Part shown: in pieces, positions 1 to 64,000 of the stretch | How the letters are laid out: each line of letters begins with the position of its first letter | Numbering within the stretch: the stretch's first letter is position 1 | NCBI RefSeq assembly: GCF_036013915.1 | Contig: NZ_CP107901.1 | Span: forward strand, 62,001 to 126,000 | DNA length: 64,000 nt | DNA from: Streptomyces sp. NBC_00464 | Lineage (GTDB): Bacteria; Actinomycetota; Actinomycetes; Streptomycetales; Streptomycetaceae | Direction: 5' to 3' | Position numbers and translations under genes: made by a program | Notes under the pieces: generated by a model | Databases searched by the model: none | Told to the model about the DNA's origin: nothing | The model's input: only the letters and a program-made list of their open reading frames with translations

Positions 1-185
1 TTCGGGACCGACCGAGGCCGGCGTCTGGACGCGGACGGTCGCGGCCGAGCCATCCCTCCGCCGGTGTGGCACTCCTGCTGACCGGTTGGGTGGTATGGGC
101 ACGGGCCCAGTGCGGCGGGCCGCATTCCGGCTCGGCCCGGGAGATCATCCGAGCTGTCTTGCCACCGAGAGAAGGAATTGGCCCC

Positions 186-424
186 ATGGCTGTCCCCCGC
201 ACACGTCTCGGAGGGCTGCGGTAGTCCTGCTGGCCCTGTCTTTTGGAATGCTCACCGTGCCTGCCGGCAGTGCTTTTGCCGCACCCGGTCTCCCGGCGAA
301 AGCGCTGCCCCAGGGCATGCTGGTGAACTCCTCCAGCGGTCAGTGCCTGGCCGGCTGGGGCAACTTCGTCGGCACGACAGCGTGCGACCCTGACAGCGAC
401 TATCAGCAGTGGACCTTCAAGTAG
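186..424 (+). pseudogene. Frameshifted small secreted ricin-type lectin fragment
   Basis: A good ribosome binding site (AGAGAAGGA, 168-176) precedes an ATG at 186, but that frame stops at 222-224 after 12 codons. The neighbouring frame carries a classic signal peptide (two arginines, a hydrophobic run of valine, leucine and alanine, then an Ala-Phe-Ala cleavage site) followed by about 40 residues resembling one subdomain of a ricin-B carbohydrate-binding fold (NSSSGQCL near the start, QQW near the end). The product stops at 424 right after that QQW, so only a small part of a lectin domain is present. A single frameshift between the start and the signal peptide would explain the layout. Either this is a decayed secreted lectin, or the real start is a TTG upstream in the second frame and a very short secreted protein is made. 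Confidence 0.45.
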
Positions 425-693
425 ATCCGCCTGTCTGAACAGCGATGGCCACAGCCCATTTCGGCGGGCCCGAGCAGGAGTTCGTCACCCGCCGCTCTAC
501 ACGCTGAACCGGATTCGGTCCACCGGCTGACCTTCTGACCGGCCGAACGAACCGGCTGGACCCCAGTATCCCACCGCTCCCGACGGCCCGTCAGCGGATA
601 TGCCCGCGCTGCGGTCAGCACCTGACTGCTGACGTTGTCCGTCCGGGACCGCGGCGAGCGGACAGCCGGGCTCGTGGGGAAGGGGATCTTGGG

Positions 694-2103
694 TCAGGTG
701 TCGGTGCGGGTGACGGCGGGGGGTGTGTAGCGGCCGGTGAGGATGTCGGGATGGGGCAGGTACTGGCGCAGGATGAGGCGGAACAGGGTGCCGGGTTCCG
801 TGCTGGGCAGCCAGTTGGCCTCCTTGTCGGGGCCGGGGTTCTCGCGCTGGAGGTAGAGGGTCAGGGAGCCGTCGGGGCCGTACTGCAGGCCCTTGGTGAG
901 GGAGCCGAGGTGGTAGCGGCCGATCGGGTTCTCGACCAGGAACCCTTCGGGGTTGAGGTACATGGTCACCGACCAGAACGCGCCCACCGGCGGGAAGTCG
1001 CCGGGGGTGAAGCGGATCTCGTAGGTGTGGTCGCCGGACATCGGCCGGCCGTCGGCGTCGAGCATGGCGCCGACGTAGTACGCCTCCTGGGCCTTGTTGG
1101 CGAGCAGCCCGAGCTGGGCGATCTCCAGTCGGGAGTAGTAGTCGGTGCCCCAGTCGCCGATGGTGTCGGGGTTGACCATGACCCAGCCGTTGTGGGCGGG
1201 GCCGGCGAAGGGCATCTCGGCGTACAGGTCGCGCAGGCTGTCGGCGACCGCGCGCCGCAGGCCGTCGAGTGCGGCCGGGTGCAGGGCGTCCGGGTCGAAG
1301 GACCGGTGCGGGGCGATGCCCAGTGGCGCGAGCAGGCCCAGGACGCCGGCGTCGGCGGAGGGCGGGGCGCTGGCGGTGAGGCAGTCGGCAAGCATGCGGT
1401 AGAAGTCGAGCGGGTCGCCGGTGCGGAAATCGCGGGCGGGCGGGTTGCTCGCCGGGTCGGGGGCGGGCGACTGCGGGTCGGCTTGGCGCAGGGCGATCTG
1501 TCCCTGGAGGGCGACAGCGGCGGGGACGTCGTCGTCCAGGATGGTGACGCGGGCCAGCAGGCAGATCAGCGCGGTCGGTGCGGTGATGACGCGGGTGATG
1601 CCGGGGGGTGTGGTGCCGCACCAGCCGGGGCCGGTGAGCAGGTAGTCGCCGCCGACCGTGTCGCCGGTGCGGGTGCCGACGTAGGCGAAGCTGTTGGTGT
1701 ACATGTCCAGCAGTTGCACCGTGAAGTACCGGTCCGTGACCGGCGGCACCGACAGCACCACCGCCCCGGCACTCAGGTCCACGAACGTCCGTGAGTACGG
1801 CGCGTCGACGATCGGGGTGACGAAGTAGGTGTCCTTCGGCTCCGCCCGGCGCGGGGTGTGGTGCATCTGGTTGATCGCCCCCATGTGGGTGGGCGCGCTC
1901 GTGTCGACGTGCCACTCCCAGAGGCTGCGGTGCATCTCCACCAGCGGGTAGCCGTAGCGGAACGCCGCCATTCCCGCCCAGTACCCCTCGTCCCCGCGTG
2001 CCTTCCCGTGCCCTTGCGCGATCTGTTCAAGCAACGACTCCGCGTCCACGTGCACTCCGATCGACCCTACCGAATCAGGACAAACCCTGCCCCTCACCCT
2101 CAA
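694..2103 (-). CDS. DUF1254/DUF1214 domain protein
   Basis: A protein of about 469 residues with the two-domain layout of DUF1254 (N-terminal half, around residues 50-180) followed by DUF1214 (C-terminal third, roughly 340-450). Recognisable segments include the NQMHHTPR and DMYTNSFAYVG stretches of DUF1254 and the GDHTYEIRF, PPVGAFWSVTMY and QRENPGPDKEANWLP stretches of DUF1214. The family is common in actinomycetes and its biochemical role is unknown. No signal peptide is obvious. Start choice is uncertain: TTG 2103, GTG 2097 and GTG 2055/2049 are all possible and none has a strong ribosome binding site. It is a single gene, with no operon partner on its strand nearby. Confidence 0.8.
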   Translation of the reverse strand: MRVRGRVCPDSVGSIGVHVDAESLLEQIAQGHGKARGDEGYWAGMAAFRYGYPLVEMHRSLWEWHVDTSAPTHMGAINQMHHTPRRAEPKDTYFVTPIVDAPYSRTFVDLSAGAVVLSVPPVTDRYFTVQLLDMYTNSFAYVGTRTGDTVGGDYLLTGPGWCGTTPPGITRVITAPTALICLLARVTILDDDVPAAVALQGQIALRQADPQSPAPDPASNPPARDFRTGDPLDFYRMLADCLTASAPPSADAGVLGLLAPLGIAPHRSFDPDALHPAALDGLRRAVADSLRDLYAEMPFAGPAHNGWVMVNPDTIGDWGTDYYSRLEIAQLGLLANKAQEAYYVGAMLDADGRPMSGDHTYEIRFTPGDFPPVGAFWSVTMYLNPEGFLVENPIGRYHLGSLTKGLQYGPDGSLTLYLQRENPGPDKEANWLPSTEPGTLFRLILRQYLPHPDILTGRYTPPAVTRTDT

Positions 2104-2382
2104 CGCTCACCACGCCGACGGCAACCGGGGAAGGCATCACCCGAACCCCCACCACCGACAGAACCACCCACACCGAGGTACCAGTCACGCGACCCCCACC
2201 GGGCTCGAATCCCGTTTTCCCGGGAGCGTCCTGAGCTTCACGGCCCAGCAATTTTCGATTCCTGACCTGGGTTGACGCGACTGGAACCTCTAGGAACAGG
2301 TACTGAAGCCGTCTGATTTAGGCTGTCCCGCCCGCCCGCGACAAGTCTGGTCAGGCGGCCCGGTCAAGGAGAATCCGGAACC

Positions 2383-2508
2383 ATGAGAACCCGTCAGATC
2401 CAAGTGATCGGACCGGACTTCATCAGCGCTTCCGACCCGGCTCAGGAACGGCCGCCCTCAGGCGGCGGTGCCCTTGACTTTGATCGCATCGCTTACTCAA
2501 GCGTCTGA
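2383..2508 (+). CDS. Small 41-residue peptide, possible RiPP-like precursor
   Basis: An ATG at 2383 has a strong ribosome binding site (AAGGAG, 2366-2371) and opens a 41-residue reading frame ending at TGA 2506-2508. The peptide has a charged N-terminal half, a PPSGGG hinge and a C-terminus ALDFDRIAYSSV. The layout of leader, Gly-rich hinge and short aromatic/serine core resembles a ribosomally made precursor peptide, and the end is loosely like FxSxx-COOH peptides but with Ala in place of the key Phe. No maturation enzyme (radical SAM, lanthionine synthetase, grasp) is adjacent. The last bases overlap the 3' end of the convergent acetyltransferase gene. Function unknown; it could also be a chance frame, but the ribosome binding site argues for translation. 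Confidence 0.45.
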   Translation: MRTRQIQVIGPDFISASDPAQERPPSGGGALDFDRIAYSSV

Positions 2509-3069
2509 GTGAAGCCGATCGGATCTGATGGCCTCGTCACTCTGCGGCGTTCGCCTGATCATGCGAATGTTCGGCAGCTTGTCTCGCCACAGGTGCCGCT
2601 CGCCGGTGTCTTCGAAGCCGTACTCCTCATAGAAGCTGATGGCTCGCTCGTTGTAAGCCGTAACCCATAGGCGGATGGGTGCGTCATCGGCCCAGGCGAG
2701 GAATGCCGCCATCAACTGGCGTCCCATGCCTCGCCCCTGTGCCCGTTGCAGCAGGTACATCGGTCCGAGACTGATCGCCTCATCCCGGCTCCCGCACAAG
2801 AAGCCGACGACCTCGTCCCGGTGGCGAACGACACGGCAAAAGCGGCGAGCGGGCCGGCGCTCGACCTCCTCGATGAACTCCCGCCACTGTGCGATGCCGG
2901 CACTGGTGACCACGTCGCTGCGCTGCGCCCGGATCCACACCTGGTCGATCCCGGCGTCCGGATTGGGGTACGTCTCCAGCCAGGCCGACAGGAGCGTGTG
3001 GGCAAGCGCTGGGGCGTCCTCCACCCGGGCGCTGTCGGTCAAGAAGTTCACGTGCGCATTGTTCAGCAC
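2497..3069 (-). CDS. GNAT family N-acetyltransferase
   Basis: A 190-residue GNAT-fold protein. The acetyl-CoA pyrophosphate-binding loop is visible as QRAQGRGMGRQLM (around residues 109-121), preceded by the GPMYLLQ beta strand and followed by the ITA-like WVTAYNERAISFYEEYGF segment that closes the fold. This would transfer an acetyl group from acetyl-CoA to an amine; the substrate cannot be told. The start is GTG 3069 (codons GTG CTG AAC AAT). It is a lone gene, convergent with the small peptide frame at 2383 and followed on the same strand by no clear partner. Confidence 0.85.
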   Translation of the reverse strand: MLNNAHVNFLTDSARVEDAPALAHTLLSAWLETYPNPDAGIDQVWIRAQRSDVVTSAGIAQWREFIEEVERRPARRFCRVVRHRDEVVGFLCGSRDEAISLGPMYLLQRAQGRGMGRQLMAAFLAWADDAPIRLWVTAYNERAISFYEEYGFEDTGERHLWRDKLPNIRMIRRTPQSDEAIRSDRLHSDA

Positions 3070-3172
3070 GAGCCGTCGGACCGTCTCGCGAAGGTCCCTT
3101 CCCGCCTCAGGCCGAGGCGAGATGAAGCGCGGAAGGGCACCCGAACGGTGCCGCCTGCACCCTGGCAGCCCT

Positions 3173-3832
3173 CTAGGCGGTGACGGTCGCCAGCAGTTCG
3201 GGCAGGACGCGCATGTCGTCGAATACGACGGTGCCCGGCCCCTCCAGTCGCCCGGCCGGGGTGAGGCCGCCGCAGTACCCGAAGGCCCGCATGCCTGCGG
3301 CCCGAGCTGCCTGGACTCCGTACGCGCTGTCCTCGATCACCGCGCACCGCTCGGGCGGAACCCCCATCGAACGTGCAGCGTGCTGGAAGAGGTCGGGTGC
3401 CGGCTTGCCGCGACAGACGTCGGCCGCACTGAAGATGCGGTTCTCGAAGTGGCGGGTCAGATCGGTGATGTCCAGACTTCGGCGGATGCCGGCGTGGTCA
3501 CCGTTCGATGCCACGCAGACGCCTGTCGTGAGGCGATTCAGTACGTCGGTGATGCCGTCGACAGCGGTCAGTTCTGCCTCGAATGCCGCGTCGTACAGAT
3601 GCTCGTACCGCTGCTGCCAGCCCTTTTCCAGGCGCCGCCCGAGCCGTTCCTCCACGGCCGCCGTGTAGACCTCGGTGGACGAGCCCACGAACCGCTCGAT
3701 GATCTCAGCTTCGGTGAACACGCACCCGAGGTCAGCCATGATCACCGCGTCTACCTTGACGCATATCTTCTCGCTGTCCACCAGCACGCCGTCACAGTCG
3801 AAGATCACCAGTTCAACAGGGCTCTGCGTCAT
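3173..3832 (-). CDS. HAD-superfamily hydrolase, beta-phosphoglucomutase/phosphatase-like
   Basis: A 219-residue haloacid-dehalogenase hydrolase. Motif I with the nucleophile is FDCDGVLVDSE (residues 10-20), motif II is VCVASNGD near residue 107, the motif III lysine lies in RGKPAPDLF near 143, and motif IV is VIEDSAYGVQAARAAGM near 165-182. The alpha-helical cap between motifs I and II places it in the beta-phosphoglucomutase/sugar-phosphate phosphatase subgroup. Length is normal for the family. It stands alone, read away from the empty stretch that follows. Confidence 0.88.
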   Translation of the reverse strand: MTQSPVELVIFDCDGVLVDSEKICVKVDAVIMADLGCVFTEAEIIERFVGSSTEVYTAAVEERLGRRLEKGWQQRYEHLYDAAFEAELTAVDGITDVLNRLTTGVCVASNGDHAGIRRSLDITDLTRHFENRIFSAADVCRGKPAPDLFQHAARSMGVPPERCAVIEDSAYGVQAARAAGMRAFGYCGGLTPAGRLEGPGTVVFDDMRVLPELLATVTA

Positions 3833-4290
3833 GATCAGCAGCGTAGAGGGGGTGTCAGTGTGAGCCCCGCACCGCGTAGGGCTCTCGTCGGATTTGCCGG
3901 GGTTCCACGCCGACTGCTCGCACCACCCGCAGGGGAGCCCGGCAGCACGCAGAGACGGCGGATCTCACCGTGAGCGGTCGCCGACTTCCGGGTGAGTTGC
4001 CTGTTCGTTCGGGCGCGCCCTCCGGCCTGCGTCGCAGGGGAAGGGGCCCGGCCGGGGGAAGTGGGTCGGCGGCCCCGGCTATCCGGCACGGTCACCGGGG
4101 CCGCTCGCAGCCGTTCGGTTCGTGGCCGGACGGCGCAGGGTGCCGGGGGAGAAGAGGGACCCCAACACGCGGTGAACCGTAGAACGTTGGCACTCACTTG
4201 CGGAAGCCCGACTCACTCGTGCGAGCGAACAACGCCCGAATGGACCGAGACGCACCTCGTGCCCAGGTGCAGAGGCGGGGGCGGCCGTGA
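3833..4290. other. Intergenic stretch, no gene recognised
   Basis: About 460 bases between the HAD hydrolase start and the truncated winged-helix gene. Open frames exist on both strands, but they look like high-GC noise rich in Arg, Pro and Gly with no recognisable domain. The stretch lies where a 5' portion of the downstream winged-helix gene would be expected, so it may hold a deletion scar. Confidence 0.6.
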
Positions 4291-4566
4291 GCTGGGGTTC
4301 CGGCATGGTGCGGTCTCCGTCGGCCGCCGTGCTACGACTTCCTGCGCGCCCGGTTCGGAGGGCTGGACGCCACCTTCCCCGGCATCCAGAAGGTCGCCGA
4401 CGAGCTCGGCATCTCCCGCCGGACGGTGGAGACCACCCTCGCCAAACTCAAGACCGCTGGTGCCCTCACAGTGGCCAACCGGTTCAGGACGGACGGTGGC
4501 CAGACGACGAACGAGTACCGGACGTACTTCACGCCCCCGGAGGAACGGGCGCAGCCCTTCAGCTGA
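4291..4566 (+). pseudogene. 5'-truncated winged-helix DNA-binding protein
   Basis: An open frame without a start codon runs from just after a stop at 4288-4290 to TGA 4564-4566. From about 4335 it encodes YDFLRARFGGLDATFPG, then a clear helix-turn-helix (VADELGISRRTVETTLAKLKTAGAL) and a beta wing (RFRTDGGQTTNEYRTYF). This is the DNA-binding domain type found in plasmid and integrative-element regulators of actinomycetes. No ATG, GTG or TTG lies in frame upstream before the stop, so the N-terminus is lost. A good terminator follows at once, showing the 3' end is intact, and the palindrome array lies 70-200 bases downstream. Confidence 0.6.
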
Positions 4567-4580
4567 ACATGCCGCCATGG

Positions 4581-4610
4581 AAGGGGCCCACGGTTTGTCG
4601 TGGGCCCCTT
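4581..4610 (+). terminator. Hairpin terminator after truncated winged-helix gene
   Basis: A perfect 12-bp stem, AAGGGGCCCACG at 4581-4592 and CGTGGGCCCCTT at 4599-4610, with loop GTTTGT. It starts 15 bases after the stop codon of the winged-helix fragment. Confidence 0.75.
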
Positions 4611-4639
4611 CCGGCGTTCCCGCACCTGCCCGAAAGAGG

Positions 4640-4801
4640 CACAGAACATGGTGCGCAGGATTCTGCGCACCATGTTCTGTGGGGTGCGCAGAATCCTGCG
4701 CACCCCTGTGCGCCGAATCTTGCGCACCCCTTGCGCAGGATTCGGCGCACCCCCTGCGCAGGATCCTGCGCACAAAGTAGATAGAGATGAAGTAGATAGA
4801 G
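4640..4801. repeat. Array of five 20-bp palindromes plus two 12-bp direct repeats
   Basis: Five imperfect copies of the palindrome GTGCGCAGGATYCTGCGCAC start at 4651, 4684, 4708, 4731 and 4754. The last four are spaced 23-24 bases apart, roughly two helical turns, so bound proteins would line up on one face of the DNA. Copy five has a fully palindromic core. Copy one is embedded in a larger inverted repeat, 4640-4681, with 21-bp arms differing at one position. Immediately after come two direct repeats AAGTAGATAGAG at 4775-4786 and 4790-4801 (15-base period). The layout resembles an iteron, partition-site or operator array of a plasmid-like element, fitting the winged-helix fragment beside it. 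No intact gene follows within 500 bases. Confidence 0.8.
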
Positions 4802-4835
4802 GTGACGTACATAGACTTCGTGGAGTTTCACACTC

Positions 4836-4867
4836 AAAAAATGCCGGGGGCTAACGCCGCCCCCGGC
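4836..4867 (-). terminator. Rho-independent terminator reading leftwards
   Basis: A 9-bp stem GCCGGGGGC (4843-4851) and GCCCCCGGC (4859-4867) with a 7-base loop lies next to a run of six A (4836-4841) on the + strand, which is a U-tract on the - strand. It therefore ends transcription running leftwards. Confidence 0.65.
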
Positions 4868-5331
4868 CACCCCGCGCCAGCGCCTTGGATGCGCTGGACC
4901 ATCCCTAGGTCAACGATCTGCGCTACGCGCACCACTACACGCCCCAGGGGGCGTTCCGTTGATCATTGCCCCCGAATGGAAGTGGTTGACCACCGTCGTG
5001 GCTGAGAACCCACCTGATGCAGGAACAGAAACCACAGGACGCGCGTGAGCGACGCGCACCGCTTGCGGTTTCGAGTCCCACACGAAAGACGCAGCAAAAG
5101 GGCCAGAGGGTCGGTAGGCGCCCGTCTGCGGGTCCGGGACGGGCGAGGTGGTTTCCCCGCCTCCGAACCCTGGCAGGCCCCCACAGGGGCCATACGGGGG
5201 CGTGGGTGGGTAAGCCCGTCCGTGCTGGGGCGAATTGGGCGGGCGTGAGGGGCCGGCCGGCTTGTGGCGAGCGGCTGGTGCGCCCGGCCCGACGCCGTGT
5301 TCTGCCCGTCGGCACCGGCCGAGGACCCGAC
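4868..5331. other. Intergenic stretch with possible plasmid-gene debris
   Basis: About 460 bases without a convincing gene. Short coding-like pieces (for example LRYAHHYTPQGAF around 4916-4960, bounded by stops) look like remains of a mobile-element gene but cannot be assigned. A stretch near 5070-5085 looks faintly like a tRNA T-loop but has no matching stem. Confidence 0.4.
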
Positions 5332-5910
5332 TCAGCCGGAACGTACCGCCATCAGCAGTCCGCTGGCCCAGGCCATGCGGACGGACCGGAGGTCCTCGCG
5401 TTCTTCCAGTTCGGCCAGCAGGCGTTTGACGGAGGCGGCATGGTCCTCCGGCCAACCAGGCTGGGGGAAGAGGTCGTCAATCAGGTAGATCCCGCCAGGG
5501 GCCAGCAGTTCCAAGGCCCGGTCGAGGTGGGTGAACTTCCCCGGCCATGTGTCCGCGAAGACCAGGTCGAAGGGCTCGCCGTCGTACTCCTCCAGCCAGT
5601 TCCCGCCGTCCTCAGCCACGAACATCACCCGAGGATCAGCACTGAACTGCTCGCGGGCGACCGCCTGGACGGCGGGGTCGAGTTCGACGGTGACAAGGCT
5701 GGAGGCTTCGTCCATCCCGCTCAGCAGCCACGCCGTGCCCTCGCCGACGCCGGTGCCGAGTTCGAGAATCCTGCCTCCGGGCCGGGCAGCCGCAAGCACG
5801 GCCAACAGGTTTCCAGTGCGTTCCTCGCAGGACAAGGTGAATCCCGTCTCACGCGCTGCGGCGCGCAGCGAGAGCATGGTGGCCGGCAACTGGCTCGGTG
5901 TGTCATCCAT
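5332..5910 (-). CDS. Class I SAM-dependent methyltransferase (O-methyltransferase-like)
   Basis: About 192 residues from ATG 5910. Motif I, the SAM-binding glycine loop, is ILELGTGVGEGTAWLL; the acidic residue after beta-2 lies in VTVELDPAVQAVAREQF; motif III-like DLVFADTWPGKF and YLIDDLFPQPGW follow. The overall shape is that of small O-methyltransferases related to the catechol/caffeoyl-CoA class, although the substrate is not evident. Neighbours (nitroreductase, GNAT) do not form an obvious pathway with it. Confidence 0.8.
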   Translation of the reverse strand: MDDTPSQLPATMLSLRAAARETGFTLSCEERTGNLLAVLAAARPGGRILELGTGVGEGTAWLLSGMDEASSLVTVELDPAVQAVAREQFSADPRVMFVAEDGGNWLEEYDGEPFDLVFADTWPGKFTHLDRALELLAPGGIYLIDDLFPQPGWPEDHAASVKRLLAELEEREDLRSVRMAWASGLLMAVRSG

Positions 5911-6068
5911 CTCGAAATGGTGCGAGTGCCGTGTCCGCGGACGCAACCTCAATTCCGTTGCCACGGCGATCGCTGGGAGCCGGCTACCGCCGGGCGGGGA
6001 GCTTGAGCATCATGGCGGTGCAGAACGGCGCGCCCTCCCAGGGGCCGACGCCGGACCGAAACGACCGG

Positions 6069-6734
6069 TCACCCTCCCACGAAGGTCACTGTTTCCGTCA
6101 TGTCGGCCCGCCCGGTACGCAGCCGCAGCACGCCCTCCTTCTCGTATCCCACTGAGACACCGCAGACCAGTACGGTCCCGTCATCGGCTCCGACGATCTG
6201 GCTGACGGTCTTGCGATACATCGTCCACATCACCTGCGGGCAGCTGTGCAGCCCTTCCGCCCTCAGTAACAGCATGACTGTCTGCAAGTGCATTCCGGCG
6301 TCCCCCCACTGCCCGGGCCCCATCGTCCGGTCGAGGTAGCAGAACAGCACGACCGGTGCCCCGAACGCTTGCGAGTTCAAGGCGGCGATCTTCATGGGCC
6401 TGCCGGGGTCGTCGCGCTCGATCCCCAGCGCTTCGTACCGCTGGGTAGCCGCGGCGGAAAAACGGTCCGCATACGGCGAGGTCAGTTCGGTCGGGTACAT
6501 CGGATACTCCCGCTCGTCCCCCGGGTCTCCCGCCAGCGCCCTGGCCGTTGCGCGCCTCTTCAGCTCGGCCAAGGGCTCGCCGGTCACGACATACACATGC
6601 CACGGCTGGAGGTTCCCGCTCGACGGAGCCCGCGTCGCTGCAGCCAGCACACGTTCGAGTATCGCTCTGGATACCGGTTCATCGCTGAACGCCCGCACAG
6701 CCCGGCGACTGTCCACAGCTTCATACACATTCAC
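6069..6734 (-). CDS. Nitroreductase family flavoprotein
   Basis: A 221-residue FMN-dependent nitroreductase. The N-terminal signature RRAVRAFSDEPV (residues 10-21), the APSSGNLQPWHVYVV flavin-binding segment (36-50) and the C-terminal GVSVGYEKEG segment are characteristic. Family members are homodimers that use NAD(P)H to reduce nitro groups, quinones or flavins. A middle region with GDAGMHLQTVMLLLRAEGLHSCPQV matches the FMN-contacting helix. Length is normal. The gene stands alone; its substrate is unknown. Confidence 0.88.
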   Translation of the reverse strand: MNVYEAVDSRRAVRAFSDEPVSRAILERVLAAATRAPSSGNLQPWHVYVVTGEPLAELKRRATARALAGDPGDEREYPMYPTELTSPYADRFSAAATQRYEALGIERDDPGRPMKIAALNSQAFGAPVVLFCYLDRTMGPGQWGDAGMHLQTVMLLLRAEGLHSCPQVMWTMYRKTVSQIVGADDGTVLVCGVSVGYEKEGVLRLRTGRADMTETVTFVGG

Positions 6735-6918
6735 GTCTGCTCTTCCCTTCGCTCAACAACAACCGCCTCTCTACCGTCTTCAGCACACACAAGAGGCAAC
6801 AGGTGCTCCAGCGGCTGGACAGGACGGCAAACCCCCTTGGTGGTGGGGATGCGGCGTCTGAGCACCTGCTTCTGATCCCCAGGACTGTCCGTTAACGGCG
6901 GCAGGTGCATTTGAGATC

Positions 6919-7500
6919 ATGCTGCTCATGCCTGCTTTGGTTGCTCCGCTGATGCCTGTTGGTTGTCTCGCTGCGTCCGTTCAGCCGTCTTTGGCGGCGG
7001 AGGGTGGGTTGCTGTTGAGGCCTTGGCTGCTGAAGGACGCCGCCGGCGTGGTGACGGCTTTCCAGGACCCGGCGATTCAGCGTTGGCACCTGCGGCGGGC
7101 CGATTCCGAAGAAGAAGCTGCGGAGTGGATCACGCAGTGGCAGCGAGGCTGGCGGGACGAGACCGGCGTGCACTGGGCTGTCGTGGACGAGCACGACAAG
7201 CTGCTCGGTCGGGTCTCCCTCTCGTCGTTGATCCTGATGGGTGGTCAAGCCGAGATCTCGTACTGGACCGCGCCGACAGCACGAGGTGTCGGTGTCTGTT
7301 CCCGCGCTGTGACTGCGGCAACTGACTGGGCCCTGGGAGAAGCCGGCTTCCACCGCCTCGAACTCGGGCACTCGGTGACCAACCCGGCGTCCTGCCGGAT
7401 AGCAAAGCGCGCGGGGTTCATGCAGGAGGGCGTCCGCCGCGCCGCGCTGCTGCATGCGGATGGCTGGCATGACATGCACCTGCACGCCTGTCTCCGGTAG
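6919..7500 (+). CDS. GNAT family N-acetyltransferase (RimJ/RimL type)
   Basis: A 193-residue protein of the RimJ/RimL branch. The core starts near residue 30 (LLLRPWLLKDAAGVV), includes the AEISYWTAPTARGVGVCSRAV acetyl-CoA-binding segment (around 112-133) and the HRLELGHSVTNPASCRIAKRAGFMQEG closing motif. It would N-acetylate an alpha-amine of a protein or small molecule. ATGs at 6919 and 6931 are both possible starts; the first 25 residues are not conserved-looking, so a later start is plausible. Confidence 0.82.
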   Translation: MLLMPALVAPLMPVGCLAASVQPSLAAEGGLLLRPWLLKDAAGVVTAFQDPAIQRWHLRRADSEEEAAEWITQWQRGWRDETGVHWAVVDEHDKLLGRVSLSSLILMGGQAEISYWTAPTARGVGVCSRAVTAATDWALGEAGFHRLELGHSVTNPASCRIAKRAGFMQEGVRRAALLHADGWHDMHLHACLR

Positions 7501-8209
7501 GCGTTTGGGTTGTCGACTCGGGGGTGCCGTAAGAGCGCAGCCACCAGCCGCAAACGGCGGCGGGGGCATGTCGGCGGCGTGCCGCGGGATCGCGTTCGGC
7601 CACGCGTCGGGCGACCGAGACGTACTGCCTGACTGCCGCGGTGTACGACGGCGGCGGGGCGGACAAGGGCACTACCCGGGCAAGCGGCAGCCGGAGCGGG
7701 TTCCCGCCGCGTTGCCGGCTCTTCACCCACCGCCCGCCCTCACCGCGGCGCGCCGGTCGCTTGAGCCCTCGCTTCCACTCCTGCGGCAACCGACCACCGG
7801 GCCCCGTTCGCTACCTCAGCCCTCGACCGCCCGCCCCGGCGAAAGCCGCCGCGTGGTGTGCGGTGCACGGGAGGTTCGGCCCACCCCACCGGGACCAGCC
7901 ACGCCTCCAGGCTTTTGAACGTCACGGTCCGCGCCACCCGAGACGCAGCAACGCAATGGCCGCCTACGGTCCGCGGGCGACAACGTGCCGCGCGCGAAGC
8001 CTGCTCAGCCCACGACACACGACACGGTGGCTCGCGGGTGGCTGACTTTCGGCCCCTTGCTGCTTGTCCTTACCTGCCCCGTAGGGCGGGGAAGGTGAAC
8101 GCTGGTGCCGGGCCGGGGCGTGGATGGTTGAGGGGTGGGGGCTGGTGTGGTAAACGCGCGCGTGTCTACTGAAAGAAGGGCATGGTGCCTCTGACCTGCT
8201 AAAACGCTG
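7501..8209. other. Long gap without recognised gene
   Basis: About 700 bases with only compositional open frames (Arg/Pro/Ala-rich on both strands) and no domain seen. It lies between a GNAT gene and the RepL-like replicon remnant and may be degraded mobile-element DNA. Confidence 0.5.
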
Positions 8210-8261
8210 AGCTAAGGGGCAAAAAACCGCCCCTTAGGGGGCGAAAAATAGCCCCTTAGCT
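8210..8261. repeat. Inverted repeats upstream of RepL-like gene
   Basis: Three copies of the octamer CTAAGGGG or its complement occur at 8212-8219, 8230-8237 and 8252-8259. The outer pair forms an 11-bp perfect inverted repeat (8210-8220 with 8251-8261), and the centre copy can fold on itself as GCCCC..GGGGC. A-rich runs separate the copies. This lies about 115-170 bases upstream of the RepL-like frame and resembles an iteron or control region; a terminator is the alternative. Confidence 0.6.
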
Positions 8262-8377
8262 GATGCTCCGTCTGTGAGCTTTGGTGTAAGCCGGGTTGGC
8301 GGAGCGGCTGATTGTGACCCCACCTCAAAGGGAGTTATTCCGGAGCAGCGCTGAACCTGAGCGCCGCGCAGCGCTGC

Positions 8378-8701
8378 GTGCTCGACTGGACAGAGCGTCA
8401 GGGCGGCCTCTTCGCGTACATCACCATCTCGGTCGTGGACGCCGCGGCCGACATGGACCACGCGGAGTCCACCGTGTACGACGCGCTGGCCCGGCTCACA
8501 GCTCTCGGCCTGCTGGTGCGGGACGAGGCCGGCGGGTACCGCATCAACGCCCGGTACTTCTTCTCCGCCAACCCCGACCTACGCCGTCTGGTCGCGGCCG
8601 CGCTGGGCGACCCGCCGATCACCCCCGACGCCCGCGCCGTCGCTCCCCGGAAGGTCGGCAACACCGACTCCCGGCGACGGCGCTCGATCCGCTCGGTCTA
8701 G
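8378..8701 (+). CDS. RepL-like winged-helix replication/maintenance protein, possibly 5'-truncated
   Basis: About 107 residues from GTG 8378. The helix-turn-helix is DAAADMDHAESTVYDALARLTALGLLV and is followed by the wing YRINARYFFSANPDLRRLV, typical of RepL-like plasmid replication and maintenance proteins. The same frame continues upstream to a stop at 8315-8317 and encodes plausible family sequence (ALNLSAAQRC), but no start codon lies there, so either GTG 8378 is used or the gene has lost its 5' end. The C-terminal 30 residues are basic. Upstream inverted repeats support a replicon origin for the piece. Confidence 0.6.
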   Translation: MLDWTERQGGLFAYITISVVDAAADMDHAESTVYDALARLTALGLLVRDEAGGYRINARYFFSANPDLRRLVAAALGDPPITPDARAVAPRKVGNTDSRRRRSIRSV

Positions 8702-8855
8702 ACGAGCCCTCGGCCGACATGGCCCGTCGTGGCAGTCTTCTCACGCTGTCTTGGTACCGCCGCCCTCGACGGTGTAGTTGCGTGGGCCAGGGCTCCCGGA
8801 GGCTTGCTTGGGCGCCGGGGGGCCCTGGCTGTCGTCCGGGCCCGCTGAGCTCGTC

Positions 8856-9344
8856 TCAGGCGACGGGTACGGGTTCCACGTCTGCGGACGCTGCAGCGGC
8901 CTCCTGTTCGGCACCGGGGCCGTCGTGTTGGCCCGTGTCGTGCAGCCGCGGTACCGGCAGCACACCGAAGGCGTCTGTGGTGACCGTGTCCGATCCCCAC
9001 TTTGCCTTGAGGCGTTTCATGACCGCCCGGGTGACGGGCACCTCGATCACGTTGTGCAGCACATAGGCGAACGTCATGGTCGGGAATATCTTCAGGAATC
9101 TCCGGGAGACGAACACCCGCCCGACGCCTTGCCGGAGGGCGACCCAGGTGATGATGAAACCGCTGAGGACCACGAAGAAGGAGACGGCCTCATATCCGAC
9201 CTTATTGAACACTCCCGAGGAAACACTCTGAGAGGCGGGATCGGAAAAGAGATTGTATTGCGTCACATGCGCCAGGAATATGCATAGCGCGGGAATGATG
9301 CGAACAGCGGCCAGAGAGTTGAGTGCGCCGCCCGGTTCGACCAT
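8856..9344 (-). pseudogene. Acyltransferase-3 family protein with internal deletion
   Basis: From ATG 9344 the frame encodes the N-terminus of a membrane acyltransferase: first membrane segment VRIIPALCIFLAHVTQY with the family histidine, then VSFFVVLSGFIITW and VSRRFLKIFP. It then jumps straight to TFAYVLHNVIEVPVTRAVMKRL, which belongs at the C-terminal end of such proteins. About 250 residues of membrane segments are missing, after which the frame runs into unrelated sequence. The start is 28 bases downstream of the patatin-like stop codon, so the two once formed an operon. Base use is less GC-rich than in its neighbours. Confidence 0.7.
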
Positions 9345-9371
9345 CCAATTTTAGACATCCGCTGCCATATG

Positions 9372-10250
9372 TCACTCACCATCCTTAATTTCTACACCCT
9401 CCCAGTACTCTCGCGCAGCCCGCAAAATATTGGATCCCTGCCGGTAGCCGGATTCAGCGGCCTGTTTGCGATGCGAGGGGTCCAGTACGTTTCCACCGAA
9501 GCTCTTCACGGATTCCTCATCCGGCTCGACGATGAAGGCCCGCCCCAGAACAGGCTGTTCTTCGGGGATGACCTTTCCGCCCAGGTTGCTCGTCGGGCGC
9601 AGGACGATGACCCGTTCCCTGTCGCCGGCCAGATCGCAGTGCGTGGCGCTCATAATTCCTCCGTCAATGAACTCCTCGTTACCGACGCGGCCCATCGGCC
9701 ATACGCCCGGAACCGCGCTGCTGGCCAGTACGGCGTCCGCGATTGATACGCCGTCATGCCGCATGAAGACTTTTCGGCCCAGGTCGGAGCCGGACACGGC
9801 AGGAATCTTCAGATCCCCATCAGGCCATTCGTCGGTCGCGATGCGTTCACGGATGGTCCGAGCTCGCTGCTCGAACTCCACCGTGCAGGTGCGCGCGAGA
9901 TCGAACAGGCTCGCCAGGAACTCTTTCTCCCCTGCCGCCTGCTTGGAGATTCTTCCCACGGACTCTGCGAATGCATCGAACGAAATCTCTGCTGTGACCT
10001 CGAACGGCTGCCTCTCAGGGGTAAGGAGTTTATTGAACGCCTCGCGCAGGCCATTTTCCTGGAGGAGAACCACGGCCACCGAAGCCCCGCCCGACGTGCC
10101 GACCGCCGTATCTGCGGAGGATGCTTTCAGTCCACCTTCTTCCCACGCCGCGAGCACGCCGATCATCCATGCCATTCCACTGGCTCCGCCCCCGCCCAGC
10201 ACGATGGCATTTCCTTCTCCGGGAATGTCATCCGTAATGTTAAAAGCCAC
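9372..10250 (-). CDS. Patatin-like phospholipase
   Basis: A serine acyl hydrolase of the patatin fold. The oxyanion loop is AIVLGGGGASGMAW, the nucleophile elbow is GTSGGAS (G-x-S-x-G) about 35 residues later, and the catalytic aspartate lies in EFIDGGIMS (DG-G/A box) in the second half. Patatin-like proteins hydrolyse lipid acyl esters. GTG 10250 is chosen because AAAGG stands seven bases upstream; the frame extends to 10379 without conserved sequence. The gene and the acyltransferase remnant after it contain many AT-ending codons, unlike surrounding genes, suggesting acquisition from elsewhere. Confidence 0.82.
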   Translation of the reverse strand: MAFNITDDIPGEGNAIVLGGGGASGMAWMIGVLAAWEEGGLKASSADTAVGTSGGASVAVVLLQENGLREAFNKLLTPERQPFEVTAEISFDAFAESVGRISKQAAGEKEFLASLFDLARTCTVEFEQRARTIRERIATDEWPDGDLKIPAVSGSDLGRKVFMRHDGVSIADAVLASSAVPGVWPMGRVGNEEFIDGGIMSATHCDLAGDRERVIVLRPTSNLGGKVIPEEQPVLGRAFIVEPDEESVKSFGGNVLDPSHRKQAAESGYRQGSNILRAAREYWEGVEIKDGE

Positions 10251-10379
10251 AACAGAACCTTTCGATGGTGCGCTACTGGTATGTCCTTTCCGGGCGATGC
10301 ATTGCGCATGAATGCGAAGCCCTGGTGAGGGTATCCCGGAGCGATTCACCATCCCGTACCCGAAGTGGCGAGGGTGCAC

Positions 10380-10846
10380 TTTTATGGCAAGTTCGACTGG
10401 GAATTTTTCCGGTCATTGACCTGCCTGTGGATATCTCTTGGTGGCGGCTTTTCATGAGGGGTGAGGGACCCTGGCCGGTCGGTCGGATTTCAGCACGGCC
10501 GGAGGCTGGGCGAGCGGAACACCGAATTCACAGGTTCCACGCGGCGGAACTCTCGCCCGTACCACGCTGCCGAAACGGGGCAGCGACAGCCTGGCCAGTG
10601 CGGCCCGCAGTCGGTCGACGTCGATCCGGCCGTGGTTCAGGGCGCCGCACGTCGCTCCGCGCCCACGACGAGGCTCGGACAACAGCGCCAATTGCACAGG
10701 GGGCTTCACCGTACCGTCCGTACAGGAGCGTGACGCCTCCGCGCCCCCTTCCCTCCGGACGGCATCAGGCGTAGATGGGCAGGGCGCCCATCCGGTTGAG
10801 TCGGTTCCGGATCCGCTCCAGCTCCCGCCACAGGCGCCGGGGCCCG
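10380..10846. other. Gap holding transposase debris
   Basis: Besides the transposase fragment listed separately, the - strand from about 10835 to a stop at 10765-10767 encodes LWRELERIRNRLNRMG, the short basic tail of some other protein. Nothing else coding is recognised here. Confidence 0.5.
10560..10730 (-). pseudogene. Fragment of DDE-type (IS701/IS4-like) transposase N-terminus
   Basis: On the - strand the segment CTDGTVKPPVQLALLSEPR, then GALNHGRIDVDRLRAALARLSLPRF, matches from memory the N-terminal region of actinomycete transposases that begin with a CTDGPV segment and a GRIDV.RLR segment before their first catalytic aspartate. The match breaks off after about 55 residues and no catalytic residues are present. 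It is a remnant of an insertion sequence next to the strong palindrome at 10847-10896. Confidence 0.55.
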
Positions 10847-10896
10847 CTCGACTGACATCCTCCCCCTCCTGAAGGAGGGGGAGGATGTCAGTCGAG
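10847..10896. terminator. Perfect 23-bp-stem palindrome overlapping a stop codon
   Basis: Arms 10847-10869 and 10874-10896 are perfectly complementary around the loop TGAA. The core (GACATCCTCCCCCTCC and its complement) contains the stop codon and last two codons of the DUF1330 gene at 10888. It should end transcription in either direction. The motif GACATCCTCC..GGAGGATGTC also resembles hairpins found at ends of TnpB-carrying elements in Streptomyces (recalled, not searched). Confidence 0.8.
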
Positions 10897-11181
10897 GCCT
10901 TCGACGATGCGGAAGTCGCGCTCGACGCCGTCAGCAAGTGCGGCCAGCGCCTCCTGGTAGGCCGCACTCGCATGTGCGGCGACCGCCTGTTCGAAGCTGT
11001 CGAACTCGATCAGAACGGTGCGCTCGGCGATTCCGGCGTCGTGTGCGACGACCCGGCCGCCGCGGACGAGCGGCCGCCCGCCCGCGGCCTTGACGGCTGG
11101 ACCAGCCAGCTTGTTGTAGGCAGCCAGCTTCTCGGGGTCCGCAATGGTGCGGTAGGCGCTGACCCAATAGCCCTTGGCCAC
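10888..11181 (-). CDS. DUF1330 family protein
   Basis: A 97-residue protein of the DUF1330 family, a ferredoxin-like alpha/beta-barrel fold. Typical segments are KGYWVSAYRTIADPEKLAAY at the start, GGRPLVRGG in the middle and ERTVLIEFDSFEQAVAAHASAAYQEAL near the C-terminus. The family is small, dimeric and of unknown catalytic role. A GAGG-type ribosome binding site precedes ATG 11181. It follows the MFS gene on the same strand with a gap of 112 bases, so the two may be co-transcribed up to the strong hairpin. Confidence 0.85.
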   Translation of the reverse strand: MAKGYWVSAYRTIADPEKLAAYNKLAGPAVKAAGGRPLVRGGRVVAHDAGIAERTVLIEFDSFEQAVAAHASAAYQEALAALADGVERDFRIVEGLD

Positions 11182-11293
11182 GGTTCCTCCTGTGTTCGGA
11201 ATGGATGTTCAGAAGCATGGTCGGATCCATGGCCGGCGCGCTGTGGGTCAGCGAGCCGGCGGAGACGACGTCGAAGTCGGACGGCTTCGATCC

Positions 11294-12748
11294 TCAGGTT
11301 CCGGTTCGACTCGACCGGCCCAGGTCCGGCACACCGGCTGGGGCTGTGATCGGATCGGTCTCGGGTGAGCGTCGGAGGGCGAGGGCGAGGCCGGCCATCG
11401 TCGTGATCGCCATCGCGGCGACGCCGATCAGTGCCGCGGTCGTGTAGGCGTCGTCGTTCGGGAAGAGGCGGCCCGTGGCGGTGCCGGCGGCCAGGACCAG
11501 ACCGCCGATGGCGCTGCCCAGCGAGTACCCGACGCTGCGGACGACGTAGTTGAAGCTCATGGCGCTCGACGTCTCGCTCTTGGGGGTGACGGCCAGGATG
11601 ACGCCGGGCATGGCGGCCGAGAAGCTGCCGACGCCGAAGCCCAGCACGCCCATGGCCGCGAGCAGTTCGGCCAGGTTGGACCGGGCGGTGGCGAACAGGA
11701 CGAACCCGCCGCCGACGATGGCGGCGCTGCCGGCCAGGAGCAGGGGGCCGTCGATCCGCTCGCGGACCAGCGGCGTGAGCTTGCCGGCGACGAACCCCAG
11801 CACGGAGAACGGGATGAGGACCAGCCCCGCCACGAAGGTGGTCAGTCCGAAGCCGTAGCCGGCGCTGTGCGGTGTCTGCGCGTAGCGGGTGATGAGCGTG
11901 AGCAGGAGGTACATGCCGATCCCGCCGACGAACATGGCGAAGTTCGCCCCGGCGACCGCCGGGTGCCGTACCGCCCGGACGTCGACCAGGGGCGTCTTGG
12001 TTCGCAGTTCGGAAACGGTCCATACGCTGAGCAGGAGTACGGCGGCGACGGCAAGGGTCACCGCCACGGCGAGGTGTCGGCTCCACAGGCTCCTCTCGCC
12101 GGCCAGGAACAGGACGAGGAGCAGTCCACCCGCCAGGACGAGCGCACCGGTCACGTTCACGTGAGCGGAGCGGCTTTCGGGAGCTGCGGGCATGGAGCGC
12201 CACGCGGTCACGAAGGCGATGGCGGTGACGAGCAGGCCGAGGCCGTAGGCGGCCCGCAGTCCGCCGAACTCGGCGAGCAGCGCGGCCAGCGGGTAGCCGA
12301 CGCCGGCTCCGATGATGGAGACCACTGAGATCAGGGCGATCGTGGCCGCGCTGCGTTTCTCGGGAAGATGGTCGCGGGCCACGCCCATCATCAGCGCCGT
12401 GAGACCGAGTCCGACGCCTTGGGCCGCTCTGCCCACGAGCAGCCAGGCGAACGGCAGCGGCAGCACGGTGAGCGCGCCGCCGACGACGACGATCGCCAGG
12501 GTGGCGAGAATCGTGGCCCGCCGGTGCGGACCGGCTCCGAGCCGGCCGAGGACGGGTGTGGCGACGGCGCCGCTGAGCAGGGCGATGGTCAGCGTCCACT
12601 GCGCGCTGTCGAGGGAGACGTGGAACGTGGTCGCCACGCTGGTGATGAGCGGCGTCCCGAGGCTGGCGACCGCCGCCACGACCAAGGCGATGAATATCAG
12701 GGCGGGGACCAGCGGACGTGCCTCGGAAGGTATCGGGGCAGTGCTCAT
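11294..12748 (-). CDS. MFS transporter, drug:H+ antiporter type
   Basis: About 484 residues with some 12-14 hydrophobic membrane segments. The loop after the second segment (LGRLGAGPHRRATIL) and the motif C segment VVSIIGAGVGYPLAALLA (antiporter signature) place it in the multidrug-efflux branch of the major facilitator superfamily. The start is ATG 12748 (MSTAPIPSEARP). It would export a small molecule using the proton gradient. The frame can be extended to 12937 but the added residues are not conserved-like. Confidence 0.87.
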   Translation of the reverse strand: MSTAPIPSEARPLVPALIFIALVVAAVASLGTPLITSVATTFHVSLDSAQWTLTIALLSGAVATPVLGRLGAGPHRRATILATLAIVVVGGALTVLPLPFAWLLVGRAAQGVGLGLTALMMGVARDHLPEKRSAATIALISVVSIIGAGVGYPLAALLAEFGGLRAAYGLGLLVTAIAFVTAWRSMPAAPESRSAHVNVTGALVLAGGLLLVLFLAGERSLWSRHLAVAVTLAVAAVLLLSVWTVSELRTKTPLVDVRAVRHPAVAGANFAMFVGGIGMYLLLTLITRYAQTPHSAGYGFGLTTFVAGLVLIPFSVLGFVAGKLTPLVRERIDGPLLLAGSAAIVGGGFVLFATARSNLAELLAAMGVLGFGVGSFSAAMPGVILAVTPKSETSSAMSFNYVVRSVGYSLGSAIGGLVLAAGTATGRLFPNDDAYTTAALIGVAAMAITTMAGLALALRRSPETDPITAPAGVPDLGRSSRTGT

Positions 12749-13033
12749 GGGCTGGTCATGAGGCTGGGCCGCGGTCACCGGTCCGACTCCTCTCGGGCGT
12801 GGCTCTCGAGCTCCGACAGCTACCAATCCACGCGATGCGGTGGCTTGTTTGGTACACCCAGGCGTACTTGCAGGTGGATGACGCGTCCCGACCACGCCTG
12901 AAGAACAGGATCGGACTTTTGCTGGCACCGGTGCCATGGTTCAGGGCGGCAGCGAGGCCGGCGCACATGGGGTTGCGACGCGACAGTCTCATCGCTTGGT
13001 TCCTTGCCGCTCTCACGTGACCGTTGGCGATTC

Positions 13034-13900
13034 CTACAGGCCATCCAGTCGCCTGGTCACTGTGTCGAGTGTCGGCCAAGGAGGACCCTCGCGCAGCAGG
13101 CGCAGGAATTCCTCTCCGTATCGCCGCCCATTCGGAAACTCGTCGCCAAGCTCCCAACGCCACGCGGCGACCATTGCGATAACGAGCTGCCGGCACTCGT
13201 CCAGCAGCCCGTGGTCAACGCTCGGGTAGTGCGCGCAGACCGCCTCGGGAACATGGGCGAGATCGAACTCGACGGGTCCACGGCAGCACGTCTCGAGGTC
13301 GATGAACAACGGGCCGTTCTTCGTGCTGAGCAGATTGCCCGGGTGCGGCTCGCCGTGGAGCAGTTGCTCCACGGCGCCGCGGTCGTCGATCGCTCGTCGC
13401 AGGCTTGCGAGCCTGCCGCCGAGGAACACGCGGTCCGTGTCGGTGAGCTCCGGCGAGCGATCCGGGTCGGCGACAACCTCTTCCGCCTCCGTGATCCGGT
13501 CCGTGAACCTCGGGCTCGGCACATCGATCTTGCGCATGCCGGCGTGCAGCTGCTCCAGCGCCTTGGCGTAGTCGACCGGTGAGGTGTGAGGTGTCACGGG
13601 CTCGTAGTAGGTCCACAGCGTCACTGCGAAGCCATCGCGCGTGTACACACGCGGGTCCGCCCGCGGCGCCAGGGGGCACATCGGACATCCGGCCTCGGTG
13701 AGCCGCTGAGCGAGATCGACTTCGAACTGTGCGACCTCTTGTCCCACGGGGGCGACCCGGGCAAAGACGTCGCACGGCGTCAGCCGCAGTGCCAGCTTGT
13801 TCGAGTTGTGGAGAACGACTGCATCGCTGGCCGGCAGGTCGAGCGATGCGGCGACCGAAGTCGCAGCCGCGATCGCACGCGTGACGTTGGTTATATCCAC
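13034..13900 (-). CDS. Aminoglycoside phosphotransferase-like kinase
   Basis: About 288 residues from GTG 13900. The kinase catalytic loop is LLHGEPHPGNLLST, with the aspartate of the usual HGD replaced by glutamate, and the metal-binding motif is PLFIDLETCCRGPVEFDL. An N-terminal lobe with NKLALRLTPCDVFARVAP carries the ATP-binding strand pair. Family members phosphorylate antibiotics, choline or homoserine-like substrates. The Asp-to-Glu change in the catalytic loop is unusual and could lower or change activity. No partner gene is seen. Confidence 0.8.
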   Translation of the reverse strand: MDITNVTRAIAAATSVAASLDLPASDAVVLHNSNKLALRLTPCDVFARVAPVGQEVAQFEVDLAQRLTEAGCPMCPLAPRADPRVYTRDGFAVTLWTYYEPVTPHTSPVDYAKALEQLHAGMRKIDVPSPRFTDRITEAEEVVADPDRSPELTDTDRVFLGGRLASLRRAIDDRGAVEQLLHGEPHPGNLLSTKNGPLFIDLETCCRGPVEFDLAHVPEAVCAHYPSVDHGLLDECRQLVIAMVAAWRWELGDEFPNGRRYGEEFLRLLREGPPWPTLDTVTRRLDGL

Positions 13901-14059
13901 CCTCGAATCCTGGCATGGATGAGCGGGGGCGATACCGACCAGCGTGGCCTGGTGCCAACTGTCGTGACGCGGCACAGCCACTCCGGTCCGCCCGGGTCAG
14001 CCCGGGTCAGCCCGAGGACAACGCCGCTACTCGGCCGAGACGGGTGCTCCAGGTGGGCC

Positions 14060-14521
14060 TCAGAGTGCAGCCGACCCCGGCATCGGGAGCAGGCGGTCCA
14101 CGGCATAGCTGCGGATGCGGGCCGCACCGTCCTCCAGTACGACGGTCCACGTCTGGTGGGCGTCGAAGCCCAGCCACTGGCTGTGCGAGGCCGGCGGGGT
14201 CCATACCCGGGTCTGCCAGTTGACGACGACTCGCACGTCCCGGACGTCGGCGCCCGCCCCGTCCGCCGCGCGCGGGCCGACCGTTGCCGAGCGCACCACG
14301 TGTACCTCGTCGAAGAAGCGGTGGGTGACCGTCCTGTACCAGTCGCGGAAGGCCTCGACGCCCTTCAAGGTGCCCTCGGGGAAGGACATGACGAGGCCGT
14401 CGGACACGACGTGGCGCACGAGTTCCTCGACGGGAGCGTGCTGGTCGAGCGCTTCGTACCACTCCATGACGAGCTGTTCCGTCATGGCCGTGGTGAGTTC
14501 CTGGGCCGCGATCGTGGGCAT
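14060..14521 (-). CDS. SnoaL-like / NTF2-fold protein
   Basis: A 153-residue cone-fold protein. The pattern is the SnoaL-like/DUF4440 one: an N-terminal helix pair (MEWYEALDQHAPVEELVRHVV), then LKGVEAFRDWYRTVTHRFFDEVH, then beta strands VRVVVNWQTRVW and HQTWTVVLEDGAARIRSYAVD. Members act as isomerases, cyclases or simple binding proteins for small molecules. A good ATG with the residues MPTIAAQE is used. It is divergent from the acyltransferase at 14848. Confidence 0.8.
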   Translation of the reverse strand: MPTIAAQELTTAMTEQLVMEWYEALDQHAPVEELVRHVVSDGLVMSFPEGTLKGVEAFRDWYRTVTHRFFDEVHVVRSATVGPRAADGAGADVRDVRVVVNWQTRVWTPPASHSQWLGFDAHQTWTVVLEDGAARIRSYAVDRLLPMPGSAAL

Positions 14522-14847
14522 GGAGGACCACTTTCCTGGGACGGCGTTTGATGGGCCGCGACGGCCCGGGGGACGAAACCGTCGCGGCCCCCGCAGTCAA
14601 ACCGTCGGCCGGGGTGGGCGGCAAGCGTGGTGGGGCGGGGCCCGTCTACTTGTTCGACTTGGAGGAGTCGCGCCGGCCCGGCCCGTGCGCGTACCGCTCG
14701 TGCGGCGGCTCTGGTCTTCTGGGAGCCGCGCCGCACCACCGCGGCCCGCGTGGCACGACCGTTCCCTGCGCACCCGTGCGCCGCAGGCTCCGACGCGGAA
14801 AGGGAGAGCCGGCGCGCGTGCCACCACCGGTCCGAGGAGCGCCCCGC

Positions 14848-16029
14848 ATGGCAGCAGCAGCAGCCGACCGTCCGGGGCGCCTGGTGTCGCTGACCGGTCT
14901 GAGGTTCTGGGCCGCCGCCGCGGTCTTCGCCTTCCACGCCTCCTTCGAGGGTGTGTTCGCCGACGCGGGTGTGGGGGACGCCGTCGCGGGGCTGTTCAGC
15001 AAGGCGGGCTGGGCCGGTGTCTCCTTCTTCTTCGTCCTGAGCGGATTCGTACTCGCCTGGTCGGCCCGGCCGGACGACCCTGCGCGCCGCTTCGTCCGGC
15101 GGCGCCTCGCCAGGATCTATCCGGCCCACCTGGTCACCGCGCTTCTCGCCTTCGCCCTGCTCGCGGCGGCCGGTGGCGTCGCCGCGGGTGAGGTGATCCC
15201 CAATCTGCTGCTTCTGCAGGCCTGGTCGCCCCGGCTGGACGTCTTCATCAGCGGTAACCCGGTCAGCTGGTCCCTCTCGTGCGAGTTGCTGTTCTATCTG
15301 TGCTTCCCGCTGCTGTGGCGGTGGCTCTCGCGGGTGCGGCCCTCGCGGCTGTGGTGGTACGCCGGTTCGGTGACGGCCGCCGTCGTGGCCGTGCCGCTGG
15401 TCGCGGGGCTGCTGCCGGCCGAGCCGCTGGTGAGCATGCCGGACGGGACCACCGGGCTGTGGCAGTACTGGTTCGTGTACGTCCTGCCGCCGGTGCGCGC
15501 CCTGGAGTTCGTCCTGGGCATCCTGCTGGCCCGCCTCGTGCGTGAGGGCCTGTGGCGGGGCCCCGGGCCGGTGCCGGCAGCGGCCCTGACCGTCGTGGGC
15601 TGCGGCCTGGCCACGCGGCTTCCCTACCTCTACGGGCTGGTCGCCGCACTGGTCGTGCCGCTCGCCCTGCTGATCTGCGCAGTCGCCGTCCGCGACGTCG
15701 ACGGGCGCGGGACCGCGCTCACCGGGCGGACCATGCGGTGGCTCGGTGAGACCTCGTTCGCCTTCTATCTGGTGCACCGGCTGGTCCTGACGTACGGACA
15801 CCACGTGCTGGGCACCGGCCGGAGCTGGTCCACACCGGTGGCCGCGTTGTTGCTGCTCGTCGCGTTCGCCGTGTGCCTGCTGCTGGCCAGGCTCCTGTAC
15901 GTCGCCGTGGAACGGCCGTTCACCCGGCTCCTCGGCCCGCGTCCGATACCGACCCGCCTCGCGAACGGAGACCTCACATGCCCCTCACGATCGACGTCTG
16001 GTTCGACTACATCTGCCCCTTCTCCGTGA
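14848..16029 (+). CDS. Acyltransferase-3 family membrane protein
   Basis: About 393 residues with roughly ten membrane segments. It begins LVSLTGLRFWAAAAVFAFHASF, the first helix with the conserved arginine and histidine, followed by GWAGVSFFFVLSGFVLAWSA and RRRLARIYPAHL, all hallmarks of the family that O-acylates sugars, peptidoglycan or antibiotics. A late segment GETSFAFYLVHRLVL fits the last conserved helix. ATG 14848 is chosen because sequence further upstream is not conserved. Its 3' end overlaps the next gene by 52 bases, so the two are translated together. Confidence 0.85.
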   Translation: MAAAAADRPGRLVSLTGLRFWAAAAVFAFHASFEGVFADAGVGDAVAGLFSKAGWAGVSFFFVLSGFVLAWSARPDDPARRFVRRRLARIYPAHLVTALLAFALLAAAGGVAAGEVIPNLLLLQAWSPRLDVFISGNPVSWSLSCELLFYLCFPLLWRWLSRVRPSRLWWYAGSVTAAVVAVPLVAGLLPAEPLVSMPDGTTGLWQYWFVYVLPPVRALEFVLGILLARLVREGLWRGPGPVPAAALTVVGCGLATRLPYLYGLVAALVVPLALLICAVAVRDVDGRGTALTGRTMRWLGETSFAFYLVHRLVLTYGHHVLGTGRSWSTPVAALLLLVAFAVCLLLARLLYVAVERPFTRLLGPRPIPTRLANGDLTCPSRSTSGSTTSAPSP

Positions 16030-16634
16030 TGGCCCGCAAGATCATCACGGAGACCGTCGGGGACGAGGACGTCCACGTCCGCTGGCGCCCCTACGAGCTC
16101 CACCCGGAGGGCATACCGGCCACCGGCAAGAAGGACTACCCCGACGGTGTGTGGGAGAACTCCGTGCTGCCCATGGGGGAGCGGTTCGGCATCGCCTTCC
16201 GGGCGGATCCGCCCTCTCCTCTCCCGCACACCGGACGGGCCCTGCGGGGCTTCGACTTCGCGCAGCGCCACGGCGCCGGTCTCGCCTATAACGACCGTCT
16301 CTTCGAGGCGCACCTCGGGGAGCACCGTGACATCGGGGACCCGGCCGTCCTGGCCGCGCTCGTCGGCGAGATCGGGCTGGACGCCGAAGCGTTCGACGCG
16401 CAGCTCGCCTCGGCCGCCGACCTGGACCGCTACCGCCAGGAACAGCGCGAGGCCGCCGCCATCCATCGCATCCATACCGTGCCGACGGTGACCGTGGGGC
16501 CGTGGCGCACCGAAGGCGTACCCGACGCGGGCCGCCTGGCGCGGGCCCTCGACTTCCTGAGCAGCCGCGCCGCCACGCAGGCCCGCTCCGCCGCGCATGC
16601 CCGCCCCGCCGCACCGCACGCCCGCGCCGCCTGA
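15978..16634 (+). CDS. DsbA-family thioredoxin-fold protein with single active-site cysteine
   Basis: A 218-residue protein from ATG 15978. The N-terminus VWFDYICPFSVMARK is the beta-alpha start of the DsbA/FrnE thioredoxin fold, followed by the helical insertion (RRLFEAHLGEHRDIGD-like region) and the cis-proline loop IHTVPTVTVGPW. The usual CxxC is reduced to C-P-F-S, so it cannot form the normal intramolecular disulfide. It may act as an isomerase-like or glutathione/mycothiol-type enzyme instead. The C-terminal 25 residues are an Ala/Arg/His-rich tail. No signal peptide, so cytoplasmic. Confidence 0.82.
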   Translation: MPLTIDVWFDYICPFSVMARKIITETVGDEDVHVRWRPYELHPEGIPATGKKDYPDGVWENSVLPMGERFGIAFRADPPSPLPHTGRALRGFDFAQRHGAGLAYNDRLFEAHLGEHRDIGDPAVLAALVGEIGLDAEAFDAQLASAADLDRYRQEQREAAAIHRIHTVPTVTVGPWRTEGVPDAGRLARALDFLSSRAATQARSAAHARPAAPHARAA

Positions 16635-16676
16635 ACGGCCCATCCCCGCGAACGAACGGATGCAAGGAGTCCGCCC

Positions 16677-17732
16677 ATGACAGCCGATGCCGATACCCTC
16701 CTGGGCCGTGCCGTGGACGGCCTCGACGCCGTCCGTCTGGAACACCTTCTGACGGCCGGCGCCGACCCCCACACCAAGGACCGGCTGGGCCGGCCTCCCC
16801 TGAACCGGGCAGCGGCACGCGGCTGGGCGGCCGGAGTGGAGCTGCTCCTCCGTGCCGGCGCCGACCCGCACCTCCTGGACACCCGCATGGGCGCCTCGGC
16901 CCTGCACGGAGCCGCCCAGTGCGGTGCGACCGACGTCATCGGCCTGCTGCTCGACCACGGCGCGTTCGTGGACCAGCAGGCCCCGACCCACGGCCACACC
17001 CCGCTCATCGACGCGGTCTGGCACAAGCGGGCACCCGCCGTGGTCCTCCTGCTGAGCCGCGGGGCCAACCCGGACATCGCGGCCCACGGCGGCTACCGGG
17101 CCGACGAACTCGGCCCCCTGGCATGCGACGAGGACCAGCAGACCTACGTACGCCTGATCGCCAGGGCCCGGGGGGCCCGTGCCCTGGCCCAGTCCGGCCC
17201 TCTGCACGACGCGGCCCGAACCGGCGGCCAGGAGGCCGTCGCGCGGGCGCTGGATGCCGGGCACGACGTGGACACCAGGGCGCCGGACGGCCACACCCCG
17301 CTACTGGACGCGGCACGCGAGGGACACGACGCGGTGGTACGGACCCTCCTGGACCGGGGCGCCGACGCGAGCCTCACCGATCACCTCATGAAAGCCACCG
17401 CCGCGCACAAGGCCGCGTACAACGGGCGCGCCGACGTCCTCGCGACCCTGGTGCGCGATTCGCGCCTCGTCCTGGATGCGCAGGGTCCGTACAACGGTTT
17501 CACCGCCCTGCACGACGCGGTCTGGCACGGGCATCTGGCCTCGGTCCGCGTCCTGCTCGCCGCGGGCGCGCGCACCGATGTGCGGGGCCGGGACGGCCGT
17601 ACGCCCCGGGAGATGGCGCTCGACTACGGATACGCGGAGATCGCCGCACTGCTCAGCCCGGCCGGGCAGGCCCCGCGCGACCGGGCAGCGGCCCCGCCGG
17701 GACGGGTGCTCAGGGGCGGGCCTCCAGGCTGA
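16677..17732 (+). CDS. Ankyrin-repeat protein
   Basis: 351 residues made of ankyrin repeats. At least eight repeat units can be followed from about residue 8 to 335, with recurrent LLxAGADPH, TPLIDAVW, GADASLTD, HTPLLDAAREGHDAVVRTLLDRGAD and FTALHDAVWHGHLASVRVLLAAGA blocks. Such proteins bind other proteins; the partner is unknown. It follows the DsbA-like gene by 42 bases on the same strand. The last 23 bases overlap the convergent ogt gene. Confidence 0.9.
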   Translation: MTADADTLLGRAVDGLDAVRLEHLLTAGADPHTKDRLGRPPLNRAAARGWAAGVELLLRAGADPHLLDTRMGASALHGAAQCGATDVIGLLLDHGAFVDQQAPTHGHTPLIDAVWHKRAPAVVLLLSRGANPDIAAHGGYRADELGPLACDEDQQTYVRLIARARGARALAQSGPLHDAARTGGQEAVARALDAGHDVDTRAPDGHTPLLDAAREGHDAVVRTLLDRGADASLTDHLMKATAAHKAAYNGRADVLATLVRDSRLVLDAQGPYNGFTALHDAVWHGHLASVRVLLAAGARTDVRGRDGRTPREMALDYGYAEIAALLSPAGQAPRDRAAAPPGRVLRGGPPG

Positions 17733-18267
17733 GGAGGTGGCGCTTCGCCTCGACGCCGCCCGCGTAGCCGGTGAGCGCTCCCGTCGATCCCACGATGCGG
17801 TGACAGGGCAGCACCACGCACAGGGGGTTCGAGCCGAGGGCGGTGCCCACGGCTCTGGCGGCGCGCGGCCGGTTCAGCGCTTCGGCGAGCGCGCCGTAGG
17901 TCGCCGTCCGCCCGTACGGGACGAACGCGTCCAGCGCCGACACCGTCTCCCGGCTGAACGGGGTGGCCAGCCGCAGGTCCAGAGGCAGGTCGAACGAGCG
18001 CAGCCGCCCGGCGAGATAGGCATCGAGCTGGGCGGCCGCGTCGTCGAGTACGGCCGGGTGCCGGGGGCCGGTACCGGGCGATGCGGCCTCGCGCAGGCCC
18101 CCGCGCGCCAGCCGGTCCCGCACGTCGTCCGCCGGCTGGAACCCGCAGTAGACGAGAGCGTCCGCGGTGGCGGCGATGCGCAGGTCACCGAGAGGGGTCG
18201 GCAGGACGGTGAGCGACACGTCCGTCGTGCCGGTCCTGGTGGCTGTGGGGGCGGCGCTGTCGGGCAT
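17710..18267 (-). CDS. ogt: Methylated-DNA--protein-cysteine methyltransferase (Ogt)
   Basis: A 185-residue suicide DNA-repair protein that moves O6-alkyl groups from guanine to its own cysteine. The active site is CVVLPCHRIVGSTGALTGYAGG near residues 145-165, preceded by the arginine-finger/HTH region VPYGRTATYGALAEALNRPRAARAVGTAL. The N-terminal ribonuclease-H-like half starts with LTVLPTPLGDLRIAAT. ATG 18267 is chosen (MPDSAAPT). It lies 32 bases downstream of the MGMT-Ada fusion on the same strand and so shares the sigma-factor operon. Confidence 0.93.
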   Translation of the reverse strand: MPDSAAPTATRTGTTDVSLTVLPTPLGDLRIAATADALVYCGFQPADDVRDRLARGGLREAASPGTGPRHPAVLDDAAAQLDAYLAGRLRSFDLPLDLRLATPFSRETVSALDAFVPYGRTATYGALAEALNRPRAARAVGTALGSNPLCVVLPCHRIVGSTGALTGYAGGVEAKRHLLSLEARP

Positions 18268-18299
18268 GGGTGTGGTTCTCCGTATGCAGTAGGTCCGGT

Positions 18300-19142
18300 T
18301 CAGACGGTCAGCGGGCGGCAGCTCTTGCACGCCCGGTAGCCCGCCCTGCGGGCGTCCCTGGCGGTGTGGAAGGGGACGCGGTGCGCCGGGGTGATCCGTC
18401 GTGCGTGCGCGCAGGTGGGATGGCAGTAGATGTGGGTGGTGTCGCTGCCCAGGAGCGTCGAGCCGCCCTGTGCCCACTGCCGCACCGCGACCATGTCGAT
18501 GCCCTCGGCGCCGCGCAGCGCGTCACCGACCTCCCGTACATAGGCGGCGTCGCACGGCGTGCCGTTGTCGTCGGTCGCCCGGTGGCACGGGATCAGCACC
18601 GTCACCGGGTTCCTGGCGAGGAAGCCGACGACCGTTTCGGCGCCCAGCTCCAGGGGCAGGGCGGCCTCCCGGGCGATCCAGGTGACGGGCCGCAACTGAC
18701 CCGGAGGGATCGCGCGTACCGCCTCCAGCACCGCGCGCTCGCCCACGGGAAGGCCCGACAGGTCGATCGGCACCTGCCGGGTGCGGCCGGTGCGCAGCGC
18801 CGGCCGCAGGCCGGTCAGCGGCTTGCCGCCGGGGATCGCCGAGCGGCCCGCACGGCGCCGGTGCAGTTCCTCGAACCGCTCCCTCGTCAGACGCCCCTCC
18901 TCCCGAGTGCCCGATTCCAGGGCCGAGCCCGTGACGGCTTCGGGGCCGAACGCCACGAACAGGCCGCCCGCGGCCGTCTCCAGGCGTACGTAGGTGTCGT
19001 ACCGGTCCTGCGAGATTCCCGCCCGTTGCAGGACCCGCAGCGCGAAGTCCTCCGGAGTGACCGGTTCGCCCAGGCCCAGTCCGGCCAGCCCGGACTCCAG
19101 GCTGCAGGCCGAGGAGAGGATCCCCTCGTCGTCCTGCTTCAC
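18300..19142 (-). CDS. MGMT domain fused to a C-terminal Ada zinc-binding domain
   Basis: About 280 residues. The middle part is an alkylguanine transferase: GLPVGERAVLEAVRAIPPG, then VVGFLARNPVTVLIPCHRATDDNG with the PCHR acceptor motif near residue 195. The C-terminal 45 residues are an Ada methyl-phosphotriester domain (IYCHPTCAHARRITPAHRVPF..AGYRACKSCRP) with all four zinc cysteines. Ordinary Ada proteins have this domain at the N-terminus followed by AraC and MGMT domains; here the order is reversed and the AraC part is missing. The start is GTG 19142, overlapping the sigma factor stop as GTGA, with an AAGGAGGTG ribosome binding site inside the sigma gene. Role: repair and possibly sensing of methylated DNA. 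Confidence 0.82.
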   Translation of the reverse strand: MKQDDEGILSSACSLESGLAGLGLGEPVTPEDFALRVLQRAGISQDRYDTYVRLETAAGGLFVAFGPEAVTGSALESGTREEGRLTRERFEELHRRRAGRSAIPGGKPLTGLRPALRTGRTRQVPIDLSGLPVGERAVLEAVRAIPPGQLRPVTWIAREAALPLELGAETVVGFLARNPVTVLIPCHRATDDNGTPCDAAYVREVGDALRGAEGIDMVAVRQWAQGGSTLLGSDTTHIYCHPTCAHARRITPAHRVPFHTARDARRAGYRACKSCRPLTV

Positions 19143-19729
19143 ATCGCCACCTCCTTCCGCACCGCTTCCCGTGGTTCGAGCAGTCGCCGCAGGTTGCCCA
19201 GGCCCCGTGAAACCTGCGCCTTGGCCGTACCCACCGGGCACCCCTGCACCTGCGCCACCTCCGCGTAGCTCATGCCCATCACATGCCGCAGGACCACGGG
19301 TACCCGGTGTATCTCCGGCAGTTCGGACAGCGCCGCGACCAGCCGGTCACGGTCCTCCGCAGTCGAGGCCCGCTCCTCGGGCCCGGGCCTCCCGTCGCTC
19401 CACATATCTTCCGCGTCCTCCACTCGCATGGCCGACACCGGTCGCCGCATGCTGGTGCGCACATGGTTGCGCCACACGTTCGCCGCGATCGTCAGCAGCC
19501 AGGCGCGCGGCCGCAGCTCCCGCCGGCGCGCGCCGGAGTAGCCCTGCAGCGCCGTGTAGGCGCGCAGGAACGTGTCCTGTCCCAGGTCGTCCGCCTCGGC
19601 GGCGGAACCGGTCACCCGCAACAGGAAGAGGTGAACCGCCCTCGCGTGGACCCGGACCAGCTCGGTGAAGCCGCCGTCCAGATCCCGCGCGAGCAGTTCT
19701 GTCAGCTGCTCGGCCTCGTCTTCCATCAC
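19139..19729 (-). CDS. ECF-type RNA polymerase sigma factor
   Basis: About 196 residues with sigma region 2 (HARAVHLFLLRVTGSAAEADDLGQDTFLRAYTAL, residues 28-62) and region 4 (LSELPEIHRVPVVLRHVMGMSYAEVAQVQGCPVGTAKAQVSRGL, 134-177). Regions 1 and 3 are absent, as in extracytoplasmic-function sigma factors. No anti-sigma gene is adjacent. Instead its stop codon overlaps the start of the MGMT-Ada fusion, so this sigma factor is tied to alkylation repair. The start is GTG 19729 or ATG 19726. Confidence 0.9.
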   Translation of the reverse strand: MMEDEAEQLTELLARDLDGGFTELVRVHARAVHLFLLRVTGSAAEADDLGQDTFLRAYTALQGYSGARRRELRPRAWLLTIAANVWRNHVRTSMRRPVSAMRVEDAEDMWSDGRPGPEERASTAEDRDRLVAALSELPEIHRVPVVLRHVMGMSYAEVAQVQGCPVGTAKAQVSRGLGNLRRLLEPREAVRKEVAM

Positions 19730-19802
19730 TGAGGAAACACCGTCCCGATGAATAGGGTTGCCGGAGAGACGAATTCCCCGCCGGTGAGCGGACGTGCGGC
19801 GC

Positions 19803-20588
19803 TCACTTCGTCCGGGCAGGAACCGTCGGAGCGTCCAGCACGGGGTCGCCGGAGCTGATGGCCTCGTACAGGCGCTGCATACGCGGGGTCGGCTCGATGC
19901 CCAGGGCGTCCCTCAGCATGCGGCTCAGCCCGTGGTGGACGGCGAGCGCCCGGGTCCGCTCGCCGGACCGGTGCAGCGCGAGCATGTACTGGGCGTGGAT
20001 GTTCTCGTGCGTGGGGTGCAGTACGGCCAGAGCACCCAGCTCGTCGCGGAGTTCACGGTGCCGGCCGAGCCGCAGGTCCGCCTCGATGCGGCGTTCCAGC
20101 ACGCATTTGCGGGTCTCTTCCAGCTCGACGAGATGGGTGGTGCTGAGCGGACCTGTCTGTACGTCCACGAGCGCGGGTCCGCGCCACAGGGCGAGGGCTC
20201 CGGAGAACTGCTCGGAGGCCTCCTCGAAGTCGCCCTTCGTCGCGGCCTCCTGGCCGCGCCGGGTCAGGGACTCGAAGCGGAAGCGGTCGAACGCGTGGAG
20301 GGGGATCTTCAGCTGGTAGCCGTGATTCCGGGTGACCAGGGACTGGGTCCGGTCATTCGCCGGAGAGGTACCGCGCAGAGCCTGTCTTACTTGCAGTACG
20401 TAGGTCTGCAGTGTGGACATCGAACTTTTCGGGGGGCTGGAGTCCCAGAGCTCTTTTATGCATTCGCTGGCCCGGACCATCTGATTTGCGTTGAGCATCA
20501 GGAATGCGAGCAGCTGGCGTGGCTTCGGTGCGCCCGGCGCCAGGTTGACCCCGTTGCTGAACAGCGACAATGGCCCCAGTACGCCCAT
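19803..20588 (-). CDS. SARP-family transcriptional activator
   Basis: About 261 residues of the Streptomyces antibiotic regulatory protein type: an N-terminal OmpR-like winged helix (VLGPLSLFSNGVNLAPGAPKPRQLLAFLMLNANQMV, then ELWDSSPPKSSMSTLQTYVLQVR), followed by a bacterial transcriptional activation domain (about residues 100-245). SARPs bind heptameric direct repeats and switch on clusters. ATG 20588 is selected because GGAGAAGG lies eight bases upstream; ATGs at 20594, 20606 and 20639 are in frame. It marks the left edge of the cluster and is preceded by a strong terminator. Confidence 0.9.
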   Translation of the reverse strand: MGVLGPLSLFSNGVNLAPGAPKPRQLLAFLMLNANQMVRASECIKELWDSSPPKSSMSTLQTYVLQVRQALRGTSPANDRTQSLVTRNHGYQLKIPLHAFDRFRFESLTRRGQEAATKGDFEEASEQFSGALALWRGPALVDVQTGPLSTTHLVELEETRKCVLERRIEADLRLGRHRELRDELGALAVLHPTHENIHAQYMLALHRSGERTRALAVHHGLSRMLRDALGIEPTPRMQRLYEAISSGDPVLDAPTVPARTK

Positions 20589-20709
20589 TTCCATTGCCTT
20601 CTCCATGTTTTCGAAGACGTCTGTTCCATTGGGGTACAACGGTATGCGTAAGGTTTCGGGCCGGTCAATTTTATTGCAATTAATTATCGAGGTGATAAGC
20701 GTTGCTTTT

Positions 20710-20751
20710 CATGCTGCGGGCCCCCGCCGTGAGGCGGGGGCCCGCAGCATG
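20710..20751. terminator. 19-bp-stem hairpin after metF
   Basis: Arms 20710-20728 and 20733-20751 are perfectly complementary around the loop GTGA. It lies 48 bases past the metF stop on the - strand and would end the long seven-gene transcript before the SARP gene. Confidence 0.8.
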
Positions 20752-20799
20752 TGGGGTATATGGATGATCAGCAGTGGTGGTGGATGGGCCTACGGGGAA

Positions 20800-21741
20800 T
20801 CAGCTGACACGCAGGCTTCTCGAACCCTGTACGGCGCGATGGATGTCGAGCGCCGCGGTGGACCGGTTGAGGGTGATGTAGTGCAGCCCGGGAGCGCCCT
20901 CGTCGAGGAGCCGGCCGGCCATGGCGGTGGCGTGGTCGACCCCGATCCGGTAGGCGGCCGAAGGCTGGTCACGCGCGGCCTCCAGACGGTGGGCGAGGTC
21001 TTCGGGGAAGGTGGCGTTGCTCAGCTCCGCGAACCGGCGGATCTGCCGCACATCGGTGGCGGGCATGATCTCCGGAATGATCGGGGTGTCGCAGCCGGCG
21101 CCCGCGATCCGGTCACGCAGCCGCAGATAGTGCTCGACGTCGAAGAACATCTGGGTGATGGCGTAGTCCGCCCCCGCCCGGCACTTGTCCACGAAGTGCC
21201 GGACGTCGCTCTCCCAGTCGGGGGAGCGGGGGTGCCGCTCGGGGAAGGCGGCGACCCCGACACTGAAGTCGCCCATCTCCTTGACCAGCGAGACCAGTTC
21301 ATGGGCGTGCCGGAAGCCCCGCGGATGGGGGACCCAGGCGGTGGCCGGGTCGCCGGGCGGATCACCCCGCAGGACGAGGACGTCCCGGACGCCGGCGTCC
21401 GCGTACTGCCCGATCATGTTGCGCAGTTCGGCGACCGAGTGGCCTACGGCGGTGAGGTGGGCGACCGGTCGCAGGGTCGTGTGCGCCGCGATGCGCCCGA
21501 CGGCGGCGATCGTACGGTCGCGGGAGGACCCGCCGGCTCCGTACGTCACCGACACGAAGGTCGGGCTGACGGCCTCGACCCGGCGGACGGCGTCCCACAG
21601 CGTGCGCTCGCCCGCCTCGGTCTTCGGGGGGAAGAACTCGAAGGAGTACGAGCGCTCGCCGCGGGCGAGGATGTCGTTCAGGCCGTCGTCCGGCCGTGCC
21701 GGCCGCACGGTGGGCGCTGCCTTCGGGGCCGGCGTGCTCAC
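20800..21741 (-). CDS. metF: 5,10-Methylenetetrahydrofolate reductase
   Basis: A 313-residue FAD enzyme that reduces methylene-THF to methyl-THF, the methyl donor for methionine synthesis. The MTHFR barrel motifs are visible: [18 protein letters not shown] (residues 32-49), [27 protein letters not shown], then [20 protein letters not shown] and [15 protein letters not shown]. Start ATG 21741 overlaps the previous stop as GTGA/ATGA, indicating translational coupling. Being last in a run with metK and an adenosine-kinase-like gene, it is likely a cluster-dedicated extra copy feeding S-adenosylmethionine to the methyltransferases. Confidence 0.93.
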
Positions 21742-22724
21742 GCGGACACACCCGTCAGGCGCGGTTCGATCTCACGGGCCGCCTCCGGGCCGTACGTGGT
21801 CCCGATCCGGTGCAGGAGATCGGGTACGGAGAGCTTGTACTCCTGGGTGCCCACCGATTCGAGCACCGTGGTGGCCAGCGCGCAGCCGAGCTGGGCGGCA
21901 CGTTCGTAGGACCAGTCCCAGGCCGTGCCCGCCAGGAAACCGGCACGGAAGGCGTCGCCGACGCCCGTGGGGTCGACCGGATCCGTGGTGGGGACGGCGG
22001 GGATCCGCACCACCGGGCGGCCCGCACGGGCGATGACGACGCCGTCCGGTCCCAGGGTGGTGATCCAGGTGCCGACCCGCTCCAGGACACCCTCCTTGGA
22101 CCAGCCGCTCTGCTTCTGGAGCAGGGCGGCCTCGTAGGCGTTGGTGAACAGGAAACGCGCCCCGTCCACGAGCCGACGGGTCTCCTGCCCGTCCAGACGG
22201 GCGAGCTGCTGGGAGGGGTCGGCCGCGAAGTCGATCCCCAGCCGGCGGCACTCGTCGGTGTGATGGCGCATCGCCTCCGGGTCGTTGGGCGCGACGACCA
22301 CCAGATCGAGACCACCGACACGGCGGGCCGTCGCCGCCAGGGTGATCTCCTTGGCCTCGGCCATCGCGCCCGCGTAGAAGGTGGCGATCTGGTTCTGGTC
22401 GGCGTCCGTCGTGCACACGAAGCGCGCGGTGTGCAGGGACTCGCTCACATGGACCAGTTCGGTGTCCACGCCGTTGTCGTGCAGCCAGGCGCGGTAGTCG
22501 GCGAAATCACCGCCGACCGATCCCGCCAGCACCGGACCGAGGCCGAGCCGGCCCAGTCCCACGGCGATGTTCGCGGCGACCCCGCCCCGGCGGATCTCCA
22601 GCGAGTCGGCCAGGAAGGACAGCGAGACCTTGTCGAGCTGCTCGGCGATCAGCTGGTCGGTGAACCGTCCGGGGAAGACCATCAGATGGTCGGTGGCGAT
22701 GGAACCGGTCACGGCGATGCGCAC
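21738..22724 (-). CDS. PfkB-family kinase, adenosine-kinase-like
   Basis: A 328-residue ribokinase-fold sugar/nucleoside kinase. It opens [20 protein letters not shown], has the [17 protein letters not shown] substrate-binding loop (residues 45-61) and the PfkB signature with catalytic base [16 protein letters not shown] (about 253-268). Sequence and context (between metK and metF) suggest adenosine kinase, which would phosphorylate the adenosine released by S-adenosylhomocysteine hydrolysis and so pull methylation forward. Overlaps metF by four bases. A different sugar kinase is the alternative. Confidence 0.82.
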
Positions 22725-22777
22725 GGCGTAATCTCCTTGGGCCTTGCGGTTCAGTGGGGAGCGGGACGAGCAGGCGG

Positions 22778-23995
22778 TCAGCCGGGGATCAGGCCCGCGG
22801 CCTCGCGCAGGGCCTGGGCGCGGTCGGTGCGCTCCCAGGTGAAGCCGGGGAGTTCGCGGCCGAAGTGGCCGTAGGCAGCGGTCTGGGCGTAGATCGGGCG
22901 GAGCAGGTCGAGGTCGCGGATGATCGCGGCCGGGCGGAGGTCGAAGACCTCACCGATCGCGTGCTCGATCCTCTCCGTGCCGATCGTGGCGGTACCGAAG
23001 GTCTCGACGAACAGACCGACGGGCTCCGCCTTGCCGATCGCGTACGCCACCTGGACCTCGCAGCGGGCGGCCAGCCCGGCCGCGACGACGTTCTTCGCGA
23101 CCCACCGCATCGCGTACGCGGCGGAACGGTCGACCTTGGAGGGGTCCTTGCCGGAGAAGGCGCCGCCGCCGTGCCGGGCCATGCCGCCGTACGTATCAAT
23201 GATGATCTTGCGACCGGTGAGGCCGGCGTCACCCATCGGGCCGCCGGTCTCGAAGCGGCCGGTCGGGTTCACCAGGAGCCGGTAGCCCTCGGTGTCCAGC
23301 TTGATGCCGTCCTCGGAGAGCCGGGCCAGGACGTGCTCGACGACGAACTCCCGGATGTCGGGGGTCAGGAGCGAGTCCAGGTCGATGTCGGCCGCGTGCT
23401 GGGTGGAGACGACGACCGTGTCCAGACGGACCGGCCGCGCGCCGTCGTACTCGATGGTGACCTGGGTCTTGCCGTCGGGGCGCAGGTAGGGCACGACGCC
23501 GTCCTTGCGGACGTCGGTCAGCCGGCGCGCCAGCCGGTGGGCGAGATGGATCGGCAGCGGCATCAGCTCGGGCGTCTCGTCGCAGGCGTAACCGAACATG
23601 AGGCCCTGGTCGCCCGCGCCCTGCTGGTCGAGCTCATCGCCTTCGCCCCCGACCCGCTTCTCGTACGCGGTGTCGACGCCCTGCGCGATGTCCGGGGACT
23701 GGGCGCCGATGGACACCGAGACGCCGCAGGAAGCACCGTCGAAACCCTTGCTGGAGGAGTCGTAGCCGATCTCCAGGACCTTCTGCCGGACCAGGGCGGC
23801 GATGTCGGCGTACGCGGTGGTGGTGACCTCGCCGGCCACATGCACCTGGCCGGTGGTGACCAGGCATTCGACCGCCACGCGGGAGGCCGGGTCCTGGGTG
23901 AGCAGCGCGTCGAGGATCGTGTCGCTGATCTGGTCGGCGATCTTGTCGGGGTGACCTTCGGTCACGGATTCCGAGGTGAACAGACGGGAGGACAA
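22778..23995 (-). CDS. metK: S-adenosylmethionine synthetase
   Basis: About 405 residues from TTG 23995, chosen because AGGAG stands five bases upstream and the encoded [22 protein letters not shown] is the family N-terminus. Signatures [12 protein letters not shown] (ATP loop) and [20 protein letters not shown] (phosphate-binding P-loop-like motif) are intact. It joins ATP and methionine to form SAM. A cluster-borne copy, in addition to the presumed housekeeping one, is common where a product is methylated. Confidence 0.95.
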
Positions 23996-24066
23996 GGCGA
24001 CTCCTGGGTCGGGGACGGACGGGTGGGCGGGAGGACGGCGGGCTGCGGCGGAGCCGCGGTGCACGG

Positions 24067-25533
24067 TCATGGCAGCCGTCCGCCCGGCCGCCGCAGCGCC
24101 CGGTCGACCAGCGGACCGGCCGCCCCGGTGTAGCCGGCCGGGTCCAGCAGGACCGCCAGCTCCCCGGCGTCGAGGTGCCGGGCGATCTCGGGGAGCGCGG
24201 CAAGTACCTGGGCCAGCGGCCGGCCGGTGCGCCGGGCGGTCGTGGACGCCTGCGACAGCACGTCCCTGGCCGGGCCCCGGCCCAGGTGCGGCGCCAGTAC
24301 CGCGGCGACGCGTTCGGACACCACCTGGCTCCGGGTCATGCCGAGGTTGGCGCGCATGCGTTCCGGCCCGACGACGAGTCCTTCGGCGAGCTCGACGGCC
24401 GTGTGGGCCGCCCCTCCGGCCAGCCGCAGACACTCGCGCAGCAGCTGCCATTCGGCGTGCCAGGCGCCCGCCGACCGTTCGTCCTCCGCGAGCATGCACC
24501 CGGCCAGTCCGGCGGACAGCGCGGGGACCTGGAGGGCGGCGCTGCGGATCATCGTGGCGAGGACCGGGTTGCTCTTGTGCGGCATGGCCGAGGAACCGCC
24601 GCGGCCCTCGACGGCCGGTTCGCTCACCTCGCCGACCTCCGTACGGCACAGCGACTGCACATCGACGGCGATCTTGCCGAGCGCACCCGTGGTGAAGGCG
24701 AGCACCGCGGCCAGATCGGCGATCGGTGTACGCAGGGAATGCCACGGCACCCGCTGCGGGGCCAGCCCCGTCTCCGCCGCGAAGGCACTGTTGAGGGCGT
24801 CGGGGTACGTGCCGTCGTCGGTCGTGGCAGGTGCACGGTCCATCGCGCCGGGATGTGTGCCGTCGTCAGTGGCGGCTCCCGCGTCGATCGCCGCGTACTC
24901 CAGATAGCCGGCCAGGGTGCCCGCCGCACCGCCGAGCGATACGGGAAGCCCCGTCTCCAGGACGCGGGCCACCCGGTCGGCCGCGTCCAGCACCAGATCG
25001 CGCCAGCCGGCGGCCTTGAGCCCGAAGGTGGTCGGTACGGCGTGCAGCGCCAGGGTCCGGCCGGCCATGGGGGTGTCGCGGTGCTCGGCGGCCAGGGCGC
25101 GCAGCGCCTCGGCCGTGCGCCGCAGATCGGCCAGGACCAGGCGCAGCACCCGGGCGGACACCAGCATCGCGCCGGTGTCGAGGACGTCCTGGCTGGTGGA
25201 GCCGCGGTGCACGTACTCGGCGGCGGCCGGGTCCTTCCGCGCCACCAGCAGGGCCAGCGCACGCACCAGCCCCACAACGGGATTCGCCGTCTCGCGGGCG
25301 GCCAGTGCCAGCGCCCGCACATCGAACAGATCGGCGCGGGCGGCTTCGGTGATGATGCGCGCCGCACCCCGTGGCACGGTGCCGAGCGCCGCCTGCGCGC
25401 GGGCCAGAGCCGCCTCGGCGTCCAGCATGGCCTGCAGCCAGGCCCGGTCGTCCACCGCCTCCTCGGCGGGGGTCCCGGCGCGCACCGGCGAGAGCAGACC
25501 GGCGTCGGGGCCGGGGCCCGGGGCCGCCGTCAT
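24067..25533 (-). CDS. creD: CreD-like nitrosuccinate lyase (fumarase/aspartase superfamily)
   Basis: A 488-residue member of the superfamily of argininosuccinate, adenylosuccinate and carboxymuconate enzymes. Conserved boxes are [18 protein letters not shown] (residues 105-123) and the signature [14 protein letters not shown] (about 312-325). In cremeomycin biosynthesis the homologue CreD eliminates nitrous acid from nitrosuccinate, leaving fumarate. The assignment here rests on the four-base overlap with a CreE-type monooxygenase. A 16-residue tandem repeat ([11 protein letters not shown].. then [11 protein letters not shown]..) lies around residues 219-250 and looks like a recent duplication. 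A plain adenylosuccinate-lyase paralogue is the alternative. Confidence 0.82.
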
Positions 25534-27536
25534 GCCATCACTTCGGTGAAGTCGCTGTCCGGCGCATCCGGCGCGGGCGCGGAGGCCGGGGCGGGGTCCA
25601 GGCTCAGCACCGTCCGTGCCAGGGCGTCCGAGTCGCCCAGCGTCACCGAGTTGACGCCCGGCCGGATTCCGGCCGCGGTCACCCAGTGGACGGCCTCGGT
25701 GGGGACGCCGTACGCGAACCGGCGCGGATGGGCGCGGCCTTCCGCGTCCACCAGACGGTACGGACGTTCGGTGACCGCCAGGCCGCCGGTCTCGTAACTC
25801 GTGCCGCAGGTGCCGTCGATGCGGTAGGCGCGGGCCTGTCCGGAGGCCAGCAGGTGGGTCAGCAGCGGGTCGGCGGTGCGTCGTATGTCCGGTTCGGGCA
25901 GCCGGGCCTCGACCAGTACGGAGGTACGCACCGGCTCCCCGCCCACCCGGTCCGAGGTGGCCTCGAAGAACGCGGCCCCGTCCTCCTCGGCGATGCGCAC
26001 GCTCATTCCCGGCCCGAGCACCTCCAGGACCCCCGCCCGCAGCAGCGCGATCATCTCCTCGATGCGCGAGGCGGGCGGGCCGATCGACAGGAAGGCGTTG
26101 AGCGGCGTGTACCAGCCCTGCAGATCGTCCCGGTAGGAGTTGCCCTCCAGACGGCCGTGGTCGACCGCGAGCCGTATCTCGTTGCGCAGGTCGCGCAGGA
26201 CGTCCAGGGCGGCTTTCACGGGTCCGCTCACGTTGCCCGCACGGGCGTCGTGCACGTCCTTCGCCAGATACCCGAGCAGCCAGTCCCGGAAGTCGGCCGG
26301 GCCGGCGAAGACCCGGGCGCCGTAGGGGCGCGAGATCTTCTCCCAGTCCCAGCGCTCGCCGGGGGCGATGGCGTACTCGTCGAGCAGACGCTGCTCGGCC
26401 GCGCCCGCGGGGGCGGCCAGATAGCGGCCGGTGAACTCCTCGCTCCTCGTCTGCCCGTCACGGGCTGTCAGCACCGTGCCGTAGTAGACGCTCTCCACCT
26501 CTTTGGCGATCAACGGCCACAGGTCGCTGCCGAAGTGCAGACGCTCACCGTCCAGGGCGCGCCGGTGCAGCACGGCGACCGCCTCGGGGGTGAGGAGTGC
26601 GGGCAGATGGCGCCCGGTCGCACCCTTCTGGTTCTCGCCCCGCGCGTGGTACGGAATCCCGCGCCGTGACCCCGCGTACAGCCGCGGCTCACGGCCCGAC
26701 GGCCGGTAGACCAGGCCGTCGCCGACCCGTTCGAAGCGGCCGCCGCGCCCGAGGGTGAGCAGTGCCATGTGATCGAAGAAGTTCAGCCCGAGCCCGCGCA
26801 GCAGCACGCCCTGGCCCGGCCGGACGGCGGACAGGTCCACATCCGCGGGGTTGGCCGGCAGGACATGGAGCAGTCCGTGGGCCCGCGACTCCCCGGCGAG
26901 GCGCTCCTCGTCGGGCGACGTGGCGGCGGGCACATGCCCCTGGGCGAGCACCACCGCGTCCAGACCGGTGATCCGGGTGCCGTCCGCGAGCGTGAGGACC
27001 TGGGGACCGCTGCCCGCTTCTGCTGCCGGGCCGGCCGGGGCGTCGTCCAGGGCGACGGCGCGGGACCGGTGCTCCACGACGGTGACGTGGGCGGGCGCCC
27101 GGGAGACCGTCGTGGCGAAGACCTCCTCCAGGTACCGGCCGTACAGCGCCCGGCTGGGATACGAGTCGGGGCCCAGAGCGGCCGCCTCGGCACGAAAGCG
27201 GCCGCCGGGGTCGGCCGCGGTCGTCGCCGGATTCCCGGTGAGGCAGCGCGACTTGGCCCACTCGTACAGGCTCGGCCCGTCCTCGATGGGGCCGTTCATC
27301 ACCACGCTGCCGTCGGTGTACACGGTGACCTGCGAGGCGACGGTGTTCATCAGCAGATGTGGTGACTGGCCGGTCCGCCAGACCTGGCCGGGACCGGGGC
27401 GGGCGACGTCCACGACATGGACCGTCACCGCCGGGTGGGAGGCGGACTTCCGCTCGTTGGCACAGATTCTCTCCAGCACGGACAGACCGCGGGGCCCTGC
27501 CCCGACGATGCAGACCGTAAGGTCCCCGCTGCTCAT
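25530..27536 (-). CDS. creE: CreE-like flavin monooxygenase (aspartate to nitrosuccinate)
   Basis: About 668 residues from ATG 27536. An N-terminal dinucleotide fold (VCIVGAGPRGLSVLERI) and a second one (TGLDAVVLAQGHVPA) define the FAD/NAD(P)-binding family to which CreE belongs. CreE oxidises the amine of L-aspartate in three steps to nitrosuccinate; the adjacent lyase then frees nitrite. Family members are about this length. Gene order (ligase, methyltransferase, this gene, lyase) with overlapping stop and start supports the role. It would be cytoplasmic; no signal peptide. Confidence 0.82.
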   Translation of the reverse strand: MSSGDLTVCIVGAGPRGLSVLERICANERKSASHPAVTVHVVDVARPGPGQVWRTGQSPHLLMNTVASQVTVYTDGSVVMNGPIEDGPSLYEWAKSRCLTGNPATTAADPGGRFRAEAAALGPDSYPSRALYGRYLEEVFATTVSRAPAHVTVVEHRSRAVALDDAPAGPAAEAGSGPQVLTLADGTRITGLDAVVLAQGHVPAATSPDEERLAGESRAHGLLHVLPANPADVDLSAVRPGQGVLLRGLGLNFFDHMALLTLGRGGRFERVGDGLVYRPSGREPRLYAGSRRGIPYHARGENQKGATGRHLPALLTPEAVAVLHRRALDGERLHFGSDLWPLIAKEVESVYYGTVLTARDGQTRSEEFTGRYLAAPAGAAEQRLLDEYAIAPGERWDWEKISRPYGARVFAGPADFRDWLLGYLAKDVHDARAGNVSGPVKAALDVLRDLRNEIRLAVDHGRLEGNSYRDDLQGWYTPLNAFLSIGPPASRIEEMIALLRAGVLEVLGPGMSVRIAEEDGAAFFEATSDRVGGEPVRTSVLVEARLPEPDIRRTADPLLTHLLASGQARAYRIDGTCGTSYETGGLAVTERPYRLVDAEGRAHPRRFAYGVPTEAVHWVTAAGIRPGVNSVTLGDSDALARTVLSLDPAPASAPAPDAPDSDFTEVMA

Positions 27537-27603
27537 CCGGATGCTCCGATACGTCTCGAAGGAGGGGGCACAGCTTCCAACCGAAGGCACTGCGGGACAG
27601 CCC

Positions 27604-28608
27604 TCAGACCGGGGCCGCGACCAGCAGGCTGGTCTCAAGTGCGAGGGGGTGCACGGACTCCAGACGGAGTCCCGCGGCCCTGAGCACGTCCTGGTAGCCG
27701 GACAGCTGCCGCTCGCGCCCGCCGGCGGCCATGAGCAGATGCAGATCCCACAGCAGCGGCAGCATCGCCGAGCCGTCCCGGGGAATGACCCGTTCCAGGA
27801 TCAGCAGGCGGGAGCCGTCCGGCATGGCCCGGCGGATGTGGGAGAGCAGCTGCACGCAGCGTTCGTCGTCCCAGTCCTGGAGCACCCGAGCGAGCAGATA
27901 GGCGTCGGCGCCCCCGGGCACACCCTGGAACACGTCGCCTCCCACGGCCTCGTACCGGCCGGGACCGACGGCCGCGTCGAGGTGCCGCCGGGCGATCGGA
28001 ACCATGTGGGGCTGGTCGAAGAGGACGCCGTGGACCTCGGGGTGGGCCCGCAGCACGGTGGCCAGGAGCGCCCCGCTGCCTCCGGCCACGTCCACGACGG
28101 TGCCGGCCTTGCTGAAGTCGAAGGCGTCCAGGACGTCGGGGAAGAACACGTTGCCCGCGTTCATGGCCCGCTGGAACTTCAGGCCCGCCGACGCCTCACC
28201 GCGCAGATACGTGTGCAGCGAGACCCCGAACGCGTGGGTGAAGCCGGAGGTGCCGCTCCTGATGGCGGGTACCACCGCCCCCCACGCCCGGTGGAACTCC
28301 TCGCCGTAGATGCGGACCATGTCCTTCATGGACTGGTCGGCCTCCTCGCGCAGCAGTTCGCTGACGGCGGTCGGCCGGTAGCCGTCCTCGCCCGTGCCGT
28401 CGAAGACCTGCATGGCCGTCAGCAGCCGCATCAGACGGGTGATGCCGTCCTCGCTGGCTCCGGCGGCGGCCGCCAGCTTCTCGTCGGTGGTGTGCCCCGC
28501 GGCGATGTGATCGGGGATGTCCAGGGCCACGGCCGCGTACAGGGCCTGCGACTGCCAGGCACCGGTGATGATGTCGACGACCCGGCGCGCTGCGATCCGG
28601 TCGACCAT
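27604..28608 (-). CDS. SAM-dependent O-methyltransferase (two-domain, plant-OMT-like)
   Basis: A 334-residue methyltransferase with an N-terminal winged-helix dimerisation domain (residues 1-100) and a C-terminal Rossmann domain. The SAM loop is GTVVDVAGGSGALLATVL, then GVLFDQPHMV, GGDVFQGVPGGADAYLLARVLQDWDDERC (catalytic region) and LLILERVIPRDG. This family methylates phenolic hydroxyls of aromatic natural products. In the cremeomycin pathway an O-methyltransferase (CreN) makes the 2-methoxy group before diazotisation; this gene sits between the ligase and CreE-like genes and is the best candidate for that step. Confidence 0.87.
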   Translation of the reverse strand: MVDRIAARRVVDIITGAWQSQALYAAVALDIPDHIAAGHTTDEKLAAAAGASEDGITRLMRLLTAMQVFDGTGEDGYRPTAVSELLREEADQSMKDMVRIYGEEFHRAWGAVVPAIRSGTSGFTHAFGVSLHTYLRGEASAGLKFQRAMNAGNVFFPDVLDAFDFSKAGTVVDVAGGSGALLATVLRAHPEVHGVLFDQPHMVPIARRHLDAAVGPGRYEAVGGDVFQGVPGGADAYLLARVLQDWDDERCVQLLSHIRRAMPDGSRLLILERVIPRDGSAMLPLLWDLHLLMAAGGRERQLSGYQDVLRAAGLRLESVHPLALETSLLVAAPV

Positions 28609-28652
28609 GAAGGGGCCTTCCTGCGAGGTGGGGGTACGGGGACGGGGCGTGC

Positions 28653-30371
28653 TCAGCCGGAGTGCGCGGGGCGCTGGACGATCGCGACGGAGTCCCCCGC
28701 CGGCTCGTGCAGCAGCCGGCGGTGCTCCTCGCGCAGACGGCGCTTGAGGACCTTGCCGGTCACCCCGACGGGCAGCTCGTCCCGTCCGGTGGCGATGACC
28801 AGGGCGTGCAGCCGGGCCAGACCCGCGTCGTCGAGGGCCGCGTTGCAGGCCCGCAGGAGGTCGCCCGGGACGCGTTCGGTGCTGTCCGCGTAGTGCACCA
28901 CCGCGACCGGGACCGTGAACTCCGGGGCCTGCGGGTCCTCCACGGCCACGACCGCCGTGTCCAGGGCGCCGGTCGTCAGCAGCACGACCTCCTCCAGCGG
29001 GAGGCTGTGGACGTCACCGCCAGCGGTCCTGATGACATCGGGGGTGCGGTCGAGGTGGTACCACCGGCCCTCGGCGTCCCGGCGGACGATGTCACCGGTC
29101 AGGAAGTAGCCGTCGACCAGCGATTCCTCGTTCAGCCCGGGGTCGTCCCAGTAACCCGGGGTGACGCTGGGGGTGCGCACGCCCAGCCGCCCCGCCTGCC
29201 CGGCCGGAACCTCGCGGCCGGCCTCATCCAGCACGGCGGCCCTGCGCACCACGCGGGCGGGCGCGCCGATCAGCCGCCCGTACCGCGAAGTCGTCGGAGT
29301 GAAAGCCTGCTTGAAGAGAACCATCCCCATCTCCGACGAGCCGAGACCGTCCAGGTAGACCGAGCCGGGGACCCGCTTGGCGCCCCTGCCGCGGCTGCCG
29401 AGGGCGATCAGCGGGCGGATGTGCCGCTCGTGGGAGGCGTCCCCCATCCCGTTCCAGGTGTGGATGGACTGGGCGGCCTCCGGCAGGATCTCGCCGGGAT
29501 CGATCTCGGCGAGGGTGAGCGGGAAGCCGAGGATCGTGGTGGGGCGGAAGCTGTTGATGGCCTGCACGGCCCGCTCGCCGTTGGCGCCGTCCAGCATCAG
29601 CGTGGGGATGCCGAGCAGGATGGCCATGCTCAGATAGCTGATGCCGGCCGAGTGGCTGTGCGGAAGGGCGGTCAGCAGCCGGTCCGTACGCAGCGAGGGG
29701 AAGGTCCACAGCCGCTCGCGCTTGCCCGTGAAGAACGAACCGTGGTGGAACACCGGCGCCTTGGGGCGGCCCGTGGTGCCGGACGAGTGGGAGATCATCA
29801 CCAGGTCGTCGGGGGAGTGCCGATGAGGGAATCCGGCCAGGGGCCGGGCGGGCCCGGTGGCGGTGGCGTCCAGCACCTGGATGTCCTGGAGCCGCGGTGC
29901 GTTGTCCACGGCACCGGCCTCCCACTGGCCGGCACACGCGTTCAGCAGCGCGTCGTCGCCGACGACCAGCTCGGCCTCGGTGCGCAGGAAGTACTCGGCC
30001 GCGGTCGCCGGTTCCATCCGCGGATTGCAGTGCACGGCCGCCGCGCCCAGGCTCGTGAGGGCGATGTGGTGGAGCAGGCCGAAGAGCCCGTTCCGGGTGA
30101 GGACACCGACATGGGTGCCGGCCGCCACCCCCTGCTCGCGGTACCAGTTCGCGTAGCGGATCACGGCGACGCGGATGTCGTTGAGGGACAGGCCCTCCAG
30201 CGGCTCGGTCGCCCAGGACGGGGAGTCGACGTCCGGGTGGAAGATCAGCGGCCGGTCACGGTCGTCGGCGACCTTCCAGGCGTACCAGAAGAAGTTTCCG
30301 GCGCCCAGTCCGCGACCGGCGAAAAGGCGCATGCGCTGCGCCGCAGACCGGTGTGTGCCGAACAGGAACAT
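28653..30371 (-). CDS. creM: Acyl-adenylating ligase, CreM-like diazotase candidate
   Basis: A 572-residue ANL-superfamily enzyme. P-loop ISHSSGTTGRPKAPV (residues about 193-207), YFLTGDIVRRDAEGRWYHLDRTPDVI and the C-terminal lysine in PVGVTGKVLKRRL are all present. In cremeomycin, CreM is annotated as a fatty-acid-CoA ligase but uses ATP to activate nitrite and convert an aminophenol to a diazo group. The position at the head of the nitrite-forming operon makes this the likely diazotase. Acyl-CoA or acyl-AMP formation on the benzoate carboxyl is the alternative. Promoter region lies upstream, divergent from the hydroxylase gene. Confidence 0.75.
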   Translation of the reverse strand: MFLFGTHRSAAQRMRLFAGRGLGAGNFFWYAWKVADDRDRPLIFHPDVDSPSWATEPLEGLSLNDIRVAVIRYANWYREQGVAAGTHVGVLTRNGLFGLLHHIALTSLGAAAVHCNPRMEPATAAEYFLRTEAELVVGDDALLNACAGQWEAGAVDNAPRLQDIQVLDATATGPARPLAGFPHRHSPDDLVMISHSSGTTGRPKAPVFHHGSFFTGKRERLWTFPSLRTDRLLTALPHSHSAGISYLSMAILLGIPTLMLDGANGERAVQAINSFRPTTILGFPLTLAEIDPGEILPEAAQSIHTWNGMGDASHERHIRPLIALGSRGRGAKRVPGSVYLDGLGSSEMGMVLFKQAFTPTTSRYGRLIGAPARVVRRAAVLDEAGREVPAGQAGRLGVRTPSVTPGYWDDPGLNEESLVDGYFLTGDIVRRDAEGRWYHLDRTPDVIRTAGGDVHSLPLEEVVLLTTGALDTAVVAVEDPQAPEFTVPVAVVHYADSTERVPGDLLRACNAALDDAGLARLHALVIATGRDELPVGVTGKVLKRRLREEHRRLLHEPAGDSVAIVQRPAHSG

Positions 30372-30634
30372 AGAAATACCTCACGCTCCGCATGGAGAGC
30401 CGAATTAGGGCGAGGACTGTGAACCCGGGGAGCTCGGCAGGGAATCTGCCGACCCGGCTCGCCCGAAGTCTGCAAGGTCCCCCTATAGATCCGGTCCACG
30501 GCCGTTATTTCCGCTGACCGGAATGGTGCCGGGACGTTTCCGGACGGCCGGGAACGGTCCTCGATCCATTCTTCAGATACGACTGCGACGATGCCCGCGG
30601 CAGTTGTACGGAACTCAGGCTGGAGGCCCGTCGG
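30372..30634. promoter_or_regulatory. Divergent promoter region between operon and hydroxylase
   Basis: 263 bases between two divergent genes, less GC-rich than the coding DNA around it. It must hold the start signals of both the seven-gene - strand operon and the + strand hydroxylase, and is a natural place for SARP binding. No operator could be picked out by eye with confidence. Confidence 0.5.
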
Positions 30635-32293
30635 ATGGACCGACCATCGACCACACCGGTCGCCATCGTGGGGGGCGGCCCCGTCGGACTGCTGCTCGCC
30701 CTCTTCCTCGACCGGTACGGCGTCGATTCCGTCGTCCTCAACGCCGGGTCCTCGGTGCCCGACGAACCCAGGGGCAGCACCCACAACGCCCGCACCATGG
30801 AGCACTACCGCACCCTGGGCCTCGCCGACCGGGTACGCGCCCTGGGCCTGCCCGCCCACCACGACGCGGGAATCTCCTTCTCCACCCGGTACAGCGGCCA
30901 CGCACTGGCGCGGCTGCCCTGGCCCGGCCCCGCGGAGTCACGCCGGCAGGTCGCGGCGCAGGACCCAACCGGCCAGGTGCCCGAGCCGATGCACCGGGCC
31001 AACCAGATGTACGTGGAACGCCTGCTGCTCGACCGGGCCCGCGCCGGCAGACACATCACCCTGCGCTTCGGCGCCCGGGTCACCGGCCTCCAGCAGGAGC
31101 CGGACCGGGTGGTACTGACCGCCGAGGACGCCGGAGGAACGCAGACCTGGCATGCCCGCTACGCGGTGGGGGCCGACGGCGGCCGCAGCTTCGTACGCCG
31201 CAGCCTGGGCATCTCCTACCGCGGGGAAGGCGCGCTGGACCAGGACGTGCTGGGCCGCCGGGCGACCGCGGCCCATCTGCGTGTGCCCACGCTGTACCGG
31301 GACTTCCTCAAGGACCGGGCGGCCTGGAGCAACTGGGTCTTCAACGGTGAGCTCGCCCTCAATCTCATCGCGCTCAACGGGGCCGACGAGTTCTTCCTCC
31401 TGACCAGCTCGGTCGACCCGGACACGGCGGACGACGGCACGCTGGTGCGGCTAGTCCGGCGCGCGGCGGGCGTCGACCTGCCGGTCGAGGTGCTCAGCCA
31501 CCGGCCGTGGACGGCGGGCGCGGCCCTGGTCGCCGAGCGCTTCGGCGCCGGCCGCGTGCTGCTGGCCGGCGACGCGGCCCACCTGTTCACCCCCAACGGC
31601 GGCTTCGGCATGAACACCGGAGCGGACGACGCCGCCAACCTCGCGTGGAAGCTCGCGGCCGCCGTCCAGGGCTGGGCGGGCGGGCACCTGCTCGACTCGT
31701 ACGAAGCCGAGCGCAGGCCGGTCGCGCTGCGCAACACCGCGGCAGCACGCCAACTGGGCATCGGCCTCGGAGCGATCGAGCGGCCCGCCGCCCTTGAGGA
31801 GGACTCGGCCGACGGGCGCGCCGCGCGGGAGAAGACCGGCCTCGCGCTCGCCGAGTACGGGCAGCTGACGCTGGACACCCTCGGCGTCCAGCTCGGTGCC
31901 CGCTACGACGCCTCGGCGATCATCGACGCCGGCCGGTGCACCCCGCCCCCCGACGCGTTCACCTCGTACACCCCCTCCGCGATACCCGGCGGCCGGACAC
32001 CGCACCTGTGGCTGGACGACGTCCACGGCCCCGGCAGCTCACTGTTCGACCGGCTCGGCACCGGGTTCACCCTGCTGCGGGTGGGCGGACGGGCGCCCCG
32101 CGGCGACGCGCTGGCCACCGCGGCGGCGGAACACGGAGTCCCCCTGACCACGCTGGAGCTGCCCGGTGACCGGGCGCGCGAACTGTACGGACGCGCCCTG
32201 GTCCTGGTCCGCCCCGACCAGCACGTGGCCTGGCGCGGCGACGAGCTGCCCGGTGATCCAGGGGCGCTCATCCGCCTCGTGACGGGTCATTAG
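30635..32293 (+). CDS. Class A FAD-dependent aromatic hydroxylase
   Basis: A 552-residue para-hydroxybenzoate-hydroxylase-type monooxygenase. Features: FAD-binding VAIVGGGPVGLLLALFLDRYG (residues 10-30), the VGADGGRSFVRRSLG (DG) motif near 176, and the GD motif LLAGDAAHLFTPNGGFGMNTGADDAANLAWKLAA near 310-345, followed by a C-terminal thioredoxin-like domain. It uses NAD(P)H and oxygen to hydroxylate a phenol or aminophenol. By analogy with CreL it could add the 2-hydroxyl to 3-amino-4-hydroxybenzoate. The residue after beta-2 that normally binds ribose as Glu/Asp is Asn here. Confidence 0.85.
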   Translation: MDRPSTTPVAIVGGGPVGLLLALFLDRYGVDSVVLNAGSSVPDEPRGSTHNARTMEHYRTLGLADRVRALGLPAHHDAGISFSTRYSGHALARLPWPGPAESRRQVAAQDPTGQVPEPMHRANQMYVERLLLDRARAGRHITLRFGARVTGLQQEPDRVVLTAEDAGGTQTWHARYAVGADGGRSFVRRSLGISYRGEGALDQDVLGRRATAAHLRVPTLYRDFLKDRAAWSNWVFNGELALNLIALNGADEFFLLTSSVDPDTADDGTLVRLVRRAAGVDLPVEVLSHRPWTAGAALVAERFGAGRVLLAGDAAHLFTPNGGFGMNTGADDAANLAWKLAAAVQGWAGGHLLDSYEAERRPVALRNTAAARQLGIGLGAIERPAALEEDSADGRAAREKTGLALAEYGQLTLDTLGVQLGARYDASAIIDAGRCTPPPDAFTSYTPSAIPGGRTPHLWLDDVHGPGSSLFDRLGTGFTLLRVGGRAPRGDALATAAAEHGVPLTTLELPGDRARELYGRALVLVRPDQHVAWRGDELPGDPGALIRLVTGH

Positions 32294-32478
32294 CGGACTG
32301 AATAGCTTCGATCAATTCCGCTGATCCCTGCCCGGCGCGGAATGATCCGACCGTGCTCAGGGCGTTGTGGAACACAGAAGAATTCCCGGGAAACCTCTGC
32401 TGACCCACTGCGGGGATTTTCGTTACGGCCGGTCGCGGGAAAACCTCCCGGCGGCGGTCGCGAGAAAAGCGAGGATCA

Positions 32479-33384
32479 ATGCATTTCTGTGTACTCGGTC
32501 CGCTGTCCGTCATCGACGAGGGAATCGACCGTACGCCCAGCGCCCCCAAGCAGCGTCAGATGCTGGCGCTGCTCCTCATGAACGCCAACCACGTCGTGTC
32601 GATGTCACAGTTCGTCGAGGAGTTATGGGAGTACAGCCCGCCCTCCAGCGCTGTCGCGGCTGTGCACACGTACGTCATGCAGCTGCGCCGCACCCTGGGC
32701 GGCCGGGCCGCCGGTGAGGTTGCCGGGCCCGGCCGGATCTGTACCCGGGACCAGGGCTACGTTCTGCGGGTCGGGCCGGGAGAGCTGGACCTGGACCTGT
32801 ACGAGGAAGAGGTGCGGGTCGCCCGCAACAGCCTGGACAGCGGGGCGCTGGACCGCGGCGCGCTGGAACTGTGCGCGGCCCAGCGCAGATGGAGCGGCCA
32901 GATCCTGGTGGACGTGCCGACCGGGCCGCTGCTGCACGCGGCGATCGCGGTGATCGAACGCAACCGGCTCGACGCCGTCGGCAGGCGGATACGCGCGGAC
33001 CTGGATCTGGGCCGCCACCACGGCCTCATCGGCGAACTGAGCTCGCTGGCCCACGAGTACGCCGCCGACGAAGAGCTCGCCGCCCAGCTGATGCTCGCCC
33101 TGTACCGGTCGGGCCGCCGGGTGGACGCGCTGGCCGTCTTCCACCGGCTGCGGCGGGCGCTGCGCGACGAGCACGGCGCGACGCCCTCCCGCCGTATCCA
33201 GCAGCTCAACACCGACATTCTTTCCGCGCATCCGCGGCTGGAGTCCCCGTCGAGGCCGCAGTGGCGGCTCTCCCTGGACCTCGTCGCACCGCACGCCGCC
33301 GCGGAGCGGCCCGGACCGCGCCCGGGCAGCCGGGCGCCGGCCGTACAGGAGTTCAGGCGGCGCTCTTCGCACGCATCCCGATGA
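32479..33384 (+). CDS. SARP-family transcriptional activator
   Basis: A 301-residue second cluster regulator. Winged-helix DNA-binding domain FCVLGPLSVIDEGIDRTPSAPKQRQMLALLLMNANHVVS then ELWEYSPPSSAVAAVHTYVMQLRR, and a helical activation domain to about residue 250, plus a 50-residue proline/arginine-rich tail. It is a clear paralogue of the SARP at 19803. The 3' end overlaps the convergent exporter gene by 32 bases. Likely controls the central and right-hand operons, though targets are not shown by the sequence. Confidence 0.9.
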   Translation: MHFCVLGPLSVIDEGIDRTPSAPKQRQMLALLLMNANHVVSMSQFVEELWEYSPPSSAVAAVHTYVMQLRRTLGGRAAGEVAGPGRICTRDQGYVLRVGPGELDLDLYEEEVRVARNSLDSGALDRGALELCAAQRRWSGQILVDVPTGPLLHAAIAVIERNRLDAVGRRIRADLDLGRHHGLIGELSSLAHEYAADEELAAQLMLALYRSGRRVDALAVFHRLRRALRDEHGATPSRRIQQLNTDILSAHPRLESPSRPQWRLSLDLVAPHAAAERPGPRPGSRAPAVQEFRRRSSHASR

Positions 33385-34885
33385 GGGCGTTGGCCGCCGC
33401 GGGGACCATCAGCGCCAGTGCCAGCCAGAACGCCTGAGAGATGCCACCGGCGAGAGCGGCTGCTCCGCTGCCGTCGGCGGCCGGGGCGCAGATCGTGACC
33501 ACGAGGGCCAGCCCGAGCGCGGCGCCGATCTGGCCCGCGGACTGCACCACGCCCGCGGCCAGTCCCACATTGCGCATGCAGATGTCGGCGCACGCGGTCA
33601 CTTCGCAGGTCATCCAGATGAAGGGGAGGCCCGCACCGGTCAGCGCCAGCCCCGGGAGCAGGCCCGTCAGGTAACCCGACTCAGAGGTGACGTTCGTCAG
33701 CATCAGGAGCCCGGCGGCGACCAGGGCGCAGCCGACCAGACAGGGCAGCCGAGGACCGTGGCGGGCGAGCATGCGGGCGCACCCGCGGCCGACCAGGAGG
33801 ATGCCGCCGACCATCGGGAGCAGGGCGCCGCCGGCCTCCAGCGGACTGTAGTGGTGTACCCGCTGGAGGTAGATGCTGCAGATGAACACCACCGGCCCGG
33901 TGGCCGCGGAGACCAGCAGTATGCCGACGGCGCCCGCGACCAGACCCCGGTCGCGCAGGACGGCCACGGGCAGCAGGGGATCGGCGGACCGGGTCTGGCG
34001 CACCGCGAGAAGCGCCCAGAGAGCGGCGGATACGGCGCACAGCCCCCAGGTGCCGGCCGCGCTCCCGTGTCCCGGGATGCGGACCAGGGCGGCGACCAGG
34101 CTCAGCAGGGCCCCGATCAGGGCGAAGGAGCTGAGGAAGTCCACCCGGGGCCCGCGCACCGGGATCCCGTCCGGGGCCCGCGTCCCGGCCAAGGCCTGCG
34201 GCCCGTCCAAGGCCCGCGTCCCGTCCGGGGCCCGCGTCCCGGCCCGTACGGCGTCCGGTGGACAGAGCCGGCGCGCGGCGAACAGTGCCGCGAGGGCGAC
34301 GGGGAGGCTGAGGTAGAAGGCCCACCGCCAGTCGAGCCGGTCGACCACCACCCCGCCGGCCAGCACGCCCAGGATCGAGCCGGCGCCACCGGCCCCCGCC
34401 CACAGTGCGAGGGCCCGGGCCCGTTCGGTGCGGCCGGTGGAGCGGGCGAGCAGGATGGCCATGGCGGAGGGCACCAACAGGGCCGCGCACACAGCCTGCG
34501 CGGCCCTGAAGACGATCAGCAGTACCCCGCTGGGCGCGGCACCGCAGGCGGCCGACGCGGCGGCGAATCCCGCGAGACACCACAGGAACAGCCGGCGCGC
34601 GCCGACGAGGTCCGTCAGCCGCCCGCCCAGCAGTTGGAGCCCGCCGACCAGCAGGACGTAGACATTGGTCACCCAGTGCACGCCCGACAGGCTCATCGAC
34701 AGATCGTGCTGGATCTCCGGCAGGGCGAGGACGACGATGCCCGCGTCCGCGTTGGCCAGCAGCGGTGCCAGCGCGACCAGCAGGGTCAGCGGGAGCGGGG
34801 ACGCGCCGGGCCCCGTCCGGCCCCGGGTCCCGGACACGGCGGTCGGGGCCCCGTCCGGCCTGCGGACGAGGTGGGACAGCGCCAT
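33353..34885 (-). CDS. MFS exporter (QacA/EmrB-like, about 14 membrane segments)
   Basis: About 510 residues from ATG 34885, with around 14 hydrophobic segments. Motif A-like GGRLTDLVGARRLFLWCLAGF, motif C-like AGAGGAGSILGVLAGGVVVDRL and an aspartate-bearing first helix (LLANADAGIVVLALPEIQ) mark the 14-segment drug-exporter branch. The large cytoplasmic loop between about residues 215 and 245 contains Gly-Thr-Arg-Ala repeats that are tandem at the DNA level. Position inside the cluster suggests export of, and resistance to, the product. Confidence 0.87.
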   Translation of the reverse strand: MALSHLVRRPDGAPTAVSGTRGRTGPGASPLPLTLLVALAPLLANADAGIVVLALPEIQHDLSMSLSGVHWVTNVYVLLVGGLQLLGGRLTDLVGARRLFLWCLAGFAAASAACGAAPSGVLLIVFRAAQAVCAALLVPSAMAILLARSTGRTERARALALWAGAGGAGSILGVLAGGVVVDRLDWRWAFYLSLPVALAALFAARRLCPPDAVRAGTRAPDGTRALDGPQALAGTRAPDGIPVRGPRVDFLSSFALIGALLSLVAALVRIPGHGSAAGTWGLCAVSAALWALLAVRQTRSADPLLPVAVLRDRGLVAGAVGILLVSAATGPVVFICSIYLQRVHHYSPLEAGGALLPMVGGILLVGRGCARMLARHGPRLPCLVGCALVAAGLLMLTNVTSESGYLTGLLPGLALTGAGLPFIWMTCEVTACADICMRNVGLAAGVVQSAGQIGAALGLALVVTICAPAADGSGAAALAGGISQAFWLALALMVPAAANALIGMRAKSAA

Positions 34886-34974
34886 GCCGGCTCCAGGATG
34901 CGAGGCCCGACACGGCGGGCGGGGAGTACGGGCAGCGGAGCCCGGGTGCCGGTGACCGGCACCGTGTGAACAGA

Positions 34975-35012
34975 CGCGTGGCGGGCCCCGGCCCTCCGGG
35001 ACCCGCCACGCG
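34975..35012. terminator. Hairpin between SDR and exporter genes
   Basis: An 11-bp perfect stem, CGCGTGGCGGG at 34975-34985 and CCCGCCACGCG at 35002-35012, with a further small stem in the loop. It lies just past the SDR stop codon and upstream of the exporter start, separating the two - strand genes. Confidence 0.7.
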
Positions 35013-35019
35013 GTAGGGG

Positions 35020-35835
35020 TCAGATCTCCTTGAGCTGACCGCCGTCGACGACGAGCTCGGTGCCCGTGGTGCTGCCGGAGCGCGGCGAGGCGAGCAGGAC
35101 GACCGCGTCGGCGATCTCCTGGGGCTCGACGAAGCGGCCGGTGGACAGGTTCAGCATCTGCGGCACGACGGTGGAGATGACGCTGTCGCGGTCGGTGCCC
35201 GCCTGCGCGGCGATCTTGTCGGCGACGCCGCCCTCCTCGGTCCACCACTCGGTGAGCGTGACGCCCGGGACGACCGCGTTGACGCGGATGCCCTGCGGGG
35301 CGAACTCGCCGGACAGCTGCTTGGTGAGGTTGGCCAGGCCGGCCTTGGCCGCACCGTAGTCGACGTTGATCGGCGAGGGCTGGTGGGCGTTGCCCGACGT
35401 GATGTTGACGATCGCGGCGGCGTCGCTCTTCAGCAGGTGCGGGATCGCGGCGCGGACGGCGCGGACGGCGCGGACCACGGCGAACAGGTTGAAGTTGAAC
35501 ATCGCCTGCCAGTCGTCGTCCGAGGCGTCCAGGAAGGAGCCGCGGGGCAGGGACACACCGGGCGGCGGGCCGCCGGCGTTGTTCACCAGGATGTCCAGCT
35601 TGCCGAACTCGGTGATCGCACGCTCCACGACGTACGCGGGCGCGTCACGGTCGGTCAGGTCGACCGGGACGTGCACCAGATTCGGCCCGGCGAGCTCGTG
35701 GAGACCGGGGCTGATCTTGCGGGAGGCGGCCACGACGCGGGCGCCCTCCTGCAGGAGGGTACGGGTGATGGCGAGCCCCATGCCCTTGGAGGCGCCGGTG
35801 ACGACTGCTACGCGGCCGGAAAGCTGCAGGTCCAT
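35020..35835 (-). CDS. Short-chain dehydrogenase/reductase
   Basis: A 271-residue classical SDR from ATG 35835. Cofactor loop VVTGASKGMGLAI (residues 9-21), NNAGG motif (near 88), catalytic serine in IVNITSGNA, and tyrosine/lysine in VDYGAAKAGLANL (YxxxK, near 160) are all intact, and VVPGVTLT and TTGTELVVDGG follow. The basic residue after the first strand (ASRK) suggests NADP(H). It could reduce a ketone or a quinone-type intermediate; a reductive role on the diazo or quinone product is possible but not shown. Starts with a moderate ribosome binding site. Confidence 0.88.
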   Translation of the reverse strand: MDLQLSGRVAVVTGASKGMGLAITRTLLQEGARVVAASRKISPGLHELAGPNLVHVPVDLTDRDAPAYVVERAITEFGKLDILVNNAGGPPPGVSLPRGSFLDASDDDWQAMFNFNLFAVVRAVRAVRAAIPHLLKSDAAAIVNITSGNAHQPSPINVDYGAAKAGLANLTKQLSGEFAPQGIRVNAVVPGVTLTEWWTEEGGVADKIAAQAGTDRDSVISTVVPQMLNLSTGRFVEPQEIADAVVLLASPRSGSTTGTELVVDGGQLKEI

Positions 35836-35952
35836 GAAAGTCCTTATCGTGGTGATGTACTCGCCCACCGCGGTGGGGGAGGAGCTCTTGCGTTCCGCTC
35901 TCATGGGGGGAAACCCCGCCCGCGCCGAACGGGTTGCACCGGGTGCGCCGGG

Positions 35953-36603
35953 TCAGGGGCGCGGGCCGTCGGCATCCGCGTAGTGCCAGGCCGCCACCTC
36001 GTCGGGCAGCGGTTCGAGTTCGACGGTCTCGGACGGTTTGCGGTCCAGGTACTCCGGATTGCATCCCTGGTAGCCGAGCATCCGGGCCACCGGCGCGAGC
36101 GCCCCGAACAGCAGGCGCTGCACCCGCCACGGCGGCGTCGTGAAACGCACCACGTCACCGAACTCCAGCGTGGTGACGACCTGTTGCAGGAACTTGGGCA
36201 TGCCCTCGGGACTGGTCCTGCCGTCCTGGGCGAGACCGAAGAGCTGCCGCAGCACCAGCGTCTCGAAACGGTCGGCGTTCTGCCGTACCTCGCAGATGTG
36301 GTACGACTCCTCGCCGGTGCAGTTCCACCAGCGGTGCTCGATGCCCGGCTGGATCAGCACACTCTGCCCGGGCCGCTCCAGCGTCACCTGCCGCCCGCCG
36401 ATGAGGAAGGCCACCTTCCCCCGCACCAGGGTGAAGCGTTCCTCGCTCACCGGGTGGACGTGCTCGCCCGACACGGCCCCGCCGGGGCTCGCGTACACGT
36501 CCAGGATGGTCCTCGTGCCGCCGGTCTCCGACGCGGGCGTCCTGACGACCACACGCTCGCCGCACCGCGGATTCTCGTATACCTCGCCTCTGCTTACCGT
36601 CAC
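35953..36603 (-). CDS. Cupin-domain protein
   Basis: A 216-residue protein from GTG 36603, with AAGGAG fourteen bases upstream. A single cupin barrel spans residues 35-105: SGEHVHPVSEERFTLVRGKVAF (metal-binding H-x-H...E) and QSVLIQPGIEHRWWN (second histidine). The C-terminal half (RQLFGLAQDGRT... to LGYQGCNPEYLD) is helical and lacks a named domain. Cupins of this kind act as dioxygenases, isomerases or binding proteins. It reads in the same direction as the SDR gene with a gap of 117 bases and may share its transcript. Confidence 0.78.
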   Translation of the reverse strand: MTVSRGEVYENPRCGERVVVRTPASETGGTRTILDVYASPGGAVSGEHVHPVSEERFTLVRGKVAFLIGGRQVTLERPGQSVLIQPGIEHRWWNCTGEESYHICEVRQNADRFETLVLRQLFGLAQDGRTSPEGMPKFLQQVVTTLEFGDVVRFTTPPWRVQRLLFGALAPVARMLGYQGCNPEYLDRKPSETVELEPLPDEVAAWHYADADGPRP

Positions 36604-36997
36604 GATAACCGCTCCTTATGTCCGAGGAATGTCCGCGAAAAACGCAACCGAATACCGATGTTCGGTGTTCGGGCGTTCTTGGGGCACTCCCGCATCTTGC
36701 GATTTCGTCGAAGAAGCGTGACCGTCCGGTCGCGGACGGTCAGGAAAGTGGACCGCGGGAATCGGATGGGGGCCTGCGGACAATGCCGCAGCATGCGCCG
36801 CAACATTTGGAGTGGAGTGGCTGGAAGTCGGTCGTACAGTCGGCTGCGGACGGCGGGCAGTGACTTCTGCCTGCGACGACGCGAGTACAGCGGACCGGTA
36901 CATGCATTCCGCGCGATTCCACGCCCGTACGCCAATTCCGGGGAGCACGGGCCGTCCCTGTCCGGTCCGATTGACCACAACCGAAGAAGGCTCAAGG
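36604..36997. promoter_or_regulatory. Divergent regulatory region with 9-bp inverted repeat
   Basis: About 390 bases between cupin (-) and Tat-exported oxidase (+) genes, with a perfect inverted repeat TGACCGTCC (36719-36727) and GGACGGTCA (36734-36742) separated by six bases. That spacing suits a dimeric regulator. No gene is seen in the interval. Confidence 0.5.
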
Positions 36998-38695
36998 ATG
37001 GCGCAGAAGACAGACGGGATCGGCCGACGCCGGTTCCTCGGGGCCGCGGCAGCGGTCAGTGGCGCGAGTGCGCTCGGCGGCGCGACGACGGCGCTCGCCA
37101 CGCCGGCACAGGCGGCGGACGTGCCGACGACGGCAACGACGGCAACGACGTTCGGCCCCGTCGCCGTGACACCGAAGGACCAGCGGTACCGGGACCTGGT
37201 GCGCGGCATGAACCAGCGCTACATAGGCAGCCCCGAGTCGGTGCACCTCATCGGCTCCACCGGGCAGATACCGGCGATCGTGGAGAAGGCCGTAGCGGAG
37301 AACAAGCGGATCACCGTCCGCAGCGGCGGCCACTGCCTGGAGGACTTCGTCTTCAACCCCGAGGTGCAGGTCGTCCTGGACGTCTCGCTGCTCAACCAGG
37401 TCTACTACGACGCCACGCGCCGGGCGTTCGTCGTCGAGACGGGGGCGCAGCTGCTGGACGTCTACGAGAAGCTCTACCCGGTGTGGGGCGTCACCGTGCC
37501 CGGCGGCATCTGCTACTCCGTCGGCGCCGGCGGCCATGTCAGCGGCGGTGGCTGGGGCCTGCTCTGCCGTCAGCTGGGCCTGATCATCGACTACCTGTAC
37601 GCCGTCGAGGTGGTCGTCGTGGGCGCCGACGGCAAGGCCCGCACGGTCGTGGCCACCAGCGACAGCAACGACCCCAACCGCGACCTGTGGTGGGCGCACA
37701 CCGGCGGTGGCGGCGGGAACTTCGGCGTCATCACCCGGTACTGGTTCCGGACCCCCGGCGCCACCGGCACCGACCCGACGGCGCTGCTGCCCAAGCCGCC
37801 GGCCGAGGTGTACCTCAGCGCGGTGTCCTGGAAGTGGAGCGACATGGACGCCGCCTCCTTCCGGACCCTGGTCACCAACTACGCCTCGTTCTTCGCGGCC
37901 AACAGCGGCCCCACCAGCCCGTACAACGCGCTGGCCAGCTTCCTGGTGCTGCCGCACAAGTCCAACGGGCAGATCGCCATGGTCACCCAGGTCGACGCGA
38001 CCGTCCCCGACGCCCGCGCCCTGCACGACAACTATCTCGCCGCCATCAACAACGGGCTGGGCGTCACCCAGGGGGCGCTGACGCGGGACGTCGGCGAGTT
38101 CCGCTCGATGGCCCAGCTCGCCGAGCCCCGCAGGCTGCCCTGGTTGGAGGCCACCCGCTACCTCGGCCCCACGAACGTGGACCTCACCGACCCGACGCTG
38201 CGCCAGGACTACAAGTCGTCCTACATGCGCGCCGGCTTCCCCGACCGCCACGTCGAGGTCATGTACAAGCACCTGACCCGCACCGACTTCGCCAACCCGC
38301 GTGCCTCGGTGACGCTCAGCTCCTACGGCGGCCGGGTCAACACGGTCGCACCCGCGGCCACGGCCTACCCGCACCGCGAGTCGGTGTTCAAGATGATGTG
38401 GATGTCGCTGTGGAGCGACGCGGCCGACGACGCCGCCAACGAGACGTGGAACCAGCAGTTCTACGAGGAGCTGTACGCCGACACCGGCGGCGTCCCGGTC
38501 CCCAACACGGTGACCGACGGCTGCTACGTCAACTACCCGGACCGTGACCTGAGCGACCCCGCACGGAACACGTCCACGACGCCCTGGCACGGCCTCTACT
38601 ACAAGGGGAACTACACGCGCCTCCAGCAGATCAAGAAGACGTACGACCCCCGGAACATATTCAGGCACCGGCAGTCCATCCGGCTTCCGTCCTGA
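36998..38695 (+). CDS. BBE-like FAD oxidase with Tat signal peptide
   Basis: About 565 residues. N-terminal twin-arginine signal RRRFLGAAAAVSG with an AQA-A cleavage site near residue 40 sends the folded flavoprotein outside. FAD-binding domain (residues about 75-260) contains RSGGHCLEDF, the histidine linkage site, and GGICYSVGAGGHVSGGGWG, whose cysteine could give a second covalent bond, as in berberine-bridge enzymes. The C-terminal BBE domain ends CYVNYPDRDL..WHGLYYKGNY..YDPRNIFRHRQSI. Members oxidise or couple phenols, sugars and alkaloids. It is clearly related to the intracellular copy at 47808. Confidence 0.9.
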   Translation: MAQKTDGIGRRRFLGAAAAVSGASALGGATTALATPAQAADVPTTATTATTFGPVAVTPKDQRYRDLVRGMNQRYIGSPESVHLIGSTGQIPAIVEKAVAENKRITVRSGGHCLEDFVFNPEVQVVLDVSLLNQVYYDATRRAFVVETGAQLLDVYEKLYPVWGVTVPGGICYSVGAGGHVSGGGWGLLCRQLGLIIDYLYAVEVVVVGADGKARTVVATSDSNDPNRDLWWAHTGGGGGNFGVITRYWFRTPGATGTDPTALLPKPPAEVYLSAVSWKWSDMDAASFRTLVTNYASFFAANSGPTSPYNALASFLVLPHKSNGQIAMVTQVDATVPDARALHDNYLAAINNGLGVTQGALTRDVGEFRSMAQLAEPRRLPWLEATRYLGPTNVDLTDPTLRQDYKSSYMRAGFPDRHVEVMYKHLTRTDFANPRASVTLSSYGGRVNTVAPAATAYPHRESVFKMMWMSLWSDAADDAANETWNQQFYEELYADTGGVPVPNTVTDGCYVNYPDRDLSDPARNTSTTPWHGLYYKGNYTRLQQIKKTYDPRNIFRHRQSIRLPS

Positions 38696-38711
38696 CGGGC
38701 CCCGCGCACAG

Positions 38712-38751
38712 CCGCTGCCTCCCTGCCGCTTCGGCGGCGGGGAGGCAGCGG
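38712..38751. terminator. Bidirectional hairpin with UUCG loop
   Basis: An 18-bp stem (38712-38729 with 38734-38751, one G-T wobble) capped by TTCG, between the convergent oxidase and methyltransferase genes. Confidence 0.85.
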
Positions 38752-38785
38752 TTTCGGTGCTTCGGCGGTTCGGCTTCTCAGCGCT

Positions 38786-39448
38786 TCAGCGCTTCAGCGC
38801 GAAGGTGAGCCCGTCGGCGAACGGCAGCAGGCTCAGATCCACCCGCTTGTCGTCGCGCAGCTTGGCGTTGAACGCCCGCAGCGCCCGTGTCTCGGAGTCC
38901 TGGGCCTCGGGGTTGACGACCGCTCCGTGCCACAGGACGTTGTCGACCACGACCAGCCCGCCGGGGCGCAGCAGCTTCAGGGCCGCCTCGTAGTACTCGG
39001 CGTACCCCTCCTTGTCCGCGTCGATGAACACGAAGTCGAACGAACCGGGGGCGCCTTCCTCGCGCACCAGCTCCGCGAGCGTGTCGCGCGCGTCGCCCAG
39101 CCGCAGATCGACCTTGCCGGCGACGCCGGCCCGGCCGCAGAACTCCATCGCGGTCGCGGCCCACCCGGCGTCCAGGTCCAGGGCCACCACGGAGCCGTCC
39201 TCCGGCAGTGCCAGGGCCGTCGACAGCAGGCTGTAGCCCGTGAAGACACCGACCTCCAGGGTGCGCCTGGCGCCGATCGCCTTCACCAGCAGGGACAGGA
39301 ACTGGCCCTGCTCGGGCGAGATCTGCATGAGGTGCAGGGGAAGCTCGGACGTCTTCTCCCGCAGTTCGCGAAGCAGATCGGTCTCGCGCAGGGACACATC
39401 GGCGACGTAGTCCTGCACGGCGTCACTCAACTCGACCTGGATTCTCAC
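38786..39448 (-). CDS. CCoAOMT-type catechol O-methyltransferase
   Basis: A 220-residue cation-dependent O-methyltransferase from GTG 39448. Conserved pieces: [40 protein letters not shown] (residues 42-81), [56 protein letters not shown] with the metal-binding aspartates and asparagine. These enzymes methylate one hydroxyl of vicinal diols. With the other OMT at 27604 it suggests two methylations or alternative substrates. Divergent from the flavin reductase gene. Confidence 0.9.
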
Positions 39449-39728
39449 TCTGGTCCCCTCGATGATTTACCGGCGCCCGAAGGCATACATGTCGCAACTG
39501 CCTCTCACTGTGTGGCAATTAGAGCCGCAGCGAATATATCTGTCAACAATTCGAAGCTGTGTGGGATGCCGTCTTGATTGATCCTTCAGGCGGCCCTGGG
39601 ACACTGGTTGCGTATCGTTGGAAGAATGGGCGGCGCATTCTTTTGCGTGTCCATTGTTCCGGCGAATTCGCACCCCCATCTCCATGAATTCTGTGCGGGC
39701 GCCCGCGTCCCGATGAGGAGGAATTCTC
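39449..39728. promoter_or_regulatory. Divergent promoter region, AT-richer
   Basis: 280 bases between the methyltransferase (-) and flavin reductase (+) genes, distinctly AT-richer than coding DNA nearby, with no gene. It must contain promoters for both. A strong ribosome binding site (AGGAGG) ends it before GTG 39729. Confidence 0.5.
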
Positions 39729-40229
39729 GTGAGCGCAGGCGAGCGAAGTCTCCGGGACTGCCTGGGGCAGTTCGCGTCCGGGGTCACCGTTGTCACCACC
39801 CGGCAGGGCGAAGGGGGAGGGGCGCACGGTGCCACCGTCAGCTCCTTCACCTCGGTCTCGCTCCGGCCGCCGCTGATCATGGTGTCGCTGGACCGGCGCA
39901 GCCGGCTGAGCACGCTGCTGGCCGGCCGGCCGTTCGGCGTGAACGTCCTGGCCGCGGACCAGAGCGACCTCGCACTGAGCTTCGCGGGCAGGGGCGATCT
40001 CGCCCGGGACACCGTCGAGTGGCAGGGCGGCGGTCCGGCACCGCGGCTGGCGGGCACCGTGGCCCACTTCTCCTGCGCCCCCTGGGCGTCGTACGACGGC
40101 GGCGACCACCTGCTGTTCGTGGGCGAGGTCCTGAGCTTCGACGCCCCGGGCGGCGAACCGCTGGTCGTCCACGGCGGAGCGTTCCGCGCGCTGCGCAACA
40201 CGGCCGCCCTGGGCTCGGGCCGCCGCTGA
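39729..40229 (+). CDS. Flavin reductase (HpaC-like), partner of the HpaB-type monooxygenase
   Basis: A 166-residue flavin reductase domain protein. The family pattern is LRDCLGQFASGVTVVTT (residues 8-24), GATVSSFTSVSLRPPLIMVSLDRRSR (34-59), FGVNVLAADQSDLALSFAG, and the C-terminal HLLFVGEVLSF. It reduces FMN or FAD with NAD(P)H and passes it to an oxygenase. The gene is 63 bases upstream of the HpaB-type gene on the same strand, so the two form a two-component monooxygenase. Confidence 0.9.
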   Translation: MSAGERSLRDCLGQFASGVTVVTTRQGEGGGAHGATVSSFTSVSLRPPLIMVSLDRRSRLSTLLAGRPFGVNVLAADQSDLALSFAGRGDLARDTVEWQGGGPAPRLAGTVAHFSCAPWASYDGGDHLLFVGEVLSFDAPGGEPLVVHGGAFRALRNTAALGSGRR

Positions 40230-40292
40230 CCCCCGGGGCTCCCCTCCACCCCTGGTCCCTCACGGGATCACCGACCGGACAAGGAAACGAAC

Positions 40293-41918
40293 ATGACGCT
40301 CAAGCAGGGCGACGCGGAAGACGCTGCCGACCAGGACGCCGCCGGCGCCGGCGCCGCGGGTACGGACTCCCCGGCACGCGTGACGCGCCCGCTGACCGGT
40401 GACGAATACCTGGAGAGTCTCAGCGACGGCCGGGAGATATACCTCTACGGCGACCGGGTCAAGGACGTGACGAAGCACCCGGCCTTCCGCAACTCCGCGC
40501 TGATGACCGCGCGTCTGTACAACGCCCTGCACGACCCGGCCAAGCGCGACGTGCTCACCACCCGCACCGACACCGGCAGCGACGGCTACACCCATAAGTT
40601 CTTCCGCACCCCGCGCAGCGTCCAGGACCTCGTGGAGGACCGCGAGGCGATCGCGGAATGGGCGAGGATGACGTATGGCTGGATGGGCCGCAGCCCCGAC
40701 TACAAGGCCGCGTTCCTGGGGACCCTGGGCGCCAACAGCGAGTACTACGCCCCCTACCAGGAGAACGCCCAGCGCTGGTACCGCGAGTCCCAGGAGAAGG
40801 TGCTCTTCTGGAACCACGCGATCATCCACCCGCCGGTGGACCGCAACCGGCCCGCGGAAGAGGTCAAGGACGTCTTCGTCCACGTGGAGAAGGAGACCGA
40901 CAACGGCCTGATCGTCAGCGGCGCCAAGGTCGTGGCCACCGGTTCCGCGATCACCCACTTCAACTTCATCTCGCACTACGGGCTCCCCCTGAAGGACAAG
41001 AAGTTCGCGCTCGTCGCGACCGTCCCGATGGACTCGCCCGGACTGAAGCTGATCTGCCGGCCGTCCTACGCCGCGACCGCGGCCGTCATGGGCAGCCCCT
41101 TCGACTACCCGCTCTCCAGCCGGCTCGACGAGAACGACACGATCTTCGTCATGGACAAGGTCCTCATCCCCTGGGAGAACGTCTTCCTGTACGGGGACGT
41201 GGAGAAGGTCAACGGCTTCGCGCCCCAGTCGGGATTCCTGGAGCGGCTCACCTTCCACGGCTCCATCCGCCTGGCGGTGAAGATCGACTTCATCGCGGGG
41301 CTGCTGCTCAAGGCCGTCGAGATGACCGGCACCAAGGACTTCCGCGGTGTCCAGGCCCGGGTCGGCGAGGTGCTGGCCTGGCGGAACATGTTCTGGGCAC
41401 TGAGCGACGCATCGGCCCGCAACCCGCAGGAGTGGAAGGGCGGCGCGCTGCTGCCCCGCCTCGACTACGGCATGGCGTACCGCTGGTTCATGACGATCGG
41501 CTACCCGCGCATCAAGGAGATCATCGAGCAGGACGTCGCCAGCGGCCTGATCTACATCAACTCCAGCGCCGAGGACTTCAAGAACCCCGAGATCCGCCCC
41601 TACCTGGACAAGTACGTACGGGGCTCGGGCGGCCACGACGCGGTGAGCCGCGTCAAACTCATGAAGCTCCTGTGGGACGCGGTCGGCACCGAGTTCGGCG
41701 GCCGGCACGAACTGTACGAGCGCAACTACTCGGGCAACCACGAATCGGTGCGCACCGACATCGTCCAGGCACAGGCCGCCAGCGGTCAGCTGGACGCCTA
41801 CAAGGGCTTCGCCGAGCAGTGCCTCCAGGAGTACGACCTGGACGGCTGGACGGTCCCCGACCTCGACTCGTTCGAGGGGCTCAAGGGACTGCGCAAGAAC
41901 CTGTGGAGCAACGGCTGA
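40293..41918 (+). CDS. HpaB-family flavin-dependent monooxygenase
   Basis: 541 residues of the 4-hydroxyphenylacetate 3-monooxygenase (HpaB) family. Recognisable: [25 protein letters not shown] (residues 31-56), [21 protein letters not shown] (about 128-148), [14 protein letters not shown] and [21 protein letters not shown] (flavin loop). It hydroxylates phenols ortho, or N-oxidises, using reduced flavin from the neighbouring reductase. On an aminophenol it could give a catechol, quinone-imine or N-hydroxy product. The first 28 residues are a non-conserved Asp/Ala-rich extension. Confidence 0.9.
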
Positions 41919-41943
41919 GCCGGGACCGGCGGGAGAGGTACGT

Positions 41944-43170
41944 ATGACTGTGCGCACCGGGTCCGGGCCGGACGCCCGTCACGCCCCGGCCCCCGGGGCG
42001 GGCAAGGGCGGCCGGCGCACCGCGCTCGCGCTGGGAAGCCTGTTCGTGGGCACCTTCGTGATGGGTACGGCCGAACTGGTCGTCGTCGGCATCCTCGACC
42101 TGGTCGCCCGCGACCTCGACGTGCCCCTCGCCACCGCGGGCAGCCTGGTGACCGCGTACGCGCTGGGCATCTGCGTCGGCGGACCCGCCCTGACCGCCTT
42201 GACCATCCGCCTCTCCCGCCGCGCGGTGCTGCGGATGTCGCTGGCCGGCTATGCGGCGGGCAACCTGCTGGCCCTGTTCGCCACCGGTTTCTCCATGCTC
42301 TTCGCCGCCCGGCTGATCACCGGCGCGCTCCAGGGCCTGTTCATGGGCGCCGCTTTCGCGGCGGCCGCCGCACTGGTGCCGGCCGAACGGCTGGGGCGCG
42401 CGATCTCCGTGGTCTTCGCCGGGGTGGCCGTCTCCACCGCGCTCGGCGTACCGGCGGGCACGCTGATCGGCCGGGCCACGGGCTGGCGCACGGCGTTCGC
42501 CGCGATCACCGTCCTGGGCGCCCTCGCCCTCGTCCTGACCCTGCTGTGCGTGCCGGCCCTGTCCGCTGCCACCGGCTCGGGCCGGCTCCGTACCCAGGCC
42601 CGGCACGCCCTGGCGCCCCGCGTCCTGGCGGTGCTCGGCGTCGGATTCCTGCTCATGGGCGGCCAGTTCGCGGCATTCACCTACATCACCCTCTTCCTGG
42701 AGCAGGTCACCGGCGTCTCCGGCCCCGTGGTCAGCGCCTTCCTGCTGGCCTTCGGGGCGTCCACCGCGGCCGGTGCCTTCGCAGGGGGCAGAGCCGCCGA
42801 CCGGGCCCCCGCCACCACGGTGGCCGCAGCGGCCGCCGTGCTGGTGTGCGCGCTGGGCGCCCTGTACCTCTTCGGGCAGTCCGCGCCCCTGGCGGCCGTG
42901 GCGCTCGCGGTCTGGGGGCTGGCCGGCTTCGGCTTCGTACCGTCCCTGCAGTATCTGGTGATCCACCTGGCCGGGCCCGGCCGTGACCTCGCGGCCACCC
43001 TGCCGGCGTCCGCCGTCAACGCCGGTATCGCGCTCGGGGCGCTGGCGGGCGGCACGGCGGTAGGTGGTGCCGGGGCGGACGGGGCCCTGCTGACCGGCCT
43101 GGTGGTGTGTTCCCTGGCGCTGCCCGCGGCCTGGGCGGTCCGCTTCCTGAAGGCCCCGGCCGACGCGTGA
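41944..43170 (+). CDS. MFS exporter (DHA1, AraJ-like, 12 membrane segments)
   Basis: 408 residues with 12 hydrophobic segments. The first helix FVMGTAELVVVGILDLVARDLDVPLATAGSLVTAYALG and the region IRLSRRAVLRMSL are characteristic of the AraJ/YdhP-like DHA1 exporters. It lies 26 bases after the HpaB-type gene and is therefore in the same operon, ending at the hairpin at 43207. Second exporter of the cluster. Confidence 0.88.
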   Translation: MTVRTGSGPDARHAPAPGAGKGGRRTALALGSLFVGTFVMGTAELVVVGILDLVARDLDVPLATAGSLVTAYALGICVGGPALTALTIRLSRRAVLRMSLAGYAAGNLLALFATGFSMLFAARLITGALQGLFMGAAFAAAAALVPAERLGRAISVVFAGVAVSTALGVPAGTLIGRATGWRTAFAAITVLGALALVLTLLCVPALSAATGSGRLRTQARHALAPRVLAVLGVGFLLMGGQFAAFTYITLFLEQVTGVSGPVVSAFLLAFGASTAAGAFAGGRAADRAPATTVAAAAAVLVCALGALYLFGQSAPLAAVALAVWGLAGFGFVPSLQYLVIHLAGPGRDLAATLPASAVNAGIALGALAGGTAVGGAGADGALLTGLVVCSLALPAAWAVRFLKAPADA

Positions 43171-43206
43171 AACAGCGCCCCGTGAGGGCCGGGCCGTTCC
43201 CGTCGG

Positions 43207-43246
43207 CCCGGGTGACGCGGCCGGTCAGCCGTTCCCGTCACCCGGG
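43207..43246. terminator. Bidirectional hairpin at convergent gene ends
   Basis: An 11-bp perfect stem, CCCGGGTGACG at 43207-43217 and CGTCACCCGGG at 43236-43246, covering the stop codon of the Ada-like gene (43238) and lying after the exporter gene. Confidence 0.7.
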
Positions 43247-44143
43247 AAGGGACGTCCCCGACAACTCCTGGCGCACCCGCTCGCACAGGCAGATCTCCAG
43301 CACATCGGCGGGCAGCAGCGCCCGGCCGGGCGCCGGCGGTTCGCCGCGCTCGACCGCGGCGCGCACCCGGGCGGCGAACCCGGCGTCACCCTCCGCCAGC
43401 CGGGCCGACGGGAACAGCCGGGCCAGCACCCGGTGCGCCGGATCCCCGTCGACGGCGGGCACCACCGCGCACACCCCTTTGTCCGCCGACGCGACGAGCA
43501 CGGGGCCCAGCGAGGAGGTGGCACAGGCGTACCGGATCAGGACCCCCCGGCCGCCCGAGCGGAACTCCTGCGGCGTCATGCCGAGAATCCTCGAGGACGC
43601 CGCGTAGAAGTGACCGTTGGAGTTGAACCCCGAGCTGTAGATGGCGTCCGACACGGTCTGCGCACACGTCAGTTCGCGGCGGACCCGGCGGGCGCGCACC
43701 ACCGACACATACGCGTGCGGCGTCACTCCGGTGAACGCCTTGAACATGCGGTGGAAGTGGAAGCGGCTGTAACCGGCCGCGTGCGCCAGCTCCTGAAGGT
43801 TCAGCGGGACCACCGACTCGTCCATCAGCCGGCATGCCCGCGCGACCGCCAGCGCGTGCAGCCGGCTCAGGCCCGGCTCGTCGGGGCGGCAGCGGCGGCA
43901 CGAACGGTAGCCCCGGGCCCGCGCCTCCTCCGCCGTCGGAAGGAACATGACGTTCTCGCGCCGCGCGGTCCGCACCACGCACGAGGGCCTGCTGTAGACC
44001 CCGGTGGTGCGCACCACGTAGTAGAACTTGCCGTCCGCGGCCCGGTCGTGCTCCCGCACCGCCCGCCAGCGGTCCTCGTCGCTCGTGTACGCCCCGGTGA
44101 CGTCACGTGTGTACGCCACGTCGCCTTCCCTCGTCACTCTCAT
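43238..44143 (-). CDS. Ada-like regulator lacking the methyl-acceptor cysteine and MGMT active site
   Basis: About 301 residues. Domain order is Ada zinc-binding (residues 20-92), AraC-type helix-turn-helix (100-190, with LQELAHAAGYSRFHFHRMFKAFTGVTPHAYV), then the N-terminal half of an alkyltransferase (LGPVLVASADKGVCAVVP). In E. coli Ada the sequence FCRPSC holds Cys38, the methyl acceptor and zinc ligand; here it is YSRPSC, with Ser51 in that place, while Cys55 and the CRRC pair remain. The protein ends before the PCHR motif. It therefore cannot repair DNA in the known way and may have become a pathway regulator. Overlaps the ligase gene by about 40 bases. ATG 44143 or GTG 44119 start. Confidence 0.82.
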   Translation of the reverse strand: MRVTREGDVAYTRDVTGAYTSDEDRWRAVREHDRAADGKFYYVVRTTGVYSRPSCVVRTARRENVMFLPTAEEARARGYRSCRRCRPDEPGLSRLHALAVARACRLMDESVVPLNLQELAHAAGYSRFHFHRMFKAFTGVTPHAYVSVVRARRVRRELTCAQTVSDAIYSSGFNSNGHFYAASSRILGMTPQEFRSGGRGVLIRYACATSSLGPVLVASADKGVCAVVPAVDGDPAHRVLARLFPSARLAEGDAGFAARVRAAVERGEPPAPGRALLPADVLEICLCERVRQELSGTSLPG

Positions 44144-45566
44144 CCCTCTCCTTGCCCGCCGGCCGCGGGGCGGCCGGACAGGGGAACCAGCCACGCCCGT
44201 GCAGCCGGTCGCGGTCGCGCAGGACCTTTCCGCTGGCCGTGCGCGGGAGCTCGGACACGAGCCGGTAGCGCAGCGAGGCCGCGGAAGGGCCCAGGAAGCG
44301 GTGGCACCAGGCGCCCAGGTCCGTGCGCGTCAGCCCGTCCCCGCACGCCACCAGCACGTCGAGGGCGTCGGCGCCCAGGACGACCGCGTCGGTGACGTCC
44401 CGGTGGGCGCGCAGCACCGACTCGACCCGCAACGGATCGACGCCGTGCTCCGCGAAGCTGCGGGGCCCGCTCTGCCGGCCCCGCATACGCAGTACGCCGG
44501 TGGCCGGGTCCCGGGTCACCAGGTCCTGCGTGGACATCCAGCCCTCACCACCGGACAGGCCCTCGTACAGCTCCTCGAACACGTAGGGGGAGTGCGGGAG
44601 ATGCACCTCCAGGACGCCGCCCACGATCCGGGTGCGGACGCCGGGAACCGGTGTGCCGAGCGTCCCCGGCCCGGCCGCGCCGGACAGATCGGTGGCCAGG
44701 ATGCCGGTCTCCGTGGTGCCGTACCCCTGCCCCACGAGCACGCCGTACCGCCGGGCGAAGGCACCCGCGGTCTCCTGGTCCAGCACGTCCCCGCCGGACA
44801 CGGCCAGCCGCAGCTCCGGCAGCCGGAACCGCTCGTCCGCGTGCGCGAGCGCCGCGAAGTGCGACGGCGCGCCGATCACCACATGCGACCGGGACGCGGC
44901 TTCGGCGAGCGCGTCCGGCTCCTGCGTCGCGGGAAAGACCGCACAGGCGCCGGCCCGCAGCGCGTGCAGGACCCCCGCCACCAGGAAGAAGGAGTGCGCC
45001 GGCGGCCCCAGGACCGCGACCCGCTCGCCCTCCCGCACCATTCCCACCAGCGCCTGCAACCGGTCCAGCTCGACCCGCAGCGACTCCCCGGTGCGGCCGA
45101 CCGCCTTGGGCCTGCCCGTGGTCCCCGACGAGAACTGCACCAGGCAGTGCTCCGTACGCGCGGGGCGTCCGTTGCCCCGGCGGCGAACCAGGACCTCGCA
45201 CTCACCGGCGAAGACGTCCTCGCGGCCCCGGGGACCGCCGAAGGTGATGACGAACTGCGGGGCGCTCAGCTCCAGCAGCGCCTCCCGCTCGGCCTTCCCC
45301 AGCCGTGGCTCCAGCAGCACCACCTGGGCGTCCAGCGACCACAGCGCGAACAGTGACCACAGCTGGGTGAAGCTCGGTGTGCCGTGCAGGGCGACGGTGG
45401 AGCCGGGCCCGATTCCGTAACAGCGAAGAATGTGCGCCAGCCGCTCCGTCTCGGCGCGCAGGGCGGCCGCGCCGACCTCCGCGCCGGGCCGGCCGGTGTG
45501 CGCCCACACCTCGCCCCGGGCGCGGTGCACGAGCGACCGCGCACCCCACCAGGACTGCTGCGACAT
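44103..45566 (-). CDS. Acyl-adenylating ligase (second ANL enzyme)
   Basis: About 487 residues from ATG 45566. ATP loop LVQFSSGTTGRPKAVGRTG (residues about 143-161), YGTTETGILATD, WMSTQDLVTRDPATGVLRMRGR and the C-terminal lysine PRTASGKVLRDRD are present. It would activate a carboxylate such as 3,4-AHBA as an AMP ester or CoA thioester, or be a second diazotase. It follows griH in the same direction but a strong hairpin lies between them, so read-through or a promoter inside griH must drive it. Overlaps the Ada-like gene downstream. Confidence 0.82.
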   Translation of the reverse strand: MSQQSWWGARSLVHRARGEVWAHTGRPGAEVGAAALRAETERLAHILRCYGIGPGSTVALHGTPSFTQLWSLFALWSLDAQVVLLEPRLGKAEREALLELSAPQFVITFGGPRGREDVFAGECEVLVRRRGNGRPARTEHCLVQFSSGTTGRPKAVGRTGESLRVELDRLQALVGMVREGERVAVLGPPAHSFFLVAGVLHALRAGACAVFPATQEPDALAEAASRSHVVIGAPSHFAALAHADERFRLPELRLAVSGGDVLDQETAGAFARRYGVLVGQGYGTTETGILATDLSGAAGPGTLGTPVPGVRTRIVGGVLEVHLPHSPYVFEELYEGLSGGEGWMSTQDLVTRDPATGVLRMRGRQSGPRSFAEHGVDPLRVESVLRAHRDVTDAVVLGADALDVLVACGDGLTRTDLGAWCHRFLGPSAASLRYRLVSELPRTASGKVLRDRDRLHGRGWFPCPAAPRPAGKERDESDEGRRRGVHT

Positions 45567-45607
45567 CCGTCCCTCCCCCACTGCATCCATGGCCGGTCAA
45601 CAGGACG

Positions 45608-45651
45608 GTGCCCGGGCCGGGCCGTCGCCGACGGCGGCCCGGCCCGGGCAC
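45608..45651 (-). terminator. 17-bp-stem hairpin after griH-like gene
   Basis: Perfect arms 45608-45624 and 45635-45651 with a ten-base loop, directly after the griH-type stop. Only 41 bases separate it from the next start, so it separates or attenuates the AHBA genes from the ligase/Ada-like genes. Confidence 0.8.
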
Positions 45652-45658
45652 CGGGCTT

Positions 45659-46768
45659 CTACTTCTCGACGCAGAACTCGCCGACCGGCCAGCCGACGTG
45701 CCGCTTGTCGGTGGCGACATGGCCGAGGACCTTGTCGCCCTGCTTCAGCTCGGTCACGTTCAGCACGCTCGCGCCCGGACCGAGGATCCGCACGTGCCAG
45801 TCGTCCTGGACGATGAGATTGACCTCGACGCCCTCCGGCGAATGGGCCTTGATGCTCAGCAGCGGCCTGGACTCCAGCTTGATGCGGCCCACCACGATGC
45901 GGCGGGTGCGGCCGTCGGCACCGACCGCGAGGACCGCGCTGCCGGCCTTGAGCTCGCTGAGGTAGTTGGTGCGGTTGTCCTGGCCGAAGACATAGCTGTG
46001 CAGCGCGCCCGCGTTGATACGGAACGGGCGGGTCGGCATGTACGGCAGCGGGTGGGTCTCGCTCACGCACAGGATGAACCCGTGCGCGTACGAGCCGACG
46101 AGCATGCCCTCGTCCTTCTCGAAGTGGGTGCAGGTGTCGATGCACACCCGGTCACCGAGCCCGAGGTGCTCGATCGAGTCGATGGTCAGCGTGGACAGCG
46201 ACAGGTCGGGGGTCTTCACCCGCAACATCTCCACCAGCGCGAAGACATCGTTGGCGTCGCGGGGCGCCAGCAGCACACCCTCCGAGCCCTTCTCCAGTAC
46301 GTCGACGATGACCTGGGCCTCTTCGAGGTCGTCGGCCCGGCAGATCAGCTGACCCGGCGAACTGTCCGCGGCCGCGATCACGATCTCCAGCGGGATCTTC
46401 GTCGGGTCCTTGAACTCGACCACCGTGTACGGCAGCGCGATCGCCGTCTCGCAGGCCAGCGTCAGCGTCGCGTCGTCGACCACGTTGACCAGGCCCGCGG
46501 TGTCCTTCTCGCCGTCACGGTGGCGGGCCCGCGCCGCACCCAGCTCCGCGGCGTCGGCGATCTCGTTCAGCACGATCAGGTCGTCGAGACCCTGGTCGGC
46601 AGGGCGCTCGGCGCCGGCCAGCACCCGCTTGACCGTGTTCGGCAGCGTGGCGAGAGTCGCCACATCACTGTCGACGATGGCGTCGACCCGGGCGTGGACA
46701 GCCGCGTCGATGACCGCCTCGCGGTGCTCGACGGGGACGGGACGGATGTCGATCCAGGCAAATTTCAC
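45659..46768 (-). CDS. griH: GriH-type 3-amino-4-hydroxybenzoate synthase (DHQ synthase II family)
   Basis: About 369 residues from GTG 46768, which overlaps the preceding stop as GTGA. The family is archaeal-type 3-dehydroquinate synthase II; visible blocks are KFAWIDIRPVPVEHREAV (N-terminus), TVVEFKDPTKIPLEIVIA, KGSEGVLLAPRDANDV, DRVCIDTCTHFEKDEGMLVGSYAHGF and PFRINAGALHSYVF. In grixazone biosynthesis GriH turns the C7 product of GriI into 3-amino-4-hydroxybenzoate (3,4-AHBA). Paired with a GriI homologue, this gives a confident role: supplier of the aromatic core. Confidence 0.92.
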   Translation of the reverse strand: MKFAWIDIRPVPVEHREAVIDAAVHARVDAIVDSDVATLATLPNTVKRVLAGAERPADQGLDDLIVLNEIADAAELGAARARHRDGEKDTAGLVNVVDDATLTLACETAIALPYTVVEFKDPTKIPLEIVIAAADSSPGQLICRADDLEEAQVIVDVLEKGSEGVLLAPRDANDVFALVEMLRVKTPDLSLSTLTIDSIEHLGLGDRVCIDTCTHFEKDEGMLVGSYAHGFILCVSETHPLPYMPTRPFRINAGALHSYVFGQDNRTNYLSELKAGSAVLAVGADGRTRRIVVGRIKLESRPLLSIKAHSPEGVEVNLIVQDDWHVRILGPGASVLNVTELKQGDKVLGHVATDKRHVGWPVGEFCVEK

Positions 46769-47595
46769 AGCACACCTGCCATGTGTGAGGTTGGCGCCGG
46801 CTCGGTCGCGAGCACACGGCCATGGACGATTGCGGCCAGATCCCGGACCGCTTGCTTGGGGGAAGAGCTGGCGAAGACGCGCCGCCCGACTGCCAGACCG
46901 CTGCACCCGGCGGCCAGCGCCGACGATGCGAACCGGTGCAGACTCCGATCGGCGTCGACACCGGCGACACCACTGCCACCGGCCACGACGACCGGCAGCG
47001 GGGAGTTGGCGACGACCTCCGCCATGCGTTCAACAGGCGAGGCGAGGACCGTCTTGACGAGGTCGACGCCGAGGTCGGCGGCGATGTTGACGACATGCGA
47101 CACGAGCTCCGGCCGGGTGGGGTCGACCACCCGGGGCCCGCGCGGGTAGATCATCGCCAGCAGCGGCATACCCCACCGCTCGCACGCCGAGGAGACGGCA
47201 CCGAGATCGGCGAGCTGCGCCGCCTCGGTGTCGGACCCGATGTTGACGTGCACGCTGACGGCGTCCGCGCCGAGCCGTACGGCCTCCTCGACATCGCAGA
47301 CCAGGACCTTGGCGTCGACGTCGGGGGCATGGACGGTGCTCGCGCTCAGATGCACCACGAGAGCGGTGCGGGTGAGCAGCCCCGGCTGGATCATCCGTGC
47401 CCGGCCCTTGTGGACGATGACGGCGTCCGCGCCGCCCTCGCTGATGTCCCGGACCAGCCCGGGGAAGTCCGCGCCGCTGGAAACGGGGCCATCGGACACG
47501 GAGTGGTCGAGGGGAACGAACAGATAGCGCCCGTCGCCCCGTCTGGACAGTCGTGCCAGGCGCAGTGCCTTGCCGCTCAGCGGCATGCTTGACAT
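46765..47595 (-). CDS. griI: GriI-type aldolase making the C7 precursor of 3,4-AHBA
   Basis: 276 residues of the DhnA/class I aldolase (fructose-bisphosphate aldolase) type. Key segments: YLFVPLDHSVSDGPV (residues 24-38), ADAVIVHKGRARMI, DAVSVHVNIGSDTEA, DLVKTVLASPVERM with the Schiff-base lysine, and VVAGGSG. GriI condenses aspartate semialdehyde with dihydroxyacetone phosphate, giving 2-amino-4,5-dihydroxy-6-one-heptanoate-7-phosphate. Translationally coupled to the GriH-type gene. Divergent from the intracellular BBE-like oxidase. Confidence 0.92.
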   Translation of the reverse strand: MSSMPLSGKALRLARLSRRGDGRYLFVPLDHSVSDGPVSSGADFPGLVRDISEGGADAVIVHKGRARMIQPGLLTRTALVVHLSASTVHAPDVDAKVLVCDVEEAVRLGADAVSVHVNIGSDTEAAQLADLGAVSSACERWGMPLLAMIYPRGPRVVDPTRPELVSHVVNIAADLGVDLVKTVLASPVERMAEVVANSPLPVVVAGGSGVAGVDADRSLHRFASSALAAGCSGLAVGRRVFASSSPKQAVRDLAAIVHGRVLATEPAPTSHMAGVL

Positions 47596-47807
47596 GACAC
47601 ACCTCTTCCATCGTGATCCATTGCGTGACCGGAGAGGAACAGGCCGGAAACCGCGGTGGGTCTCTCTCCTGGCTGCACTGTCGCAGTGGCCGCTGAAGAA
47701 TCGAGCCAGACCGTCCGCGGGCCGTGCTCCGCAAGATGCGGAGCGCCTGTGAGGGACTCCCCGGCTACCGTCCGGGACGTCAACTCCCCGCCCGGTTAGG
47801 CCAGTCG
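47596..47807. promoter_or_regulatory. Divergent promoter region, AHBA genes / oxidase
   Basis: 212 bases between griI (-) and the second BBE-like oxidase (+). Must contain promoters for both operons. No operator recognised. Confidence 0.5.
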
Positions 47808-49454
47808 ATGCCCACTGACGTACACAAGAGCGCCCTGCCGGCGCTTCAGGTCACCGCGGTCACCGCGGCTGACGCCCGCTATCCGGACCTGGTCCGGGGA
47901 TGGAACCAGCGCTTCGTCTGCGCACCGGAGACGGTCTTCCTGCCCACCACGACGGACGAGGTCGCCGAGGCGGTGCGGCGGGCGGTGCGCGAGAACAAGC
48001 GGCTGTCCGTACGCAGCGGGGGGCACTGCTGGGAGGACTTCGTCCACCACCCCGACGTACGGATCGTCCTCGACATGTCCGCGCTGAAGGCGGTGTACTT
48101 CGACGCCGAGCACGGTGCGTTCGCCGTGGAGGCCGGCGCCCTGCTGCTGGACGTGTACGAGCGGCTCTACCGGGGCTGGGGCGTGACCGTGCCCGGCGGC
48201 ATGTGCTTCCAGGTAGGGGCGGGGGGTCATGTCAGCGGTGGCGGCTGGGGCCTCCTGTGCCGCCGGTACGGCCTGGTGGTCGACCACCTCTACGCCGTCG
48301 AGGTGGTCGTGGTGGACGAGGACGGAACCGTCCGCACCGTGGTGGCGACCCGGGAGGACGACGACCCGGACCGTGAGCTGTGGTGGGCGCACACCGGTGG
48401 CGGCGGGGGGAACTTCGGGGTGGTGACCCGGTACTGGTTCCGCTCACCGGACACCTGGACCCCCACCGGCGGGGAGCCGGATCCCGCCCTGCTGCTGCCG
48501 CGCCCGCCCGCCGAGGTCTGGGTCAGCGCCGTGTCGTGGCAGTGGGACGACCTCGGGCGCGAGGACTTCGTCCGGCTGGTGGCCAACTACAGCGCCTGGC
48601 AGGTGGCGCACCGGGCGCCCGGTGACCCGTACAGCGATGTGTGCAGCCTGCTGTCGCTCAACCACCGGTCCAACGGGGCCATCGGCCTGATCACCCAGGT
48701 GGCCGCCAACGACCCCGGCTCGCTGCGGCTGCTGGAGGACTTTCTCGGGGCCGTCACCGCGGGGGTCCGCGCACCGGCGGGCCCCGTCACCACGCGGATG
48801 GGCGAACACGGGCCGATGCCCGAACTCGCCCGCCCGCGCCGGCTGCCCTGGATGCAGGCCACCCGCTACCTGGGCACGGCCAACCCCACCACCAACGACC
48901 CCACGCAGAAGGGCGCCTTCAAGTCCTCCTACATGCGCCGCGACTTCCCCGCCCGCCACATCGACGCCCTCTACCGCCACCTGGTGCGCGAGGACGGCGG
49001 CAACCCGACGGCCTCGGTCATGCTCAGCTCCTTCGGCGGCGCGGTCGCCGCGGCCGGTGAGGACGCCACCGCCTTCCCCCACCGCGACGCGGCCTTCAAA
49101 CTGGCCTGGATGATCTGGTGGGACGACCCGGCCGACGAGGCGGGCTGCCTGTCCTGGCTCAGGGAGTTCTACGAGGACGTGTACGCCGACACCGGTGGCG
49201 TCCCGGTACCGGGCCCCGTCACCGACGGGGCGTTCGTCAACTACCCCGACCGCGATCTGAGCGACCCGGCCCGCAACCGCTCCTCGTCCCCCTGGCACGA
49301 GCTGTACTACAAGGCCAACTATCCCCGCCTGCAGCAGGTGAAGCAGCGCTGGGACCCTCGCGACGTCTTCCGCCACCGCCAGTCCGTCCGGCTCCCGTCG
49401 CCGGACGGTGCCGCGGGCCACGAAGGCAACCGCACCGGCCCGCCCGGGGTTTGA
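47808..49454 (+). CDS. BBE-like FAD oxidase without signal peptide
   Basis: About 548 residues from ATG 47808. Strongly similar along its whole length to the exported copy at 36998: SVRSGGHCWEDF (FAD-histidine), GGMCFQVGAGGHVSGGGWGLLCRR (possible FAD-cysteine), WWAHTGGGGGNFGVVTRYWFRSP and the C-terminal FVNYPDRDL..WHELYYKANY. The twin-arginine signal is absent, so this copy stays in the cytoplasm. It could perform a dehydrogenation or phenol coupling. Followed after 34 bases by an aromatic hydroxylase gene, likely in one operon. Confidence 0.9.
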   Translation: MPTDVHKSALPALQVTAVTAADARYPDLVRGWNQRFVCAPETVFLPTTTDEVAEAVRRAVRENKRLSVRSGGHCWEDFVHHPDVRIVLDMSALKAVYFDAEHGAFAVEAGALLLDVYERLYRGWGVTVPGGMCFQVGAGGHVSGGGWGLLCRRYGLVVDHLYAVEVVVVDEDGTVRTVVATREDDDPDRELWWAHTGGGGGNFGVVTRYWFRSPDTWTPTGGEPDPALLLPRPPAEVWVSAVSWQWDDLGREDFVRLVANYSAWQVAHRAPGDPYSDVCSLLSLNHRSNGAIGLITQVAANDPGSLRLLEDFLGAVTAGVRAPAGPVTTRMGEHGPMPELARPRRLPWMQATRYLGTANPTTNDPTQKGAFKSSYMRRDFPARHIDALYRHLVREDGGNPTASVMLSSFGGAVAAAGEDATAFPHRDAAFKLAWMIWWDDPADEAGCLSWLREFYEDVYADTGGVPVPGPVTDGAFVNYPDRDLSDPARNRSSSPWHELYYKANYPRLQQVKQRWDPRDVFRHRQSVRLPSPDGAAGHEGNRTGPPGV

Positions 49455-49488
49455 CCTCCCGACGAACCCACCGACGTACGGAGCCCAG

Positions 49489-51021
49489 ATGCCCGCCAGC
49501 CCCCGGGAAACGGCCCCGGCCACCACCCCCGACACGGAGGTCGCCGTGGTCGGCGGCGGCCCGGTCGGGATGCTGATGGCCAGAGAACTGGCCCTGCTGG
49601 GCATCGACGCGACGGTGTACGAGAAGCTGGCCGCCCCGTCCCCCGAGTCCAAGGCGGGCACCCTGCACGCGCGCACCGCGCAGCTGCTGCACCGGCGCGG
49701 CATCCTGGACGCGGTCCAGCCGGGGCGCCCGGCCACGCGCGACGCCACCAGGGGCACCCGTTTCCACTTCGGCGCCCTCTTCGACCTGGATCTGTCCCGG
49801 GTGGTGGAGGAGGGCCCCGTCATCGTCGGCAGCCCCCAGGCGTGGGCCCAGGAGGTGTTCGCCGGGCACGCCCGGAAGCTGGGTGCCCGGATCGAGCGGG
49901 GCAGCGAACTCGTCGGCCTCCAGGAGAGGGACGACCATGTCCGGCTCACCCTGCGGGACACGGACGGCAGCACCCGTACCAGCACGGCCCGCTGGGTCGT
50001 CGGAGCCGACGGCGCCCGCAGCGCGGTCCGCAAGCTGAGCGGTATCCCGTTCACCGGCACGTCCGCGACGGTCTCCGCGCTCATGGGCGAGGTCCGTCTG
50101 CTCGATCCGTGGTCCGCGCCCTCGGGCTGGCAGCGCACCCCGCGCGGATGGACTCTGCTGTGGGTCTCCCCCTCAGGCCAGAGCCGGGTGTGCACATACG
50201 ACTTCCGCGGCCCGCACCCCGCCCGGAACTCCCCGGTCACTCTGGAGGAACTGCGCGGTGAGGTCGCGCGGATCGCCGGCCGCGACGTCCCCATGGAGTC
50301 ACCGAGCTGGCTCACCCGCTTCAGCGACGCCGCGCTGCAGGCCGAGACGTACCGCAAGGGCCGTGTCCTGCTCGTGGGAGACGCGGCGCACGTCCACTTC
50401 CCCGCGGGCGGACAGGGCGTCAACCTCGGTCTGCAGGACGCCTTCAACCTGGGCTGGAAGCTCGCCGCCCACCTGCGGTCAGGGGCGCCCGAAAGCCTGC
50501 TGGACACCTACCACACCGAGCGCCATCCGGTCGCGGCCGCGGTCCTGCACAACGTACGGGCCCAGGTCGCGCTGATGAACCCGGACCCCCGCACCGACGC
50601 GCTGCGCGAACTCTTCGCCGACCTCATGCACTTCGACGAGGTCAACGACCATCTCAGCGGCATGATCACCGGTACCGCGCAGGTCTACGACATGGGAGCG
50701 GACCAGGCCGGCCCGCTGACCGGCCGCCTCGCCCCCGACGTGCGGCTGAAGACCGCCGAGGGCACCACCACCCTTGCCGCGCTGCTGCACACCGCACGCC
50801 CGGTGCTGCTCGACCTCGGCGACCGCGCCGACCTGCGCGAGGCGGCCGCACCCTGGGCCGACCGGGTGGACATCGTCACCGCCGTGGCCGACGAGCCCTT
50901 CGCCGCCACGGCTCTCCTGGTGCGCCCCGACGGCTGTACGGCGTGGAGCGCGGACGGCCGCACCCGGGAGGCGAAGAACCTGCGGGCGTCCCTGGCCCGC
51001 TGGTTCGGACCGGCCCGGTGA
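49489..51021 (+). CDS. Class A FAD-dependent aromatic hydroxylase (PgaE/RdmE-like)
   Basis: About 510 residues from ATG 49489. FAD fold VAVVGGGPVGMLMARELALLGIDATVYEK (residues about 17-45), DG motif VVGADGARSAVRKLSG, GD motif VLLVGDAAHVHFPAGGQGVNLGLQDAFNLGWKLAAHL, and a C-terminal thioredoxin-like domain (LHTARPVLLDLGD..). This subtype hydroxylates polycyclic or bicyclic phenols. Together with the hydroxylase at 30635 it gives two independent ring oxidations. Convergent with the LysR gene, 18 bases between stops. Confidence 0.88.
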   Translation: MPASPRETAPATTPDTEVAVVGGGPVGMLMARELALLGIDATVYEKLAAPSPESKAGTLHARTAQLLHRRGILDAVQPGRPATRDATRGTRFHFGALFDLDLSRVVEEGPVIVGSPQAWAQEVFAGHARKLGARIERGSELVGLQERDDHVRLTLRDTDGSTRTSTARWVVGADGARSAVRKLSGIPFTGTSATVSALMGEVRLLDPWSAPSGWQRTPRGWTLLWVSPSGQSRVCTYDFRGPHPARNSPVTLEELRGEVARIAGRDVPMESPSWLTRFSDAALQAETYRKGRVLLVGDAAHVHFPAGGQGVNLGLQDAFNLGWKLAAHLRSGAPESLLDTYHTERHPVAAAVLHNVRAQVALMNPDPRTDALRELFADLMHFDEVNDHLSGMITGTAQVYDMGADQAGPLTGRLAPDVRLKTAEGTTTLAALLHTARPVLLDLGDRADLREAAAPWADRVDIVTAVADEPFAATALLVRPDGCTAWSADGRTREAKNLRASLARWFGPAR

Positions 51022-51039
51022 CGGCACACCGGCCGGCCC

Positions 51040-51948
51040 TCAGCTCCCCGCGGCCGTGAGCGGGGCGTCCGGGACGCGGCCGTTGAAGGGGTAGCCGTGC
51101 AGCGCCTCCAGCAGCGCGTCCCGCACGCTCGCCGTGACGCGGAGGTCGATACCCGCCCGGACGCCCAGGGCCACCGGCACGGGCGGGGGCGGATCGGGCA
51201 GCGCGGCATGGGAACTGCGCTCCAGGCCCCACAACGCGTCACCGTTGGTGATCAGGCAGGCGAACCCCAGCCCCGCGCGGACAGCGGCGCGCAGCCCGAT
51301 GAACTCGGAGCCCTCGTAACCGATACGCCAGGGAGTAGCGGTGGCGCTGAGGGAGTCCATGACATGGCCCCGCATGTCGCAGGGCTCGGTGAACAGGGCC
51401 AGCGGGACCGGTTCCCCCCGGCCGTAGGGCGGCTTGCCGAACCACGCCAGCGAGAGCCGTCCCAGTTCGTGCGTCTCGTAACCGGCGCCCTGACGGCTGG
51501 CGTTGAGCAGCAGCGCGAGATCCAGCCGGCCGTCGGTGAGCCGGCCCGAAAGATTGTCGGTGAGCGCGGTGTGCACGTCGACGCGGATGTGCGGGGCTCG
51601 CCGGGCGAGGATCTCCAGGAACTCCGGCAGCGCGTCGGCGAGCTGCTCCGAGACCCCCACGGCGAGTTGGAGCCGGCCCCGGGGAGTGACGAACCGGGCG
51701 ACGGCCTCGTCGTTGAGCGCCACCATGCGCCGGGCATAGCCGAGCAGCTCCTCCCCGGCCCGGCTGAGCCGCAGCGAGCTGCCGGTGGAGGTGAACACCG
51801 GGCCCCGGATCAGTGCGCCGAGATGGCGGATGTGCTGGCTGACCGCGGGCTGGGTGATGTACAGAGCCTCGGCAGCCCGCCGGAAGCCTCCCAGATCCAC
51901 CACGGTGATCAAGGTCCGTAGGCGGCTGATGTGCAGGTTCTGATGCAT
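51040..51948 (-). CDS. LysR-family transcriptional regulator
   Basis: 302 residues from ATG 51948. The N-terminal winged helix LHISRLRTLITVVDLGGFRRAAEALYITQPAVSQHIRHLGALI (residues 5-47) and the following substrate-binding domain of two alpha/beta lobes (about 90-290) define the family. LysR proteins usually sense a pathway metabolite. Lying at the right edge of the cluster, convergent with the hydroxylase gene, it may regulate the cluster or the repair genes beyond. Confidence 0.9.
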   Translation of the reverse strand: MHQNLHISRLRTLITVVDLGGFRRAAEALYITQPAVSQHIRHLGALIRGPVFTSTGSSLRLSRAGEELLGYARRMVALNDEAVARFVTPRGRLQLAVGVSEQLADALPEFLEILARRAPHIRVDVHTALTDNLSGRLTDGRLDLALLLNASRQGAGYETHELGRLSLAWFGKPPYGRGEPVPLALFTEPCDMRGHVMDSLSATATPWRIGYEGSEFIGLRAAVRAGLGFACLITNGDALWGLERSSHAALPDPPPPVPVALGVRAGIDLRVTASVRDALLEALHGYPFNGRVPDAPLTAAGS

Positions 51949-52051
51949 GGCGGCTCCTCGGCCCGTCGGTCGTCGGCCAACTGTTCGCCATACGGGGTCA
52001 CCAGACAAGTCCGACATGGACAGATCGTCGGAGCACCGGCCGCACGCACCG

Positions 52052-52702
52052 TCAGGTGTGCAGACCCGAGGATCCCCGGCGGTGGCATCCCACGAGATGG
52101 GTGTCGACCATGCCGATGGCCTCCATCAGGGCATAGGCCGTGGTGGGACCGACGAAGGAGAGACCGCGCGCACGCAGTTCGCGGGCGAGGGCCTTCGACC
52201 CCGGAGTGCTCGTCGGCACCTCCGCCACCGTGCGCGGCACCGGTGTCGTGGCGGGTTTGTGCGACCAGATCAGCCGGTCCAGCCCGCCGTGCGTACGCAG
52301 CGCCAGTACCGCGGCGGCGTTACGGACCGTGGCCTCGATCTTGGACCGGTTGCGGACGATACCGGCGTCCGCCATCAGACGCCCGACATCGGCGTCCGTG
52401 TACGCGGCCACCTTCAGCGGATCGAACCCGTCGAAGGCCACACGGAACGCCGGCCGTTTGGCGAGGATCGTCAGCCAGCTCAGCCCCGCCTGGAACGCCT
52501 CCAGGGTGACCCGTTCGAACAGCGCCTGCTCACCACGGACGGCCAGCCCCCACTCGGTGTCGTGATACTGACGATTGAGCGGATGCCCGGCAGCCCAGGG
52601 GCAGCGCGCGAGACCGTCCTGCCCCGGCACCGGCCCGCCATCGGCCTGATCGCGTGGACTGGCTCCGGCGGAAGCCGCCGGGGCGTCTGCACTGCTGGTC
52701 AT
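52052..52702 (-). CDS. tag: DNA-3-methyladenine glycosylase I
   Basis: 216 residues from ATG 52702. Tag signature: ARCPWAAGHPLNRQYHDTEWGLAVRGEQALFERVTLEAFQAGLSWLTILAKRPAFRVAF (about residues 32-90), with the zinc ligands Cys near the start and CHR near the end (LVGCHRR), and the FVGPTTAYALMEAIGMVDTH block. It removes 3-methyladenine from alkylated DNA. The location just outside the cluster, beside other alkylation-repair genes, suggests a protective role. The first 30 residues are a low-complexity extension. Confidence 0.9.
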   Translation of the reverse strand: MTSSADAPAASAGASPRDQADGGPVPGQDGLARCPWAAGHPLNRQYHDTEWGLAVRGEQALFERVTLEAFQAGLSWLTILAKRPAFRVAFDGFDPLKVAAYTDADVGRLMADAGIVRNRSKIEATVRNAAAVLALRTHGGLDRLIWSHKPATTPVPRTVAEVPTSTPGSKALARELRARGLSFVGPTTAYALMEAIGMVDTHLVGCHRRGSSGLHT

Positions 52703-52755
52703 ACGCTCGCTCTCGGATACATGCGCTGCGGACTCGGTCGTACGGCCGCCGTCGG

Positions 52756-53334
52756 TCACGCGGAACCCCCGGCATCCCCGGACGGGCCGCCCGGTACCGG
52801 AGGCGGCGGCCAGTGGGTGCTCTGCCCCCCGTCGTCGATCCACCACGTGCCACCCTGCGCCGTGACCCCGCGCAGCCCGTCCAGGACCCGGGGCCCGGCA
52901 AGTTCGGCGAGGTCCGGGCGGTCGAGGGACGCGAAGGCGTATGTACGGTCCGCGGCCCAGTCGGTACTGAACACCAGCCGTCTGCTCATCTGCGCCCACC
53001 CCAGCGGCGCTCCGGCCACCACCCACGCCCCCGGCGCCCCTGCGGTGAACCGCTGGGCCGGGCGCAGCCACGAGGCGGCGTTCTCGGGCCAGTCGACGAC
53101 AGCCGTGACGTCCCGCCCCGTGGCTTCCCACGCACGGACGAAAGCCTCGGCGGCAGCCCGGTGGACGCCGGCGCGCCCGTGCCCGACGGCGACCTCGCGG
53201 ACCGTGACAGGGATGAGCCGCAGCAGTGCGTCCAGTTCCGCACCGGTGTGAGGCGCGGGACTCCCCTCCGCGAGGTCCCCGCCGGAAGCAGGATCCAGCC
53301 GCGGTGAGCGGGCGGGGGAGTCGCGGTACCTCAT
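52756..53334 (-). CDS. Conserved-looking protein of unknown function
   Basis: About 192 residues from ATG 53334. The central part (AWVVAGAPLGWAQMSRRLVFSTDWAADRTYAFASLD) looks like proteins that are annotated in Streptomyces as transporter substrate-binding proteins, but no signal peptide or lipobox is visible, so that label is doubtful. It lies 53 bases upstream of tag on the same strand and is probably co-transcribed with it. Confidence 0.6.
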   Translation of the reverse strand: MRYRDSPARSPRLDPASGGDLAEGSPAPHTGAELDALLRLIPVTVREVAVGHGRAGVHRAAAEAFVRAWEATGRDVTAVVDWPENAASWLRPAQRFTAGAPGAWVVAGAPLGWAQMSRRLVFSTDWAADRTYAFASLDRPDLAELAGPRVLDGLRGVTAQGGTWWIDDGGQSTHWPPPPVPGGPSGDAGGSA

Positions 53335-53482
53335 GGTGTGGCCTCGTTCGGTGTCGGTGGTACGGGCCGGCCCCGGCCGCCCGGGGTGCTGCCCCACCAC
53401 TGAGAACCCCGCTCCGGCGTGATCGGTTGCGCAGGCACGCGCCGACGGCCGACCGGGCATCAGGCCGGGCAGCACACCGTTC

Positions 53483-55246
53483 CTAGCCAGTGTGCATGAG
53501 TGAGTCCTGGACCCACTGATGTGTTCTGGGCGCAGCCCGAACGGTTTTGGGTGCGCTGGGTCGCCGCTTTCGCGTCCCGCTCGGTGACATGCCTCCAGGG
53601 GCGTGGTCCGTTGCGGGTGGGCGGGTTCCCTCACGCCCAAGGGCACGCCGATCGGCCTGGACGGTCCGATGCCCCGCACGTTCACTCCGGTCGTGTGGGG
53701 GCGGTGTCGTCCGTCGCCGGATCGGGTGTCCGAGGGCGCGTCGCCCGATCGCGATACCGGCGGCATCGTGACGGGACATCTTCCGGTGCGGGGTGGTCAG
53801 TGGCTCCTGCCAGTGCTGACCACCCCACATCGAGGTATAGGCCGGATCGACCGCGACAACGGCCAATCCCTGCTCGGCGGCCATGGAGACGAGCCGGGCC
53901 TTGAGCTTGCCGGTCGGGATACCGGAGATCAGCTGCCGGAACCGTTTCCTGCGGCCGTGTTTCTCGCGGGTCTTCTCCGCACCGAAGTCGAGGTCCTCGA
54001 TGGCGATCGCGGCCACACCACATTGTTTCGCCCAGTGCAGGAGGCTGGTGAGGGCGTGGCGGAGTTGCGCGTCACGATGTGCGGTGTTGCCGGTGAGGTC
54101 GTAGGCGAAACGGTGGGGTTCGCCGACGGGGTTGCCGTGGGGGTCGAGGTGGTAGGCGGCGAAGTGGTCGGCGTTCGTGTCCACACCGATCACCCCCTTG
54201 GCCGAGGCCGCTTCCAAGGGAAGGGCCTGCACGGTGGGGCGTTGCCAGGATGCGGTCAGGTACCAGCGGCCGCGTTTGGTGTCGTAGTGGATGCGGTAGG
54301 CGACCGCCCGGTTGCCTTCGACGCGGTCGGCCCACTCCGCGCCCCGGTGTGCGAACGCCACGGTGGTGGAGGTGAGGGTGTAGCGGCCGTGCTTGGTGTT
54401 GGCGAGATGGGCGAGTGGGGCGGGGAGTTTGATGGATACCTGGCCTTGCGGGGTGACGCGGATCGTCTCGTTCCCGTACCGCTTGCCCGACTCCCCGTCC
54501 GCCGCCAGGAACCAGCGCTCCGCCTCCCACCGCTGACGCCACTCACCCTCGGTCAACCCAGCCTCGGCCAGGTGATGGCGAGTGTTGAGCAGCCGCTTCC
54601 CACCCCGCACGACCCGTACCCGCCCGACCTGCCAGTCCGCCACTGCGGCAGCGTGCCGGGCTTCCAGAGCCTTGAGGCGGCGGGACTTGTGGAACCACTC
54701 GCTCCTGGACCGGTAACCACCCGCAGCCCGTTTGGTGCCCTTCGTCCCGACCGGGAGCGACAGCCGGTGCCTGAGCGTCTTGATCCCGGCCTCCAGCGAC
54801 CGGATGTGTGCGGCCTGGCAGCGCCGGGCGAGCGCCCACTGATCATGACTGGCCTTCGTGATCGCCCCGGCGATCCGTGACGACGACTGCTTCGTCAGCT
54901 CCCGCTTACGCCCGGTCCAGGACTCGGCGCTGTGATGGGGGCCGTCCGCGCACCGGGCCTTCAGATCCCGGGAAGCGAGCGTGCCCTGATGCGCGCCGAC
55001 CGCCCGCAGCACGTGCTCGTCCTGCGCGGTGAGGTGCTTGAGACGGTCCCGGACCGCCACCCCGGACGGGCCCGGGGCCACGAATGACGCTGCCAATTCC
55101 CGTACAGCACCCACTGCCACACCTCCGCCCCGAAACCGCCGAGCAACCCGCCACCCCACACAACGAACTACCACCACCAAGGTCACCCATTCGGCCTTGA
55201 AACATCCGTTCTGACCCTCACCCACCGCACCACTCGGCTCACTCAC
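53483..55246 (-). CDS. TnpB-type RNA-guided nuclease homologue (IS200/IS605 accessory protein)
   Basis: Up to 587 residues. The RuvC core is visible as KGVIGVDTNADHFAAYHLD (first Asp), VAAIAIEDLDF (Glu) and RHDAAGIAIGRR (last Asp); the wedge/REC-like N-terminal half includes GGYRSRSEWFHKSRRLKALEARH and WRQRWEAERWFLAADGE. The zinc-finger cysteines usually found between the last two catalytic residues are missing. No TnpA is present. The C-terminal 60 residues read out through the element end and may be extra. Start uncertain: GTG 55246 or the GTG near 55188. Confidence 0.82.
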   Translation of the reverse strand: MSEPSGAVGEGQNGCFKAEWVTLVVVVRCVGWRVARRFRGGGVAVGAVRELAASFVAPGPSGVAVRDRLKHLTAQDEHVLRAVGAHQGTLASRDLKARCADGPHHSAESWTGRKRELTKQSSSRIAGAITKASHDQWALARRCQAAHIRSLEAGIKTLRHRLSLPVGTKGTKRAAGGYRSRSEWFHKSRRLKALEARHAAAVADWQVGRVRVVRGGKRLLNTRHHLAEAGLTEGEWRQRWEAERWFLAADGESGKRYGNETIRVTPQGQVSIKLPAPLAHLANTKHGRYTLTSTTVAFAHRGAEWADRVEGNRAVAYRIHYDTKRGRWYLTASWQRPTVQALPLEAASAKGVIGVDTNADHFAAYHLDPHGNPVGEPHRFAYDLTGNTAHRDAQLRHALTSLLHWAKQCGVAAIAIEDLDFGAEKTREKHGRRKRFRQLISGIPTGKLKARLVSMAAEQGLAVVAVDPAYTSMWGGQHWQEPLTTPHRKMSRHDAAGIAIGRRALGHPIRRRTTPPPHDRSERAGHRTVQADRRALGREGTRPPATDHAPGGMSPSGTRKRRPSAPKTVRAAPRTHQWVQDSLMHTG

Positions 55247-55273
55247 AGGCGCTACAACTCACTCATACACACT
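53489..55273. mobile_element. TnpB-only element bounded by 17-bp inverted repeats
   Basis: AGTGTGCATGAGTGAGT at 53489-53505 and ACTCACTCATACACACT at 55257-55273 are inverted repeats matching at 16 of 17 positions and bracket the tnpB gene almost exactly (1,785 bases). Elements of the IS200/IS605 type normally lack long terminal inverted repeats, so these may be subterminal hairpin partners or mark a different mobilisation route. No flanking duplication was evident. Confidence 0.6.
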
Positions 55274-55314
55274 TCAAAGGCAACAGCCCACACCCCCGCC
55301 GCACACCCCGCCGC

Positions 55315-56319
55315 TCACCCCACCGGAGCCGGCTCCGGCGCGGTCGCGGGGGCGCCCAGCCCGGAGCGGTCCGGCAGTTCGAACAGCTGGGCCAGCAACT
55401 CGTAGGACCGCAGCCGGTCCGCCGGATCATGGGTCAGGGTGTTCACGACGAGTTCGTCGACACCATGGTCCGCCGCCAGCCGCGTCAGCTGATCCCGGAC
55501 CTGCTCGGGGGCACCGGACACCAGGACCCGCCCGTTGCTCCGCGCACGCTGTGCCTCCTGACCCGTCCACCGGTGGTTGCGCGTGGTGTGGAGCGAGGGA
55601 ATCGGCAGATCCTCACCGAGATCCTTGCGACTGCGCCAGAGCACCACCGATGCGGCCAGCTCCTCCGCCTTGGCCGCCGTGTCCGCCGTCACCACACGGA
55701 CGGCCAGCACCCCCGGAGCGGGAGACCGGCCCGGCGAAGCGGCGTAGGCATCCCGGTACGCCTCAAGCGCGGCCCGCGCAGGTGCGGGGAACAGGAAATG
55801 CGCGAAGGCGAAAGCCGTGCCCAGCCGCCCGGCCAGCTGAGCGGAACGGGTACCGGCACCCAGCAGCCACATCTGCGGCGGAACCGGAGCCACCGGCCCG
55901 AAGGGCAGCCCCGGCAGGACCGACGTGGCCAGACCCAGACGCATACGCACCTCGTCGAGCTGCCGCTCGAAGTTGTGCGCAGGGCCGCCCGCCCGGCCGA
56001 TACCGAGATCGACGCGCCCGGGATGAAGCGCAGCCAGCACACCGAACACCTCGGCGACCTTCAGCGCCTCGTACCGCGGAAGCAGCACTCCGCCCGTCCC
56101 GATCCGCATGTGCTGCGTACGGGCCAGCAGCGCCCCGGCCAGAATCTCGGGTGCGGTGCCGGCGAAACCGGGCGAATTGTGGTGCTCGGCCGTCCAGTAC
56201 CGGGTGTACCCCATGAGGTCGGCCGCCTCGGCCAGCGCGACCGACGCACGCAGGGCCTCGGCAGGGGTGTGCCCCTCACCGACCGGAGTCTGGTCCAGGA
56301 CCGACAGACGCAACGACAT
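55315..56319 (-). CDS. LLM-class flavin-dependent oxidoreductase
   Basis: 334 residues from ATG 56319. A luciferase-like TIM barrel: RLSVLDQTPVGEGHTPAEALRASVALAEAADLMGYTRYWTAEHHN (residues 3-47), APEILAGALLARTQHMRIGTGGVLLPRYEALKVAEVFGVLAALHPGRVDLGIGRA (56-110). This subgroup (MsnO8-like) uses FMN and reduced flavin for oxidation or degradation of small molecules. It is last in a three-gene - strand operon with an unknown protein and a hydrolase. Confidence 0.88.
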   Translation of the reverse strand: MSLRLSVLDQTPVGEGHTPAEALRASVALAEAADLMGYTRYWTAEHHNSPGFAGTAPEILAGALLARTQHMRIGTGGVLLPRYEALKVAEVFGVLAALHPGRVDLGIGRAGGPAHNFERQLDEVRMRLGLATSVLPGLPFGPVAPVPPQMWLLGAGTRSAQLAGRLGTAFAFAHFLFPAPARAALEAYRDAYAASPGRSPAPGVLAVRVVTADTAAKAEELAASVVLWRSRKDLGEDLPIPSLHTTRNHRWTGQEAQRARSNGRVLVSGAPEQVRDQLTRLAADHGVDELVVNTLTHDPADRLRSYELLAQLFELPDRSGLGAPATAPEPAPVG

Positions 56320-56329
56320 GGAACGCTCC

Positions 56330-56863
56330 TCAGACATTGCGGCCGGCACCGGCCGGATCCACGGTGGCGGGCACGATCCGGAAGTCCCGCTGGAAGACCA
56401 GGTTGTGCAGGTCGGCGGCGACGATCGCACGCAGCGTGGGCAGCTCGGCCTCGGCCTGCTGCGCATCGAAGATGTTCAGCGGCCACTCACTGACCGTCGC
56501 TCCCCGCACATGCGGGTGGTGAAAGTTCCTGCCGTAGTGCGCGGCGATGGTGACCGGCTCGATGCCCTCCGCCTGCTGCTGCGGCCAGGTCAGGGTCCAC
56601 AGGGCCGCCACACCACCGTCCGCCGACCGCCGCACTCCCGTGCTCTCCACCTTTCCGGTCCCGTTCAGCAGGTACGTATTGACCTCCTCCAGGGCCTGCA
56701 CGGCGTACGGGGCGAGCAGCTCGACCGCCTCCGAGAAGAGCGACTCCTTGCCCTGGCGCGAGGAGGCATGCCCATGGGTGCCGTCCCGCAGATCACCGAA
56801 GTGCCGCAACAGCGCCTCTGCGTGGGCGGGGACGTCCGGGGCCGCCGTCGGGGTGCCGTTCAT
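56330..56863 (-). CDS. Conserved-looking protein of unknown function
   Basis: 177 residues from ATG 56863, with AGGAGA just upstream. It has a helical N-terminal half, then ADGGVAALWTLTWPQQQAEGIEPVTIAAHYGRNFHHPHVRG and a C-terminal FDAQQAEAELPTLRAIVAADLHNLVF. The run of His and Asn in the middle could bind metal, but no known domain is recognised. Its start overlaps the hydrolase stop as ATGA and it ends 10 bases before the oxidoreductase start, so it is an operon partner of both. Confidence 0.7.
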   Translation of the reverse strand: MNGTPTAAPDVPAHAEALLRHFGDLRDGTHGHASSRQGKESLFSEAVELLAPYAVQALEEVNTYLLNGTGKVESTGVRRSADGGVAALWTLTWPQQQAEGIEPVTIAAHYGRNFHHPHVRGATVSEWPLNIFDAQQAEAELPTLRAIVAADLHNLVFQRDFRIVPATVDPAGAGRNV

Positions 56864-57750
56864 GATTTCTCCTTGGGTTCGGGACCCGGCCCTGCGGCCG
56901 GGCCGGGTGGGGACGCGGCTGCCTCGGCAGGCCGCCGGTCCCGAAGTGAGGTGCCCAGCCACCGGCGGAGCGCGGACGGGTCGTCCGGGCCGGTGAGCCG
57001 GCCGGGCGGCTGGAGGAACGCACCGTGGAGGCCGGAGGCGAACTCCCGGTAGACGAGATCATTACCGGCGGACCGCAGACGCCCCGCGTAGTGACGGACG
57101 TCGTCGAGCACCGGGTCGAACACCCCCACACCGAGAATCGCCGGAGCCAGCCCCGAAAGGTCCTCCACCCACAACGGGGTGGAGGGCAGACCGGGCGGAT
57201 CACCGGCGTCCGGACCGCCGCGATACTCCCGCCACGCCTCGGCCAGCCCCTGCGGAGTCGGGAAGTTGCCCACGTACCGCGTATAGGAGGGGGCACGGCA
57301 GGACGGATCCAGCGGCGGATAGGCCAGCACCTGCGCCGACAGCGCAAGCCCCCGGTCCCGCCGGACCACGGCGGCACAGGCGGCGAGCGTCGCCCCGGCA
57401 CTGTCCCCGCCCACGGCCACCGGTGCCACGCCCGCACGCTCGGCCTGCTCCTGCGCCCAGTCCACGACAGCGAGAACGTCCTCCAGAGCCGCAGGGTGAC
57501 GGTGCTCCGGCGCCAGCCGGTAGTCGACACCGACCACGCAGTACGAGGCATGGAGCGCGAGATCCGCACACGCCTCGTGCCAGTCGCCCGCCGACCCGCT
57601 CCGCCAGCTCCCGCCGTGCGCCCAGACCAGCCAGCCCCGGTGAGGACCCTTCGGGCGCAGCACCCGGGCCGGGACAGTGCGCCCCGGTGCCGCGACATGG
57701 ACCGTTTCCCACGTGAGCGCAGCCTGCGGACGGATACCAGGACCGTGCAC
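56860..57750 (-). CDS. Alpha/beta hydrolase (hormone-sensitive-lipase type esterase)
   Basis: About 296 residues from GTG 57750. Oxyanion motif VWAHGGSWRSG (HGG, residues 42-52), catalytic serine in VAVGGDSAGATLAA (GDSAG, about 113-126), acid in GVFDPVLDD and histidine in ASGLHGAFLQ. This esterase family cleaves carboxylic esters. First gene of an operon with the unknown protein and the LLM oxidoreductase. Confidence 0.88.
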   Translation of the reverse strand: MHGPGIRPQAALTWETVHVAAPGRTVPARVLRPKGPHRGWLVWAHGGSWRSGSAGDWHEACADLALHASYCVVGVDYRLAPEHRHPAALEDVLAVVDWAQEQAERAGVAPVAVGGDSAGATLAACAAVVRRDRGLALSAQVLAYPPLDPSCRAPSYTRYVGNFPTPQGLAEAWREYRGGPDAGDPPGLPSTPLWVEDLSGLAPAILGVGVFDPVLDDVRHYAGRLRSAGNDLVYREFASGLHGAFLQPPGRLTGPDDPSALRRWLGTSLRDRRPAEAAASPPGPAAGPGPEPKEKS

Positions 57751-58049
57751 GATCGTTCCCTTCGTTTCGCGGACCGCCCTCGGCGGAGCACGCGGCCCCG
57801 CCCGGACGGAGCGGCACTCCGCTCCGCGCCGACGCAGTGGGCACAGCCTCAAGCCTTGCCCGCCCGGAGCCCCCGGCCAAGCCGGACTTGGCCAGGTCGG
57901 AGCCACTGCCGGGCAGCGCATCCCGCACGGCCGGCGACGGCGCGGCCATCTGCCCAAGTCGCCCGGCCCTGATTGACCGCCATCACAGCACCGGACCACG
58001 ATGCCTGCCACAGAGACGTCAACAGGCAACGGAAGGCGAGGCGGATCAC

Positions 58050-58838
58050 ATGGGAATGAACGACCCGGACGGCGATCCCCGCATCACGTCGTACGTGGCA
58101 GTCGGCGACAGCTTCACCGAAGGGCTCGGCGACGCAGCCGCGGACGGCACACTGATCGGCTGGGCCGACCGCCTCGCCGGCCATCTGTCCCGGCAGCGCC
58201 CGCAGACGGCCTTCTCCTACGCCAACCTCGCCATCCGCGGCACACTGATCGACGAGATCATCGAAGGCCAGGTGCCACGGGCACGCGCCCTCCACCCCGA
58301 CCTCGTCACGTTCTGCGCCGGAGGCAACGACCTCCTGCGACCGGGCAGCGACCCCGACCGGATAGCCGACCGGTACGACCGGGCCGTCGCCGGCCTCGTA
58401 CAGGACGCGGGCACGGTGGTCCTGTTCACCGGATTCGACACCCGCGGGATCCCCGTGCTGCGCCACCTGCGCGGCAGAATCGCCACGTACACGGCCCATG
58501 TCCGCGCGATCGCCGACCGGCACGGCTGCCCGGTGGTCGACCTGTGGTCGCTGGACGCGGTCAGGGACCGGCGGGCCTGGACCGATGACCGCCTCCACCT
58601 GTCGTCGTACGGGCACACACAAGTAGCGCTGCGTGCCGCGGATCTCCTGACCCCCGGAAAGCGTGCGGGAGCGGCCACCGCCCGGCCCATGGCCCCGGCC
58701 CGGTCGCCCGCCACCCGCCGCAGCGACGACCTCCACTGGGCCCGCGAACACTTCGTGCCCTGGGTCGGCCGACGGCTGTTCGGCGGATCGGCGGCCGACG
58801 ACGCCCGGCCCAAACGGCCCGACCTGCTGCCTCTCTGA
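58050..58838 (+). CDS. SGNH/GDSL hydrolase
   Basis: 262 residues from ATG 58050. Block I YVAVGDSFTEGLGD holds the catalytic serine, block II glycine is in ANLAIRGTLID, block III is TFCAGGNDLLRPG and block V WTDDRLHLSSYGHTQVA holds Asp and His. No signal peptide, so a cytoplasmic esterase or lipase-like enzyme. Convergent with the Ada-domain gene, six bases between the stops. Confidence 0.9.
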   Translation: MGMNDPDGDPRITSYVAVGDSFTEGLGDAAADGTLIGWADRLAGHLSRQRPQTAFSYANLAIRGTLIDEIIEGQVPRARALHPDLVTFCAGGNDLLRPGSDPDRIADRYDRAVAGLVQDAGTVVLFTGFDTRGIPVLRHLRGRIATYTAHVRAIADRHGCPVVDLWSLDAVRDRRAWTDDRLHLSSYGHTQVALRAADLLTPGKRAGAATARPMAPARSPATRRSDDLHWAREHFVPWVGRRLFGGSAADDARPKRPDLLPL

Positions 58839-58844
58839 CCACCT

Positions 58845-59144
58845 TCACGAGAGCTTCCGCGACGGCCGCCGGCTCTGTTTCCAGTCGGCGTATCTCCCCG
58901 GCAGACACACCGCGCACGGCCGGTAGCCGGCTTCCAGGGCGGCCTCCTCGTCGGCGAAGAACACGCGGTACTTCACATAGTGGCCGCGGGCGATCGCGCG
59001 CAGAGCGGAGGGGCAGTCCAGCCGCCCGTACAGCCGCCCCCGCCGGTGCCCGCCCAGCATGCCCGGCACGGCGCTCAGGAAGGACTGTCCGTCGGGTCCG
59101 GTCAGCACGTAGGTCCGGCCGCCGGCGCCGGCAGCCGGGGTCAC
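58845..59144 (-). CDS. Stand-alone Ada metal-binding domain protein
   Basis: 99 residues. After a SAVPGMLGGHRRGRLYGRLDCPSALRAI segment comes FFADEEAALEAGYRPCAVCLPGRY, the pattern of the Ada zinc-binding domain, but only three cysteines are visible instead of four. Such single-domain proteins occur in Streptomyces; their function is unproven. GTG 59144 overlaps the dioxygenase stop as GTGA, tying it to oxidative dealkylation. Confidence 0.82.
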   Translation of the reverse strand: MTPAAGAGGRTYVLTGPDGQSFLSAVPGMLGGHRRGRLYGRLDCPSALRAIARGHYVKYRVFFADEEAALEAGYRPCAVCLPGRYADWKQSRRPSRKLS

Positions 59145-59881
59145 GCCGCGTCGTGGAAGACGAGGCCCAGCGTGCGCCGCCGCCCGGAGCGCACGGTGCT
59201 CACACCGTGACGCATCGGACCGGCGGACCAGCCGCGTTTGGAGGCGACCGGACGGTCGCGCGTGGTGAAGACCAGACCGTGGCCCTGCGGCAGGGTGACG
59301 GACGACCCACGGGACTGCGCGCGGGGCCGCTGCTCCGTCATGAGGAACTCACCACCGGTGAAATCGACACCCGGGGCGTCGAGCCCGATGACGACCTGGA
59401 GCGGGAAGACCATCTCGCCGAAGACGTCGCGGTGAAGCGCGTTCCAGTCCCCGGGGCCGTAGCGCAGAAGAATCTGGGCGGACTTGGCCTGCCCGGCCTC
59501 GTGACACATGGCGATCCACTCCTCCAGTGTCTCCGGCCACGGCGCGGGCCTGCCCAGCTTCGCCATCCAGCCACGGGCGATGCGCAGCAGACGGGGGTAG
59601 AACGCCTCACGCAGTTCGCGCACCGGACCGGGCAGGTCATGGGTGAAGTAGCGGTACTGACCGGAGCCGAAACGGTAGCGGGCCATGTCGATGGTCGAGC
59701 GGAAGTTCTGGTCGTCGTCGTACAGCCCGGCGATCTCACGACACTGCTCCGCCGTGAGCAACGGCCCGGTCAGCGCACTTCCGTGCTCGTCGGCCTCGTC
59801 GGTGAGGGCCTGCCAGTCCTGGGCGTCGACATGCTGGGTGAGCGTGCCGGCCGGGCTCAAGAGGGTGGTGCGGGCGGTCAT
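59141..59881 (-). CDS. 2-Oxoglutarate/Fe(II) dioxygenase (AlkB- or prolyl-hydroxylase-like)
   Basis: 246 residues. Double-stranded beta-helix iron site: NALHRDVFGEMVFPLQVVIGL (H-x-D, near 149-151), then PMRHGVSTVRSGRRRTLGLVFHD with the distal histidine and the oxoglutarate-binding arginine. An N-terminal helical part (residues 1-100) is typical of this Streptomyces group. Overlap with an Ada-domain gene suggests removal of alkyl groups from DNA or protein; a free-substrate hydroxylase is the alternative. Confidence 0.85.
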   Translation of the reverse strand: MTARTTLLSPAGTLTQHVDAQDWQALTDEADEHGSALTGPLLTAEQCREIAGLYDDDQNFRSTIDMARYRFGSGQYRYFTHDLPGPVRELREAFYPRLLRIARGWMAKLGRPAPWPETLEEWIAMCHEAGQAKSAQILLRYGPGDWNALHRDVFGEMVFPLQVVIGLDAPGVDFTGGEFLMTEQRPRAQSRGSSVTLPQGHGLVFTTRDRPVASKRGWSAGPMRHGVSTVRSGRRRTLGLVFHDAA

Positions 59882-59980
59882 CGTCGCCTCCCCGGTGCGA
59901 TCCGCTGCTGATTACTCAGCCTTCAGCCTGCGGCCTTCCCACCACGAGGGCTGGCGGAATTCGGACGGCGACTTCACGCC

Positions 59981-60649
59981 TCAGAGCGTGCGGGCGGTGA
60001 TGTTGCCGTTGGTGGTGGTGGCGTGGATGGTGAGGTCGGGGCGGGGGCCTTGGGCGTTGGCGAGGCTGTTGTGGATTCGGCCGTGGGTGGTGGTGGCGTC
60101 CAGGGTGGCGGAGGTGGTGCGGGCGGCGGCGACGGTCACGTTGCCGGAGACGGTGCGCAGGGTGAGTGTGCCGTGTACGGCCTCGGCGATGGTGATGTCG
60201 CCCTGGGTGACGCTGACCTCGCCGTCCCCGCCCAGGTAGCCGACGGTCACGTTCCCGGCGTTGGCCGTGAGTTCCAGGCCGGCGGCGTGGTCGATCTTGG
60301 TGGTGCTGTGCGCGCCGTGGAAGGCGACGTGGCCGAGGGGGCCTGCGGTATGGAACTCGGCGCTGCCCGCTTTCGCCTCGATGCGTGAGCCTGCGGGGAG
60401 GTGGATGGTCACGTCGAGGGCGCCGTCGAGGCTGAAGTGCGAACTGTTGGCCGGTGTCTCGATCCGCAGAACGCCGTCACCGTAGACGGTCGTGGTCTTC
60501 TCGGCGGTCTTCACGTCGCGCTTCCTGGAGGCGTCCGCGGGCAGGATGTCGACGGTGGTGTCGGCCTGCTCGGCGGCGACGACCCGGACGCGTCCCGCGG
60601 GGATGTCCAGGATCGCGCGGACCGGGGCGGGGGTCTCGAACTTCTGCAT
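59981..60649 (-). CDS. DUF4097 beta-strand-repeat protein
   Basis: About 222 residues of repeated short beta strands (VRVVAAEQADTTVDIL, VTIHLPAGSRIEAKAGSAEF, GNVTVGYLGGDGEVSVTQGDITIAEA, GTLTLRTVSGNVTVAAAR) of the DUF4097 type, an adhesin-like parallel beta solenoid. No signal peptide. ATG 60649 is preferred over 60652 because GGGAG lies six bases upstream. Function unknown. Confidence 0.85.
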   Translation of the reverse strand: MQKFETPAPVRAILDIPAGRVRVVAAEQADTTVDILPADASRKRDVKTAEKTTTVYGDGVLRIETPANSSHFSLDGALDVTIHLPAGSRIEAKAGSAEFHTAGPLGHVAFHGAHSTTKIDHAAGLELTANAGNVTVGYLGGDGEVSVTQGDITIAEAVHGTLTLRTVSGNVTVAAARTTSATLDATTTHGRIHNSLANAQGPRPDLTIHATTTNGNITARTL

Positions 60650-61056
60650 CATGCACTCCCTGAGCTCGTTGCCGGTGGCCTCTGCTGCGGCTCGGTGCAC
60701 AAGGCCTGAGGGGTCACCTGCCGGGGCGGCCCCTCCCACCAGCATTCATCGCGTGCCCTGTCGCGAGCCGAGAGCTCAAGCGGTTCTCAAGGGGCGCTGG
60801 ACCCGCCGCGAACGCCCAGCGACTCGGTATCGTTCGGTCGCTTGGCCGGTCTCGGGGGAAAGCAGCAGGTCATCAGTGTGTGGACGATGAAACAGCTACC
60901 GAAGCGACTGAAGCACCCTACTTATGACGCCCACGCGCACACACGCTCACGCGGGAATGTCTTCATAGAGGGGAACTTCGGTCGCTCCAGTAGCTACGGT
61001 CGCTGAGGCGCCGGGGAATCCATCCGGAACAGGGCAGGGGCCCGGCGGATCCGGGC
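60650..61056. other. Gap with three copies of a decamer repeat
   Basis: No gene recognised. The motif TTCGGTCGCT occurs at 60833-60842 and 60977-60986, with TACGGTCGCT at 60995-61004, beside the replication genes. It may be an iteron-like control region of the integrated element. Confidence 0.45.
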
Positions 61057-61461
61057 TCAGGCTTTCGGCAGGGTGATCCCGAGTTCGCGCATCGCCTCGG
61101 ACTCCGGGCCGCCTTCGGACCGCTGGGTCTTGTAGCCCTTGATACGGGGGAAGATGGTGCGGGGATCGACGGCTTCCGAGGGCGCGCCGGACGCGTAGAG
61201 CCCGCCGGGCCGGCCGTCCCGGTCGTGGGGTGCGAGCCAGAACACGCGGCGCAGGAACGTGCCCGAGGCGCGCGAGGAGCGTGCTCCGGCGCCGAGGACC
61301 GCGTAGCCGACCATGCGGCCGTCGCGATGGAAGGCGGGCTTTCCCCTGCGGGTGGGCAGCCGGTCGAGGCTCTGGCGTACGTAGTCCAGGCCGGTGATGT
61401 CCTCCAGCCACACGAGGCCGTTCTCTTGGGCGAGCTGCGCGGGCTCGATCAGGGCGCTCAT
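61057..61461 (-). CDS. Small protein of the integrated element
   Basis: 134 residues from ATG 61461, overlapping the helicase stop as ATGA. The N-terminus (IEPAQLAQENGLVWLEDITGLDYVRQSLDRLPTRRGKPAFHRDGRMVGY) looks conserved with small genes found downstream of D5-type helicases in actinomycete integrative elements. Function unknown; third gene of the replication module. Confidence 0.7.
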   Translation of the reverse strand: MSALIEPAQLAQENGLVWLEDITGLDYVRQSLDRLPTRRGKPAFHRDGRMVGYAVLGAGARSSRASGTFLRRVFWLAPHDRDGRPGGLYASGAPSEAVDPRTIFPRIKGYKTQRSEGGPESEAMRELGITLPKA

Positions 61462-62972
61462 GAGGTCGCTCCCACGTCAGCGTTGAGTCCGATACCGGGA
61501 TAGAACTTCCGCTGGTTCGACAGAATCATGTCTTTGGGGGTGGCGATTCCCACGGTCTCCCGTACCCGGGCGGCGAAGGACCGGGAGGAGGCCGGGTTGG
61601 CCCCCTCCAGCTGGCACCAGCTCTTGTAGCTGCTGTACAGCTGGGCCTGCTCGGCGCGCAGGGCGGGCCCCAGCGTGCAGCACTCGCTCAGGAAGCGCCC
61701 GGTGTGGTCCTCGGTCTCGGCGTAGGCGGTGGTGGCCACGCGGACCTGCTGCGGGCCCGTGAGGTCGCGGGGCCCGTTGAGATAGCGGCGGGCGCCGGTG
61801 ACCAGCCAGTTGAGGATGCCGGGGCCTTCCTCGGTGACCAGGACGTCGGCGAGGTTGTCCACTTTGCGGTCGTCGGCGACGACCCGCTCGAAGGGGATGA
61901 GTTTCATCCGGCGCCAGAACGCGTACCCTCCGGTGCCCACTTCGGGACGGTGGTTGCCGAGCAGCCACAGCTTGTGGGTGGGGTTGAATCCGAAGAAGTC
62001 CTGGCGCATCCGGCGGGCCTTGATGCGGTCGCCGCCGGTGAGGAGTTTGACCCGGGCCTCGTCGAACCGGTCGCCGGGCTTGAGCTCCGAACAGACGATG
62101 ATGCGCCGGCCGTGCAGTTCGGCCAGGTCGGTGGGGTGCCCCTCGAAGGGACGGGCCATCAGGAAACCGGGCGGGGCGGCATCGGCGTAGTCGCCGAGCA
62201 GCTTGACCATCACGTCCAGGAGGACGCTCTTGCCGTTCTTGCCCTGCCCGTAGAGGAACGGCATGATCTGCGCGCCGACGTCGCCGGTGATGGAGTAGCC
62301 GAGCAGTTCGTGCAGGAAGTCGATCATCTGGTGGCCGTCGGCGTCGTCGCCGAAGGTGTCGGTGAGGAACCGCTGCCAGCGCGGTGTGGCCATGGCCCGC
62401 GAGGCCACGCTGGTGGCGCGCGAGTGGTAGTGCTTCTCGGGATCGGGCGGGGCGAGCGCACCGGTGGAGAGGTCGATGACGCCCTCGGGGGTGCACAGGG
62501 CGTACGGGTCGGCGTCCAGGAGCGAGGCGTTGAGGACCATGCCCGGTGCCGCCCTCGCCTGCATCAGCATGGCCTTCATGCCCGACGTGGACAGGGCCCG
62601 ACGGCGATGGCGGCGCAGCGCGGAGCTGCTGTAGCGCGCGCGGGCGTCGGTCTCCGCGAGCGACTCGGCCATCTCCCCGGCCGCCCACAGGACGTTGTCG
62701 TCCTCGTCGATCTCCCAGCGGTAGCCGGACCACCGGTACCAGCCGAGCCCCGGCACGTGCCGGAAGTCCCGCCCGTACAGGGACACGAACAGCTTGGCGT
62801 TGCCCCGGTCGCTGAGGCTGTCGGGCAGCAGCCCGTGTTCGGTGGCCTGCTCCTGCGCCGTCTCGGGCGCAGCCCTGGCGGGCACCTGGTCGTCGGGGGA
62901 GCGCAGCATGATCTGACGGGCGACTTCGACCGGGTCGAACAGCCCGTCTCTGGCGGACGGTGTGCTGTTCAT
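61458..62972 (-). CDS. Phage/plasmid primase-helicase, D5/P4 family
   Basis: About 504 residues from ATG 62972. N-terminal D5-type region (residues 55-200), then a superfamily 3 helicase with Walker A FLYGQGKNGKSVLLDVMVKLLGDYA (about 258-282), Walker B RRIIVCSEL and sensor FNPTHKLWLLGNHRPEV. It unwinds DNA at an element's origin. Stop and start codons overlap both neighbours by four bases, forming a coupled replication module. Confidence 0.92.
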   Translation of the reverse strand: MNSTPSARDGLFDPVEVARQIMLRSPDDQVPARAAPETAQEQATEHGLLPDSLSDRGNAKLFVSLYGRDFRHVPGLGWYRWSGYRWEIDEDDNVLWAAGEMAESLAETDARARYSSSALRRHRRRALSTSGMKAMLMQARAAPGMVLNASLLDADPYALCTPEGVIDLSTGALAPPDPEKHYHSRATSVASRAMATPRWQRFLTDTFGDDADGHQMIDFLHELLGYSITGDVGAQIMPFLYGQGKNGKSVLLDVMVKLLGDYADAAPPGFLMARPFEGHPTDLAELHGRRIIVCSELKPGDRFDEARVKLLTGGDRIKARRMRQDFFGFNPTHKLWLLGNHRPEVGTGGYAFWRRMKLIPFERVVADDRKVDNLADVLVTEEGPGILNWLVTGARRYLNGPRDLTGPQQVRVATTAYAETEDHTGRFLSECCTLGPALRAEQAQLYSSYKSWCQLEGANPASSRSFAARVRETVGIATPKDMILSNQRKFYPGIGLNADVGATS

Positions 62973-64000
62973 GCGGGGACCCCCGGATCGAGCGGACGCC
63001 GGCTGCCCGCGCTCATCCCGCTGCGGATGATCTGCAGGCTGCGACGTTCCTGTCCGGGGCGCGCCTGCGTGGCGGCGGTCACCAGCGCGGACTCCGCGTC
63101 GGCGAGGACCATGCGCCCGGCGCCCACCAGACCGCCCGCGGTGAAGGCGGCGCGGTTGAGCTTCTCGCTGAAGCCGCTGCCCTCGGGGACTGCCGCGCAT
63201 TCCGCGACCGCTCTGAGCACCGTGGCCAGGGTTCGCTCCGCCGCGTCGCGGCCGCCGCGCGCCGCCATGACGGCGGCACGGGCCCGTGAGGGCACGGGTG
63301 TTGGCGGCGAGGGGGCGGCTGAGGAGGGGCGGTGGCCGGTGCGTTCGAGTTCGGCCGTGAGCCAGCCCGGCAGCGGCGCCGGGCGCAGGACGGAACCGTG
63401 GACGGTGTAGGTGCCCTGGGCCGTCGTGGTGCCGGGAGCGATGATGTAGCCGCCGTGCGCCCGCACGTCGACCTGCCAGGCCAGGGCCCGCTTGGCACTT
63501 GAGCCGGTCGAGCACCGCCATTGGTGCCCGGGCCTGGCGGTGTACCACAGGTGCAGGCCCCCGGACGGGGTGCGCACCCGCAGGGTGGTGTCGTCCTGGC
63601 TCGGATCCTGCTGGCCGCGCAGCGCCGCCAGCAGGGCCAGGCTGTGAAAGCCGTGCTGCAGGCCACCCAGCGACACGGAGGCCGGGATGTGGATGCCCGG
63701 CAGGAGCCGGGCGGGGTCCGGCAGCGGCGCCGGGTGCGCGTCCACGTCGATCACGACGAGGCCCGCCGGGCCGCACGCCACGCCCACCCCGAAGCGGGGC
63801 TGCTCCGCCCACCAGGCCCGGATCCGGCGCGGGTCGGTCGTGGCGGAGTGAAAGCCGTGGCACCAGCGACCGGTGGGGATGCAGGGGCAGTCCTGGACGC
63901 TGTGCGGCTGGTCCCGGCAGCGACCGCAGTTGGCGGCCGGCGTCTTGCGCCCCGGAGCCAATGGGTGGACGGGCCAGCCCTGTTCGGCGCACCACAGGGC
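62969..64000 (-). CDS. Bifunctional DNA primase/polymerase (prim-pol), 5' end outside window
   Basis: At least 343 residues; the frame is open to the window edge, where ALWCAEQGWPVHPLAPGRKTPA is typical of the family's beginning, so only a few residues are missing. Motifs: LVVIDVDAHP (metal-binding aspartates, about residue 85), GGLHLWYTARPG and VDVRAHGGYIIAPG. A cysteine-rich segment NCGRCRDQPHSVQDCPC may bind zinc. It makes primers and extends DNA for the integrated element. Confidence 0.92.
   Translation of the reverse strand, partial: ALWCAEQGWPVHPLAPGRKTPAANCGRCRDQPHSVQDCPCIPTGRWCHGFHSATTDPRRIRAWWAEQPRFGVGVACGPAGLVVIDVDAHPAPLPDPARLLPGIHIPASVSLGGLQHGFHSLALLAALRGQQDPSQDDTTLRVRTPSGGLHLWYTARPGHQWRCSTGSSAKRALAWQVDVRAHGGYIIAPGTTTAQGTYTVHGSVLRPAPLPGWLTAELERTGHRPSSAAPSPPTPVPSRARAAVMAARGGRDAAERTLATVLRAVAECAAVPEGSGFSEKLNRAAFTAGGLVGAGRMVLADAESALVTAATQARPGQERRSLQIIRSGMSAGSRRPLDPGVPA

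Follow-up and report, generated by a model that had tools for sequence, protein, structure and literature searches.

A Streptomyces plasmid carries a cluster that appears to serve nitrite-dependent aromatic chemistry together with genes for the repair of methylated DNA. Present in the window (the whole 64,000-nucleotide stretch analysed) are a 3,4-AHBA gene pair, an overlapping CreE/CreD-type pair, two ligases, two O-methyltransferases, two hydroxylases, an HpaB/HpaC pair, two BBE oxidases and genes for SAM supply, plus a repair suite: an ECF sigma factor, two MGMTs (MGMT1 and MGMT2), an Ada/AraC regulator, a 3-methyladenine glycosylase and a 2OG oxygenase. On balance we think it probable that the cluster makes an aromatic metabolite, derived from 3,4-AHBA and nitrite, that alkylates DNA with methyl or some other very small group, and that the repair set is dedicated to self-protection.

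A first-pass annotation had placed the cluster at 19803..51948. Every gene on its list was located (by ORF coordinates and Pfam or NCBIfam matches), but the range is too narrow, because repair genes sit at 17710-19726, 52052-53331 and 58845-59881. Absent from that list were the SAM module, two SARPs, the SDR, the cupin, two MFS exporters, the LysR regulator, the DNA-methylation repair suite and, though it lies within the range, the Ada/AraC regulator (43238..44119). Several gene starts were shifted to match their equivalents in the public record NZ_CP108675.1.

Precursor, nitrite and ligase genes

46765-47595, minus strand: GriI-type aldolase (NCBIfam PRK07226, 305 bits, cut-off 241)
45659-46768, minus strand: GriH-type 3,4-AHBA synthase, DHQS II (NCBIfam PRK02290.1-3, 513 bits, cut-off 375)
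24067-25533, minus strand: CreD-type nitrosuccinate lyase (NCBIfam NF052556, 772 bits, equivalog cut-off 650)
25530-27536 (ORF to 27638), minus strand: CreE-type L-aspartate N-hydroxylase / nitrosuccinate synthase (8cp2, 703 bits)
28653-30332 (ORF to 30371), minus strand: ANL ligase 1, candidate nitrite-activating diazotase/N-nitrosylase
44103-45566, minus strand: ANL ligase 2, aryl-acid activation presumed (Pfam AMP-binding, AMP-binding_C)

Both members of the GriH/GriI pair exceed their subfamily models and neither reaches the bagremycin/ferroverdin models (aldolase against BagB/FevI, 277 bits, under the cut-off of 500; synthase against BagC/FevH, 450 bits, under 750); by family the pair would make 3,4-AHBA. 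Over 473 aa the lyase shares 67% identity with CreD of S. cremeus (5xny), and over 642 aa the oxidase shares 58% with the solved aspartate N-hydroxylase 8cp2; the ORFs adjoin with a 4-base overlap, the likely CreE start at 27536 being set by equivalence with NZ_CP108675.1. Placement of the 24067 and 25530 proteins outside CreD and CreE had been named in advance as grounds for rejecting a diazo-type cluster: the two proteins group with CreD and CreE (NF052556, 5xny, 8cp2). The presence of a CreD-group lyase and an adjacent CreE-group hydroxylase predicts membership of the ANS nitrous-acid pathway, with nitrite from aspartate, and family membership argues strongly that the pair would convert aspartate to nitrous acid.

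Broadly, ligase 1 groups with AvaA6 and Tri17. It carries the motif residues Glu347 and Lys540 (numbering on the 572-aa ORF), matches 9bq0/8tf7 (Tri17, according to a review) at 259 bits and 8ztz at 298 bits, and is 45% identical to the ligase of a crx-like cluster in genome G131. In triacsin biosynthesis (Tri17, a promiscuous N-nitrosylase according to the review) and in the AvaA6/CmaA6 diazotases an ANL ligase uses nitrite ATP-dependently, as we propose for ligase 1, which by family would adenylate nitrite and then nitrosate or diazotise an amine. Family matches uphold the first-pass reading of 3,4-AHBA plus enzymatic nitrite, together with a ligase of broadly CreM/AvaA6/Tri17 type. The best NCBIfam model is that of the AvaA6 diazotase, but ligase 1 falls far under the curated cut-off (335 against 975 bits), and its assignment as an AvaA6 equivalog (aminoavenalumate diazotase) was rejected.

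Tailoring, SAM supply, transport and regulation

27604-28608, minus strand: OMT2, O-methyltransferase (Pfam Methyltransf_2 with dimerisation domain)
38786-39448, minus strand: catechol-type O-methyltransferase (Pfam Methyltransf_3, 242 bits)
30635-32293, plus strand: FMO1, class A flavin hydroxylase 1 (Pfam FAD_binding_3, Rng_hyd_C; NCBIfam PRK06126, 589 bits, cut-off 445)
49489-51021, plus strand: class A flavin hydroxylase 2 (Pfam)
39729-40229, plus strand: HpaC-type flavin reductase (Pfam Flavin_Reduct)
40293-41918, plus strand: HpaB-type phenol hydroxylase (Pfam HpaB_N/HpaB)
36998-38695, plus strand: BBE-like oxidase 1 (Pfam)
47808-49454, plus strand: BBE-like oxidase 2 (Pfam)
35020-35904, minus strand: SDR oxidoreductase (Pfam adh_short)
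35953-36603, minus strand: cupin (Pfam Cupin_2, 42 bits)
20800-21741, minus strand: methylenetetrahydrofolate reductase, SAM supply (Pfam MTHFR, 327 bits)
21738-22724, minus strand: PfkB-type carbohydrate/adenosine kinase, SAM supply presumed (Pfam PfkB, 156 bits)
22778-23995, minus strand: S-adenosylmethionine synthetase MetK (three MetK Pfam domains; start by equivalence with NZ_CP108675.1)
19803-20639, minus strand: SARP regulator 1 (Pfam BTAD, Trans_reg_C)
32479-33384, plus strand: SARP regulator 2 (Pfam BTAD)
33353-34888, minus strand: MFS exporter 1 (Pfam MFS_1, 136 bits)
41944-43170, plus strand: MFS exporter 2 (Pfam MFS_1; missing from most relatives)
51040-51963, minus strand: LysR regulator (Pfam)

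The best solved matches of BBE-like oxidase 1 in the PDB search are TamL, a putative hexose oxidase (2wdw), CrmK and AknOx, and the cupin has, as read by eye, the metal pattern HxH...E...H. Judged by family, HpaB/HpaC, the two flavin hydroxylases and the BBE oxidases would introduce oxygen and oxidise either the ring or a side chain, while the two methyltransferases would methylate the aromatic and MetK, MTHFR and the kinase would feed SAM, all in a presumed order and at presumed positions.

If the pathway were traceless, the diazo group would give way to a hydrogen or a hydroxyl, the outcome seen with avenalumic and p-coumaric acid, and a nitrogen-free aromatic would result. The AvaA6 model as best match of ligase 1 fits such a route, as does the SDR, which might act on a diazonium; yet the score lies far below the AvaA6 cut-off, a harmless phenolic acid would need no alkylation repair, and neither KS, CLF nor ACP occurs among the proteins scanned (18300 to 55246), where PKS and NRPS are likewise lacking, as the first-pass annotation had said. 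We regard this route as very unlikely.

The alkylation-repair suite

17710-18267, minus strand: MGMT2, second O6-methylguanine-DNA methyltransferase (Pfam PF01035, 97.6 bits, and PF02870)
18300-19142, minus strand: MGMT1, MGMT-type protein with C-terminal Ada zinc domain (Pfam PF01035, PF02805)
19139-19726, minus strand: ECF sigma factor, overlapping the MGMT1 start (Pfam Sigma70_r2/r4_2)
43238-44119, minus strand: AdaA, regulator with Ada zinc and AraC DNA-binding domains (Pfam, translation)
52052-52702, minus strand: 3-methyladenine glycosylase, Tag (Pfam Adenine_glyco, 213 bits; so annotated in NZ_CP108675.1)
52756-53331, minus strand: u52, conserved protein without assigned function (homologue search)
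58845-59144, minus strand: small Ada-like protein (translation; annotated Ada metal-binding in NZ_CP108675.1)
59141-59881, minus strand: 2OG-Fe(II) oxygenase (Pfam PF09859, 263 bits)

The translation of MGMT2, a gene also annotated in NZ_CP108675.1, has the PCHR motif, and that of MGMT1 has IPCHR and the four zinc-site cysteines; in 17 MGMT1 homologue rows (counting the window once and two genomes twice) the motif is PCHR in 15, PSHR in one and unalignable in one. Pfam describes PF09859 as 'catalysing oxidative methylation of damaged DNA', which we take to mean demethylation. Homologues of u52 are fused in some relatives to an Ada-like zinc segment; the small Ada-like protein, read by eye, has three cysteines and a glycine at the acceptor place.

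In AdaA the methyl-acceptor position (Cys38 of E. coli Ada) aligns with a serine. All 14 domain-retaining copies from clusters, drawn from 12 genomes and 2 plasmids, have this serine, whereas in the control set of best-scoring non-cluster AdaA copies checked, 27 of 27 have cysteine. A methyl-phosphotriester-sensing Ada/AraC activator would carry the acceptor cysteine, which AdaA lacks; we propose that AdaA would act without being methylated.

Conservation among relatives

The cluster has close counterparts in 11 further Streptomyces genomes and on two named plasmids (NZ_CP108675.1, NZ_CP107856.1), of which the former is near-identical (98.9% over 100% of 18300-42000) and carries annotations for the same genes. 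Two families can be told apart among the relatives, both with repair genes; family A has HpaB/HpaC, the BBE oxidases, the cupin and the SDR. CreD, CreE, ligase 1, OMT2 and FMO1 are found in all 11 other family A genomes, as is the family A marker HpaB (84-92%), which has no match at that level in the five family B genomes (5/5). The set is also kept in NZ_CP107856.1, and retention there and in 11/11 family A genomes argues that the genes do not co-occur by chance.

Where found, in 12 relatives' sets (NZ_CP108675.1 excluded), the ECF sigma factor is 68-89% identical. For 12 of the 18 other family A and B sets the fetched stretches include a 2OG oxygenase copy (52-81% identical); that of NZ_CP108675.1, annotated outside its fetched stretch, is additional. 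Tag occurs in just four of the 19 sets (window, NZ_CP108675.1, G001, G010), and the LysR regulator in the window and NZ_CP108675.1 only. MGMT1 and the ECF gene are missing from the fetched stretches of five (G005, G008 and G011 in family A; G012 and G014 in family B), which in some cases may reflect the ends of contigs or stretches: matching coordinates suggest that G005 is G062, where MGMT1 is on another contig.

Comparison with known systems

The 3,4-AHBA pair, CreE/CreD and probably a CreM-family ligase are shared with the cremeomycin cluster (cre) of S. cremeus, which also has a methyltransferase and a hydroxylase. Compared with cre as described, the window appears to add HpaB/HpaC, BBE oxidases, a cupin, an SDR, a second ligase and the alkylation-repair suite, a gene content that bears out the earlier impression of more oxidative steps than cremeomycin would seem to need. 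The label 'cremeomycin-like' may overstate the likeness, the relatives being two families of their own with repair genes.

Could the product nevertheless be a cremeomycin-type o-diazoquinone bearing additional hydroxy and methoxy substituents, where the repair genes serve a minor side reaction? Its opening enzymes and diazotase family would be identical in kind, and the extra HpaB, methyltransferases and hydroxylases would suit a polymethoxylated ring. Neither aryl diazoniums nor quinone diazides, however, would be expected to yield O6-alkylguanine or 3-methyladenine. The crx (crexazone) cluster shares 3,4-AHBA and CreD/E homologues with the window and has CreM/N homologues as well, and the products described in part of PMC11429834 are acetylated AHBA, a phenoxazinone and CRX2, the diazo product not being detected there. 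The cluster of G131 (crx-like by gene order only; CreE 54%, CreD 55%) has no repair genes within its fetched 32 kb. The suite is of a small-alkyl damage type and its sigma/MGMT part is common to SznF clusters; a plain diazoquinone, azo compound or hydrazide therefore would leave it unexplained. Of the first-pass prediction (o-diazoquinone, or a derived azo, hydrazide or deaminated aromatic) the AHBA/nitrite/ligase route is supported, but a diazoquinone product is not established, and we judge it unlikely.

Streptozotocin-type clusters supply the closer parallel for the repair genes: an ECF sigma factor, an MGMT with Ada zinc domain and a second MGMT lie near SznF in 7/7 genomes, with a PF09859-type oxygenase in four of the seven. 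The window has this whole self-protection block, its PF09859 oxygenase lying ~40 kb from the ECF-MGMT part. It differs in its predicted N-N chemistry (by a nitrite route) and aromatic scaffold; a homologue search found no SznF-like protein within the window, and a streptozotocin-type assignment was rejected for lack of this N-nitrosourea synthase.

A region of NZ_CP047019.1 (A7X85_RS43410-43525) was flagged for cre and szn similarities in section 9 of PMC12224297 (2025), which reports identities to cre of 63% (aldolase), 52% (DHQS II), 64% (CreE) and 68% (CreD) and links the MGMT, sigma and 2OG genes with those of streptozotocin clusters, listing no cre counterpart for these. The region is probably a family A member, judging from its locus-tag numbers: 14 steps separate DHQS II from CreE, resembling family A (at least 13 genes between) and not family B (~5). 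That section gives neither a product nor a claim of DNA methylation.

Association of repair genes with clusters

A survey of 392 Streptomyces genomes, among them that of the window, gives MGMT1 homologues (E<=1e-40) in 13: five with ligase 1 at >=67% and eight others. All five ligase 1 genomes have one, four in the same stretch and the fifth, the draft genome G062, on a different contig; the chance of 5/5 is 1.7e-8, and of 4/4 without the window 5.2e-7, assuming independent genomes, which they are not. Seven of the eight others have an SznF gene within ~12 kb on the fetched stretches (that of G378 matches PDB SznF over 471 residues at 1038 bits, and the remaining six share 71-88% identity with the G378 protein); G355 has no such cluster and no SznF within ~28 kb.

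Eighty CreE loci were kept for a second comparison. ECF and MGMT1 genes are present in 8 of 11 family A loci, the remaining three ending ~2 kb beyond CreE, and no MGMT, AdaA, Tag, u52 or 2OG oxygenase was found in the 64 loci that belong to neither family A nor family B, 47 of them >=20 kb long. The two tests are not independent, because four genomes are common to both.

These counts bear on whether the suite merely guards against collateral DNA methylation, arising from nitrous acid and cellular amines, and says nothing of the product. Metabolite nitrosation is indeed described, in a passage of PMC6813329, as a known bacterial source of alkylating agents; but 0/64 other CreE loci carry repair genes, and SznF clusters, whose N-nitroso group is not nitrite-derived according to the review, still carry the ECF-MGMT block. 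We hold this explanation to be distinctly unlikely.

The predicted product

From the presence of the repair suite we infer that the product would methylate DNA, damage that MGMT1, MGMT2, the glycosylase and the 2OG oxygenase would by family undo. Candidate warheads are a vinylogous nitrosamide, formed by an aminoquinone that carries an N-methyl-N-nitroso group, and two alternatives: an aryl methyltriazene or a methoxy-arenediazonium. In favour of a DNA-methylating product we count the CreD/CreE identity, the family and motifs of ligase 1, the repair genes that lie within the cluster and next to it, and the genome associations. Against it, neither methyltransferase is of a kind showing N-methylation, no methylamine-forming gene was seen, and Tag (4/19 sets), the missing MGMT1/ECF (5/19) and G355 also count; MGMTs can moreover act on non-methyl alkyl groups, which weighs against a methyl-specific reading. 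More tentatively, and with some doubt, the cluster may encode a new chemotype of natural DNA-methylating agent, with an ANS-nitrite aromatic warhead made by a CreM/Tri17-type ligase, protection by repair genes of streptozotocin type, and an Ada regulator whose change from cysteine to serine lets it work independently of methyl damage.

Streptozotocin is a clinical anticancer drug, and natural DNA-methylating agents are few. Repair genes of the same kind as those beside the streptozotocin genes suggest a hitherto unknown natural agent of this type, and a probable member of the cluster family is already in print without an assigned product, in the section of PMC12224297 cited above. A nitrite-route methylating agent on an aromatic scaffold would join diazo biosynthesis to methylation self-resistance, and the action of the product would have been predicted concretely ahead of its isolation. 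The ECF-MGMT block would be a usable marker for genome mining, since of the 13 MGMT1 genomes among 392 five have this kind of cluster and seven have SznF nearby, and the serine-for-cysteine Ada regulator offers a natural test of the accepted mechanism by which Ada is switched on.

Core enzymes of the cluster

All genes listed in the first-pass annotation are found in the window, including the pair predicted to make nitrite. The 24067 protein scores 772 bits on the curated nitrosuccinate lyase model (cut-off 650) and shares 67% identity with CreD of S. cremeus; the 25530 protein shares 58% with 8cp2, an aspartate N-hydroxylase of solved structure. These matches place them as CreD-type and CreE-type, respectively. 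The aldolase and DHQS II score above the broader NCBIfam subfamily cut-offs and below the bagremycin/ferroverdin ones; the cupin has only a weak match in the PDB.

For ligase 1 – the candidate nitrite-activating ANL ligase – the best model is the AvaA6 diazotase, with a score (335) far below cut-off (975). Among its matches in the PDB are 9bq0 and 8tf7, both assigned by a review to Tri17, for which adenylation of nitrite has been proposed. Motif inspection, rather than alignment to CreM, shows the Glu position for Mg binding and the C-terminal Lys to be in place. In the ligase 1 tree, sequences from the two families defined below (A and B) cluster together, separate from crx-like ligases; because CreM is absent from the tree, it supports no claim as to substrate. 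The best match to the 5xny CreD among the fetched loci is 73%, so the S. cremeus cremeomycin cluster is not one of them.

A ligase 1 homologue of 59% identity (P0066) is named as from a Chloroflexi metagenome bin, and in a crx-like cluster of another genome (L121 of G131) fragments of a BBE-type oxidase (45–54% identity) adjoin CreD/CreE. Three open reading frames were dropped: 33681-35009 (-) and 33758-34969 (+), since an MFS gene occupies the same gap, and 51947-53251 (+), which is antisense to the glycosylase and its neighbor.

Two families of related clusters

A scan for CreE gave 305 relatives, from which the best 80 were kept; the wider cluster, with ligase 1 of at least 65% identity, is common to 16 of these 80 loci. 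Families A and B were separated from the other 64 loci by ligase 1 identity, not by repair genes: identity is at least 65% in A and B versus at most 34% among the other loci with a usable ligase row. Family A (window-type clusters with HpaB/HpaC, BBE oxidases, cupin and SDR) comprises the window and G001–G011, HpaB being 84–92% identical in all 11 other genomes. Family B comprises G012–G016, none of the five having HpaB at the family A level (G014 carries two distant HpaB homologues elsewhere in its genome). A TGA was reported inside four HpaB matches; the tblastn alignments there contain no stop, or an end stop only (ten stretches checked, G009 excepted), and the four genes look intact.

Gene content was tabulated for 19 A/B sets plus one crx-like set; contig ends account for part of the gaps in this table. 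Members of family A differ in whether they carry the second MFS, LysR and 3-methyladenine glycosylase (Tag) genes, and some also in the class A flavin hydroxylase FMO2. In the fetched stretches of family B, GriI/GriH, CreE/CreD, ligase 1, the O-methyltransferase OMT2, the hydroxylase FMO1, MetK and the kinase occur in all five genomes, ligase 2 (45–46%), ECF and MGMT1 in three, the cupin in two and a BBE oxidase in one.

The replicon bearing the window (C3, 241,242 bases; the window is G000:C3:62001-126000) belongs to a Streptomyces genome, as judged from its relatives, and is probably a linear plasmid, because a 140-base inverted repeat (1-140 and 241,076-241,215; 93% identity) is common to both ends. 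The nearest public record found is NZ_CP108675.1, a linear plasmid of Streptomyces sp. NBC_01022, which is 98.9% identical over the whole of 18300-42000 and whose annotation is consistent with the gene models made for the window. The cluster also occurs, at lower identity and accompanied by metH, on another linear plasmid, NZ_CP107856.1, and one ligase 1 homologue, from Streptomyces sp. BI20, is named plasmid-encoded. The window also encodes a Prim-Pol (62969-63961). Between the conserved hypothetical and an LLM oxidoreductase, some 1.8 kb of the window (53478-55298) is unmatched in the otherwise near-identical NZ_CP108675.1 stretch.

A DNA repair suite

Components of the repair suite
ECF sigma factor: inside or beside the cluster
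MGMT1, methylguanine methyltransferase: IPCHR motif; Ada zinc domain at the C terminus, its four Cys all present
MGMT2, second methyltransferase: inside or beside the cluster
Ada/AraC regulator: inside or beside the cluster
3-methyladenine glycosylase (Tag): inside or beside the cluster
2OG oxygenase (PF09859): inside or beside the cluster
58845-59144: small Ada-like protein with three Cys
52756-53331 (u52): some relatives fused to a similar three-Cys segment

Judged by family, the suite would cover O6-methylguanine, methyl phosphotriesters (through the MGMT1 zinc domain), 3-methyladenine, for which Tag has a preference, and oxidative removal from damaged DNA. In the MGMT1 alignment (the window entered once, two genomes twice) PCHR is found in 15 of 17 rows and PSHR in one (G355), the last row being unalignable there.

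Four u52 relatives (P0200, P0134, P0146 and P0205) are fused to an Ada-like segment with three Cys, and one of the four comes from the family A strain LHD-70. By eye, Gly replaces the Ada acceptor Cys in the fused segments and in the 58845-59144 protein.

Association of repair genes with the cluster and with SznF

Repair genes beside a source of nitrite might reflect nitrous-acid stress. The 64 CreE loci outside families A and B (the remainder of the best 80 of 305 relatives; 47 are at least 20 kb) contain no match to MGMT, Ada/AraC, glycosylase, u52 or 2OG oxygenase in tblastn with window queries (1e-6; reach at most about 10 kb either side), and weak sigma matches occur in two. Nitrite production alone therefore does not bring repair genes, and nitrous-acid stress as their cause is not supported by these loci. 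ECF and MGMT1 are present in eight of 11 family A CreE loci, whereas the sequence of the remaining three stops some 2 kb beyond CreE; at the five family B loci the pair fell outside the first stretch, and after extension it is present in three of the five genomes.

Across 392 genomes of the genus, ligase 1 (at least 67%) occurs in five, the window's own included; 13 genomes have an MGMT1 homologue (E<=1e-40), among them all five ligase 1 holders. The probability of five out of five by chance is 1.7e-8 (5.2e-7 for four out of four without the window), on the assumption of independent genomes, which genomes are not. The two genes share one stretch in four of the five genomes and lie on two contigs in G062. 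This test overlaps with that of the CreE loci because four genomes are common to both under two handles, judging by matching coordinates (G062/G005, G195/G013, G317/G015, G302/G016).

In seven of the other eight MGMT1 genomes the fetched stretches contain SznF, the streptozotocin synthase: the G378 protein matches the PDB SznF over its whole length (1038 bits), and the six others are 71–88% identical to it. MGMT2 accompanies MGMT1 in all eight, and a 2OG oxygenase in four. PMC9040887 describes AlkB and AGT homologues as self-protection against streptozotocin. The eighth genome, G355, has an ECF–MGMT1–MGMT2 block (L137) with neither SznF nor the cluster within about 28 kb, and with PSHR replacing PCHR in MGMT1; it may stand for a methylator of a third type or be a relic.

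A regulator lacking the acceptor cysteine

In E. coli Ada, methylation of Cys38 lowers the charge of the zinc site and converts the protein into an activator (PMC4437013 and PMC10957082). In the cluster Ada/AraC regulator the acceptor Cys is Ser in all 12 genomes that keep the domain (eight of family A including the window, four of family B), and also in the copies on both named plasmids. Two close relatives (L098 of G001, L100 of G010) lack the whole Ada zinc domain, and the fetched stretches of G004 and G016 yielded no copy of the gene (G009 fell outside coverage). For control, 30 loci were fetched from a 199-genome search, taken as best-scoring rather than drawn at random: all 27 non-cluster copies have Cys, and all three cluster copies, already among the genomes above, have Ser. 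Near the cluster of G011 (L109) there is one standard Ada-type copy with Cys. Because Ser stands in the cluster copies where the controls have Cys, the regulator is, on sequence grounds, no standard methyl-phosphotriester sensor; we propose that it acts without methylation.

Proposed product and relation to previous work

Family membership of the encoded proteins shows functions that supply AHBA, nitrite and SAM, oxygenate, methylate, activate nitrite and repair DNA; we infer the order of steps, and the product would methylate DNA. The product interpretation of the first-pass annotation stands in part: AHBA supply, nitrite supply and (by family) nitrite activation are supported, but a plain cremeomycin congener, a diazoquinone, is retained as a rival and not accepted, because the repair suite speaks against it. 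For a DNA-methylating product, our guess at the warhead is an N-methyl-N-nitroso group on an aminoquinone, acting as a vinylogous nitrosamide: nitrosamides transfer methyl, and the many ring oxidations would fit such a structure. Neither methyltransferase shows signs of the N-methylation type. Alternatives would be a methyltriazene or a methoxy-arenediazonium, salts of the latter undergoing dealkylation.

Section 9 of PMC12224297 drew attention to a region of NZ_CP047019.1 where genes resembling those for cremeomycin and for streptozotocin occur; it calls the region a likely secondary metabolic pathway and concludes nothing further on product. Because the locus-tag spacing of that region roughly fits family A, the family is probably already on record; no named product for family A or B was found in the open-licence literature. 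As far as that literature shows, what is new here is the reading that the product would methylate DNA, together with the controls on 64 loci and 392 genomes and the replacement of Cys by Ser in the regulator.
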